Shown here piece by piece: positions 1 to 37,704 of a stretch of 37,704 nt of DNA. How positions within the stretch are numbered: the first letter of the stretch is position 1; each line of letters opens with the position of its first letter. The position numbers were made by a program, and so were the translations under genes. Below the pieces are notes generated by a model. It ran no database searches. It worked only from the letters and a program-made list of their open reading frames with translations, and was not told the origin of the DNA. The DNA lies in the NCBI GenBank assembly GCA_900110635.1, contig FOEK01000027.1, positions 1 to 37,704 on the forward strand, in the 5' to 3' direction. This DNA comes from Lachnospiraceae bacterium NE2001. GTDB taxonomy: Bacteria > Bacillota > Clostridia > Lachnospirales > Lachnospiraceae.

Positions 1-37
1 CTTTTTCAATGAAAGATAGACGATTTATTATAGATTG

Positions 38-715
38 TTAGAGCCCTTTAGTGCGATTCATCCCCGCCTTATAGAAGACGGAGTATTCTCGCTTAGTATT
101 GATAAATGTCACCATATCCGCCACCTTCTCCAGATCTGACGTAATATGTGATGACATAAGGATCGAGTTATCCTCGTCCTGCAGATACTCAAGGAAGATA
201 TCCAAGATTTCATTTCGCACAACAGGATCTAGTCCCGTTGTTGCTTCGTCCATAATGAGGAGCTTCGCTTTGTGTGAGAGACCTGCTGCAATCTGGAGTT
301 TCATCTTCATACCCTTGGAGAACTGTCCAAACTTCTTTGTATATGGAAGCTGGAATCTCTCTAGATAATTCTTAAAGCAATCATCGTCCCACTCCTTCCA
401 GATACCTCTCATTATCTTGGTCAGCTGCTTCGCTGACAGGTCATCATTGAACGGAAGTACATCGAAGATTGCCGCCATCTGTTCCTTAACCTCATGCTCA
501 TACTGAGGCATTTCTTTTCCTAGAAGCTTTATCTCACCGCTATCCCATTTGATTATATTAAGTAATGAATTTATAGTCGTGGTTTTGCCTGCACCGTTCT
601 GTCCGATAAAGCCCATAATACTTCCTTTCGGAACCTCAAAGCTCACGTTGTCCAGCGTGAACCCATCATACTTCTTCGTAAGACGCTTTATCTCTATCGC
701 ATTCTCAAAATCCAT
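38..715 (-). CDS. ABC transporter ATPase, C-terminally truncated
   Basis: ATP-binding subunit of an ABC-2 type exporter, expected to work at the inner face of the membrane with a permease that is not in the window. Walker A (GQNGAGKT) follows about residue 40; the signature FSKGMKMKLQ, Walker B LLIMDEATTGLDP and the switch histidine (SSHIT) are all present. The start at 715 is chosen because GGAGG lies 5 nt before it; an upstream in-frame extension to 781 would be read out of a palindromic repeat and is not believable. The protein is about 225 residues, whereas relatives of this type run to roughly 280-300. After VADMVTFIN the sequence departs from the family and stops, so the C-terminal 50-70 residues are lost by frameshift or rearrangement. 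The ATPase core is intact, so it may still be functional, but a decaying gene is likely. Confidence 0.75.
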   Translation of the reverse strand: MDFENAIEIKRLTKKYDGFTLDNVSFEVPKGSIMGFIGQNGAGKTTTINSLLNIIKWDSGEIKLLGKEMPQYEHEVKEQMAAIFDVLPFNDDLSAKQLTKIMRGIWKEWDDDCFKNYLERFQLPYTKKFGQFSKGMKMKLQIAAGLSHKAKLLIMDEATTGLDPVVRNEILDIFLEYLQDEDNSILMSSHITSDLEKVADMVTFINTKREYSVFYKAGMNRTKGL

Positions 716-747
716 ACTAACCTCCAATACACATGTGCGAGTGGGCA

Positions 748-776
748 TGTGCAATGGGGACTGTCCCCATTGCACA
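748..776. repeat. Short REP-like palindrome (copy A)
   Basis: Perfect inverted repeat with 14-nt arms around a single central base, built from TGTGCAATGGGGAC and its complement. It shares the GTGCAATGGGGAC core with four longer copies in this window and looks like a half-size derivative. It sits just upstream of the ABC ATPase gene. Confidence 0.85.
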
Positions 777-812
777 TACACTTGTCAATAGGCATTATTT
801 ATTGAAGCAAAA

Positions 813-873
813 AAAATAGTGCAGTGGGGACGGACCCCATTGCACCAAGGTCTGTCCCCACTTGCACTATTTT
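813..873. repeat. REP-like palindromic element (copy B)
   Basis: Near-perfect inverted repeat: arms of about 24 nt (AAAATAGTGCAGTGGGGAC on the left) with one bulge and one mismatch, around a 12-nt loop. It is almost identical to copy C at 3266-3320, including flanking DNA on one side. Size and palindromic form resemble REP elements moved in trans by RAYT-type Y1 transposases; no such transposase gene is in the window. Confidence 0.85.
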
Positions 874-904
874 CCATATAGACGAAAACCAGTTCATCAG
901 TTGC
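867..904 (-). pseudogene. Relic of a GNAT acetyltransferase gene tail
   Basis: On the minus strand this short stretch encodes TDELVFVYMEN, nearly the same as TDELIFVYMEK, the last residues of the GNAT gene at 3317-3796, and both run straight into a copy of the same palindrome. It appears to be the leftover 3' end of a second acetyltransferase copy. One A is missing relative to the intact copy, so the TAG stop inside the palindrome is out of frame here. The stop codon of the neighbouring secreted protein (897-899) falls inside this relic. Confidence 0.6.
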
Positions 905-3104
905 TACATTCACCATTGGCACCAACCCAATATCCGTCAATGTACTGATTGGTTGCCATATATCCATCGCCTTTGAAATAGTACCAGTTGCCATTAATCT
1001 TCTGCCACATATTGCACGGATACCAATTATTTGAGTCCTGATACCACCAGCCAGTTCCATCAGAACGCCAGGAACCTTGACCACCATAGGTACAGGAACC
1101 ATCGCCATTACACCACCAGCCATCTACCCATTCGCTAGAGGCCATATATCCTGAAGCATCAAAGTAATACCAGATTCCATTTATCTTCTGCCATTTACTT
1201 ACAGGATACCAACCTGAGCTGTCCTGAATCCACCAGCCTTTTCCATTACAATGCCAAGACAAGACCGGTTCATAGGTTTGTGAACCGTCAGCATTGTACC
1301 ACTTTCCGTCTCTCCACTCGTTGCTATACCTATCTCCAGAACATGCTGATTCCGAAGAGCCTCCTGATCCATTACCTGATTCACTGCTCGATCCATCTTC
1401 GACATTATCAGAAGCAGAATTATCTTCTTCGTCTTCTGCGCCATCTGTAAGCTCATATTTAATATAATGCTCTTTAACATATGCATATGCAGGAGACTTT
1501 GAGCTGCAGCGAATAGTTGGACAGTTTTTACCATCCGGAATACAACGGGTTCCCATATAAGTTATCTCATCAGGCAGAGTAATACTATTAACATGGCTGT
1601 ATGAAGAGAAACAGAAATCATCAAACTCAGTAATGCCTTCTTCAACCACAATATCTGTTGTATTATTAGCAAGTGTATCACTGAATAAGTTAGTTAACCT
1701 GCCTGTTCCAGAAAGAGTCAAGACACCATTTTCAAGTTTCCACGATATAGTATCTGTTATCATTTGATAAGTTTTCTTTGAACACTCATTTGTTTCTAAA
1801 TTAATAGTGTAAAATGTTGTAGCATGACTCTCCGATGCATAGAATACTAGATTGCTGCCATCCAAAAGCACCTTACAATCAGAAAGTGTTCCATCCACAA
1901 CATGTTCTTCGCCAATCTGATTACCTTCGCTATCAATAAACATATAGTGGAACTTATGAGTACTAAAGTAATCTGAGTTTGCCAGTTCAGTACCAGTGGT
2001 TTCGTTGTATTCTTTCCATATAAGAAGCATCTTATTATCATTTATTTTAAGAAACTGCATGTCACGAATATAACTAGTGTTACTCTTCAGCATCTTAAAA
2101 GAGGTCGATTCTTCGCTAAAATCAGCAGTTGGAGTTTTAGTTACGTATATACCAAAAGCTTCTTCTTCGAATTGATGATTTCCTGAAGTCATGGCTGTAG
2201 AACCAACAGTTATTATATTTGAACCCGCTACTGCTATGCCTCGTGGATTAACAACTTGTTCACTTAAGCCATAAGTGACTCTAAAATCATATATATTTAT
2301 AGAGTTAGATATAATGGAGTCAAAGAAATGATCTTCACTTATTTTAGTAATACTGACTACTGAATCCACACATTTTTCAAGGAAGTATATATTATCCTTG
2401 TCTGTTGCTGCGAGATTCAACGAATTTGTGTGTGTTCCTCCAGCAAACGAATTTCCAACAAGCTCCATTTTATCCTTATTAATCTGAAGCGCAAGATACC
2501 CATTATGACAATTTTCAACCGAAGGATCATAATAACCCTTTACCGCAGTGAATAAATACAGATAACCGTTTACTTCAAGTGCGTCCAGTCCAAATCTATC
2601 AAAAGGACTACTCATACCTTCTTTGAAGCTCATTACAACATTTTCCCAATACTCTTCGTAATTTCCTTTTACAGAACAGGATGATACCCTCTCCCATTTC
2701 TTAGTATACTTTACAATTCGAAGGATTTCTTTATCATCATTTTGCTCCTCATTCATCTGACCAAAAAAGAAATAATAAGCATCACTTCCTTCATAAAAGC
2801 CTCCAAACAAAGGAAGTTCAAAATCTATAGATGTTCTGGATGTGATGTTGAAGTTCGAATCATAGTCTTCAATATACACTTTATTCTCACCATAATAGGG
2901 AGCAACAACGACTTCATATCCAGCATCTTTCTTTATAATATAAGATCTTCTGTAGGCTGTACTATTCGTATTATTACTAACATGCATTGGAACCAAACCA
3001 CCATCTGCATGTGCATCAAATGCAGTACTAAAAGAAAGTGCAAATACTAGAAATAGTGCAAGACATATACTGATATATTTGTTTCTCGATTCTACTATTC
3101 TCAT
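897..3104 (-). CDS. Secreted cell-wall-binding surface protein
   Basis: A 735-residue exported protein. Residues 1-33 are a signal peptide (positive n-region, hydrophobic core, AHA cleavage site). Residues about 40-450 contain repeated beta-strand-like segments, possibly a propeller, that I do not assign to a family. Around 460-570 lies one BspA-type leucine-rich repeat unit (SITLPDEITYMGTRCIPDG). A Ser/Gly/Asp/Glu-rich linker follows, then two tandem units of about 60 residues rich in Trp, Tyr and Gly (GWWIQDSSGWYP, then KINGIWYYFDASGYM; GWWYQDSNNWYP, then KINGNWYYFKGDGYM). These match choline-binding/CW_binding_1 repeats that hold proteins on the cell wall. The start has an upstream GGAGG 9 nt away. 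It appears monocistronic. Its stop codon lies in DNA resembling the end of an acetyltransferase gene, so the extreme C terminus may be altered. Ligand unknown. Confidence 0.85.
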   Translation of the reverse strand: MRIVESRNKYISICLALFLVFALSFSTAFDAHADGGLVPMHVSNNTNSTAYRRSYIIKKDAGYEVVVAPYYGENKVYIEDYDSNFNITSRTSIDFELPLFGGFYEGSDAYYFFFGQMNEEQNDDKEILRIVKYTKKWERVSSCSVKGNYEEYWENVVMSFKEGMSSPFDRFGLDALEVNGYLYLFTAVKGYYDPSVENCHNGYLALQINKDKMELVGNSFAGGTHTNSLNLAATDKDNIYFLEKCVDSVVSITKISEDHFFDSIISNSINIYDFRVTYGLSEQVVNPRGIAVAGSNIITVGSTAMTSGNHQFEEEAFGIYVTKTPTADFSEESTSFKMLKSNTSYIRDMQFLKINDNKMLLIWKEYNETTGTELANSDYFSTHKFHYMFIDSEGNQIGEEHVVDGTLSDCKVLLDGSNLVFYASESHATTFYTINLETNECSKKTYQMITDTISWKLENGVLTLSGTGRLTNLFSDTLANNTTDIVVEEGITEFDDFCFSSYSHVNSITLPDEITYMGTRCIPDGKNCPTIRCSSKSPAYAYVKEHYIKYELTDGAEDEEDNSASDNVEDGSSSESGNGSGGSSESACSGDRYSNEWRDGKWYNADGSQTYEPVLSWHCNGKGWWIQDSSGWYPVSKWQKINGIWYYFDASGYMASSEWVDGWWCNGDGSCTYGGQGSWRSDGTGWWYQDSNNWYPCNMWQKINGNWYYFKGDGYMATNQYIDGYWVGANGECSN

Positions 3105-3236
3105 CTGATGATACCTCCTGGATCACATAAAATGTATTTTGTATTAAACATCTATATCAAAAAACTCCAGTTAAAACTCTAGGTAATATTATAACGAAGA
3201 ACATAGAACTCTTCAACATTGCAATAATTCAAAAGG

Positions 3237-3252
3237 GGCTCCTTTCGGAGCC
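3237..3252 (-). terminator. Terminator of the TetR-GNAT operon
   Basis: GGCTCC/GGAGCC stem with a GAAA loop, followed on the minus strand by CCCCTTTTG. It lies just past palindromic copy C, so transcripts of the GNAT genes would carry that palindrome in their 3' UTR. Confidence 0.65.
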
Positions 3253-3265
3253 GCCTCTCTACTAT

Positions 3266-3320
3266 ATAGTGCAGTGGGGACGGACCCCATTGCACCAAGG
3301 TCTGTCCCCACTTGCACTAT
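3266..3320. repeat. REP-like palindromic element (copy C)
   Basis: Inverted repeat ATAGTGCAGTGGGGACGG with the matching right arm and a CCATTGCACCAA-type loop, nearly identical to copy B. It overlaps the last codons of the GNAT gene and supplies its TAG stop. Confidence 0.85.
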
Positions 3321-3796
3321 TTTTCCATATAGACGAATATCAGTTCATCAGTTACTGCTTCCTGCTTGAACTTCTTAAATCCATTCTTCTCGTAGAGACG
3401 AATATTATCTACGCTTCTCGTACTTGTAAATAGCTCATATCTTTTATTCGAATAATACTTTTGAATCTCATTTAGAAGTTTTGTTCCATAACCCTGTCCT
3501 CTAAAATCAGGATGAACCATAAGCTTTCCAATGTATGCTGTTCCATCTTTTTCATAGGCTCTTACCGATCCAATAATCTTTCCGTTTTCATTACTTAACT
3601 CAGTATCCTTCTCGCTTTCATCAAAGACCATTTTCAATACAATTCCATTATTATATTCCTCGATAACTTCCTCCAATGTTTCTTTAAGCGGAGGTATATC
3701 ATCTGTTCCAAATAGTGCTGCTTCACTTTGATATGCAAGATACTGAAGTTCAAGGATTTCTTTTAAATCTTCTATTTCGGCTTTTATAATTTTCAT
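3317..3796 (-). CDS. GNAT family N-acetyltransferase
   Basis: A 159-residue acetyl-CoA-dependent N-acetyltransferase; substrate cannot be read from the sequence. The acetyl-CoA pyrophosphate loop is visible as HPDFRGQGYGTKLL (R/Q-x-x-G-x-G/A), preceded by the beta-strand YIGKLMVHP, and the C-terminal SVDNIRLYEKNGFKKF segment is typical. Length is normal for the family. AAGGA lies about 8-9 nt before the start. It is the last gene of a TetR-GNAT-GNAT operon, 16 nt after the preceding GNAT. Its final codons and TAG stop lie within a palindromic repeat. Confidence 0.9.
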   Translation of the reverse strand: MKIIKAEIEDLKEILELQYLAYQSEAALFGTDDIPPLKETLEEVIEEYNNGIVLKMVFDESEKDTELSNENGKIIGSVRAYEKDGTAYIGKLMVHPDFRGQGYGTKLLNEIQKYYSNKRYELFTSTRSVDNIRLYEKNGFKKFKQEAVTDELIFVYMEK

Positions 3797-3812
3797 AACT
3801 AATTTCCTTTAT

Positions 3813-4325
3813 TTATAGTTTTATTCGATACACATCTGCCTCTTCACCTTGAAACTCAAAGCTTCTCTCATACACGCCACCATTCTTTACAATGGTTTTA
3901 ACTGACGGCTCGTTACTTCTTTCTACAGAAAGCTGGAGTGAGGCAAGGCCACTGTTTCTTGCAACATCTAAAAGCTGGTGTAGCATTTCAGTCGCATAAC
4001 CTTTGTGTCTCTCTGACGGACGAACACTATAGCCAGTGTTACCAAAGTCAACAAGAAAGCCATTCAGTTCGTGACGAAAATCAATGATACCTACGATTGC
4101 ATCTTTTTCATCAAAGGCAAAAAATGTATCTGTTACAACCCAATCCGGATTAACCGTCTCCTCTGAGATATTATCAGTTACACTCTTTAACCAGTCCTCA
4201 TATGAATCCATCTGATCAAGAAGTTCACTACCGTTTATTGTCTGTTCTCCGTTATCCAGAAACTCCTGCTTGAAAGCCAGAGCCTCATCCTTATGTTTCT
4301 CTGTTGGTCTTATAAATCTAATCAT
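3813..4325 (-). CDS. GNAT family N-acetyltransferase
   Basis: A 170-residue acetyltransferase of the GNAT fold. The central strand VDFGNTGYSVRPSERHKGYA carries the acetyl-CoA-binding R-x-x-G-x-A signature, and the downstream SVERSNEPSVKTIVKNGG segment is characteristic of GNATs with small-molecule or amino-group acceptors. The start has an excellent GGAGG 5 nt upstream, and the ORF overlaps the TetR gene by 8 nt, implying translational coupling. Being under TetR control with a second GNAT suggests a drug or metabolite modification role, which is inference. Confidence 0.9.
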   Translation of the reverse strand: MIRFIRPTEKHKDEALAFKQEFLDNGEQTINGSELLDQMDSYEDWLKSVTDNISEETVNPDWVVTDTFFAFDEKDAIVGIIDFRHELNGFLVDFGNTGYSVRPSERHKGYATEMLHQLLDVARNSGLASLQLSVERSNEPSVKTIVKNGGVYERSFEFQGEEADVYRIKL

Positions 4326-4896
4326 TTTTTCCTCCTATCAACTGTCTTCTAATGTGTTCAGTTATCGATTTAGACACCTTTTTCTTCATCGGCACAATCC
4401 TGCTCCACATCCTGACTCCCTGATATGAATACAGGATTATATTAACCATCTCATCGATGTCTACCTCATTAAACTCGCCGTTTTTTATTCCGTATTTGAT
4501 CAGAGCCGACCACCTTTTAATACTCTTCTTATTAAGTGTCTCCATAAATTGTGAATCCACCACTTCGCCGTATTCATATATAGCAGCTGTGAGCGAATCC
4601 TCCGGATGATTCATCTCATCTTCCATATGCTTTAATACATTTTCAAGAATCGTAGTGGCTGGCACTTTGTTCTTAATATCCTGTTCGAAGTTCATCTCAT
4701 CTGCGCTGGTCTTTCTTTCCAGGATAGCCTCAAAGAGTTCCGTAGTGCTGGAGAAATGACTATAGAGACCTCCGCGACTCATATCCGTAATACTACATAC
4801 ATCCTTCATTGTGACCTGTTTAAAACCCTTCTCTGCAAAAAGGGCATAGGATACATCCATAATATGTTCTCTTGTTTGTTCTCCTTTTGTTGGCAT
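4318..4896 (-). CDS. TetR family transcriptional repressor
   Basis: A 192-residue TetR-type regulator. The N-terminal helix-turn-helix spans about residues 10-55 (REHIMDVSYALFAEKGFKQVTMKDV, SRGGLYSHFSSTTELF); the remainder is the ligand-binding and dimer domain. GAGGTG lies 5 nt before the start. It heads the operon with the two acetyltransferases. Its own promoter contains two palindromes sharing the GACAC/GTGTC half-site, so autorepression and control of the GNAT genes is strongly suggested. The inducer is unknown. Confidence 0.92.
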   Translation of the reverse strand: MPTKGEQTREHIMDVSYALFAEKGFKQVTMKDVCSITDMSRGGLYSHFSSTTELFEAILERKTSADEMNFEQDIKNKVPATTILENVLKHMEDEMNHPEDSLTAAIYEYGEVVDSQFMETLNKKSIKRWSALIKYGIKNGEFNEVDIDEMVNIILYSYQGVRMWSRIVPMKKKVSKSITEHIRRQLIGGKND

Positions 4897-4915
4897 ATCA
4901 TCACCTCAGTATTTT

Positions 4916-4967
4916 CGACACCAGTGTCGTTTTTTCTCATTTTAGACACGCGTGTCGATTTTGTCAA
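4916..4967 (-). promoter_or_regulatory. TetR operon promoter with two operators
   Basis: On the minus strand TTGACA (4962-4967) and TAAAAT (4939-4944) are separated by exactly 17 nt. The spacer contains the perfect palindrome GACACGCGTGTC (4945-4956). A second site, CGACACCAGTGTCG (4916-4929), lies just downstream of the -10. Occupancy by the adjacent TetR protein would block RNA polymerase at both positions. Assignment of TetR as the ligand is inference from position and symmetry. Confidence 0.85.
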
Positions 4968-4992
4968 GTGTTTTTTTCACGTAAAATAAAAA

Positions 4993-5018
4993 ACATCTGC
5001 ACTTGCAAATGCAGATGT
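4993..5018 (-). terminator. Terminator after the 105-residue membrane protein
   Basis: ACATCTGCA/TGCAGATGT stem with an 8-nt loop, followed on the minus strand by TTTTTTATTTT. It separates the small membrane protein gene from the TetR operon promoter. Confidence 0.85.
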
Positions 5019-5046
5019 CTCTTATTTTCACTAAACATATATAGTT

Positions 5047-5364
5047 TTACATTCCACTGGTAAAAATAAAAAAGAAGAATAATCCAACGCCACAACTAAG
5101 CCATAAAATAATTGAGGCAACGAGATAGAATATATTATCGTTGGAACGAGTACTTTCATTAATCTGCCTTATCGCAGCAATAATAATCCACACAAAGTAA
5201 AACAACGGCATGAGCAAATGACACACGAACAGAGGAAGAAACTCCCATTCATTACGATAGGTATACCACCTGCCGTCCTTCCAGCAGTACCAAATTATGG
5301 TGAGCAAAGCCAAAACAATTGGCGGAAGTATAAACACTATCTTTTTTATCAAACTCTTTTTCAT
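5047..5364 (-). CDS. Small membrane protein, function unknown
   Basis: A 105-residue protein I do not recognise. Three hydrophobic helices are visible at about residues 8-26, 42-64 and 78-101, with a short charged loop (WKDGRWYTYRNEWE) between the first two and RQINESTRSND between the second and third. A GAGG lies 9 nt before the ATG. It stands alone between two terminators (4993-5018 downstream, 5448-5486 upstream), so it should be a single-gene transcript. Confidence 0.7.
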   Translation of the reverse strand: MKKSLIKKIVFILPPIVLALLTIIWYCWKDGRWYTYRNEWEFLPLFVCHLLMPLFYFVWIIIAAIRQINESTRSNDNIFYLVASIILWLSCGVGLFFFFIFTSGM

Positions 5365-5447
5365 TCACCTAAACCTCTTCCCTTATCACATTACATTTAA
5401 TCAAATATTATTTTAATATGTACTGTCAATAGTAAATATTGAAAAAT

Positions 5448-5486
5448 AAACTGTGCGAGCAGGAACGATTCCTACTCGCACAGTTT
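5448..5486 (-). terminator. Terminator of the hicB-like gene
   Basis: Long stem AAACTGTGCGAG/CTCGCACAGTTT; on the minus strand it is followed by ATTTTTCAA. It lies 17 nt beyond the stop of the HicB gene. Confidence 0.85.
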
Positions 5487-5502
5487 ATTAATTTGATATT
5501 AC

Positions 5503-5892
5503 TTAGTATACTCCTAATTTTGTTTTTAGCGCTTCCTGAAGGACTTGAGAAAAATTAATATTTGCTTCGATAGCTATTTCATTAAGCCATTCTGGAATAG
5601 ATAACGTCTTCTTTACTGCCTTGTTATTGAATTGTTTTCTGTATGAAAAAGTATCGCAAGAAATAAATGATACATAATCATCAGAAATTATATTCTTAAT
5701 ATTGCTTGGCTCTGGAATATCCTTTTTATCTTCTTCATATGAATACAGTAATAAAGCAAGCGCATCTTCAGCCATATCAATGGCATCTGCCAAATCTTCA
5801 CCCTGAGTAGCACAAGGTAAATCTGGAAATGAAACACTATATCCTCCATCATCTTCTTGATGAAATATTGCTGGATAAACATATTTTGCCAT
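5503..5892 (-). CDS. hicB: HicB-family antitoxin-like protein, no HicA
   Basis: A 129-residue HicB-type protein. The N-terminal HicB domain (YPAIFHQEDDGGYSVSFPDL, followed by the GEDLADAIDMAEDAL helix) occupies about residues 4-55, and a ribbon-helix-helix/omega-like DNA-binding segment (KKTLSIPEWLNEIAIEANIN) lies near residues 94-125. GGAGG stands 7 nt before the ATG. In type II systems HicB neutralises the RNase HicA. I see no HicA-like ORF with a GSHHH-type motif on either side, so this is a solitary antitoxin or a stand-alone regulator. Its promoter spacer is filled by a perfect 16-bp palindrome, which argues that DNA binding and autoregulation are retained. Confidence 0.9.
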   Translation of the reverse strand: MAKYVYPAIFHQEDDGGYSVSFPDLPCATQGEDLADAIDMAEDALALLLYSYEEDKKDIPEPSNIKNIISDDYVSFISCDTFSYRKQFNNKAVKKTLSIPEWLNEIAIEANINFSQVLQEALKTKLGVY

Positions 5893-5962
5893 CTTGTTCC
5901 TCCTTATATATAAGACAAAAAACGATAACTATTTTAAACCGGCTCCCATATATATTAATATA

Positions 5963-5991
5963 AGTATACTACGTAATATTACGTATATCAA
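5963..5991 (-). promoter_or_regulatory. hicB promoter with palindromic operator
   Basis: Minus-strand TTGATA (5986-5991), 17-nt spacer, TATACT (5963-5968). The spacer holds the perfect palindrome TACGTAATATTACGTA (5970-5985). This fits autorepression by the HicB ribbon-helix-helix domain; that binding is inferred, not shown. Confidence 0.8.
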
Positions 5992-6010
5992 CCAGATAGA
6001 GGAATTGAAA

Positions 6011-6949
6011 TTATACTTTTTGTTCAACCTCCGTAGAGTCATTTTCAAAGATTCGGTTTATCCATTTGATGCGTCGCTTCATACACCTGCGTACAATAGA
6101 GCTTTTTGTCGCTGCCTCATAGCCGTGACAAGTCCTCTTTATTTTATGTGCCTCGACAGATACTCCTTCTGCTCGAAGTTTTTTAGCAAACTCAATTCCT
6201 TCATCTCGAAGTGAATCAAAGTCTGCCACTTCAATATATGTATCAGGGTAGAAACTAAGTGAATAGATTTCCGAGATTGAAGCATATCTGGTTTTGTCCT
6301 GATTATCAAGATACATATCCCAAAAGAGTTTGGTACACCTGGAATCCCAGATAGGAGTATCAGTAAATCGTTTCATTGACTCTGTACCCATTCTTTTATC
6401 AACTACTGGATATATCAATATCAAGCCTTTCGGAAGAGGCTGTTTCCTATCATATAACATAACGGTAATAGCACTTGCAATATTTCCTCCGGCGCTATCG
6501 CCAACTGCGATTATTTTGTCTTTATTAATATCGAGGTTCTTGGCATTTTTTAACACCCACATATAAGTCTGATAGCAATCTTCAATTGCAACAGGATATT
6601 TATACTTAGGCATTAATCGATAGTCTGGCATCACCACTTTGCAGTGTACCTTTTTGGCGTACCATTTAGCGAATTTATAATGTGAACTAAAGGCTTTCAT
6701 CAGATATCCGCCGCCATGAAAGAACATAATACACGGAAGCTCACCACTATAGTTTTTAGGTTCAATGATGAGTGTTGGAATCTTATCGCCTTTATATCCA
6801 GGCGTGGAAATCTTCTTTACGGTAACATATTTATCAGAGTCGCATCTGATAAACGAGTAAGCAAAATTAACTAGTGGGTAGATGCGGCACATTAATCCTC
6901 CGCTGATCAATGGGAGCCAGGTCATCTCTTTATCAATATCATATTTCAT
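6011..6949 (-). CDS. Alpha/beta hydrolase, HSL-type esterase
   Basis: A 312-residue carboxylesterase/lipase of the hormone-sensitive-lipase (family IV) group. The oxyanion-hole motif HGGGY appears near residue 80, the nucleophile elbow GDSAGG near 150, a candidate catalytic acid in EVADFDSLRDEG near 240 and the catalytic histidine in CHGYE near 270. There is no signal peptide, so it should be cytosolic, although the N terminus has a hydrophobic stretch. GGAAGGGG precedes the start by 8 nt. The natural ester substrate is unknown. The hicB promoter begins only about 20 nt after its stop. Confidence 0.9.
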   Translation of the reverse strand: MKYDIDKEMTWLPLISGGLMCRIYPLVNFAYSFIRCDSDKYVTVKKISTPGYKGDKIPTLIIEPKNYSGELPCIMFFHGGGYLMKAFSSHYKFAKWYAKKVHCKVVMPDYRLMPKYKYPVAIEDCYQTYMWVLKNAKNLDINKDKIIAVGDSAGGNIASAITVMLYDRKQPLPKGLILIYPVVDKRMGTESMKRFTDTPIWDSRCTKLFWDMYLDNQDKTRYASISEIYSLSFYPDTYIEVADFDSLRDEGIEFAKKLRAEGVSVEAHKIKRTCHGYEAATKSSIVRRCMKRRIKWINRIFENDSTEVEQKV

Positions 6950-7083
6950 ATCTTTTGCCCCTTCCTTCGAATAACTGCTTTATGAGTCATCGTACTAAAA
7001 GTCTGTTTTTTCATTTTATACCAATTCTCTTTTTGTTTTCAACTATTCTTCAATTAATACAGATTTAATAAAATAACAATGTT

Positions 7084-7119
7084 CATTTAAGGATTATTTA
7101 ATAACTTATCTCGTATAAT
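7084..7119 (+). promoter_or_regulatory. Promoter P1 with 22-bp direct-repeat box
   Basis: A 22-bp box (7084-7105) made of two 11-bp direct repeats with TTTAAGG and TTTAATA cores is followed by 8 nt and the -10 hexamer TATAAT (7114-7119). There is no good -35; the box occupies that position. The same box and the same 8-nt spacing occur at 26428-26463 and 26991-27026. The arrangement is typical of activation by an OmpR/PhoB-type response regulator. Confidence 0.75.
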
Positions 7120-7178
7120 GCACCCATAAGATACAAAACAAAGCAATGGAAAAACAGAAAGGAAAGATTATAAATAAA

Positions 7179-8072
7179 ATGAAAACAAATAAGAAGTTTA
7201 TCAAGTCTCTCGTAGGAACTATGTTCATCGCAAGCATATCACTTATAAGCCTTACAGGTTGTTCCTTTGGATTCAGCTATACTTATGCCAACGCTAATAA
7301 GTATGAAGCAGGCGACCAGACCTTTGTCGAAGATATTGACACAATTAATATCGACTATCTGTCAGGAGATGTGAAGCTAACAAGCGGTTCCAAGAGCAAG
7401 ATCTTCGTTAAGGAGACAGCAAATAAAAACCTGGATGAAAGGCATATGGTTCACACCTGGGTTGATGGTTCAACTCTTTACGTAAAGTATTGCGAGTCCA
7501 CAAGCAATATAAACTTTAACAATATAGATAAGGAACTGGAGGTCATTATTCCAGAAGATCTCAAGCTGGAGGATCTCAAGGTTGAGGTTTCTTCCGCTGA
7601 TACAGATATCCAGTGTTCAGCAAAGAATATAGAGATTGAGGCTTCATCAGGAGATGTTACACTCACGCAGAGTGGTGACAGTGACTGTATCGCTATTGAT
7701 ACTTCCTCTGGTAAGATTAATGCGACAGTAGAAAATGTTGAGACTATGAAGAATGAGGCCAGCTCTGGAAACATTAAGGTTGCGGGAGATTTCATCAAGG
7801 ATCTCACATCATCAACCTCCAGTGGAAATGCTGAATACTCACTGAAGACAGCACCTGAAAGCTCTGATATTTCGGCTTCTTCAGGCACAGTTAATGTAAA
7901 TGTTCCAGCAGACTCTGATCTTAAGGCATCATTTGATGTATCAAGTGGCGAGATCAGCTACGAACTTCCTTTCACAAAGGATGATAATTCCTACGTTTGT
8001 GGAAAGGGAACAAACAAGATGAGTATCGAGACTTCATCTGGAGATATCAACATCAATAAATTAGACAATTAG
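7179..8072 (+). CDS. DUF4097-type beta-repeat lipoprotein
   Basis: A membrane-anchored lipoprotein of about 297 residues. The signal peptide ends in the lipobox LTGC, with Cys about residue 28 from this start. The mature part is a repetitive right-handed beta structure in which SSG recurs every 15-25 residues (IEASSGDVTL, DTSSGKINA, NEASSGNIKV, DVSSGEISY, ETSSGDINI), as in DUF4097 adhesin-like proteins. I prefer the ATG at 7179 because it gives a normal lipoprotein signal and has GGAAAG upstream (spacing about 12 nt); the ATG at 7146 adds 11 residues but lacks a ribosome site. It faces the opposite way to its neighbours and has its own promoter P1, which shares a regulatory box with the exporter operon around 21-26 kb. 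Role unknown; envelope stress or sensing is likely. Confidence 0.85.
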   Translation: MKTNKKFIKSLVGTMFIASISLISLTGCSFGFSYTYANANKYEAGDQTFVEDIDTINIDYLSGDVKLTSGSKSKIFVKETANKNLDERHMVHTWVDGSTLYVKYCESTSNINFNNIDKELEVIIPEDLKLEDLKVEVSSADTDIQCSAKNIEIEASSGDVTLTQSGDSDCIAIDTSSGKINATVENVETMKNEASSGNIKVAGDFIKDLTSSTSSGNAEYSLKTAPESSDISASSGTVNVNVPADSDLKASFDVSSGEISYELPFTKDDNSYVCGKGTNKMSIETSSGDININKLDN

Positions 8073-8116
8073 TTAGAGTTGTGTTGTAGACACACATTTC
8101 ATACCTTCCCCATAAC

Positions 8117-8155
8117 AAAGGCACCAGTTTACCTAAACGGTAGACTGGTGCCTTT
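8117..8155. terminator. Bidirectional terminator between convergent genes
   Basis: AAAGGCACCAGT/ACTGGTGCCTTT stem extended by an internal TTACC/GGTAG pairing, with A-rich and T-rich flanks on both sides. It serves the lipoprotein gene from the left and the aminotransferase operon from the right. Confidence 0.9.
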
Positions 8156-8157
8156 TA

Positions 8158-9372
8158 TTATGAGAGAGCTTCGATGGAGGCTTTAATGATTTCGACTGCT
8201 TCATTGCAGTCGTTTTCGTCGATGATGAGTGGTGGAACCATACGGATGATGTGATCTCCGATTGCGGTTAGAAGCAGGTGTCTGTGAAGACATTCGTGCT
8301 TGACGTCCACACTATTTATTACGTCGTCAAACTCTACGCCCACCAGAAGTCCCTGTCCTCTTACTTCCTTAACGTGTGGAAGCTCCTTCAGTTTCTCCGC
8401 GAGATAACTTCCCATCTTCTTGGCATTTCCCGCAAGATTTCTGTCCAGCAGCTCACCTATTTCAGCAAGAGCCGCTGCGCAGCTTACAGGATGTCCGCCA
8501 AATGTTGTTCCATGTGAACCAGGTGTAAATGCCTTCGCCACCTCGGCGGTTGCACATATAGCACCAATTGGCATACCACCACCTAAAGCCTTCGCCATTG
8601 AAACTATATCTGGTTTTATGCCATAGTTCATATAACTCATCACGTTTCCTGTTCTACACCAGCCGGTCTGAACCTCATCGATCAGGAGAAGCATATCATT
8701 CTCGTCACAGAATTCTCTTAACCCCGTCATAAACTCGTAGGTTGCTGGATGCACTCCGCCCTCTCCCTGAACCGGTTCAATCATTATCGCAATAGTATTC
8801 TCTGTGCAGGCATCCTTAAACGCCTGGAGATCATTATATGGTGCGTATGAGAAGCCATAGGTCATAGGTCCAAATCCAATCTGGCATCCGTTATCCGGCT
8901 GACCAGTTGCGGACATAGCACCAAAGGTTCTTCCGTGAAATCCCATTTTAGCAGTAACGATATGGTACCTCTCTGGTCCGTATTTTTCCACGCCATACTT
9001 TCTGGCCATCTTGATCATGGCCTCATTCGCCTCTGTTCCTGAGTTCTGGAAGAATATCTTATCCATTCCAATAGTCGTACAAACCTTCTCAGCCAGAAGC
9101 GCCTGAGGAATAGTATATGGATAATTAAATGTATGCATTAGATCCTTGGTCTGACTAACAACTGCATCCACAACCTTTTCGTTACAGCTTCCTGCTGAGT
9201 TAACTGCGATACCAGCATAAAAATCCAGATATCTCTCACCCTTTTCATCATAGATATACTGATCCTTCGCAGTCTCAGCAAGAAAGTCATAGCGTTCATA
9301 GGTCTCAATCATATATTTATTAACTTTGTCCTTTATATCCTGTGCTGTATATCCTGTCTCTGCAAGTTTCAT
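8158..9372 (-). CDS. argD: Class III aminotransferase, acetylornithine-type
   Basis: A PLP-dependent aminotransferase of about 404 residues, closest in pattern to acetylornithine/succinyldiaminopimelate or ornithine transaminases. Visible are the PLP phosphate-binding NSGTEANE, the IMIEPVQGEGG segment, the cofactor aspartate in LLIDEVQTGWCRTG and the Schiff-base lysine in SMAKALGGGMP, then HGTTFGGHPVSC. The start at 9372 has AAGGA 8 nt upstream; the ATG at 9381 would be only about 1 nt from it. It is the last gene of an operon encoding an amino-acid ABC importer and is not in an arginine cluster, so it may act on the imported amino acid. The symbol argD is by family only. Confidence 0.85.
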   Translation of the reverse strand: MKLAETGYTAQDIKDKVNKYMIETYERYDFLAETAKDQYIYDEKGERYLDFYAGIAVNSAGSCNEKVVDAVVSQTKDLMHTFNYPYTIPQALLAEKVCTTIGMDKIFFQNSGTEANEAMIKMARKYGVEKYGPERYHIVTAKMGFHGRTFGAMSATGQPDNGCQIGFGPMTYGFSYAPYNDLQAFKDACTENTIAIMIEPVQGEGGVHPATYEFMTGLREFCDENDMLLLIDEVQTGWCRTGNVMSYMNYGIKPDIVSMAKALGGGMPIGAICATAEVAKAFTPGSHGTTFGGHPVSCAAALAEIGELLDRNLAGNAKKMGSYLAEKLKELPHVKEVRGQGLLVGVEFDDVINSVDVKHECLHRHLLLTAIGDHIIRMVPPLIIDENDCNEAVEIIKASIEALS

Positions 9373-9401
9373 ACTAATCATCCTTCTTTCTACTAAATTT
9401 T

Positions 9402-10061
9402 CTATTCCTCATAAAAATGAATATCATCCACTGTGATAAACCCTTTGATAAGCAGATACTGCTCTATAAGTTTAACTGAATCATTTATTCCCACCTTTTC
9501 GCTGTTCAGCGTCATATCGTAGTTCACTGGATTAGTCCAATAATTGCCGTGGGTATAATACTCATAATAATCTGCCCTGAACTTATCAGTCTTCTTGATA
9601 GTCGCATGTGCAACCTCTTTGGTCACCCCAAGATTCTTCATGGTTCTCTGAACACAGAACAATCTCGGAGCTTCGATATATACACTGACAACATTTGATT
9701 TATCCCGCAAAACATAGTCCGCACATTTACCTACAATTACACAGGACTCCTGTTCAGCAAGGTTCCGGATTATCTCACTTTGATATTCAAATAGCTTATC
9801 ATCTGACACAAACTTTTCATTTCTTGCTATATATCGCCTTGACCTCGGAAGTCCTCTCATCAGATTAGAAAAGCCGCCATTTGTTCTTATCTTCTCATTT
9901 ACCTCCTGGAACAGCTTCTCATCTAATCCGCTCATTTGACTGGCAAGTGTCAGAATTCGATTTTCGTAGCAATGTATTCCCAGATCCTTCGCCAGAATTG
10001 ACGCAATCTCTTTTCCGCCTGATCCAAAGCCTCTGGCAAAGGTTACAACAAATCTTTTCAT
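9402..10061 (-). CDS. Cytidylate kinase-like family protein
   Basis: A 219-residue P-loop-type protein of the cytidylate-kinase-like family (PF13189 type). It starts with FVVTFARGFGSGGKEIASILAKDLG, where GSGGKEIA is the nucleotide-binding loop, followed by a helix ending in ENRILTLAS; CVIVGKCADYVL is the conserved central strand. These proteins are distinct from true Cmk and their substrate is not established. GGAGG lies 9 nt before the start. It lies between the ABC ATPase gene (28 nt away) and the aminotransferase gene (29 nt away), so it is co-transcribed with amino-acid uptake genes. That placement is unusual and not explained by the family annotation. Confidence 0.85.
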   Translation of the reverse strand: MKRFVVTFARGFGSGGKEIASILAKDLGIHCYENRILTLASQMSGLDEKLFQEVNEKIRTNGGFSNLMRGLPRSRRYIARNEKFVSDDKLFEYQSEIIRNLAEQESCVIVGKCADYVLRDKSNVVSVYIEAPRLFCVQRTMKNLGVTKEVAHATIKKTDKFRADYYEYYTHGNYWTNPVNYDMTLNSEKVGINDSVKLIEQYLLIKGFITVDDIHFYEE

Positions 10062-10089
10062 CTAAAACCGCCTCCATATCAGTATCATT

Positions 10090-10830
10090 TTATCCAGCCA
10101 GATATCGGCTTAAGAATTCCCTGGTTCTCGGATTCTTCGGATTACTAAAAAGTTCCGAAGGAGGTGCATCCTCTGCCACATAGCCCCTGTCCATAAAGAT
10201 AGTTCTTGTTGATACGTCTCTGGCAAATGCCATCTCGTGTGTCACAATTATCATAGTGAGTCCCGTGGTTGCCAGCTCCTTCATGACATTTAACACCTCT
10301 CCCACCATCTCAGGATCCAGCGCCGATGTGGGCTCATCAAAGAGCAGCACTTCCGGATTCATACATAGGGATCTGGCGATGGCAACTCTCTGCTTCTGTC
10401 CACCTGACAGCTGGGCCGGCTTCGCATTTATATATGGTGCCATCCCCACCTCCTTCAGATGAGTGATAGCTCTGTCGAAGGCCTCTGCTTTCGAGATGTG
10501 CAGCACCTTTCTGGTACAGATCATACAGTTCTGAAGGACAGTCATATTGTTGAATAGGTTAAATGACTGAAATACCATACCAACCTTTGCGCGATACTCG
10601 TTGATCTCACGCTGAATGTCTCGCACCTCTTTTCCGTGATACATAACCTTTCCGGAGGTCTGACGCTCCAGCTTGTTGATGCATCTTAGAAGCGTTGATT
10701 TACCTGAACCAGAAGAGCCTACTATGCAGATGATCTCGCCAGCACCAACCTCGATATCTATTTTTCTGAGAACCTCGTGATCTCCAAAGGATTTACTAAG
10801 ATTCTGAACAGATATAACTGATTCTCCCAT
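10090..10830 (-). CDS. Polar amino-acid ABC importer ATPase
   Basis: A 246-residue GlnQ/HisP-type ATPase. Walker A GSSGSGKS near residue 38, Q-loop VFQSFNLF, signature LSGGQKQR, Walker [16 protein letters not shown], then the H-loop VTHEM. The C terminus ends in the usual [22 protein letters not shown] pattern. GGAGG lies 6 nt before the ATG. It is 11 nt after the permease gene and powers that permease. Confidence 0.95.
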
Positions 10831-10841
10831 AGCACGCCTCC

Positions 10842-11612
10842 TTAATCATTGTCCAAATATTCAACTGCGAGAGCATAGTCTTCCTTGCCCTTCATCTTCT
10901 TCTCAACAAGACCAAATATCTTATTGAATACGAAGCATAGAACAAAATATATAACTGCAATAACAAGATAACTCTCAAAGTATTTATAATAATTTCCACC
11001 TACTGTCTTTGCTGCCATAAACAGCTCCTGAACAGCTATAACATTTAACACCGATGTCATCTTAAGATTAGTGAGAAATGTATTCGTCATCTCTGGAATA
11101 ATATTCTGAAAGGCCTGAGGAAGCACTATATAAAACATAGTCTTCATAGGAGACATTCCCATAGCCCAGGCGCCTTCACGCTGTCCTAGATCGATGGAAC
11201 CGATACCACCTCTAACCGTCTCTGCCATATATGCACCGGTATTAAGAACTGTTACTAAGATACCTGCTACAACAGGTGTCAGATCAACACCAGCCTGTCT
11301 GATTCCGTAATATATGATCATCGCCTGAACGATCATTGGCGTATCACGGAAGATTTCTACATAGACAGTAGATACTGCCTTTAATAATCTTACAAGTGAT
11401 TTCTTAATTAACAGATCACCCTGATTTATCTTCAAATCCTGAATGATGCCTATAACATATCCAAGCACGAATCCCAGAAGTGTACCCAGCACTGAAATGT
11501 ATAGGGTAAGCCAGGTGCCTTCCAGAAACATGCTCAGGTATTTTTTAGTTAGAAATATCATCCATTCAAATGAATTAGTTGGATCAGTAATTGAAAATAG
11601 ACTAAATCCCAT
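10842..11612 (-). CDS. Polar amino-acid ABC importer permease
   Basis: A 256-residue HisM/GlnP-type permease. About five membrane helices are visible, including [21 protein letters not shown] near residue 35. The EAA loop reads [23 protein letters not shown] near residue 150, where the ATPase docks. GGGATGGGAT precedes the start, a weak ribosome site. It lies between the binding-protein gene (27 nt) and the ATPase gene, in the standard order for this importer class. No second permease is present, so it should act as a homodimer. Confidence 0.95.
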
Positions 11613-11639
11613 ATCCCATCCCAGCCTTTAATAGTTAGT

Positions 11640-12581
11640 TTATTCTGCTGCTGGCTGCTGTCCTATAACTGTGCTCATAAGCTCGTCCATAGCTGCCTTA
11701 TCATTCCAGCCGATAGCATCCATAGCGCCCTGCAGCTTATCTCTAAGTTCTGTATCGTTCTTCTTTGTTGCGATACATACATTTACCATTTCTTCATCAC
11801 CTGTGAAGGTGTCGTTCTCGTCAAGTGTAATGATCATCAGATCATCGTTTGTGAGCAGTGCTGACTGTGCAGTTGGAAGATCGATGATACATACATCAGC
11901 AACTCCATTTGAAACTGCCATAAAGCATTCAGAGGTTGTCTCATAGTTGCTGCCTGTCTCTGCTCCCTCAACCTGATCAAGAAGTGGAATCCATCCTGTA
12001 CCAAGCTGTGTTGTCAGCTTACAGCCTGTTCCGTTCAGCTCTGAAAGTCCCTTAACATTTGCATAAGGGCCATCCTTCTTAACTACGATACAGTTATCTC
12101 TGTAGTAGTAAGGTTCTGTAAATGAATACGACATCTCTCTTTCTGCGGTACGTCCCATACCTGCGATGATACAGTCATAATCACCTGCCTCCATTGAGAT
12201 ACCGATCGATGACCACTCAACCTTATGAATCTCAAGTTCCATTCCCAGTTCATCTGCCAGCTTCTGAGCTACTGCTACATCGTAGCCGTATGTGTAATAC
12301 TCAGAACCGTAAATCTGAACTGCCTTGCTTCCATCTGGGGTAGTTGCTTCATCCTGTGTCCAGTTAAATGGTGGATAAGCACATTCCATACCTACTCTTA
12401 GTACCCCGCCTTCCGCATCTGAACTTGTTCCTCCTTCAGTTGCCTCAGTTGCTTCTGTTGCCTCTGTAACTGCCGCCTCAGCAGTCTCCACTGTTTTTGT
12501 CTCCCCAGCACCGCATCCACTGAGCATCGTCACTGTCATAATTGCTGCTAACGATAAAGCTATCATATTCCTTTTCTTCAT
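11640..12581 (-). CDS. Amino-acid ABC importer substrate-binding lipoprotein
   Basis: A lipoprotein of about 313 residues. The signal peptide ends in the lipobox LSGC, followed by a Thr/Glu/Ala-rich linker (VTEATEATEATEGG), then an SBP_bac_3 domain starting LRVGMECAYPPFNWTQ and containing YDCIIAGMGRTAEREMSYSFTEPYY. The ATG at 12581 is preferred (GGAGG 7 nt upstream); the ATG two codons earlier is too close. It is first in the operon SBP-permease-ATPase-kinase-like-aminotransferase. The ligand is probably a polar or basic amino acid; it cannot be fixed from sequence. Confidence 0.93.
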   Translation of the reverse strand: MKKRNMIALSLAAIMTVTMLSGCGAGETKTVETAEAAVTEATEATEATEGGTSSDAEGGVLRVGMECAYPPFNWTQDEATTPDGSKAVQIYGSEYYTYGYDVAVAQKLADELGMELEIHKVEWSSIGISMEAGDYDCIIAGMGRTAEREMSYSFTEPYYYRDNCIVVKKDGPYANVKGLSELNGTGCKLTTQLGTGWIPLLDQVEGAETGSNYETTSECFMAVSNGVADVCIIDLPTAQSALLTNDDLMIITLDENDTFTGDEEMVNVCIATKKNDTELRDKLQGAMDAIGWNDKAAMDELMSTVIGQQPAAE

Positions 12582-12629
12582 AATCATTCCTCCTTCTCGT
12601 CACCCTGTGATGACGCTATACTAAACAGA

Positions 12630-12671
12630 AAAGGCGCTGTCCGAAACTTTTTAGGTTTCAGCAGCGCCTTT
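12630..12671 (-). terminator. Terminator between PucR gene and ABC operon
   Basis: Stem AAAGGCGCTG/CAGCGCCTTT with an internal GAAAC/GTTTC extension, followed on the minus strand by TTTTCTGTTTAG. It closes the pucR-like transcript about 80 nt after its stop. Being only about 50 nt before the binding-protein start, it leaves little room for that operon's promoter, so an attenuator role is an alternative. Confidence 0.75.
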
Positions 12672-12753
12672 GCATAGTCCGCATTTTAGGCATTTTACTA
12701 TTTTATTTCAACGTACATTCTGCACATTCTTCATGGACACTTTGCACATTCCT

Positions 12754-13950
12754 TTATAAAAACATAAATCTTTTAACGAGAATGCAGTTGATCAGATCCA
12801 GGTATTCCATGTAATCATTTAGTTCTATTTCCAGAAGTTCCTCTATCTTTTCTATTCTGTTCAGAAGAGTGTTTCTGTGGATGAATAGAGCCTCCGCAGT
12901 TCTCACAGTATTAAAACCATTCATATAATATGTCAGCAGGGTATCCTCAAGATACGAGCCGTTGGCACTATCATAATTCTCCAGCCGCTCCAGCTTATTA
13001 TTGCAGTAATCGAGAATCTCCCTCTGATTATCTCCGTGGAACATATATTTATATATGCCCATGGTGCTCACGCTAAGAACCTTCTTGTGGGATGGATTAG
13101 GAAGCTGGTCCTTCTTAGGGATCAGACTCTTCGCCTCCTGGTAGCTCTGGCCATATTTACCAGGATCAGTATAGGCAGGTCCCAGGATACAGGTACTCTG
13201 AATAGACTCACTGAATAACGGATTAGTATCCAGACGCCTAAGCACCTTCTCTATCTCATGCTCCACCTCTTTATCTTCCCTGGCTTCAAAAAGAAGAACA
13301 AACTTATTCAGGAAACGCATAAACATAGGGTGCCCTTCCATCTTCATGACCTCCTGATTCAGGCAGTTGGCGTAGTATTCATAAATGTGATCATCCTGTT
13401 CCAGATTAACCCCGTATTTCCTATCTACTACGATAATGCCAACTCTTTGCGGCTTGCTGAAATCCAGACCAAACTGACCCGATATCTTCTCTACATAGCG
13501 ATCATTTACGTCATATCCAAACAGCAGATTGTAGAGATAGTCCCCGGTTCTCTTATTAATTATATCCGTCTCTGTGATAAGATTTCCTACGCTCTGAGAG
13601 ATGTCCACAAAGGAAGCACCCTTCCACCTGACATAGAAAAACGGCAGTTCCAGTTCGTCAGCGTGTTTTAAGAGTTTCTCGGGAATATCTTCTCTATCAT
13701 CAATAACCGAAATACCAAGGCCTGATATTCCCAGCTCTACCAATTCCTCCATAGCACGCTCAACCTCATCAAAATCAAAGCGCACATAGTCCACCACAAT
13801 AAGAGCAAAGTTGCCCTGATTCATATGGTCGGCGTAAGGCTTTGTCTGTACCAGGTAAACCCAGGAAACCACTCTATTCAGGCCAGCCTCGCCCGCCACC
13901 AGTTCAACTCCGTCTAACTTAAGATTCACAATATCTCTACATGTAACCAT
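12754..13950 (-). CDS. PucR family transcriptional regulator
   Basis: A 398-residue regulator. Residues 1-125 match the PucR N-terminal domain (MVTCRDIVNLKLDGVELVAG, then VVSWVYLVQTKPYADHMNQG). A GGDEF-like middle domain follows, and the C-terminal 60 residues are a PucR-type helix-turn-helix (LLTYYMNGFNTVRTAEALFIHRNTLLNRIEKIEELL, split here over its two helices). Family members control purine or amino-acid catabolism genes in response to small ligands. GAGGAG is 6 nt before the ATG. Its position directly upstream of the importer/aminotransferase operon, in the same direction, makes that operon the likely target. Confidence 0.9.
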   Translation of the reverse strand: MVTCRDIVNLKLDGVELVAGEAGLNRVVSWVYLVQTKPYADHMNQGNFALIVVDYVRFDFDEVERAMEELVELGISGLGISVIDDREDIPEKLLKHADELELPFFYVRWKGASFVDISQSVGNLITETDIINKRTGDYLYNLLFGYDVNDRYVEKISGQFGLDFSKPQRVGIIVVDRKYGVNLEQDDHIYEYYANCLNQEVMKMEGHPMFMRFLNKFVLLFEAREDKEVEHEIEKVLRRLDTNPLFSESIQSTCILGPAYTDPGKYGQSYQEAKSLIPKKDQLPNPSHKKVLSVSTMGIYKYMFHGDNQREILDYCNNKLERLENYDSANGSYLEDTLLTYYMNGFNTVRTAEALFIHRNTLLNRIEKIEELLEIELNDYMEYLDLINCILVKRFMFL

Positions 13951-13968
13951 ACAAAACTCCTCTCGGTT

Positions 13969-14008
13969 ATATGTAACTTTAGGATTATCTCCTTGTAAAA
14001 TTACATAT
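13969..14008. repeat. Inverted repeat between relA-like and pucR-like genes
   Basis: ATATGTAA (13969-13976) and TTACATAT (14001-14008) are 8-nt inverted arms 24 nt apart. They span the end of the RelA-domain gene and the pucR ribosome-site region. It could be a regulator site or a weak RNA hairpin; there is no U-tract. Confidence 0.4.
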
Positions 14009-14984
14009 CATTTTGAAATCTCGACAAATGCTCGAAAGGCAGGATCTGCCTGCCACGGAAGAGTCCGCAGCCATCATTTATCAGCTGATTGTTAAATGCT
14101 TTAAACATATTTACATCTATCGTTGAAAGGTCCAGCTGTTGCAGCTTGATCAGTCTCTCATAGGCCTCATCGAAGCATTTGCATTCTCCCTCCGGAATCA
14201 TATCTCTCTTTGACCGATTCTCCTCCTGCTGCTTCTCATAGCCGAAATGATTTGCACTGCCAATCTCAGCCAGATCGTCCATATCCTTGGTCCGAAGCTG
14301 CACCTCCGTATAGCATCTTGCAAAGTTATCGTAAAATGTTATATGCAGCGACTGGTATCCCGAAGAACGCGGAGTCTCAACATAATCCCTATAGTATGAA
14401 CGAATATTATCAGAAAGTGATTCTGACACACTCCTGCCAGATAAACCAGAAAGCTCTGCCGTGAAGCCTCTTTCTTCCAGAAAGCCAGGGATAACATTTG
14501 CAATCTCATATAGATACTTTATTTCTTCCGATTCCCTGTTTTCTTCCTCAGACACGTGGCACTGAGGAAGCGATATCACAATACGATAAGCTATCAGATC
14601 CCTGAAGAAGCTCAGGTTATTCTTTATCTCAGCCTCGCTGGGATACCTCTGGTTCTCCATATAGTAATCGTGGATATACTCTAGTATGTAACCATTGAAC
14701 TTCTCCTCCGCACGGATCAGAGACTTAATCCTACCCTTAAATGTAAATGCCAGGAACGGATACTTCTCGGTCATATACATATAGAACTCCTTGATTCTAT
14801 TGGACTGGGAAGTCAGGAAATCCGCATGTTCCAGAAGCTCAATAATCTGTATCAAAAAGTTACTGTGCGCCAGATCTATCTGATTGTGTGTCTTTATGGC
14901 ATCCTCTTTAAGGTCCGAAGAATAATGCAGCAGAATCTTAAGCACCGTATCGCCCGAATATAAATAATCATTTAACGTAATCAT
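14001..14984 (-). CDS. RelA/SpoT-domain protein (putative alarmone synthetase)
   Basis: A 327-residue stand-alone protein with a RelA_SpoT nucleotidyltransferase domain in its centre: FKGRIKSLIRAEEKF near residue 80, FFRDLIAYRIV near 127, SSGYQSLHITFYD near 210 and TEVQLRTKDMDDLAEIG near 230. These correspond to the R-x-K, D-x-x-x-x-R-I/V, GY-x-SLH and E-x-Q-x-R-T blocks of (p)ppGpp synthetases. No HD hydrolase, TGS or ACT domain is present. The N-terminal 75 residues look helical and are not recognised. AAAGGA precedes the start by 7 nt. It is longer than the usual small alarmone synthetases (about 210-260 residues), so activity and product need testing. Confidence 0.85.
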   Translation of the reverse strand: MITLNDYLYSGDTVLKILLHYSSDLKEDAIKTHNQIDLAHSNFLIQIIELLEHADFLTSQSNRIKEFYMYMTEKYPFLAFTFKGRIKSLIRAEEKFNGYILEYIHDYYMENQRYPSEAEIKNNLSFFRDLIAYRIVISLPQCHVSEEENRESEEIKYLYEIANVIPGFLEERGFTAELSGLSGRSVSESLSDNIRSYYRDYVETPRSSGYQSLHITFYDNFARCYTEVQLRTKDMDDLAEIGSANHFGYEKQQEENRSKRDMIPEGECKCFDEAYERLIKLQQLDLSTIDVNMFKAFNNQLINDGCGLFRGRQILPFEHLSRFQNDM

Positions 14985-15030
14985 TTTATTTTCCTTTTAA
15001 TGTAATTCTTTCTATAGTTTTGTAACCAAA

Positions 15031-15087
15031 AAAGTGCAATGGGGACGGACCCCACTGCACCAAGGTCTGTCCCCTATTGCACATTTT
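15031..15087. repeat. REP-like palindromic element (copy D)
   Basis: GTGCAATGGGGACGGACC with a matching right arm (GGTCTGTCCCCTATTGCAC) and A/T-rich ends. It touches the stop codon of the GNAT gene at 15087, as copy C does at another GNAT gene. Confidence 0.85.
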
Positions 15088-15542
15088 CATAGTGACATCA
15101 CGTAGATCTGGCAAGGATTATCCTCGCCCCAGAGTTCTGGGATCACTTCAAATTCTTTGAACCCGCAGCTTAGGTAGAAGTAATTGGTTCTGTCATAATC
15201 CTCATACATACCAAGCTTTACAGTCTTAACCTGGAAGAATTCATAGCCTAAGTCTTTGGCAACTTTAATTGCTTCGTCAACTAACTGGCGACCAATTCCA
15301 TTTCGATGATACTCTTTCAGGACACCCATTACAGCAAGCTCGACTGTAGCTTTCCCTGTTTCTTTGAGACAAAGGAAGCCGGTGTATTCATCGCCCTCTT
15401 TATCTGCGATGAATATCTGATCTGCACTTTCTTTGATATACTGTTCCCTGCTCTCTTCAACCTCAAACCAGTCAGTAAGAGCCTCAAGAGTTTTTCTTGC
15501 AATCCTAGTTTTTAATTCTTTATCTTTTACTTGTAGTACCAT
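15087..15542 (-). CDS. GNAT family N-acetyltransferase
   Basis: A 151-residue acetyltransferase. The acetyl-CoA motif VLKEYHRNGIGRQLVDEAI (R/Q-x-x-G-x-G) is in the middle, followed by FFQVKTVKLG and a conserved FYLSCGFKEFEVIPELW-type C terminus. The pattern is close to GNATs acting on small amines or aminoglycoside-like acceptors, but the substrate is not readable. AAGGA lies about 8 nt before the ATG. It appears monocistronic, and its stop abuts palindromic repeat D. Confidence 0.9.
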   Translation of the reverse strand: MVLQVKDKELKTRIARKTLEALTDWFEVEESREQYIKESADQIFIADKEGDEYTGFLCLKETGKATVELAVMGVLKEYHRNGIGRQLVDEAIKVAKDLGYEFFQVKTVKLGMYEDYDRTNYFYLSCGFKEFEVIPELWGEDNPCQIYVMSL

Positions 15543-15633
15543 TTTATTATCCTTTTCTTTTTTTCAAAATCTCTACTAAAATTCTTTTCTTTAATCTGAT
15601 ATATCCACTATATTCTTTATTTTAATCAAATAT

Positions 15634-16455
15634 TTACGAACCGGTGAAGTCGTATCTTCTCACTCCAAGCATCCAGAACTTGTAGCTGAGATAGAAGAAG
15701 AAAGCACCGATCAGTGGTGACAGCCAGGAAAGCAGCGGTACGCTGTCCGGCGTCACAAATACAAGGCTTGGATAGTATGCCACAAATGCAATCGGGATCA
15801 GGAATGTGAAGATAAATTTGAACACTCCGTTAAAGATGCTTGCAGGATACTTCGCAAAGTCCTTGAACCTGAACATGATAACCATAACATATCCAGAATT
15901 GATAATCCAGAAACAGGTTGCCGCAGCGGCATTCATTATCGCTATCATAAAGAGCGATGCAGTGAGGAGGAAGAGCACCGCCTGTGCGATAGTAACTACT
16001 GTTACAGGAATGCCGATGTGGTGCCAGGCATATATAAAGGTCCCGAGGCCGAAAGCAAGCTGGCCTAAGCCCTTCACATCAAACACCTCTGAAATGAAAT
16101 AAAAGAACACATTTATCGGTCTGAAGCAGTACTTGATGAAGTCCCCTGAACGGACCATAAATCTCAGGTTCCAGTTGTTGTCAAAGAAGCACTGCACTGG
16201 TGTAAGCGCGATCAGCGAGAACCCATACAGGAAGAGCATATGATAATAATCCCATCCGTTGATACTAGGAAAGTTGTGGAACAGAATCATAAATGTCACA
16301 AAGCCCGAAAGGTTTGTCATGATCATTCCAAAGGTGGAAATGATAAAGTCGGCGCGGTAACTCATCTTGCTCTTCAGATCCTGAATAAGTATTTTTCTAT
16401 ATATGGAGAGGTAGAAACCAAAGCCCCTCTTTTTGTATGTCTTTGTTTTATCCAT
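15634..16455 (-). CDS. ABC-2 exporter permease (DUF990-type)
   Basis: A 273-residue membrane protein of the ABC2_membrane_6/DUF990 type. Six hydrophobic helices are visible; the motif MSYRADFIISTFGMIMTNLSGF near residue 30 and the later VMIMFRFKDFAKYPASIFNGVFK block, about residue 195, are hallmarks. GGAGG is 5 nt upstream of the ATG and overlaps the end of the previous permease gene. With 16457-17269 and the ATPase at 17269-18210 it forms a heteromeric exporter. Substrate unknown. Confidence 0.9.
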   Translation of the reverse strand: MDKTKTYKKRGFGFYLSIYRKILIQDLKSKMSYRADFIISTFGMIMTNLSGFVTFMILFHNFPSINGWDYYHMLFLYGFSLIALTPVQCFFDNNWNLRFMVRSGDFIKYCFRPINVFFYFISEVFDVKGLGQLAFGLGTFIYAWHHIGIPVTVVTIAQAVLFLLTASLFMIAIMNAAAATCFWIINSGYVMVIMFRFKDFAKYPASIFNGVFKFIFTFLIPIAFVAYYPSLVFVTPDSVPLLSWLSPLIGAFFFYLSYKFWMLGVRRYDFTGS

Positions 16456-16456
16456 A

Positions 16457-17269
16457 TCAACCTCCGTTGACTGTTATACGTTTTACTGCATGATTCCAGA
16501 AAAGATTACCTGCTATCGTAAGGACTATACACCAAATGAGCTGTACACCCAACATTGGAAGAAGTCCCTCAAATGTATCAGATCCGCCCTTCTTCAGCAG
16601 GATTGTCAGTGGGATATCGTAGACCGCACGAAATGGCAGATACTCCACAACTTTCCGGAAGTTATCTGGGAAGAACGCCAGCGGTATTGTAGCCCCTGAT
16701 AGAAGCAGAACTACGGTCTCCTTCACGATGTTGATTCCCCAGGTTGATTCCGTGTAGAGGCAGATTGGCGCCACTAGCATTTCAATATTGAAGTTAATGA
16801 TCAGGGCCATCACAAGTGATACGACGAAATACAAGCAGTTAAGCCCGATTGGTATCGCACCCTTTGTCACAAGCATTACAACGATAAATGTTGGAATAAA
16901 TGTGAGGAAGAATGAGATAACGTGGGAACCCGAGTAGCTCCAGAAGGTGTACCTCCTGTATCTCATTGGCTTAAGAAGATGCATAATAATCTCACCCGAC
17001 TGAATCGCACGACTCATATCCCATACGATAAACATTTCAAGGAAGTTAAAGATTGCAGTTGCTAGAATAAGGTAGATCATAGTGTCGTAAAATGTCATTC
17101 CATTCACCACGCTTGTTCCGCAGGAATCATATATTGCCTTCCATAAGAAATATACGAGAGCAAGATATATGAGATTTCCGAAAAGTGTTACGGCCGTTCC
17201 CAGTCTGAACTGCAGCGACTCCATAACTCCGGCTCTCGTAAGTGCTGTAAGTTTTTTAACACTCGTCAT
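16457..17269 (-). CDS. ABC-2 exporter permease
   Basis: A 270-residue partner permease with about six membrane helices, starting TSVKKLTALTRAGVMESLQFRLG and carrying the typical block LPFRAVYDIPLTILLKKGG near residue 215. Its ATG shares the last base of the ATPase gene's stop and its stop is 1 nt from the next permease, so the three genes are translationally coupled. Confidence 0.9.
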   Translation of the reverse strand: MTSVKKLTALTRAGVMESLQFRLGTAVTLFGNLIYLALVYFLWKAIYDSCGTSVVNGMTFYDTMIYLILATAIFNFLEMFIVWDMSRAIQSGEIIMHLLKPMRYRRYTFWSYSGSHVISFFLTFIPTFIVVMLVTKGAIPIGLNCLYFVVSLVMALIINFNIEMLVAPICLYTESTWGINIVKETVVLLLSGATIPLAFFPDNFRKVVEYLPFRAVYDIPLTILLKKGGSDTFEGLLPMLGVQLIWCIVLTIAGNLFWNHAVKRITVNGG

Positions 17270-18210
17270 TAGGCTTTGCTCCCTTCATAGATTTTTCTAA
17301 TAACCTCTTCAGTTGAGATTTCCTCAAGCTGAATGTCTTTAATCTTATGCTTCTTCTGAGTTTCCTGAATAACGTGCATTACGTCAGTCTTCTTCTCATC
17401 TATTACCTGTTCGTCCCAGGAACCGTCTTCAAGTCGCATCCTTAGTGTTCTGTAAGACCCGAAGTAGGTCTTCAGATGCTCAATATCATTGTCGTAGATT
17501 TTCTTACCCTCATCGATAATGATGATCCTCTTGCATAGAGCATCTACGTCACCCATATCGTGGGTTGTAAGGATGACAGTTGTCTCCTTCACTTCATTAA
17601 GTCCTCGGATAAGCTCTCTATTCTTTGCCTTCATTGAAACATCCAGACCGATGGTCGGCTCATCAAGGAATACAATTCCCGGGTTATGTAGAAAGGCTGC
17701 CAGTATATCGCTGAGAGTTCTCTGGCCAAGAGACATTTGACGAACAGGCTTATGCAGGATTGGCTCAATATCAACTAATGATCGGTAAAGCTCCAGCATA
17801 TCCTTGTAATCCTTCTCCGGCACCATATAGATATCTCTAAGGAGCTTAAATGACTCGATCAGAGGCAGATTCCACCAGAGCTGACTGCGCTGTCCGAAAA
17901 CAACTCCGATATTTTCAGAGTTTCTGGTTCTCTCCTTATAAGGAACAAGTCCATTAACCTGTATATCTCCAGTGGATGGCTCCAATACTCCCGTCATCAT
18001 CTTGATAGTAGTAGATTTACCAGCTCCATTTGGCCCAAGATATCCAATGATTTCACCCTTCTTAACTGTGAGAGACACATCATTTACCGCCTTCACAGTC
18101 TTATAATCTCTGGAGAAAAGATCCTGGAAGCTGCCCTTCAGACCCTCGTGACGATTGAGGACCTTGAACTCCTTGCTTACATTTTTCATTACTACTACTT
18201 CATTCGCCAT
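17269..18210 (-). CDS. ABC-2 exporter ATPase
   Basis: A 313-residue ATPase. Walker A GPNGAGKS near residue 60, Q-loop VFGQRSQLWWNLP, signature MSLGQRTLSDI (the usual R-M-R/K is replaced by R-T-L), Walker B IVFLDEPTIGLD and H-loop TTHDM. A C-terminal extension of about 80 residues is normal for this subgroup, whose members pair with DUF990 permeases. GGAGG lies 8 nt before the ATG. Palindromic repeat E separates the gene from its promoter region, which it shares with a divergent AraC regulator that may control it. Confidence 0.93.
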   Translation of the reverse strand: MANEVVVMKNVSKEFKVLNRHEGLKGSFQDLFSRDYKTVKAVNDVSLTVKKGEIIGYLGPNGAGKSTTIKMMTGVLEPSTGDIQVNGLVPYKERTRNSENIGVVFGQRSQLWWNLPLIESFKLLRDIYMVPEKDYKDMLELYRSLVDIEPILHKPVRQMSLGQRTLSDILAAFLHNPGIVFLDEPTIGLDVSMKAKNRELIRGLNEVKETTVILTTHDMGDVDALCKRIIIIDEGKKIYDNDIEHLKTYFGSYRTLRMRLEDGSWDEQVIDEKKTDVMHVIQETQKKHKIKDIQLEEISTEEVIRKIYEGSKA

Positions 18211-18230
18211 ACTTTTTTCCTCCTACGAAG

Positions 18231-18280
18231 GTGCAGTGGGGACGGACCCCACTGCACCAAGGTCTGTCCCTTCCTGCACA
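18231..18280. repeat. REP-like palindromic element (copy E)
   Basis: GTGCAGTGGGGACGGACC plus a less perfect right arm (GGTCTGTCCCTTCCTGCAC). It would form part of the 5' UTR of the exporter operon, unlike copies C and D, which lie at gene ends. Confidence 0.8.
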
Positions 18281-18355
18281 TTTTGTGCTTGCATTCTTAA
18301 CTGTTTATAAGTATATTGTATGTATAAGTGCAATTCTACGGTATAAATCGCTTGA

Positions 18356-18428
18356 TTTTATAACTATTTTACACGCCTATGTAATATTGTTATAAAATCG
18401 TATACATCTAGAAAGAATTGTTATAAAA
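18356..18428 (+). promoter_or_regulatory. Three GTTATAAAA motifs upstream of araC-like gene
   Basis: GTTATAAAA occurs at 18389-18397 and 18420-18428 (31 nt start to start, about three helical turns), and inverted as TTTTATAAC at 18356-18364. They lie between the divergent exporter and AraC genes. They could be AraC-type operator half-sites; A/T-richness means chance cannot be excluded. On the minus strand TTGCAC-17-TTATAA (from about 18334 down) is a possible exporter promoter. Confidence 0.4.
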
Positions 18429-18464
18429 AATGAATCTAGTAATTAATCAATCGGGAGATACCTT

Positions 18465-19364
18465 ATGAAAAGAGAATGGATGGGACTCATCATTAAAAGA
18501 GAGGATGGATCTGAGCAGGTAAACTACGACGACGAATCATTTCCTTCATATATCTATGATGGATGGATAAAGCCAAATGTTACCTGGGAGAAAGTCCCAC
18601 ATTTTCACGAGGATATAGAGCTTGTTACCGTTACATCAGGAACCATGGCTTATTCAGTCAACGGAAAACTGATCACGTTACGTGAGGGCGACACCATATT
18701 TGTCAATTCAAATCAGATTCATTACAGTGTTGCCACAGAAGGCACCGCATCATACGTTATCTTCATTGTGCATCCAAATGTTCTTAACTCTTCTGTTGCT
18801 GTTGAACTCCAGGCGCTTCAGCCAATTCTCAGCAACCCTAATCTCAGTTATCTTCGATTTAGATATATAAATGAGTACACTCGTAACATTCGTGATATCA
18901 TGCTGAGTCTCCCAAGTATAAGAAGAGATCCATTTCAGATAACAAAGAAGCTGTTCGACATATGGGAGATCATCCTGGAGCAGAGTAAGCACTATGGAAT
19001 GCTGGATGAGAATGCAGATACTGATCAGCATAACAGATCCTTCAAGACAATGATGTATTACATACAGCAAAACTATAGAGAAGCTATAACTCTTGATGAT
19101 ATTGCAGCCAGCGGTAACATCAGCAAGTCCCTCTGCAATAAAATATTTCATAAGTATGTTGGAGATAGTCCTATAAACTATCTTCTGAATTATCGCGTAA
19201 GAAAAGTCGCCGAGCTTCTTCGCACGACGACTTTATCTCTTTCTGATATTGCATCCGATACTGGCTTTAATGGTGCCAGCTATATGTCTGAAATGTTTAA
19301 AAAATCCTTCAACATGTCACCTAGAGACTATCGAAAGTCCATGGGGATGTTGAGTCCAAACTAA
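18465..19364 (+). CDS. AraC family regulator with cupin sensor domain
   Basis: A 299-residue transcription factor. The N-terminal half is a cupin-like ligand domain (HFHEDIELVTVTSGTMAYSVNG, then LREGDTIFVNSNQIHY). The C-terminal 100 residues hold two helix-turn-helix motifs (ITLDDIAASGNISKSLCNKIF and LSDIASDTGFNGASYMSEMFKK) ending in the AraC signature MSPRDYRKS. GGGAG lies 7 nt before the ATG. It is divergent from the DUF990-type exporter operon, its most likely target. The ligand is unknown; sugar-type ligands are common in the family. Confidence 0.92.
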   Translation: MKREWMGLIIKREDGSEQVNYDDESFPSYIYDGWIKPNVTWEKVPHFHEDIELVTVTSGTMAYSVNGKLITLREGDTIFVNSNQIHYSVATEGTASYVIFIVHPNVLNSSVAVELQALQPILSNPNLSYLRFRYINEYTRNIRDIMLSLPSIRRDPFQITKKLFDIWEIILEQSKHYGMLDENADTDQHNRSFKTMMYYIQQNYREAITLDDIAASGNISKSLCNKIFHKYVGDSPINYLLNYRVRKVAELLRTTTLSLSDIASDTGFNGASYMSEMFKKSFNMSPRDYRKSMGMLSPN

Positions 19365-19403
19365 TCCACCTGTTGCTTCAACTATGTATCAAGGGAAATA
19401 GGA

Positions 19404-20819
19404 TTACGGAAGAAATATGGTGACCTCTGTGACATTTTCATTCACTCGCATTCTGATATCTCCTCCAAGCTTACGAGCTATGAGACGTGACTCATAAAGT
19501 CCAATACCATGTCCCTTCACTCCAGAACTATTAGAACCCCTCCACAAGCTATTAAACACAAAGGATACCTCTGACTCTGGAAGGGTCTCACCATTATTAG
19601 CTACCGTGATAAAATGTCCCTCATCATTCTTCTTCATTGAGAGCGTAATGCCTGTTCCATCTCCATACTTTATGGCATTATCCATAAGCTGCCTCAAGAT
19701 TCTGCAAACTCCGGTAAAGTCACTATTTATCAGCGGATTACCCTCTGCCTTTATCTCGAAAGGTATACGATTCATCTTGAGTCTATTTGAGTATTCTTCC
19801 AGGATATATTCCTCAATCTTCTTCCTGTAAAATGCCTCAACCTTCGGATCATAATCGAAGATTGCAGTTGTACCCTCCTCCATTGCACTGGATACAAGAG
19901 TCTCAATCTCGACAGCATTTTTCTTTATCTTTTCTGCCAGCTCAGCGTCCTTTTCATTTACTTTTCCATCAGCTGAATATAGACCTGTCGCAATTGCTTC
20001 AGCCAGAAGCTTTATACTGGCTGTTGGAGTTTTTATGCCATGCACCATAGTGGTCACGAACTTCTGACGGTCCACAGTAAACCTCCTGATAGTTTCACGG
20101 TCACTTTCCAGCTTATCCGAAAGCATATTCATTCCCCAGATATATCTTCCAAAAAACTTGTTTTTTGTTTCCGGAAGCTTCTCTGTCATTTCACCCTTTG
20201 AAAGTCTCTCTGGATATTCGGAAAGCTTGTTAAATGGGGCAATGATCCGAGTACTGATCCACAGAGTATATAAGAACATTGCTATAACAATAACAGCAAT
20301 ACTAACATTAAGGATAATACGAATCGGAGCATTTGAGGCATCAGCAAAATGATATTCTACCAGCCCTATAGATTTCCCATGAATATCGTCACCAGTTTCT
20401 GAGCTAAGGTTAGGGGTATTAAGCTCAGTTATTATTGTTCCACCACTATGATACTCCTTATCAACTGCCTTTTCAGTAACCCCTTCAGGTTCCAAAGGAT
20501 CAAAATCTCCATTTGGATAGATATATATATTCATATACTGAGGACAGGCATCCTTTCCATAGATACTTTCCCACTCATCCTTCTTATCATAGAAAATCGA
20601 CTGCGCTAATTGGCTGGGAATAACACCATAAGGATACAGATCAGAAGTAAATGTAATGCTTGTAAGCCTCTCTTCTATCTCCTGAGTTATACGATTTGTC
20701 ACCACAACTCTCTCGCTTTGACTCTTCTGAGACATTTTAGACATAAGAATATTAACGGTTATAAGCATAGCCGCAAGGAAGAGAATCAGTATTAAAAAGT
20801 ATCTCCAAAGTTTTTTCAA
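19404..20819 (-). CDS. Sensor histidine kinase
   Basis: A 471-residue membrane kinase that starts at TTG (20819); GAGGTG is exactly 5 nt upstream. One helix at about 8-27, an extracellular loop of about 140 residues, a second helix near 172-192 and a HAMP-like linker precede the dimerisation domain. The phospho-acceptor is in FVTTMVHGIKTPTASIKLL, a variant of the usual SHELRTP box. The N box is LMDNAIKYG, the G1 box is ANNG where DxG is usual, and the G2 box is GHGIGLYESRLIA. It partners the response regulator upstream. A 100-bp repeat is inserted between the two genes. Being in an operon with an FtsX exporter suggests sensing of an envelope-active compound. Confidence 0.9.
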   Translation of the reverse strand: MKKLWRYFLILILFLAAMLITVNILMSKMSQKSQSERVVVTNRITQEIEERLTSITFTSDLYPYGVIPSQLAQSIFYDKKDEWESIYGKDACPQYMNIYIYPNGDFDPLEPEGVTEKAVDKEYHSGGTIITELNTPNLSSETGDDIHGKSIGLVEYHFADASNAPIRIILNVSIAVIVIAMFLYTLWISTRIIAPFNKLSEYPERLSKGEMTEKLPETKNKFFGRYIWGMNMLSDKLESDRETIRRFTVDRQKFVTTMVHGIKTPTASIKLLAEAIATGLYSADGKVNEKDAELAEKIKKNAVEIETLVSSAMEEGTTAIFDYDPKVEAFYRKKIEEYILEEYSNRLKMNRIPFEIKAEGNPLINSDFTGVCRILRQLMDNAIKYGDGTGITLSMKKNDEGHFITVANNGETLPESEVSFVFNSLWRGSNSSGVKGHGIGLYESRLIARKLGGDIRMRVNENVTEVTIFLP

Positions 20820-20830
20820 GTTTACACCTC

Positions 20831-20930
20831 ATCAGTCAGCTTCGCTGACAGCTTGGTCTCGTCTCCGACTCGGGCAAACGGCCTAAGATGTGTGCCACCG
20901 GCACACAGGCCGTCCCTCAAGGGGAAGCCA
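20831..20930. repeat. Palindromic mobile repeat between regulator and kinase genes
   Basis: A 100-bp GC-rich element with several hairpins: GTCAGC/GCTGAC at the kinase end, GTGTGCC-acc-GGCACAC in the middle, and CCCTCAAGGGG near the regulator end. It is bounded on both sides by the 9-bp direct repeat TTACACCTC (20822-20830 and 20931-20939), like a target-site duplication. On the minus strand that repeat reads GAGGTGTAA and contains the regulator's stop codon and the kinase's ribosome site. Similar GGCTTCCCCTT...GTCAGC...GATGAGG elements are common in Firmicutes; part of GATGAGGTG may be intrinsic to the element. Confidence 0.75.
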
Positions 20931-21611
20931 TTACACCTCTCCGAATTGATAGCCCACTTTATATACTGTCTTAATGTACTTCGGTTTCTTGGGATCATCC
21001 TCTATCTTATCTCGGAGCCAACTGATATATACGCTAAGCGAAGATAGTTCACTGAAGCAGGACTCGCCCCACACGTTATCGAAGATAGTCTCCTTACGAA
21101 GAGCCTTACCACGGTTCTCCATGAGATAAACTAGTAGGTCAAACTCCTTGCCCATAATATCTATCTTTTCATTATTCTTATAAACCGTTCTGGCACCCAC
21201 ATCCACGGTGATCCCATCTACAGATAGAATCTGCTTATCCTCGGGCGCTTCATATGTGCGTCGCATTATTGCCTTGATTTTTGAGGTAAGTACAGGTATT
21301 GATACAGACTTATCAACATAGTCATCTGCTCCTATTTCTATGCCCAGGATCATACTTTCGTCATCATTCTTGGCACTCATTATTATAACTGGCATGCTTC
21401 GGGTTTTACGTATCTCAGTAAGTGTCTCAAATCCATCCTTGCCAGGAAGCATAACGTCAAGAAGAAGGAGCTTAAACACCTCCTTCTCCAAAAGCTCAAG
21501 CCCTTCCTCTGCACTTCCAGTGAGTGTAACTGACCATCCCTCACGTCTGAGGAAATCAGCAATCAGACCACCTAGATCTTCGTTATCTTCAATTATAAGA
21601 ATATCTGTCAT
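20931..21611 (-). CDS. OmpR-family response regulator
   Basis: A 226-residue two-component regulator. Receiver domain: acidic pair in LIIEDNEDLGG, phospho-aspartate in LLLDVMLPGKDG, conserved Lys in YVDKSVS. Winged-helix DNA-binding domain: KEFDLLVYLMENRGKALRKE, then SVYISWLRDKIEDDPKKPKYIKTV with the family's typical end. The ATG at 21611 is preferred (GGAG 9 nt upstream) over an upstream TTG at 21626. It follows the Ntn-hydrolase-like lipoprotein gene by 89 nt. It is the best candidate to bind the three 22-bp direct-repeat boxes in this window, because OmpR-type proteins bind tandem repeats with about 11-bp spacing. Confidence 0.92.
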   Translation of the reverse strand: MTDILIIEDNEDLGGLIADFLRREGWSVTLTGSAEEGLELLEKEVFKLLLLDVMLPGKDGFETLTEIRKTRSMPVIIMSAKNDDESMILGIEIGADDYVDKSVSIPVLTSKIKAIMRRTYEAPEDKQILSVDGITVDVGARTVYKNNEKIDIMGKEFDLLVYLMENRGKALRKETIFDNVWGESCFSELSSLSVYISWLRDKIEDDPKKPKYIKTVYKVGYQFGEV

Positions 21612-21700
21612 AGTATTTATCTCCAACCATTAAGATCCTAGATCAAATAACTCTCTCAGGCAAATTATATAATAATACTATAAATGCTAAAAGTGTTCTT

Positions 21701-23134
21701 TTAATACTCTCCGATATCGGTGAATACTACGTCATCGGTTGGACCTGTCTCAGGTGTAAATGCAACCTGAATTCTTCCAGTATGGTAATCTACAATTATC
21801 ATCTGAGCTGTTCCAGGATTTCTCACATTTTCAACCTTTGCCTCGCCATTTTCCTGCCCCTGATTAACCTTTTCCTGTGTAAGAACAGTCTTCAGTTCAC
21901 CAACGGTAAATTTGTCCTTCGAACTGATCCAATCATTATATTTATTAAATCTAACAGCATTACCAACTTGATACATAGATTCATCATTTCCTTTTGTCGC
22001 AAAGGAATTTACAACACAAAAGCTGTCAGGGTTATCCCAGTTCAGATTATCAACAAGAGGAGTATCTGCATCTCTCAGTATTGAGAATGCTCCCTTATTC
22101 TCCTGATGCTGCTTAACAGCATTTTCTGCACAGTAGGTTCCATTTTCATCAGAAATAACTATATTGTTGCTCCAGGTATAGTTCGGACTATTCTCTACCA
22201 TAAAGTTTCCCACTTCCTCTGCCGTAGTAAACTCTTCCATAGCATATCTAAGATCGTAGGAATAACATCTCCTGCCCTCATAGGAATAAGGTTCACCACT
22301 ACCCGCATCTAAAAGAGCCGCAAATACACCATCATCATTTATTGCAGAAACAAGATTTTCCCATCCGATAAATGATATACCAGTAAATGATCTATCACCC
22401 TCCTTCGCGTGTATTACCGCATGCATTTTACACATCTGATTGTCACCTCCCAAATCCCAGTCCAGAAGGCGAACCATCACTCTGTCACCTGTAGCTGTCT
22501 TGCTTCCCCAAAGCGAAAGTGCTGAACAGGCTGTACTTCTGAGTGCCTCAGGAATAAAATTAAATGTTACAGCTTCCTCGTAGCTTATATGGCCATCCTC
22601 ATTAAAGCCATGAACGCCGCCTGAAAGCTCTGTAGCATATGCATCTATCTCCTGCCAGTATTCCTCCTGAAGTGTGGCGGAAAGATAGGATACTCTCTCC
22701 CACACCGGATCAAAATCATCTGTAAGAGCAGGAAATGCAAAATAAATATTCTCATATACATATGGTTCAATCGTTTCATGGAAATCCGGAAATGCTTCTA
22801 ATACTGTACTTGCATAAGCCTTTCCAACTTCTGTTCCTGCATGATTCTCATAATCCAAAGTTACATCGTAGTAATGCTCCATCTTCTTTATGTGACAGGC
22901 CCCATCGGCTGATTCAAACTCAGCGAGGCATTTGTCAGGGATTCCATCGTCGTCATACTTTATAGGATTTTCTACATAAGTATCAGATACTGCGGCAAGG
23001 ACACTTTCCGGCTGGTCCGGGAAGACAAATCCGTCGTAGGTCTCAGACTGACCGCAGGCGGTAAGTGTGCTTACCAGCATAACGGAGGCAGCCACCGCCA
23101 CAGCTTTTGTTTTTATATAGTTCTTTATATTCAT
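21701..23134 (-). CDS. Ntn-hydrolase-like (C45/C59-type) lipoprotein
   Basis: A 477-residue lipoprotein (lipobox LTAC, Cys about residue 27) whose central part resembles N-terminal-nucleophile amidohydrolases of the acyl-CoA:6-APA acyltransferase (C45) and linear-amide (C59) group. TACSALSLWGSKTATGDRVM followed by RLLDWDLGG matches the pattern Cys...G...R...D around the nucleophile; FIGWENLVSAINDDGVFAALL and SNNIVISDENGTYCAEN also fit the fold. In C45/C59 enzymes the Cys becomes N-terminal by processing; here it would sit at about residue 205 behind a 200-residue lipid-anchored domain. It lies between an FtsX/LolD exporter and a two-component system in one operon. Substrate unknown; hydrolysis of an amide antibiotic, peptide or bile-type conjugate is conceivable. 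Confidence 0.7.
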   Translation of the reverse strand: MNIKNYIKTKAVAVAASVMLVSTLTACGQSETYDGFVFPDQPESVLAAVSDTYVENPIKYDDDGIPDKCLAEFESADGACHIKKMEHYYDVTLDYENHAGTEVGKAYASTVLEAFPDFHETIEPYVYENIYFAFPALTDDFDPVWERVSYLSATLQEEYWQEIDAYATELSGGVHGFNEDGHISYEEAVTFNFIPEALRSTACSALSLWGSKTATGDRVMVRLLDWDLGGDNQMCKMHAVIHAKEGDRSFTGISFIGWENLVSAINDDGVFAALLDAGSGEPYSYEGRRCYSYDLRYAMEEFTTAEEVGNFMVENSPNYTWSNNIVISDENGTYCAENAVKQHQENKGAFSILRDADTPLVDNLNWDNPDSFCVVNSFATKGNDESMYQVGNAVRFNKYNDWISSKDKFTVGELKTVLTQEKVNQGQENGEAKVENVRNPGTAQMIIVDYHTGRIQVAFTPETGPTDDVVFTDIGEY

Positions 23135-23175
23135 ATCAATTCACTCTTTCTTATCATTTACTATTTGGGAAGTCT

Positions 23176-23940
23176 TTACCAGTCGCGTTCCTGCAGCCAG
23201 TTGCGGAGCTTACGCTCTCTTACCGGAATATCATCCTCTGACTCCAGCTTTCCAAGCACAAGCTCGCCCTGGATATTTCCGTCAACAAGAAAGATGACTC
23301 TCTCACTGCAACAGGCAACCTTCTCGCTGTGGGTTACCATCATTACTGATGTACCTGCACGGTTTGCATTTACCAGTTCACTGATAACCTCCATAGATGC
23401 CTTCTGATTAAGAGCTCCTGTTGGCTCGTCTGCAAATATCATCTTAGGACTGTTAATGAGTGATCTGCAAAGACAGGCACGCTGCAGCTGTCCACCGGAT
23501 ACCTCTGTTATAAATCTGTCTGCAGTCTCAATTATTCCAAGTCTTCTCATAAGTGCCTCTGCATCCTTATTTACCTCTGCACGAGATTTCTGCTTTGCCT
23601 GATATCCAGGAAGTACAATATTGTCCATAATATTCAGCTTCTTCATCATATACATCTGCTGGAACACAAAGCCCATCTTATTTAGTCTGGTCTTAGCCAT
23701 ACCCTTTCTGTCCAGTTTGGATATGTCTACTCCATCAAAGAATACATTTCCGGCGGTCGCATTATCCATTCCGCTTACTGTATATAGAAGAGTCGATTTA
23801 CCGGAACCACTTGGTCCCATAATTGATACAAACTCACCCTCCTCCATAGAAAAGTTCACATTCTGAAGCACATTGTTACTGTATTCATCTATGATATAGG
23901 TCTTGCACAGATCCTTAACTTCTAAAACTGTATTACTCAT
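23176..23940 (-). CDS. LolD/MacB-type ABC ATPase
   Basis: A 254-residue ATPase of the family that partners FtsX-like permeases. Walker A GPSGSGKS near residue 41, Q-loop VFQQMYMMKKL, signature VSGGQLQRA, Walker B MIFADEPTGALNQK, H-loop VTHSEKVA. It overlaps the permease gene by 8 nt. The C-terminal tail is slightly longer than usual. With the permease it should form a mechanotransmission-type exporter or antimicrobial-peptide detoxification pump. Confidence 0.95.
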   Translation of the reverse strand: MSNTVLEVKDLCKTYIIDEYSNNVLQNVNFSMEEGEFVSIMGPSGSGKSTLLYTVSGMDNATAGNVFFDGVDISKLDRKGMAKTRLNKMGFVFQQMYMMKKLNIMDNIVLPGYQAKQKSRAEVNKDAEALMRRLGIIETADRFITEVSGGQLQRACLCRSLINSPKMIFADEPTGALNQKASMEVISELVNANRAGTSVMMVTHSEKVACCSERVIFLVDGNIQGELVLGKLESEDDIPVRERKLRNWLQERDW

Positions 23941-26362
23941 TTCTAATCCTCCAAATCTCTATATTCCTAATCTTTCTAAGGGTAATAACCATAACAAATG
24001 CTATAAAAAGAGTTACTCCAATGACCCATACCAGAGAAAGCATAAATCCTTTTGTGAAACTAAAGCCCGTCATACCAAGTGCCGCCTTAAAGAACAGCCC
24101 CATCAAGCCACCCAGAACTGTTGGTGCAAAGATTATTGAGATAACAGCTCCTGCCACAAACAAAAGCATCATTCTTAGGAACTGCCATCCCTTGGCACTC
24201 CTGTCATCAAAGCCTGAACTAAGAAGAAGTGCTATCTCCGGCTCCTCATCTTTCATAAATATTGTCTGATACATTACTACCAGGAAACCAAGCACCGCTG
24301 CTACAACGACTATCATAAGATTTCGCATAAATGAGAAAAGCACATCGTACATTCCTAAAAATGCCTCTATTAATTCATCTGCAGAAATCATTTGATCCGG
24401 GAATAGTTTATCCAGTTTCTCGAGTTCTGCTGCCTTCTGAGAATCAGGTACATCCAGAGTGGAACCAATAAAATTCCAGGATTCAACAGATGCATCATCA
24501 AATTCTTTTGACATAATCACATCTTTAGTATTAGTGGCAGACAGTCTGTCAACAAAACCTGTGATTACAAATTCTTCCCGGATTTCATTAGTTCCGAGCC
24601 TGTCCTCATTATATTTGTCATATTCAATCGTTACTGAATCCCCAATATTCAGGTTATGATTCTCAGCCGTGAAATAATCTATCAGAACTTCATTTCTAAG
24701 CTTTGGATAAGCTCCACCCTCTCTTATAACCATCCCTTCCGGATCAAAGCCGAAATTGAGCATTACATTTTCCACTTCGTCGCCGAAAAGCATTTGAGCT
24801 GAATGCATTTTATCCAGCTCTATATAAAGAGCGATATCCTCCTCTCTCATAAGGTTGTCAAAATTATTCTTAAATATATCGCTTCGACCTGTATTTTGTG
24901 TTAGATTGCTATAATCTGAATCACTTAGATTTGGTGCGACATCCATAGTCTTAAATGAATAAAACTTATATAGAAATTCAGGACTTATTATGGATTCCCT
25001 CATCTGAATATTTGCGATCACTACACTGCTTCCTATGGTAAAAGCTATTAGCAGAAGTACATATCTCTTGAAATTACCAAAGATATCAGAGAGAGCCAGA
25101 TAAAGGGGCAGAGGCATCTTTCCTCTTCTGTTTAACTGAAAACGATCACTATGCTTTATTCTTTCTGATCTACTTTCTCCGTGAAGAACATCCATAACGG
25201 ATATCTTATTGATTCTCCTCATAGAAAGAAGAATAAACAGAATCACAAGTAGTGTGATCACAGCTGCCGAGATAAAAGCACCTATATAATCTACCGCTGA
25301 CAAGCTGTAGGATATATTATAGTAAAATGCTCCAATCAGCTTATCTCCTACTACTGCTCCAACTAAAGCACCGATAATTCCTCCAACTATCGAAAATGCT
25401 ATATACTTGGCAGCCACCAGCCATCTGAAGGATATTGAATCAGTTCCGAGAGCCTTCATTATTCCAAGCTCCCGCTCCTCCTTCTTTATCGCCGACCTGA
25501 TGGTAAAACCTATAGTAAAGAATACTATCAGAACCATGAACACACCGGTAATAGCGAGGATTAGTGTTACCAGTATTGCTACTAATGCACTGTTACCAAA
25601 TGTATGTCCATCCAAACCTAGGGTATAAAAATAATCATCATAAGTTTCATCCTTCGTTATCTTGGAAAGAATACTATTAACATCATCATTACTCATTTCA
25701 GTTTCAGTCTGAAATCCTAAAATTCCATATTTCTCAGGTGACTCTTTACTGATAAAATCGTAATCAGCGTCTGAAAGGATAAACCTTTCTATATTATCCT
25801 GTATAGGATCCCTGGTTATATAAGATATCTCAAACTCATATTTTTTACCATTCGGTGCTGTATAGAAGAAGGAATCACCCACCTTCAGTTTTTCCTGATT
25901 AGCATAGATGTAAGGAATTGCAATCTTGCCATTTTCCACATAGAAGGGCTTATTGTTAATATCATATACAAGGTTCATATTCCTTGGCTGCTTCATGAAG
26001 AAATGCAGTGCTGAGCCAAAGCTTTGATTAAGAGCATTGTAGTCAATTCCCTCATAATCAATATTGGTATAATCGAACTTTATACCTTCAGATTGTTCAA
26101 ATACTGCATCTGGATATAATTCTGTTAATAATTCTTCATATCGCTCCAGCTGTCCGTCCCTATCTCCCAGCAGCTGTGTGTAAACTATAAATGCAGCGTA
26201 AGGATTACATCTCTCCTGTGATACCCGCACTCCTCTAATATTTGCGATTAACAGAAGTGCACTAGCAGAGGTCAGAACTGATACCATTATCATAAAGAGA
26301 AGTATGATAACATTTAGTCCCTTGCTCTCCTTTAAGTCTTTTTTTATCATTCTGAAAAACAT
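23933..26362 (-). CDS. FtsX-like ABC permease
   Basis: An 809-residue permease with two FtsX domains. The first helix is at about residues 17-40, followed by a large extracellular region (about 45-255), three helices with the FtsX motif KKEERELGIMKALGTDS, a second helix group from about 440, a second extracellular region (about 470-680) and three C-terminal helices with PEIALLLSSGF. AGGAGA precedes the ATG. It is the first gene of the operon permease-ATPase-hydrolase-like lipoprotein-regulator-kinase, driven from P2. A perfect ATCATCG/CGATGAT inverted repeat (26378-26399) lies just before the ribosome site. Confidence 0.92.
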   Translation of the reverse strand: MFFRMIKKDLKESKGLNVIILLFMIMVSVLTSASALLLIANIRGVRVSQERCNPYAAFIVYTQLLGDRDGQLERYEELLTELYPDAVFEQSEGIKFDYTNIDYEGIDYNALNQSFGSALHFFMKQPRNMNLVYDINNKPFYVENGKIAIPYIYANQEKLKVGDSFFYTAPNGKKYEFEISYITRDPIQDNIERFILSDADYDFISKESPEKYGILGFQTETEMSNDDVNSILSKITKDETYDDYFYTLGLDGHTFGNSALVAILVTLILAITGVFMVLIVFFTIGFTIRSAIKKEERELGIMKALGTDSISFRWLVAAKYIAFSIVGGIIGALVGAVVGDKLIGAFYYNISYSLSAVDYIGAFISAAVITLLVILFILLSMRRINKISVMDVLHGESRSERIKHSDRFQLNRRGKMPLPLYLALSDIFGNFKRYVLLLIAFTIGSSVVIANIQMRESIISPEFLYKFYSFKTMDVAPNLSDSDYSNLTQNTGRSDIFKNNFDNLMREEDIALYIELDKMHSAQMLFGDEVENVMLNFGFDPEGMVIREGGAYPKLRNEVLIDYFTAENHNLNIGDSVTIEYDKYNEDRLGTNEIREEFVITGFVDRLSATNTKDVIMSKEFDDASVESWNFIGSTLDVPDSQKAAELEKLDKLFPDQMISADELIEAFLGMYDVLFSFMRNLMIVVVAAVLGFLVVMYQTIFMKDEEPEIALLLSSGFDDRSAKGWQFLRMMLLFVAGAVISIIFAPTVLGGLMGLFFKAALGMTGFSFTKGFMLSLVWVIGVTLFIAFVMVITLRKIRNIEIWRIRNE

Positions 26363-26427
26363 ATTCTATCTCCTGTTATCATCGAATAATAACGATGATT
26401 CTTTCGTATTTATCTGAGCTCGGTATC

Positions 26428-26463
26428 ACTATAACCTAAAACTTTTTAAAAAGTACTTAAAAA
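26428..26463 (-). promoter_or_regulatory. Promoter P2 with 22-bp direct-repeat box
   Basis: On the minus strand, box 26463-26442 (halves TTTTTAAGTAC and TTTTTAAAAAG), then 8 nt, then TATAGT (26433-26428). It drives the exporter/hydrolase/two-component operon and matches P1 and P3 in box, repeat period and spacing. Confidence 0.78.
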
Positions 26464-26506
26464 AAGATTATATTTTTAAAATATATTTGCGACAACAAAA
26501 AAATGA

Positions 26507-26526
26507 CGGTTGAGATCACTCAACCG
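26507..26526 (-). terminator. Terminator with the stop codon in its loop
   Basis: Stem CGGTTGAG/CTCAACCG with the 4-nt loop TGAT that contains the TGA stop of the small lipoprotein gene; ATTTTTTT follows after GTC. The left arm encodes the last residues of the protein. Confidence 0.85.
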
Positions 26527-26923
26527 CCATAATTTCGAAGGTGAATTTTCCTTCACTTGCTTCACCATCAGTTTCAATTATTAGATTTACATCTCCCTTT
26601 TCAAGGCCTTCTAATGTTGAATCAACACTCTCGCCTGCACCAACAGTGAAAAGCTCTTTCTTTCCGCCACCATTATCGTAATACACAGTAACATTTCCTT
26701 TATCAAGTGCACCTGTATATTTCATCTTATCTCCCGAAGACGCCTTGATCTTAAGCACCTTTGTACCATCAAATGTACTGAAGGTGTAGAAAGCATCATC
26801 TAAATCATTATGCTCTATCATCATAGTTCCTTTACCATGACTGGTATATGTACTGCATCCAGTAAGCGTAAAGCCGAGTGTCAGCATCATAAGAACTGCT
26901 AATAGTTTAAATCTCTTTTTCAT
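26516..26923 (-). CDS. Small lipoprotein, function unknown
   Basis: A 135-residue lipoprotein with signal peptide MKKRFKLLAVLMMLTLGFTL and lipobox LTGC. The mature part of about 110 residues is predicted all-beta and includes KIKASSGDKMKY and a C-terminal GKFTFEIMAVE strand; ASSGD echoes the repeats of the DUF4097 lipoprotein at 7179, but I would not call homology from that. It is transcribed alone from P3, which shares the 22-bp box with the exporter operon and the DUF4097 gene. A role alongside the exporter and two-component system is likely. Confidence 0.8.
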   Translation of the reverse strand: MKKRFKLLAVLMMLTLGFTLTGCSTYTSHGKGTMMIEHNDLDDAFYTFSTFDGTKVLKIKASSGDKMKYTGALDKGNVTVYYDNGGGKKELFTVGAGESVDSTLEGLEKGDVNLIIETDGEASEGKFTFEIMAVE

Positions 26924-26990
26924 TTCTCTGAACTCCTTTTCTCATAAATCCTTCACTTCATCTATAATAAACGTTTTTATCTTTATATGA

Positions 26991-27026
26991 AATATAATAC
27001 ATTTCTTATTAAGAAGTCCTTAAGAA
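26991..27026 (-). promoter_or_regulatory. Promoter P3 with 22-bp direct-repeat box
   Basis: On the minus strand, box 27026-27005 (halves TTCTTAAGGAC and TTCTTAATAAG), then 8 nt, then TATATT (26996-26991). It is the cleanest copy of the box and lies about 70 nt before the small lipoprotein start. Confidence 0.78.
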
Positions 27027-27071
27027 AACAAATTAGATATCAACATATAATTAATCATTACTGATAGCTAT

Positions 27072-29021
27072 TTAGTCATTATGAACGATGGTACCTTCAG
27101 TCAGCTTCCTTCCCATGTCGTGACTCAGTTTTCTATTCTCTACTGAATCAAAGATGATAGAGAAGTCATAATCCTCAGGATAAAGCTCCTCCGCACGCAC
27201 AAGCAGCTTCACTCGCTTATGGTTGATGTATATCTTCTTTCCAGCCACCTGCACTCTGAGTACGCCCTTCTTATCCACTGGCTCGCATACAATACCAATC
27301 TTCTTATCAGGGTATACCATCACACTGTCGCCAATATTATAAAGAGTCGTAACATTTGTATCCTTATGCTTCTTCTGAATCTTAGTTATCTTTGGCGAAG
27401 CTTCCTTCTTATTTCTGTTTCTTTCTTCAGTGTCGCTCTTTTCACTAAACTCGTAGCTTCCAGCAGCATCTTTCCCGTAAGCAGCCTCAATCGCAGTTGA
27501 TAGCATATCTCGAGACATACCCAGTCTGTCAGCTATATAAAAGGCACAGCTTTCTCCTGCCTCACCAATAACCATCTTATATGTAGGTCTCAAGGTCTCC
27601 TTGTTAAATGTCATCCTCGCATTTACTATTCCCGAAGTTCTTTCTGCATAGTCCTTCACCTCAGGATAATGAGTTGTGACTAGGAAGTTAGCTTCACTCT
27701 TCTTCAGTTCCTCTAGGATTGCTACTGCAATTCCCATACCTTCTGTCGGATCTGTTCCTGAGCCCAGCTCATCCATGATAACAAAGCTTTCTCTATTCAC
27801 CTTCTTTAGAATATCCAGCACATTTTTTATATGAGCCGAAAATGTTGAAAGATTCTCCGACAGGTTCTGTCCATCTCCAATATCACTCAGGTAATTACTG
27901 TTCATACATACATCAGCTTCCTTAGCTGTAACATGAAGACCGCATTGTGCCATAAAACAAGCCAGCATAACAGTCTTAATTGCTACAGTCTTTCCACCTG
28001 TATTAGGTCCAGTTATCACAACGCCTCTGATTTTCTCTTCAGAATATCTACTATTCTCTTCAGAGGATTCTCCCAAAGAAAAGTTTAGCGGAACATTTAC
28101 AGCCTTATCCATCAGCGGATGTCTTGCTTCCTTTAGCTTAATTCTTCTATCCAGATTAATTCGAGGCTCTACACAGTCCAGATCAATACTCAGCTTGCCC
28201 TTCGAGAATATATAGTCCAGTTTCTCCATCATTCTCATATTCTCTTTCAGTGCTTCTGTAGCATCAGCAACCATAGCTGTAAGCGTATAAAGAATCTTAT
28301 AAACCTCATTCTCTTCATCAATCTTTAGAAGTTCCATTTCCTCAAAATATCTTGAAACTCCTTCTGGCTCAACAAAGAGGGTACTGCCCGTGGCCGACTT
28401 ATCTATTACGCTTCCTGGCACCTTAAACTTGTATTCCTTCTTTACTGGAACACACACGCGTCCACTTCTCAGTGAATAGAAGCTGTCTGCCATACAGTCC
28501 TTATGACTTCTTATAATCTGCTCCGCCTTCTGCTTCATCTTATTCTCAGCATCGATCATACTTGTTCTGATTTCGAACAGTTCCTTTGTAGCCCTGTCAT
28601 CCACCATCTCATTTCGAATCTGACGTACTATCTCATCTCTTAGATAATCCATAGAATCAAGATTCTCATCATAGTAAGCAAGCGGATTATTGTACTGCTT
28701 TCCTCTTGCAAGATAGCTTCGAAGTCGTTCAATAACAACCAGCACATTTTCCACTCTCTCCAGCTGGTAAGGAGTCAGGCAGTCGCCTTTCTCAACAACA
28801 GTGATCACTTCACTAAGTTCATTTACATTCTGAAGAGGCGGTGTACCAAGCTTCTCAACCATATCACGGGCATCTGTTGTATCACGAAGTTCTCTCCTAA
28901 GTTCCTTCTCATCTAGGATAACCTTTACTTCCCTTATACGTTCCTTTGCATAATCTGTTGCAGCAAGTTCTGCCCACATATCCTGTATCTTATTAAATTC
29001 TATCTGAAATTCAGTATTCAT
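27072..29021 (-). CDS. MutS2-like ATPase without Smr domain
   Basis: A 649-residue MutS-family protein. A helical core/clamp region covers about residues 1-310 and the ATPase about 310-530: Walker A TGPNTGGKT, LSDIGDGQNLSENLSTFSAH, Walker B FVIMDELGSGTDPTEG and the H-loop VTTHYPEVKDYA. A linker and a short beta-rich tail (NIGDSVMVYPDKKIGIV) follow, like the KOW-type segment of MutS2, but the protein ends without the C-terminal Smr nuclease domain, so it is about 130 residues shorter than standard MutS2. MutS2 proteins act on branched DNA or collided ribosomes; lack of Smr would remove nuclease function. Its start overlaps the methyltransferase gene by 11 nt. Confidence 0.85.
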   Translation of the reverse strand: MNTEFQIEFNKIQDMWAELAATDYAKERIREVKVILDEKELRRELRDTTDARDMVEKLGTPPLQNVNELSEVITVVEKGDCLTPYQLERVENVLVVIERLRSYLARGKQYNNPLAYYDENLDSMDYLRDEIVRQIRNEMVDDRATKELFEIRTSMIDAENKMKQKAEQIIRSHKDCMADSFYSLRSGRVCVPVKKEYKFKVPGSVIDKSATGSTLFVEPEGVSRYFEEMELLKIDEENEVYKILYTLTAMVADATEALKENMRMMEKLDYIFSKGKLSIDLDCVEPRINLDRRIKLKEARHPLMDKAVNVPLNFSLGESSEENSRYSEEKIRGVVITGPNTGGKTVAIKTVMLACFMAQCGLHVTAKEADVCMNSNYLSDIGDGQNLSENLSTFSAHIKNVLDILKKVNRESFVIMDELGSGTDPTEGMGIAVAILEELKKSEANFLVTTHYPEVKDYAERTSGIVNARMTFNKETLRPTYKMVIGEAGESCAFYIADRLGMSRDMLSTAIEAAYGKDAAGSYEFSEKSDTEERNRNKKEASPKITKIQKKHKDTNVTTLYNIGDSVMVYPDKKIGIVCEPVDKKGVLRVQVAGKKIYINHKRVKLLVRAEELYPEDYDFSIIFDSVENRKLSHDMGRKLTEGTIVHND

Positions 29022-29772
29022 TTTTCTTTTGTCTCCTTATTACTAGTCCTACGAAAGAGAGATAATCTCCTAAACCTCTGTCGAAGAACTCCTTATCTTT
29101 TATTCCATATTTATGGCCTGACTCAAACCAGTCATTCCAGGCTTCGTCAAAGCAGTCCAGATCAAAATCCATTACAACCTCGTAACCCTTATTTTCTCCA
29201 AGAATCTCCAGCCACCGCTCTCTGGTATGGAAAAGATTTATCTCACTTTCATCTCCTTCAAACCACTCAAGAAGTAGTTCTGGAATCGGTCCCTCTATCT
29301 CCTTCTTAAGACTAGGCATTGCTATAATAGCAACACCATCCTCCTTAAGATATGGCAGAATCTTATCCTGAAAATAATTCTTCTCATTTCCAAAATAATG
29401 AAATGCATCTATGCTCACTATTGCATCGAAATACCCCTGGGCAAATGGCATATCATTTGCATCAACCCTCATAGGAATTACCCTGTCTGCAACTCCCCAC
29501 TTCAAAAAGTCTTTAGCATTCTCAGTAGGTGAGATCCACAGTTCAGCTGCAAAGACATCCACCTTCGCTTCTTTCGCCATAAACATACTTGTTATTCCGC
29601 GACCTGCTCCAAGATCAAGAACTCGTCCGCCTTCCTTAAGTGGATACTTAGTCATCATTTCATCCAATAGCTGCAGACTGTTAGGTCCCATCAGATATTC
29701 TTTACTAAAGAATTCCCTATATTTTTCACATCTCTTATTTTTATTCATACCACTATTCATTTCTTTACTCAT
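29011..29772 (-). CDS. SAM-dependent methyltransferase (class I)
   Basis: A methyltransferase of about 253 residues. Motif I is GGRVLDLGAGRGITSMF near residue 50, followed by VFAAELW (acidic loop), then IPMRVDANDMPF and FDAIVSIDAFHYFG, and LPYLKEDGVAIIAMP. The start at 29772 has GGAGG 8 nt upstream; the upstream in-frame extension is not needed. It resembles cyclopropane/arsenite/ubiE-type small-molecule methyltransferases, but the substrate is not readable. It is co-transcribed with the MutS2-like gene. Confidence 0.85.
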   Translation of the reverse strand: MSKEMNSGMNKNKRCEKYREFFSKEYLMGPNSLQLLDEMMTKYPLKEGGRVLDLGAGRGITSMFMAKEAKVDVFAAELWISPTENAKDFLKWGVADRVIPMRVDANDMPFAQGYFDAIVSIDAFHYFGNEKNYFQDKILPYLKEDGVAIIAMPSLKKEIEGPIPELLLEWFEGDESEINLFHTRERWLEILGENKGYEVVMDFDLDCFDEAWNDWFESGHKYGIKDKEFFDRGLGDYLSFVGLVIRRQKKNEY

Positions 29773-29868
29773 TTTGTTATCCTCCTTATTCCAAATCATT
29801 TTCTTTTCGAATCGAAAGTTTACCCAAAGAATCACTAAAATCAGATTGACTCAGCTTTGCAAATAAAA

Positions 29869-29903
29869 AGACCATGATATTCACGCAATCGATATCATGG
29901 TCT
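29869..29903 (-). terminator. Hairpin terminator upstream of the methyltransferase gene
   Basis: Stem AGACCATGATAT/ATATCATGGTCT with an 11-nt loop and, on the minus strand, TTTTTATTT. No gene lies directly before it; the nearest upstream transcript is the candidate RNA at 29990-30207. A TATAAT at 29916-29921 lies just before it, so it may instead be a leader attenuator of the methyltransferase operon. Confidence 0.75.
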
Positions 29904-29989
29904 CATTTGGCTTTTATTATATGTAGATCTAATAGTCCTGTAGCTCTTAAAACACACAAATAACTACAAGTATTAAACCTCTCAAGACA

Positions 29990-30207
29990 TAATAAAAACG
30001 AGGTGTCCATCTGCCAAGTATAATCTCAGCATCCATAATATTAAGCGTAGCAAAAACAAGTCAGCGGCTTTCGCCACTAACCTGAAGGTAAATCTCGACT
30101 CATTTAATCGAACTTAACCTTGCATATTAAATTGCAATGGTTACATAACCACGCTTAACATAAAAAATCCTCGTTTAATAAAATCTATGTAGCTCTATCT
30201 GCTACCT
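29990..30207 (-). ncRNA. Candidate structured non-coding RNA
   Basis: A roughly 215-nt RNA in a gap with no ORF. On the minus strand the helices are: closing AAACGAGG/CCTCGTTT (30169-30176 with 29996-30003); a 10-bp helix UUAAGCGUGG/CUACGCUUAA (30149-30158 with 30041-30050); inside it three hairpins at 30116-30142, 30095-30111 and 30057-30084, the last with 12 bp and a GAAA tetraloop; and a 7-bp hairpin at 30012-30031. The closing helix is followed by UUUUAUU. TTGACA at 30238-30243 and TACTTT at 30214-30219 (18-nt spacer) could start it near 30207, where a GTAGC/GCTAC hairpin begins the transcript. The class is not identified; size and multihelix form are comparable to raiA-motif or 6S RNAs but I cannot assign it. 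Confidence 0.55.
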
Positions 30208-30309
30208 GGACATAAAGTAGCACACCACTACTAATCCTGTCAACAAAATTATTATCAACCTTCAAACAACACTATTATCAACACTCAGACATATCATTTC
30301 ATCTTAGGA

Positions 30310-31119
30310 TTAACATACCGCCTCAGATTTGCCAGAAGCCTTTGAGGAAGAACGACTCATGGTCAGAATAAGAAGTATCACTGCAGGTATTGGCAGGATT
30401 ATCATATTGAGACCTACCATAGCAAATGCGGTTACAGTACTGCCAGCCATAAATAGTGTGAAATATGCTCCATACAGATTAAAGAGCATATGCAGCACCA
30501 TACAAGGCCACAGTTTTCCAGTCTTTATTCTTACATAAGCCCACACCAGACCAAGGACAAAGGTACCGAACATCTGAGGAACTCCCTGAGAATATGCGTG
30601 AGGCAGTCCAAAGAAAGCAGCTGATATAAAGATGGCAGGCACCTCACCTAGAACTAATAGCTTATCCAACGCCAGTTTTCTGAAAAGCACTTCTTCCATT
30701 ATAGGATTAAAAATCAGCAGTAATACTATATAGAAAACAAAGTGTTCTCCAAAGATTTCTTCCCTGCTCATACCTCCTAAAGGTTTTCCAAGAACCTTTA
30801 GGATCATATTTCCAATCATTATAGCAGGCATACTAAGCCCCATTTGAATCAGAAACGCTTTAAATATAAGCCCTGGCGTCACACTTAGTAGCGAATCACT
30901 ACTATCTTTCTCCATTGGCATACCACGCACTATCAAATATGCCGCACCAAGTCCCAAGGTATACGGAACTACCATCCTACTTAGTATCATTCTAATACTA
31001 ACTGACACATTTCCCTCTAATAAAGGATCTATGAATGCTCCGTAGCATTTATATATTATAAACCACGCAGCTAACGCTGCGAAAACTCTAAGTACTATTA
31101 GTATATTATTCTTCTTCAT
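30310..31119 (-). CDS. CPBP-family intramembrane protease
   Basis: A polytopic membrane protein of about 269 residues with the CAAX/bacteriocin-processing (CPBP, ABI) motifs: EEVLFRKLALD (motif 1, EExxxR), FFGLPHAYSQG (motif 2, FxxxH) and CMVLHMLFNLYG (motif 3, HxxxN). GNMILKVLGK and neighbouring helices make about eight membrane spans. The start at 31119 has AAGGAG 10 nt upstream; a start at 31158 would overlap the previous gene more deeply. It is last in an operon with a LytTR regulator and its membrane partner. In Firmicutes such proteases often act in bacteriocin maturation or self-immunity; no bacteriocin gene is seen here. Confidence 0.85.
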   Translation of the reverse strand: MKKNNILIVLRVFAALAAWFIIYKCYGAFIDPLLEGNVSVSIRMILSRMVVPYTLGLGAAYLIVRGMPMEKDSSDSLLSVTPGLIFKAFLIQMGLSMPAIMIGNMILKVLGKPLGGMSREEIFGEHFVFYIVLLLIFNPIMEEVLFRKLALDKLLVLGEVPAIFISAAFFGLPHAYSQGVPQMFGTFVLGLVWAYVRIKTGKLWPCMVLHMLFNLYGAYFTLFMAGSTVTAFAMVGLNMIILPIPAVILLILTMSRSSSKASGKSEAVC

Positions 31120-31585
31120 CCCACGAATGCTCCTTTTGAAAACTCTCCAGAGCATCATTCATTAGATCTGTCTTTGCCTTCTCGATAATATATCCAGCCA
31201 GCTGTCTTACCGTAAAGGTTACAAGGAATATCACTGCATAAACTAGTACAAGATAAGGTCTTGCCAATATCTCCTGCATTCCCACAATACTCATTGCCAT
31301 AATAAGAGTTACAACAAGGTACAGCGGCAGAAAGATTATATTCTTTACAAAGAATGGTTTACTCTTTGCCCATTGGGTATCATCTATCATTATTCTGAAA
31401 AATGTTATTCCACCAAGTATAAAGAAAGTCAGCCATATCTTTACCAGTTCCAGCCCTTCAACACTGAAGCTCGTAACTGCGCAAAAGACACCTATGAATA
31501 AAATGCTCATTGAAAAACATACCGCAACTATTGAAAATGCCTTTGTAAGGGCAGCCTTAACTTGTATAGCTCTCTTCATGTCCAT
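31106..31585 (-). CDS. Membrane partner of LytTR regulator (DUF3021-like)
   Basis: A 159-residue protein with four membrane helices (about 15-38, 47-64, 78-100, 108-130) and a charged cytoplasmic C-terminal tail. Size, topology and position directly after a LytTR gene match the DUF3021-type partners in LytTR regulatory systems, in which the membrane protein restrains the regulator. GGAGG lies 8 nt before the ATG and overlaps the LytTR stop region. It overlaps the protease gene by 14 nt. Confidence 0.75.
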   Translation of the reverse strand: MDMKRAIQVKAALTKAFSIVAVCFSMSILFIGVFCAVTSFSVEGLELVKIWLTFFILGGITFFRIMIDDTQWAKSKPFFVKNIIFLPLYLVVTLIMAMSIVGMQEILARPYLVLVYAVIFLVTFTVRQLAGYIIEKAKTDLMNDALESFQKEHSWDEEE

Positions 31586-31588
31586 AGC

Positions 31589-32038
31589 TTAAGCCTCCTT
31601 CATTCCTATTCCACGTTTGAAGTCACTCACATAGTTCCTGGATACTATCACCCATTCACCATTTCTTAGAAGCAGCTTCAGTCTTCTTCCATCCTCTGGA
31701 GAAACCTTCTTCACCGCTTTAAGATTAACAACCAACGCTTTGGAAATTCGAACAAAATGCCTCTTCACCAGTTCTTCTTCAAGATCATAAAGCGTACGCC
31801 TTACTCTGTAATAGTCTGACGAAGTGTAAGCAAATACATTTCGGTCTACAGCTTCGAAGTACAGGACCTTAGAGATAGTAACCGGTATTTTATCCCCATT
31901 TTCCTTTTCCCCCATCAGGGTTTCTTCTAAGCTTCTGATAGAATCAATGATTCCCTCAACCTCAGCATCACGCTCTCTGCATCTGATCTCAACCTCGGTC
32001 TCTGTGAGACTTAATTTGTCCTTTACAAATATTTTCAA
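31589..32038 (-). CDS. LytTR-domain transcriptional regulator
   Basis: A 149-residue protein consisting of a short N-terminal region and a LytTR DNA-binding domain (KVLYFEAVDRNVFAYTSSDYY; LYDLEEELVKRHFVRISKALVVNL). The start is taken as TTG at 32038, because GAGGAG is 6 nt upstream and the product then begins MKIFVKDKLS and has the same 149-residue length as the second LytTR protein in this window; an ATG at 32083 lacks a ribosome site. No receiver domain is present, so control should come from the adjacent membrane protein. TATAAT near 32160 marks a likely promoter. Confidence 0.85.
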   Translation of the reverse strand: MKIFVKDKLSLTETEVEIRCRERDAEVEGIIDSIRSLEETLMGEKENGDKIPVTISKVLYFEAVDRNVFAYTSSDYYRVRRTLYDLEEELVKRHFVRISKALVVNLKAVKKVSPEDGRRLKLLLRNGEWVIVSRNYVSDFKRGIGMKEA

Positions 32039-32174
32039 TACTTGCTCCTCAACCTGTGCAAGACTATCCTTGTCTCGGCACATTTTCTTTATACTTTAGT
32101 TTTAGTTTCTATTCAACAAATCTTGAATAAGAGGTACAAACCTCCGAATAACATGCCAAAATTATACCATAAAA

Positions 32175-32203
32175 AAAGCAGTTCCCAAAACGAGAACTGC
32201 TTT
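32175..32203 (-). terminator. Terminator of the symporter gene
   Basis: Stem AAAGCAGTTC/GAACTGCTTT followed on the minus strand by TTTTATGG (eight U in all, counting the stem end). It separates the NSS symporter from LytTR module 1; that module's TATAAT lies only about 10 nt further on. Confidence 0.88.
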
Positions 32204-32242
32204 ATAAATCTTTATACTTTGACTTTGTTTTCGGTCTACCGA

Positions 32243-33790
32243 TTACTCCGCGGTATCCTCCCAAACTGCCTCATCAGGCTCATAGCCCTTCTTTGCCATA
32301 TTCTTCTCAATGATCTTTACAATAAAACCACTGAAGAAGCAAAGGGCGAGGATAACCCATCCACCGATTATATTAGCTGCAAGAGAATAACCATCTGCTG
32401 CTCCGTAGATACCACCGGCTCTGAAAAGTGATACCAGATTCCAGATAAAGAATCCTGTCAGTGCGAGAGGTGTAAGAACCTTGATCGAGCTTACAAACCA
32501 CCAAGCAGGCATCTTAAAGCCCTTAGTATTGCGGTTTACTTCCTTAAGAACCTTCTTAGGATCAAAGAGCCATCCGATTGTAATAGCCTCAAGTATACCA
32601 ACTAAGATAAGGCTATATGCATTACACCAGTTATCAACGATATCCAGCCAGGCAAGACCAGCACCTGTAATGAACCACAGTGAAAGGATACTTGCTATAA
32701 TACAAAGAACAAGTGTTGTCTTCTTATGTGACAGATTGAACTTGTCAGAAATTGCAGTTGAAACACCTTCTATAATTGAAAATGCACTATCAATAGCAAG
32801 TGTACAAAGGCAGAAATAGAAAACAAATGCAAATATGGCATTAGCAATACCATTATTAGTTAAAAGTACAATAGACTGTGGATATACAATAAATGCTGTT
32901 GAAATACCAGAAGCAGTCATGTTATCTAACTGGCCTGTTCCACTCATTGTTGTAAAGAGTACGATACCTGAAAGAACACTGATTGCAAAATCTGAGAATG
33001 CAATGATTATTGCATCATTTGCTATATTACTGTCTTCCGGAAGGAATGAACCATAAGCCACCATGATAGCCATCATAATTGAAAGTGAATAGAACACCTG
33101 GCCAATAGCATCGATCCATATGTCAGCACTTGAAAGTGATGAAAAATCAGGTACAAAAAGCTTTGAGAGGCCTGCCATAGCACCTGGCATGATCATTCCC
33201 TTAATAGCAAGGATCAGAAGACAGATAATAGGCAGAAATACTGTATACTTTACAACCCTGCCTACACTATTAGGGCCGTTACGGATACAAACATAAATAA
33301 GCACCCAAGCTAAAACAAGACATCCAAGAACTGGGAATGAAATAGTTCCATAACCAGATGTGGTTCCAGTTGTCTTGATCATACCAGCCCATAAACCAGC
33401 AGCAGATTCACCATCACCTGTAAGGCTGGCAAACTTATAGCTGGCAAATGCCATCATGATAACCCACGCAAAAACTACTGCATAGTAAACTGAAATAACG
33501 AATGCATTTGAAACTGCAAACCAGCCAACTGGCTCAGTCTGCTTTTTTATAGCACGAAGTGCACCTGGTACACCACGATGCATCTTACGTCCAATAGAAA
33601 TCTCCATCATAAGAAATGGAATTCCGATAAAAAGCATAGCAAGAAGATAAACCAGGAGGAATGCTCCACCACCATGCTTAGCTGCAAGACCTGGGAAACG
33701 CCACGCATTACCTAGGCCAACCGCAGATCCGATTGATGCGAGAATGAACTGAGAACGGGAGCCCCAGTTTTCACGTTTTTCTTTACTCAT
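32243..33790 (-). CDS. NSS-family Na+-dependent symporter
   Basis: A 515-residue neurotransmitter:sodium symporter family protein (LeuT/TnaT/MhsT type) that imports an amino acid or amine with Na+. Helix 1 carries the unwound Na+/substrate site GSAVGLGNAWRFPGLAAKHGG; helix 6 contains the FYSLSIMMAIMVAYGSF region; about twelve helices are visible. The start at 33790 has GAGGG 5-6 nt upstream; the ORF is open to 33835 but without support. It is monocistronic between two LytTR modules, each of which might control it. Substrate not readable. Confidence 0.93.
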   Translation of the reverse strand: MSKEKRENWGSRSQFILASIGSAVGLGNAWRFPGLAAKHGGGAFLLVYLLAMLFIGIPFLMMEISIGRKMHRGVPGALRAIKKQTEPVGWFAVSNAFVISVYYAVVFAWVIMMAFASYKFASLTGDGESAAGLWAGMIKTTGTTSGYGTISFPVLGCLVLAWVLIYVCIRNGPNSVGRVVKYTVFLPIICLLILAIKGMIMPGAMAGLSKLFVPDFSSLSSADIWIDAIGQVFYSLSIMMAIMVAYGSFLPEDSNIANDAIIIAFSDFAISVLSGIVLFTTMSGTGQLDNMTASGISTAFIVYPQSIVLLTNNGIANAIFAFVFYFCLCTLAIDSAFSIIEGVSTAISDKFNLSHKKTTLVLCIIASILSLWFITGAGLAWLDIVDNWCNAYSLILVGILEAITIGWLFDPKKVLKEVNRNTKGFKMPAWWFVSSIKVLTPLALTGFFIWNLVSLFRAGGIYGAADGYSLAANIIGGWVILALCFFSGFIVKIIEKNMAKKGYEPDEAVWEDTAE

Positions 33791-33917
33791 ACTATCCCTC
33801 TTTCCATATTTTTTTATATTGGATAAAAACAACATTTATTACTTTATCACAAAATTAAAAAAATACAATCTTATATATTCATATGAGTAAAGATTTTTAT
33901 AAGAAAAGAATATATGC

Positions 33918-34346
33918 CTATTTGGCTTCAAGAGCCTTGTTCATTCTATCAGACAGATTTTTATTGTACTTGAGAAAACACGCCCAGATAATCAGCCCAA
34001 CTACTATAACACCTACTATGGTACAAACACTGGCAACGGTTCCAGCCTGCTTTGGTATCCAGCCAACTCTGGATGCAGCAAAGAAGTAAACAGTAAAGCC
34101 GACTCCAAGGTGAATAACCGATGCAAGGGGCATCGGGATATTCTCCATGTTATAGAGAAATGTAGGAACTCCAAAGCCCAGTCCTGTAACAACACAGGCT
34201 GCAACCATCTTTGTAAATCTATAGTTATCAAGTGCAAAGGTTCCTCCGCCCACTTGATCAAATATAAGTCCGACTATTACAAATATAAACGTGCTTACCA
34301 ATATGCTGATTAATGTTGATTTTATTATATCCTTCAATATCTTCAT
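33918..34346 (-). CDS. DUF3021 family membrane protein
   Basis: A protein of about 142 residues with four membrane helices in the DUF3021 pattern: STLISILVSTFIFVIVGLI, then FTKMVAACVVTGLGFGVPTFLYNMENIPMPLAS, HLGVGFTVYFFAASRVGWIP and a final helix with a basic tail. The start at 34346 has GAGG 8 nt before it; an ATG at 34373 is poorly supported. It follows the LytTR gene by 48 nt and is its likely membrane-bound inhibitor or sensor. Confidence 0.88.
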   Translation of the reverse strand: MKILKDIIKSTLISILVSTFIFVIVGLIFDQVGGGTFALDNYRFTKMVAACVVTGLGFGVPTFLYNMENIPMPLASVIHLGVGFTVYFFAASRVGWIPKQAGTVASVCTIVGVIVVGLIIWACFLKYNKNLSDRMNKALEAK

Positions 34347-34394
34347 ATCTATATCCTCATAATTTTCTTCCATATTCCGCCTAAATGTGCAGCC

Positions 34395-34844
34395 TTAAAT
34401 ACCCAGGTATTTCTTCAGTGCAGGCACATATTTTCTTGAGATATATTCCTTCTCCCCATCCTTTAGATTCAGAACCATCACACCGTTAAAATACGGTTCA
34501 ACACTTTTAAGGTATTTTAGATTGATACTAGCCGACTTAGACACCTGCATAAAATCTTTGCCAAGAATATCCAGAAGCTCGTACATTCTACGATTCACCC
34601 GGTAGCTCACTCCATCTGAAACCACATAAACCTTCTCACTGTCTACACGGATCACACTTATAGTATCTGCCTCAAGAACTATCATCCGGTCATCTACATT
34701 TCCAATGATACGGCCACCTGACGAACCAGCTGACATTTCAGAGATGCTATTCGCCAGCTCCGAGATTTCATTCGTCATTTCATTAGTGTGAATAACTACA
34801 TAGGGTTCTTTCACTTCCTTTGATATGTTTATATCAACCTTCAA
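34395..34844 (-). CDS. LytTR-domain transcriptional regulator
   Basis: A 149-residue LytTR regulator (ADTISVIRVDSEKVYVVSDG; MYELLDILGKDFMQVSKSASINL; ISRKYVPALKKYL). It starts at TTG (34844), with GGAGG 7 nt upstream; that TTG overlaps the TGA stop of the preceding gene, so translation is coupled. No receiver domain. With DUF3021 downstream and two membrane proteins upstream it forms LytTR module 2. Direct repeats 21 bp apart upstream of the operon promoter are candidate binding sites. Confidence 0.9.
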   Translation of the reverse strand: MKVDINISKEVKEPYVVIHTNEMTNEISELANSISEMSAGSSGGRIIGNVDDRMIVLEADTISVIRVDSEKVYVVSDGVSYRVNRRMYELLDILGKDFMQVSKSASINLKYLKSVEPYFNGVMVLNLKDGEKEYISRKYVPALKKYLGI

Positions 34845-35251
34845 AGTTTTTCCTCCAAACTATTCTTCCTGACAGAACTGATGTACCAGACACTATATAT
34901 AACTAACAGTATTGCAGTTAAAATGTATGCTCCAATGTGACTTCTCGAAAAGCAGAGTCCCACATATCTATCCAGTGGTGTCACCAGTATTGCCATAGCA
35001 ACACATACTAACATTCCGACTGCAGATGCAGCAAGTGCCTTCCTGTTCTTAAAATGTGCAATTACCATTATATAGAAAACACTTGCAAACATCCACAGCA
35101 AAAACGTTGTCGCCGAGTGAAGTATCCTCTCCTCCAGCCTGTCCTTAAGTACAAATGTAAATAGCACCGTAAACACTACCAGGACAACCACTGGAGCAAC
35201 TCCCAATATCTTATACATTACATTTACAAACTTCTTTGTTTTATCATTCAT
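34841..35251 (-). CDS. Four-helix membrane protein of LytTR module 2
   Basis: A 136-residue protein with four membrane helices (about 12-35, 44-64, 72-92, 108-128) and charged ends. I do not recognise the family. Its stop overlaps the TTG of the LytTR gene. The start at 35251 has GGAGG 7 nt upstream; an ATG one codon earlier is 4 nt away and equally in frame. It may be a second regulator of LytTR activity or the effector of the module. Confidence 0.75.
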   Translation of the reverse strand: MNDKTKKFVNVMYKILGVAPVVVLVVFTVLFTFVLKDRLEERILHSATTFLLWMFASVFYIMVIAHFKNRKALAASAVGMLVCVAMAILVTPLDRYVGLCFSRSHIGAYILTAILLVIYSVWYISSVRKNSLEEKL

Positions 35252-35294
35252 CATTTTTCCTCCACAATAATCAAACGAGAGTCTTCACAATTAG

Positions 35295-35474
35295 TTACTT
35301 ATTTTTCATAAATATCCACAGCTCGATTCCAAGCATAAAGAGTGTTGAAACCAGGAACCCGATCATTAGTATTCTCTGTGTTACAGCAAAGAATATGATA
35401 TAAGCAACAATTGCCACCATATAAAATGCCACGAACAGATGCCACCATTTACTTTGTAAAAATCTTGATATCAT
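35295..35474 (-). CDS. 59-residue membrane protein of LytTR module 2
   Basis: A small ORF with an excellent ribosome site (GGAGG 9 nt before the ATG). The product starts MISRFLQSKWWHLFVAFYMV and contains two membrane helices (about 12-32 and 35-54), ending in MKNK. It lies 43 nt before the next gene and is first in the operon, directly behind the promoter at 35507-35534. Family unknown; small two-helix proteins of this kind are common as regulators or as toxin/immunity peptides. Confidence 0.75.
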   Translation of the reverse strand: MISRFLQSKWWHLFVAFYMVAIVAYIIFFAVTQRILMIGFLVSTLFMLGIELWIFMKNK

Positions 35475-35506
35475 ACTTTGTTACCTCCTTCGTATTTGAT
35501 AATGCC

Positions 35507-35571
35507 AATATAACAAAAGAGCTTTTGTATGTAACGACAAACACGGTAAGTGGTAATTTTACGCAAGTAAG
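35507..35571 (-). promoter_or_regulatory. Promoter of LytTR module 2 with candidate LytTR sites
   Basis: Minus-strand -35 TTACAT (35529-35534) and -10 TATATT (35507-35512) flank a 16-nt spacer that is exactly the inverted repeat ACAAAAGCTCTTTTGT. Upstream, GTAAG occurs at 35546-35550 and 35567-35571 on the plus strand, 21 bp apart start to start. LytTR proteins bind 9-bp direct repeats with 12-bp gaps, i.e. the same 21-bp period, usually next to the -35. Autoregulation by the LytTR protein is the inference. Confidence 0.6.
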
Positions 35572-35582
35572 ATGCATAAAAA

Positions 35583-35610
35583 GAGAGCCTGCCCCGAAGG
35601 GCAAGCTCTC
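35583..35610 (-). terminator. Terminator of the gene relic
   Basis: Stem GAGAGC/GCTCTC with inner CCC/GGG and a GAAG-type loop, followed on the minus strand by TTTTTATG. It lies 12 nt after the stop of the frameshifted gene at 35623 and insulates LytTR module 2. Confidence 0.85.
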
Positions 35611-35622
35611 CCAAACATAATG

Positions 35623-35906
35623 TTATGATTCTGGAACAACATCTGTATCTAAGGCACTTGGAACTGCGGTTTCATCTTTGGTTAGGTTCTTGGTCATATC
35701 ACCAGCGACCTTGCTTCCGAGGAAGCTTGATACAACTGTGTTTAGATCTATGCAACAGCGTCAAAGTTAACACCAATGAAGTCAGCTGTCGGAACATAGT
35801 CGCCAGTTTTAATACCTATAGATATCTGCTTGATGATCAGTTCATCCTTTCGTCTATCGACTAAAAAACTACTTAATCTGCACCTTCTTGTAACATCGCT
35901 TTCGCT
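35623..35906 (-). pseudogene. Frameshifted small gene, function unknown
   Basis: Two adjacent reading frames on the minus strand look like one broken gene. The upstream frame (35906-35748) encodes KDELIIKQISIGIKTGDYVP and ends FIGVNFDAVA-stop. The downstream frame, entered at 35751, continues IDLNTVVSSFLGSKVAGDM and ends DTDVVPES at 35623, followed by a good terminator. Joining them needs a single-base change near 35750. No start codon with a ribosome site is obvious for the first frame. I do not recognise the family. A sequencing error or programmed shift is possible, but no slippery run is present. Confidence 0.5.
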
Positions 35907-35928
35907 TTACCTTCTTAATGCATATCAT
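35869..35928 (-). CDS. Possible 19-residue basic leader peptide
   Basis: ATG with GGAGGG about 8 nt upstream; the product MICIKKVKRKRCYKKVQIK has nine Lys/Arg and two Cys residues. It overlaps the 5' part of the frameshifted gene in another frame. It could be a real peptide, a leader, or the original N terminus of the broken gene after a second shift. Confidence 0.25.
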   Translation of the reverse strand: MICIKKVKRKRCYKKVQIK

Positions 35929-35989
35929 GACATTTCCCTCCTTTCCTGCCTTCAATAAAACAACCAGTCTCAGAAAAATGTATAAAAAA

Positions 35990-36025
35990 AAATAAAGGAC
36001 GCTGAGTTATCCGCGTCCTTTATTT
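35990..36025 (-). terminator. Terminator after the TetR/DUF998 operon
   Basis: Stem AAATAAAGGACGC/GCGTCCTTTATTT with T-runs on both sides, able to work in either direction. It lies about 140 nt after the DUF998 gene; the DNA between them (36026-36161) is A/T-rich and I see nothing else in it except three ACAAGT motifs on the minus strand. Confidence 0.85.
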
Positions 36026-36161
36026 TTACACTATTTACGTTATCAAAAGAGAATTTGTTTTCACTTGTTGAACTTGTATACAATATATCACTACTTGTAA
36101 AGTATGTGTTAAATATACAGTAAATAATTAATAAATAATCCGTAAATAAATTATGAACAAA

Positions 36162-36809
36162 CTATGAATGAGCCTCCTCATTTTTAAAGCCGCTAAAGAG
36201 GCATACACCCAGTAAAGCAGTATATCCTACTGCTGCTAGTGTACTAAATCTTTCAAAAACACCAAATAACTCCGGTGGAAAAGCGGCCATACCTATTGGG
36301 CCCATAAACATCATAGCAAGTGCGATAGCTGCCCAGATTCCAATTCCTCTTACTTTTTTATCTTTACATCCTGCGATGATCAGAAGAACCAGTGATACTA
36401 TTGACAGAAGTACAACGAATACGGTAACGACCATATGTCCTATCTCCTGGTAGCCAGCGATTTCTTTGCCAGAATTATCAAGAGGGAACATTGTGTATCC
36501 CACATTTGATATCCAGTTCATAATAGTGAAGAGGTATACGCCTACACGGAACAGCCTGGTGGATACCTTCTTTTCTGATACGAAAATGGATACGCAGGTT
36601 ACACACACCACTGAGCCCGACTGATACAGAGCTGACAACTGATCCCACAGAACAAGGGACGGTGCATTAACTGCAGAAAGGTCGCTGGCCGCCTGTTCCA
36701 TCCAGTTATAACCCGGAAATGCCAGGGGCGAGAACACGAGTGCCGCAGCATAAGAAATTAGCTGAACTATTCCCAAAAGACCAAGCCAGTTAATTAGTTT
36801 TCTTTTCAT
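36162..36809 (-). CDS. DUF998 family membrane protein
   Basis: A 215-residue protein with six membrane helices, in the DUF998 pattern: FSPLAFPGYNWMEQAASDLS after the first helix, SNVGYTMFPLDN in the middle and GPIGMAAFPPELFGVFERFS before the last helix. The function of the family is unknown. It overlaps the TetR gene by 4 nt, so it is the regulated partner of that repressor. Confidence 0.88.
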   Translation of the reverse strand: MKRKLINWLGLLGIVQLISYAAALVFSPLAFPGYNWMEQAASDLSAVNAPSLVLWDQLSALYQSGSVVCVTCVSIFVSEKKVSTRLFRVGVYLFTIMNWISNVGYTMFPLDNSGKEIAGYQEIGHMVVTVFVVLLSIVSLVLLIIAGCKDKKVRGIGIWAAIALAMMFMGPIGMAAFPPELFGVFERFSTLAAVGYTALLGVCLFSGFKNEEAHS

Positions 36810-37432
36810 TTTAATTCCTCCAAATTGCTAAACCACTTTATATAATCAGTTATTTCCTTCGGCACAGGACTTTTGCCCTCGCCAAACTTTTTTACAACCC
36901 CTGCTGTCATCATATCCATTCTATAATCGATGAGAGAATGTATTGTCAGCGCATAAGCAGTTGCCGCTGTATCGATACTCTCATTCTTCATCTTTCCGTG
37001 AACCACCAACGCATAGAAGAAGTTCTTCGTAGACTGGATCATTCTGTCCGTCTCCTCTACCAGAATCTCTGCTGCCAGCGGATTGATGGAGCGTTCCGAA
37101 TATAGAAGCTTGAAGAAAAGAAGCATATTTTTATCTGAAATGATTCCCATATAAGATGAAAGCGAACCCAGAAGAATCTCCTCAAGGGTTTTCCCATCAA
37201 ATGCTTTCGCAAAATCCACTGAAGCTGGAGCATTTCCGCTTCCTGCCTTTTCCCTAAGGAAGCTGTACATTTCCTTCACTATATCATCCTTGGATTTGAA
37301 ATGGTTATATATAGACGGAGCCTTAATCCCCACCTTTTCAGCAATCTGAGACATAGAAACTGACCGAAGTCCGTTTTCAGATGCCAGCTCCAAAGTTGCA
37401 TATATTATCTCTTCTTTTCTTCCCATCCTCAT
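36806..37432 (-). CDS. TetR family transcriptional repressor
   Basis: A 208-residue TetR regulator with helix-turn-helix ATLELASENGLRSVSMSQIAE, then KAPSIYNHFKSKDDIVKEM; the remainder is the ligand-binding domain, with a C-terminal TetR_C-type pattern. It is co-transcribed with the DUF998 gene. A perfect inverted repeat fills its promoter spacer, so autorepression is likely. Confidence 0.92.
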   Translation of the reverse strand: MRMGRKEEIIYATLELASENGLRSVSMSQIAEKVGIKAPSIYNHFKSKDDIVKEMYSFLREKAGSGNAPASVDFAKAFDGKTLEEILLGSLSSYMGIISDKNMLLFFKLLYSERSINPLAAEILVEETDRMIQSTKNFFYALVVHGKMKNESIDTAATAYALTIHSLIDYRMDMMTAGVVKKFGEGKSPVPKEITDYIKWFSNLEELK

Positions 37433-37483
37433 TCGCCTCTATCCTTCTCAAGCATATTAAAGTCTCGCTTATATTTGTTAGTG

Positions 37484-37512
37484 ATTATACTAATGACCAT
37501 TAGTTTTGTCAA
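37484..37512 (-). promoter_or_regulatory. TetR/DUF998 promoter with operator
   Basis: Minus-strand TTGACA (37507-37512), 17-nt spacer, TATAAT (37484-37489), both consensus. The inverted repeat ACTAATG-GT-CATTAGT (37489-37504) fills the spacer, and a second TTAGT/ACTAA pair overlaps the -10 and start region. Confidence 0.85.
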
Positions 37513-37550
37513 TCATTTTTTTAGCTGGGTTTTTGCGTTTATAAGTCATT

Positions 37551-37625
37551 TTTGATAATGTCCTATTAAACCACAAATAAAAATGTCCCAATGTGATATA
37601 ATATCCTCTCACTTGAGAGGAGGAC
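37551..37625 (+). mobile_element. Left end of an insertion sequence
   Basis: Ahead of the transposase start, AATGTCC occurs as a direct repeat at 37557-37563 and 37582-37588 (25 nt apart), followed by TATAAT (37597-37602) and the hairpin CCTCTC-actt-GAGAGG (37605-37620), which overlaps the ribosome site GGAGG. Short repeats at the end, own promoter and a masked ribosome site are typical of an IS end. The outer boundary cannot be fixed because the right end is outside the window. Confidence 0.55.
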
Positions 37626-37628
37626 ATG

Positions 37629-37704
37629 ATGAGGAGAATTGACTTAAATATGGATGAACAAAAGAAGTATGAAGTAGTAAAACGACTTGTAGACGAAGGA
37701 GGAA
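37629..37704 (+). CDS. Transposase, ISNCY/IS1202-like, partial
   Basis: The first 25 codons of an ORF that runs off the window: RRIDLNMDEQKKYEVVKRLV, then DEGG. The NMDEQKKYEVVKRLVDEGG pattern is the N-terminal start of ISNCY-type transposases that continue into a helix-turn-helix. The ATG at 37629 has GGAGG 5 nt upstream; another ATG lies one codon earlier. Only the start is visible, so the family call is provisional. Confidence 0.6.
   Translation, partial: MRRIDLNMDEQKKYEVVKRLVDEGG

Follow-up and report, generated by a model that had tools for sequence, protein, structure and literature searches.

Genes and boxed promoters of the window

The window analysed here, a stretch of 37,704 nucleotides from Lachnospiraceae bacterium NE2001, contains three promoters with a related 22-bp box (Table 1). 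They precede the gene for a DUF4097 lipoprotein, an operon for an exporter, a hydrolase and a two-component system, and the gene for a 135-residue lipoprotein (LP135), and the profile matches uphold these labels from the initial annotation. For the permease PERM_A the sole match in a PDB sequence search at E 0.01 or better was YtrF (3.9e-07), and the C45-family hydrolase has a lipoprotein-like N-terminus. The response regulator RR_A, encoded inside the exporter operon as annotated, combines a receiver with a winged-helix Trans_reg_C domain, the arrangement of an OmpR/PhoB-type regulator, and its full-length PDB relatives are RegX3, MtrA and KdpE. The DUF4097 lipoprotein seems more likely to start with the ATG at 7179 than at 7146.

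Table 1 Boxed promoters, genes and terminator-like hairpin in the window.
Feature	Position	Strand	Remarks
DUF4097 promoter box, 22 bp	7084..7105	+	CATTTAAGGAT TATTTAATAAC, class B letters
DUF4097 promoter -10 TATAAT	7114..7119	+	8 nt past box; whole site 7084-7119
DUF4097 (toastrack) lipoprotein	7179..8072	+	PF13349 5.7e-25
HK_A, histidine kinase	19404..20819	-	PF02518, PF00512
RR_A, OmpR/PhoB-type response regulator	20931..21611	-	PF00072 + PF00486; recognition helix SELSSLSVYISWLRDKIE
C45-family autoproteolytic acyltransferase/hydrolase	21701..23134	-	NF040521 1.2e-24, 87.3 bits (cut-off 85)
ATP_A, ABC ATPase	23176..23940	-	Best model LolD, under cut-off
PERM_A, 809-aa FtsX-type ABC permease	23933..26362	-	PF02687 5.3e-15
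Exporter promoter -10 TATAGT	26428..26433	-	8 nt past box; whole site 26463-26428
Exporter promoter box, 22 bp	26442..26463	-	TTTTTAAGTAC TTTTTAAAAAG, class A letters
Terminator-like hairpin	26503..26530	-	Between LP135 and exporter promoter
LP135, 135-aa lipoprotein	26516..26923	-	No Pfam family
LP135 promoter -10 TATATT	26991..26996	-	8 nt past box; whole site 27026-26991
LP135 promoter box, 22 bp	27005..27026	-	TTCTTAAGGAC TTCTTAATAAG, class C letters

Each of the three boxes consists of two 11-bp direct half-sites placed 8 nt ahead of a -10 hexamer, exactly as had been read in the initial annotation, and tandem 11-bp half-sites that occupy the -35 position are the mark of an OmpR/PhoB-type direct-repeat site. 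When boxes were placed by a 20-mer score alone, 54 of 58 had at least 5/6 of TATAAT at a spacing of 8, against at most 7 of 58 at any other spacing, a test that is partly circular since the score was trained on boxes originally detected by a pattern that included the -10 (3 of 61 rows were dropped as having no box upstream of the called start). The best -35 match at boxed promoters was 2-4 of 6. The claim of no other -35 is to be qualified at the exporter box, where a generic scan found a separate sigma-70-like site directly upstream (TTGTCG-17-TATAAT, 26495-26467, 10/12). The exporter-box region contained 6 sites of this kind compared to 3.8 (sd 1.9) in shuffles, and the one by the box could allow basal transcription without an activator. 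The LP135/exporter region holds two terminator-like hairpins versus 0.3 in shuffles, and since one of them lies between LP135 and the exporter promoter, LP135 and the exporter operon are probably separate transcription units.

Recurrence of the box in genome, genus and family

A pattern built from the three boxes gave 3 matches in the window versus 0.02 expected from shuffles, a count that is circular because the pattern was fitted to the same three, and the weight therefore rests on sites elsewhere. Outside these three, the 3.72-Mb genome contains two sites at one mismatch and two at two mismatches, three of them ahead of sister exporters (C25:57050, C17:74372 and a site on contig C14) and one ahead of an alpha/beta-hydrolase gene (C54:1543). 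In this genome-wide scan, of the kind that the initial annotation had proposed, there were 13 sites at up to three mismatches compared to 1 with the reversed pattern; we did not take the six sites at exactly three mismatches, including C59:53477, as real. At no more than one mismatch, and with the own genome included, the genus gave 45 sites in 26 of 61 genomes (2 for the reversed pattern) and the family 34 sites in 28 of 200 genomes (1 for the reversed pattern). Most of these sites stand before two-component/FtsX-ABC-exporter modules, and outside the genus FtsX-ABC genes follow 26 of 28 box sites.

Letter classes of the box and clades of the regulators

The boxes fall into letter classes A, B and C, which were assigned correctly in 47 of 47 leave-one-out cases with identical copies removed. 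The sample comprised 9 exporter boxes and 10 regulators for class A, 19 and 24 for class B, and 19 and 22 for class C; the looser boxes of the sister classes A2, A3 and D were kept out of the test. The three boxes of the window belong to three different classes: the DUF4097 box scored 28.0 bits as B, 17.2 as A and 14.2 as C, the exporter box 28.6 as A, 14.7 as C and 9.0 as B, and the LP135 box 34.0 as C, 21.3 as A and 9.8 as B. In addition, a 20-bp core of the LP135 box is identical to the class-C exporter box at G000:C25. At position 6 the DUF4097 box carries G, in contrast to the T of 18 of 19 class-B exporter boxes of the genus; the G form is usual for B-like modules in other genera.

The regulators form single clades in the tree (RR_A 100/99, RR_B 98/99, RR_C 98/83), and each letter class pairs with a clade that bears its own recognition helix, SSL[SG]VY[IV]SWLRDKI with two variable positions only among the 10 class-A regulators, QTLTVHIK.LR.KI in class B, and STLTVHIRWLREK[LI] in class C. 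A few helix residues are changed between the classes (H to Y, R or K to S). The conservation of the box, its letter classes, the clades of the regulators and the context of the modules are observed directly in the genomes. The class differences in the box likewise amount to a few letters, and sister regulators may cross-bind.

The class A box lies directly ahead of the first transporter gene in all 9 genus exporter operons with intact upstream DNA. The boxes are thus kept among orthologues, and the earlier reading of OmpR/PhoB-type direct repeats at the -35 is supported. For class B this holds in 16 of 17 rows, with the G017 box lying within an over-long called ORF, and for class C in 19 of 20, where in G059 the box stands before a hydrolase gene preceding the class-C ATPase. 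In a scan of named genomes, 21 of 21 loci with PERM_A relatives, 8 of them in genomes already in the genus set, were boxed ahead of the exporter genes at up to four mismatches, 16 in a first pass and 5 more when over-long ORF starts or an ATPase-first order were allowed. In the stretches fetched, the RR_B-HK_B pairs of G042 and G044 and the RR_C-HK_C pair of G056 were without a boxed exporter; G019, G039 and G043 (class B) and the RR_C contig of G009 were skipped because contigs end there. The class-C box of G052, a genome 73% complete in which no RR_C was found, has no called gene downstream but is followed by what seems to be left of a class-C ATPase. In G007 module A is split in three units (permease-ATPase, C45, regulator-kinase) with one box each, making it likely that the class-A module regulator regulates its own operon.

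If one global regulator of this family, distinct from the module regulators, read every box while the latter served otherwise, the genome would have many OmpR-like candidates for it (72 at first look with RR_A as query, 48 scored), but the box adjoins regulator, kinase and exporter modules both inside and outside the genus, and its letters track the clade of the module regulator. We consider such a regulator highly improbable.

Putative targets outside the exporter modules

LP135 has a homologue in 17 of the 61 genus genomes, and 6 of the 17 are boxed (14 of 18 hits were aligned, the rest being two with a flagged stop, a partial one and one other). RR_C is present at 77% or more in all six boxed genomes and at 72% or more in none of the 11 unboxed ones (Fisher 8e-5, uncorrected for kinship), a match that is confounded with kinship since it is the nearest homologues, at 50% identity or more, that carry the box. 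RR_B also tracks the boxed LP135 (5 of 6 versus 0 of 11 unboxed).

These distributions bear on the claim that one regulon under the regulator at 20931-21611 contains all three promoters. RR_A is encoded within the operon of one box and is present in three of the six boxed LP135 genomes. The boxed lipoproteins are however not confined to RR_A genomes: RR_A at 75% identity or more is missing from G027, G029 and G042 with a boxed LP135, and likewise from G019 and G029 with a boxed DUF4097 gene. G027 and G042 are incomplete (89% and 72%), while G029, where both lipoproteins are boxed and the class-A regulator finds no better match than 60%, is recorded as 100% complete. Conversely, no LP135 was found in 7 of 10 RR_A genomes, and in G056, which has both RR_A and RR_C, the LP135 box carries C letters (30.6 versus 13.1 for A). 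Together with the class scores of the window boxes this makes a single regulon very unlikely.

B-like boxes stand before the DUF4097 gene or its operon in six genomes, with B exceeding A by 10.8 bits in G000, 5.0 in G004, 13.5 in G007, 1.8 in G019, 19.7 in G029 and 13.9 in G043, and in G027 the sigma/anti-sigma/DUF4097 genes lie 142 nt behind the class-B ATPase. Of the 14 testable genomes, 7 (5 with RR_B) had DUF4097 homologues with no such box or module link (17 genomes in all, with G042, G047 and G056 out since contigs end there). For the alpha/beta hydrolase, class-C boxes were found in five genomes, each of which has RR_C at 72% or more, and one of the five genes heads the class-C operon; the search started from the boxes and so covered boxed genes only.

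Proposed regulation by sister regulators

Based on the pairing of letters and clades we think it likely that three paralogous OmpR/PhoB-type regulators, one per two-component/FtsX-ABC-exporter module, each act at one of the three window boxes. The best reading would be three parallel envelope-stress regulons with a CiaR-like box whose letters diverged along with the regulators. The suggested link of the two lipoproteins to an exporter appears to stand, but judged by the box letters they most likely belong with sister exporters at other loci instead of the one in the window. A box that is common within one window need thus not imply a common regulator.

In the mechanism that we infer, which extends to regulator binding, activation as the direction of regulation, the degree of insulation and the signals, a phosphorylated regulator would occupy the two 11-bp half-sites in head-to-tail arrangement, substituting for a -35 element, and bring RNA polymerase to the -10 eight bases downstream, as in the OmpR/PhoB family. 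RR_A would then most likely autoregulate the local exporter-hydrolase-kinase operon via the class-A box, RR_B (C17) would control its own exporter and the DUF4097 lipoprotein via class-B boxes, and RR_C (C25) its own exporter, LP135 and the alpha/beta hydrolase via class-C boxes; RR_C2 (C14), a near relative of RR_C, perhaps shares the class-C targets. Going by family names, the modules may detect compounds that act on the membrane or wall and remove them, with the lipoproteins and hydrolases as possible surface accessories.

A less likely arrangement is one overlapping network, where RR_A, RR_B and RR_C cross-bind, each is able to drive all three promoters, and the letters tune affinity. TTAA-type cores, the 11-bp period and the 8-nt spacing are indeed common to all classes, class C2 boxes score as C, and a G004 box is intermediate between A and B (27.3 versus 23.2). 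Box letters and recognition helices nevertheless remain class-specific across the sampled genomes, and the orphan targets hold one class's letters in G000 and G004, both of which have all three regulators, so that we regard this network as unlikely.

The three paralogous regulators may be part of a larger set. With about an even chance of being right, the sister two-component/exporter modules of the genome, numbering six or more (A, A2, A3, B, C and C2, plus D copies), with a common box architecture and letters fitted to each recognition helix, would form letter-coded insulated regulons, such that box letters alone assign orphan lipoproteins and hydrolases to a module and one 20-kb stretch interleaves three specificities. 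The modules offer a ready-made test set for the divergence of duplicated response regulators together with their sites, and ties to particular exporters suggest roles for orphan envelope lipoproteins of Lachnospiraceae.

Comparison with known systems

In the passages considered (PMC3091779), CiaR of the streptococcal CiaRH system recognizes the direct repeat NTTAAG-N5-TTTAAG upstream of the -10, with 10 nt from the second hexamer to the -10 in the search pattern and small RNAs among its targets. The N5 hexamer repeat is also present in window-type boxes, and the CiaR helix VVEVYVSKVRKKL has V-Y-V-S-x-x-R-x-K in common with the regulators of class A, with I replacing the second V in the window copy, whereas sister classes B and C have H-I-K or H-I-R in place of Y-V-S. 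Window-type boxes differ in standing 11 nt instead of 10 from the -10, in a second hexamer TTTAAA, TTTAAT or CTTAAT that departs from the CiaR regulon pattern, and in the exporter modules that they precede, of which those passages make no mention. An extra box in G004 (L059:9962-9995) is followed by a terminator-like hairpin 93 nt past the -10 and may perhaps be a CiaR-type small-RNA promoter, although the window has a comparable hairpin in the corresponding position behind DUF4097.

RR_1586 of Clostridioides difficile is likewise an OmpR-family regulator with an 11-bp direct repeat (DRTTAAGNWWW), and in the passages considered (PMC6222199) it also binds upstream of its own operon, with sporulation, transport and peptidase genes among its targets; the fixed spacing to the -10 and the sister classes observed here do not appear in them. 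CiaR and RR_1586 are among the closest known systems, and among the papers listed in our literature searches none described a regulon of the kind proposed here.

The product of 7179-8072 is a DUF4097 protein that the LiaG model recognizes at 1.6e-29, although with 103 bits it stays under the cut-off of 285 bits, and in several relatives the gene is placed behind a sigma/anti-sigma pair. In BceRS-BceAB and related peptide-resistance modules a two-component system lies beside an FtsX-type ABC transporter, the presumed target of its control. The exporter module of the window also has two-component genes beside such a transporter, with an FtsX domain in Pfam. Its permease of approximately 800 aa has YtrF as the only PDB sequence match at E 0.01 or better, and its operon differs in containing a C45 hydrolase.

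The box in the window and in related genomes

The three boxes described in the initial annotation, each with two 11-bp direct half-sites 8 nt before a -10 hexamer, are all present in the window as written, where the fitted pattern gave 3 matches against 0.02 expected from window shuffles. The pattern was derived from these very boxes, so the evidence must come from sites elsewhere. The likeness to a -35 hexamer is weak (best match 2-4/6), and the layout is compatible with an OmpR/PhoB-type dimer that would activate by occupying the head-to-tail half-sites in place of a -35. A terminator-like hairpin separates the gene of the 135-aa lipoprotein LP135 from the exporter promoter, so the two neighbours can be controlled apart. 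A sigma-70-like site just upstream of the exporter box is a possible second, basal promoter of that operon.

Coordinates of boxes, promoter elements and modules
Feature	Position	Sequence (20-mer of the box, spacer, -10) or description	Class scores (bits)
DUF4097 box	7084 (+)	TTTAAGGATTATTTAATAAC-ttatctcg-TATAAT	B 28.0, A 17.2, C 14.2
Exporter operon box	26463-26442 (-)	TTTAAGTACTTTTTAAAAAG-ttttaggt-TATAGT	A 28.6, C 14.7, B 9.0
LP135 box	27026-27005 (-)	CTTAAGGACTTCTTAATAAG-aaatgtat-TATATT	C 34.0, A 21.3, B 9.8
DUF4097 start candidates	7146 and 7179	two ATG; ribosome-site-like AAAGGAAAG precedes 7179	
Sigma-70-like site	26495-26467 (-)	TTGTCG-17-TATAAT	
Terminator-like hairpin	26503-26530		
Module A	window		
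Module B site	C17:74372	2 mismatches	
Module C site	C25:57051	1 mismatch	
Module C2 site	C14:57759	2 mismatches	
Hydrolase site	C54:1543	1 mismatch; before gene for 363-aa alpha/beta hydrolase	
Module A2	G000:C40:149634	looser box TTAAAGATTTTTTAAGAA	
Module A3	G000:C59:156189	looser box TTTAAGAGTTTCTTAAAGAT	
Module D	C25 near 128-135 kb, C14	looser box	

The box scan proposed for this and related genomes gave matches far above the reversed pattern. At up to 1 mismatch, 45 sites (2 reversed) were found in 26 of the 61 genus genomes, own included: 29 lie before exporter-module genes, 5 before LP135, 5 before the hydrolase gene, and 3 before DUF4097 or the operon that holds it. The remaining 3 are between two genes in G004, before a 235-aa ORF in G040 and before no called gene in G052. 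Across 200 family genomes the count was 34 against 1, with 6 sites in the own genome; beyond the genus there are 28, of which 26 stand before FtsX-ABC genes and one before other genes, while the last comes after a response regulator/histidine kinase (RR/HK) pair where a contig ends.

The 3.72-Mb own genome holds 13 sites (1 reversed) at up to 3 mismatches, the best being the three window sites at 0 mismatches. The C25, C14 and C17 sites lie directly 5' of ABC ATPase or FtsX-permease genes of RR/HK modules, and the window exporter is thus one among several sister modules. A2 and A3 are two more C45-hydrolase/exporter/two-component modules.

Letter classes and regulators

The exporter boxes carry three sets of letters, class A (TTTAARGACTTTTTAAAAAG), class B (TTTAATGATTRTTTAATAAT) and class C (CTTAAGGACTYCTTAATAAS), and leave-one-out assignment was correct for 47/47 (A 9, B 19, C 19; identical copies removed, class-B boxes of G017, G027 and G028 entered by hand). 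The regulators RR_A, RR_B and RR_C form separate clades, each with a distinct recognition helix. At one helix position class A has Y where B and C have H, and two positions further on the residue is S (A), K (B) or R (C); these positions would face the DNA, as in PhoB. In G052 (73% complete), where RR_C was not found, a class-C box (L042, G052:C9:13497) is followed by an apparent remnant of a class-C ATPase gene.

Probable control of the exporter operon by its box

Every class-A permease with intact upstream DNA has the box (9/9 genus genomes; the contig of a tenth genome, G031, starts within the ATPase), its -10 ending 25-69 nt upstream of the called start. In G007 module A is split into permease-ATPase, C45 and RR-HK units with one box each, which is strong evidence that the box controls this module. 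Loci with a relative of the class-A permease were boxed before the exporter genes in 21/21 cases (up to 4 mismatches), 8 of them from genomes already in the genus set; most of the records are genomes from rumen metagenomes, under the names Lachnospiraceae, Oscillospiraceae, Eubacterium, Ruminococcus or Acetatifactor. Among the 21, the boxes of L306 and L314 repeat the window's letters exactly and lie within ORFs that were called too long, and those of L310, L311 and L315 read TTTAAAGATTTTTTAAGAAA before an ATPase-first operon. No boxed exporter was found within the stretch examined around RR_B-HK_B of G042 and G044 or RR_C-HK_C of G056.

Probable regulators of the two lipoprotein genes

LP135 homologues occur in 17/61 genus genomes and are boxed in 6 (0-2 mismatches); in the other 11 the best match has 7-10 mismatches and is shuffle-like. 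RR_C is present at at least 77% identity in 6/6 boxed genomes, and RR_A at at least 75% in 3/6. G029, listed as 100% complete, has boxed LP135, RR_C and RR_B, with best matches of 60% for RR_A and 43% for the C45 hydrolase, and its permease of the module in question is 29% identical to that of the window. LP135 was not found in 7/10 RR_A genomes.

DUF4097 homologues occur in 17 genus genomes. The box stands directly before the gene in G000 and G004, and a B-like box precedes its operon (sigma/anti-sigma/DUF4097, or a 273-aa ORF and DUF4097) in G007, G019, G029 and G043; in G027 sigma/anti-sigma/DUF4097 genes lie 142 nt behind the class-B ATPase. These six boxes favour B over A by 10.8 (G000), 5.0 (G004), 13.5 (G007), 1.8 (G019), 19.7 (G029) and 13.9 (G043) bits. 

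No box or class-B context was found for DUF4097 in G003, G008, G017, G025, G031, G053 and G059, and in G042, G047 and G056 its context ends at contig borders. RR_B is present in 7/7 linked genomes (in G007 only as a fragment of 143 residues where the contig ends) and RR_A in 4/7; RR_B also occurs in 5/7 unlinked genomes, and its presence alone is therefore no proof of the link, which rests on the box letters and the G027 context.

At L317 (G027, domains tested) and, judged by eye, at L319 (G003), L320 (G059), L321 (G019), L249 (G007) and L358 (G043), the DUF4097 homologue is preceded by genes for a sigma-70-type factor and a zf-HC2 anti-sigma-like protein, which suggests two layers of envelope-stress control. 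In G004 a second box near DUF4097 scores between A and B. A further G004 box without mismatches (L059:9962-9995) lies downstream of DUF4097 and has no ORF; its -10 is followed 93 nt on by a terminator-like hairpin, and the box may drive a small RNA or be a relic.

The initial annotation had read all three window promoters as a probable regulon of RR_A (20931..21611, (-)). Control of the local module A by the box is strongly indicated by the three boxed units of G007; a single regulon does not agree with the class scores, which differ for each window box, or with G029, and judged from sequence three parallel regulons are more likely than one.

Relation to known systems

The CiaR site is NTTAAG-N5-TTTAAG, for which the search placed the -10 at a distance of 10 nt, and the CiaR helix (VVEVYVSKVRKKL) resembles the class-A helix (PMC3091779); the site of C. 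difficile RR_1586 is an 11-bp TTAAG repeat (PMC6222199). The box type is thus already known, and no description of sister classes with orphan lipoproteins was found in the literature searched. To judge from the two-component systems and accessory lipoproteins that go with the FtsX-type exporters, the exported substrates may be envelope-active peptides or lipids.
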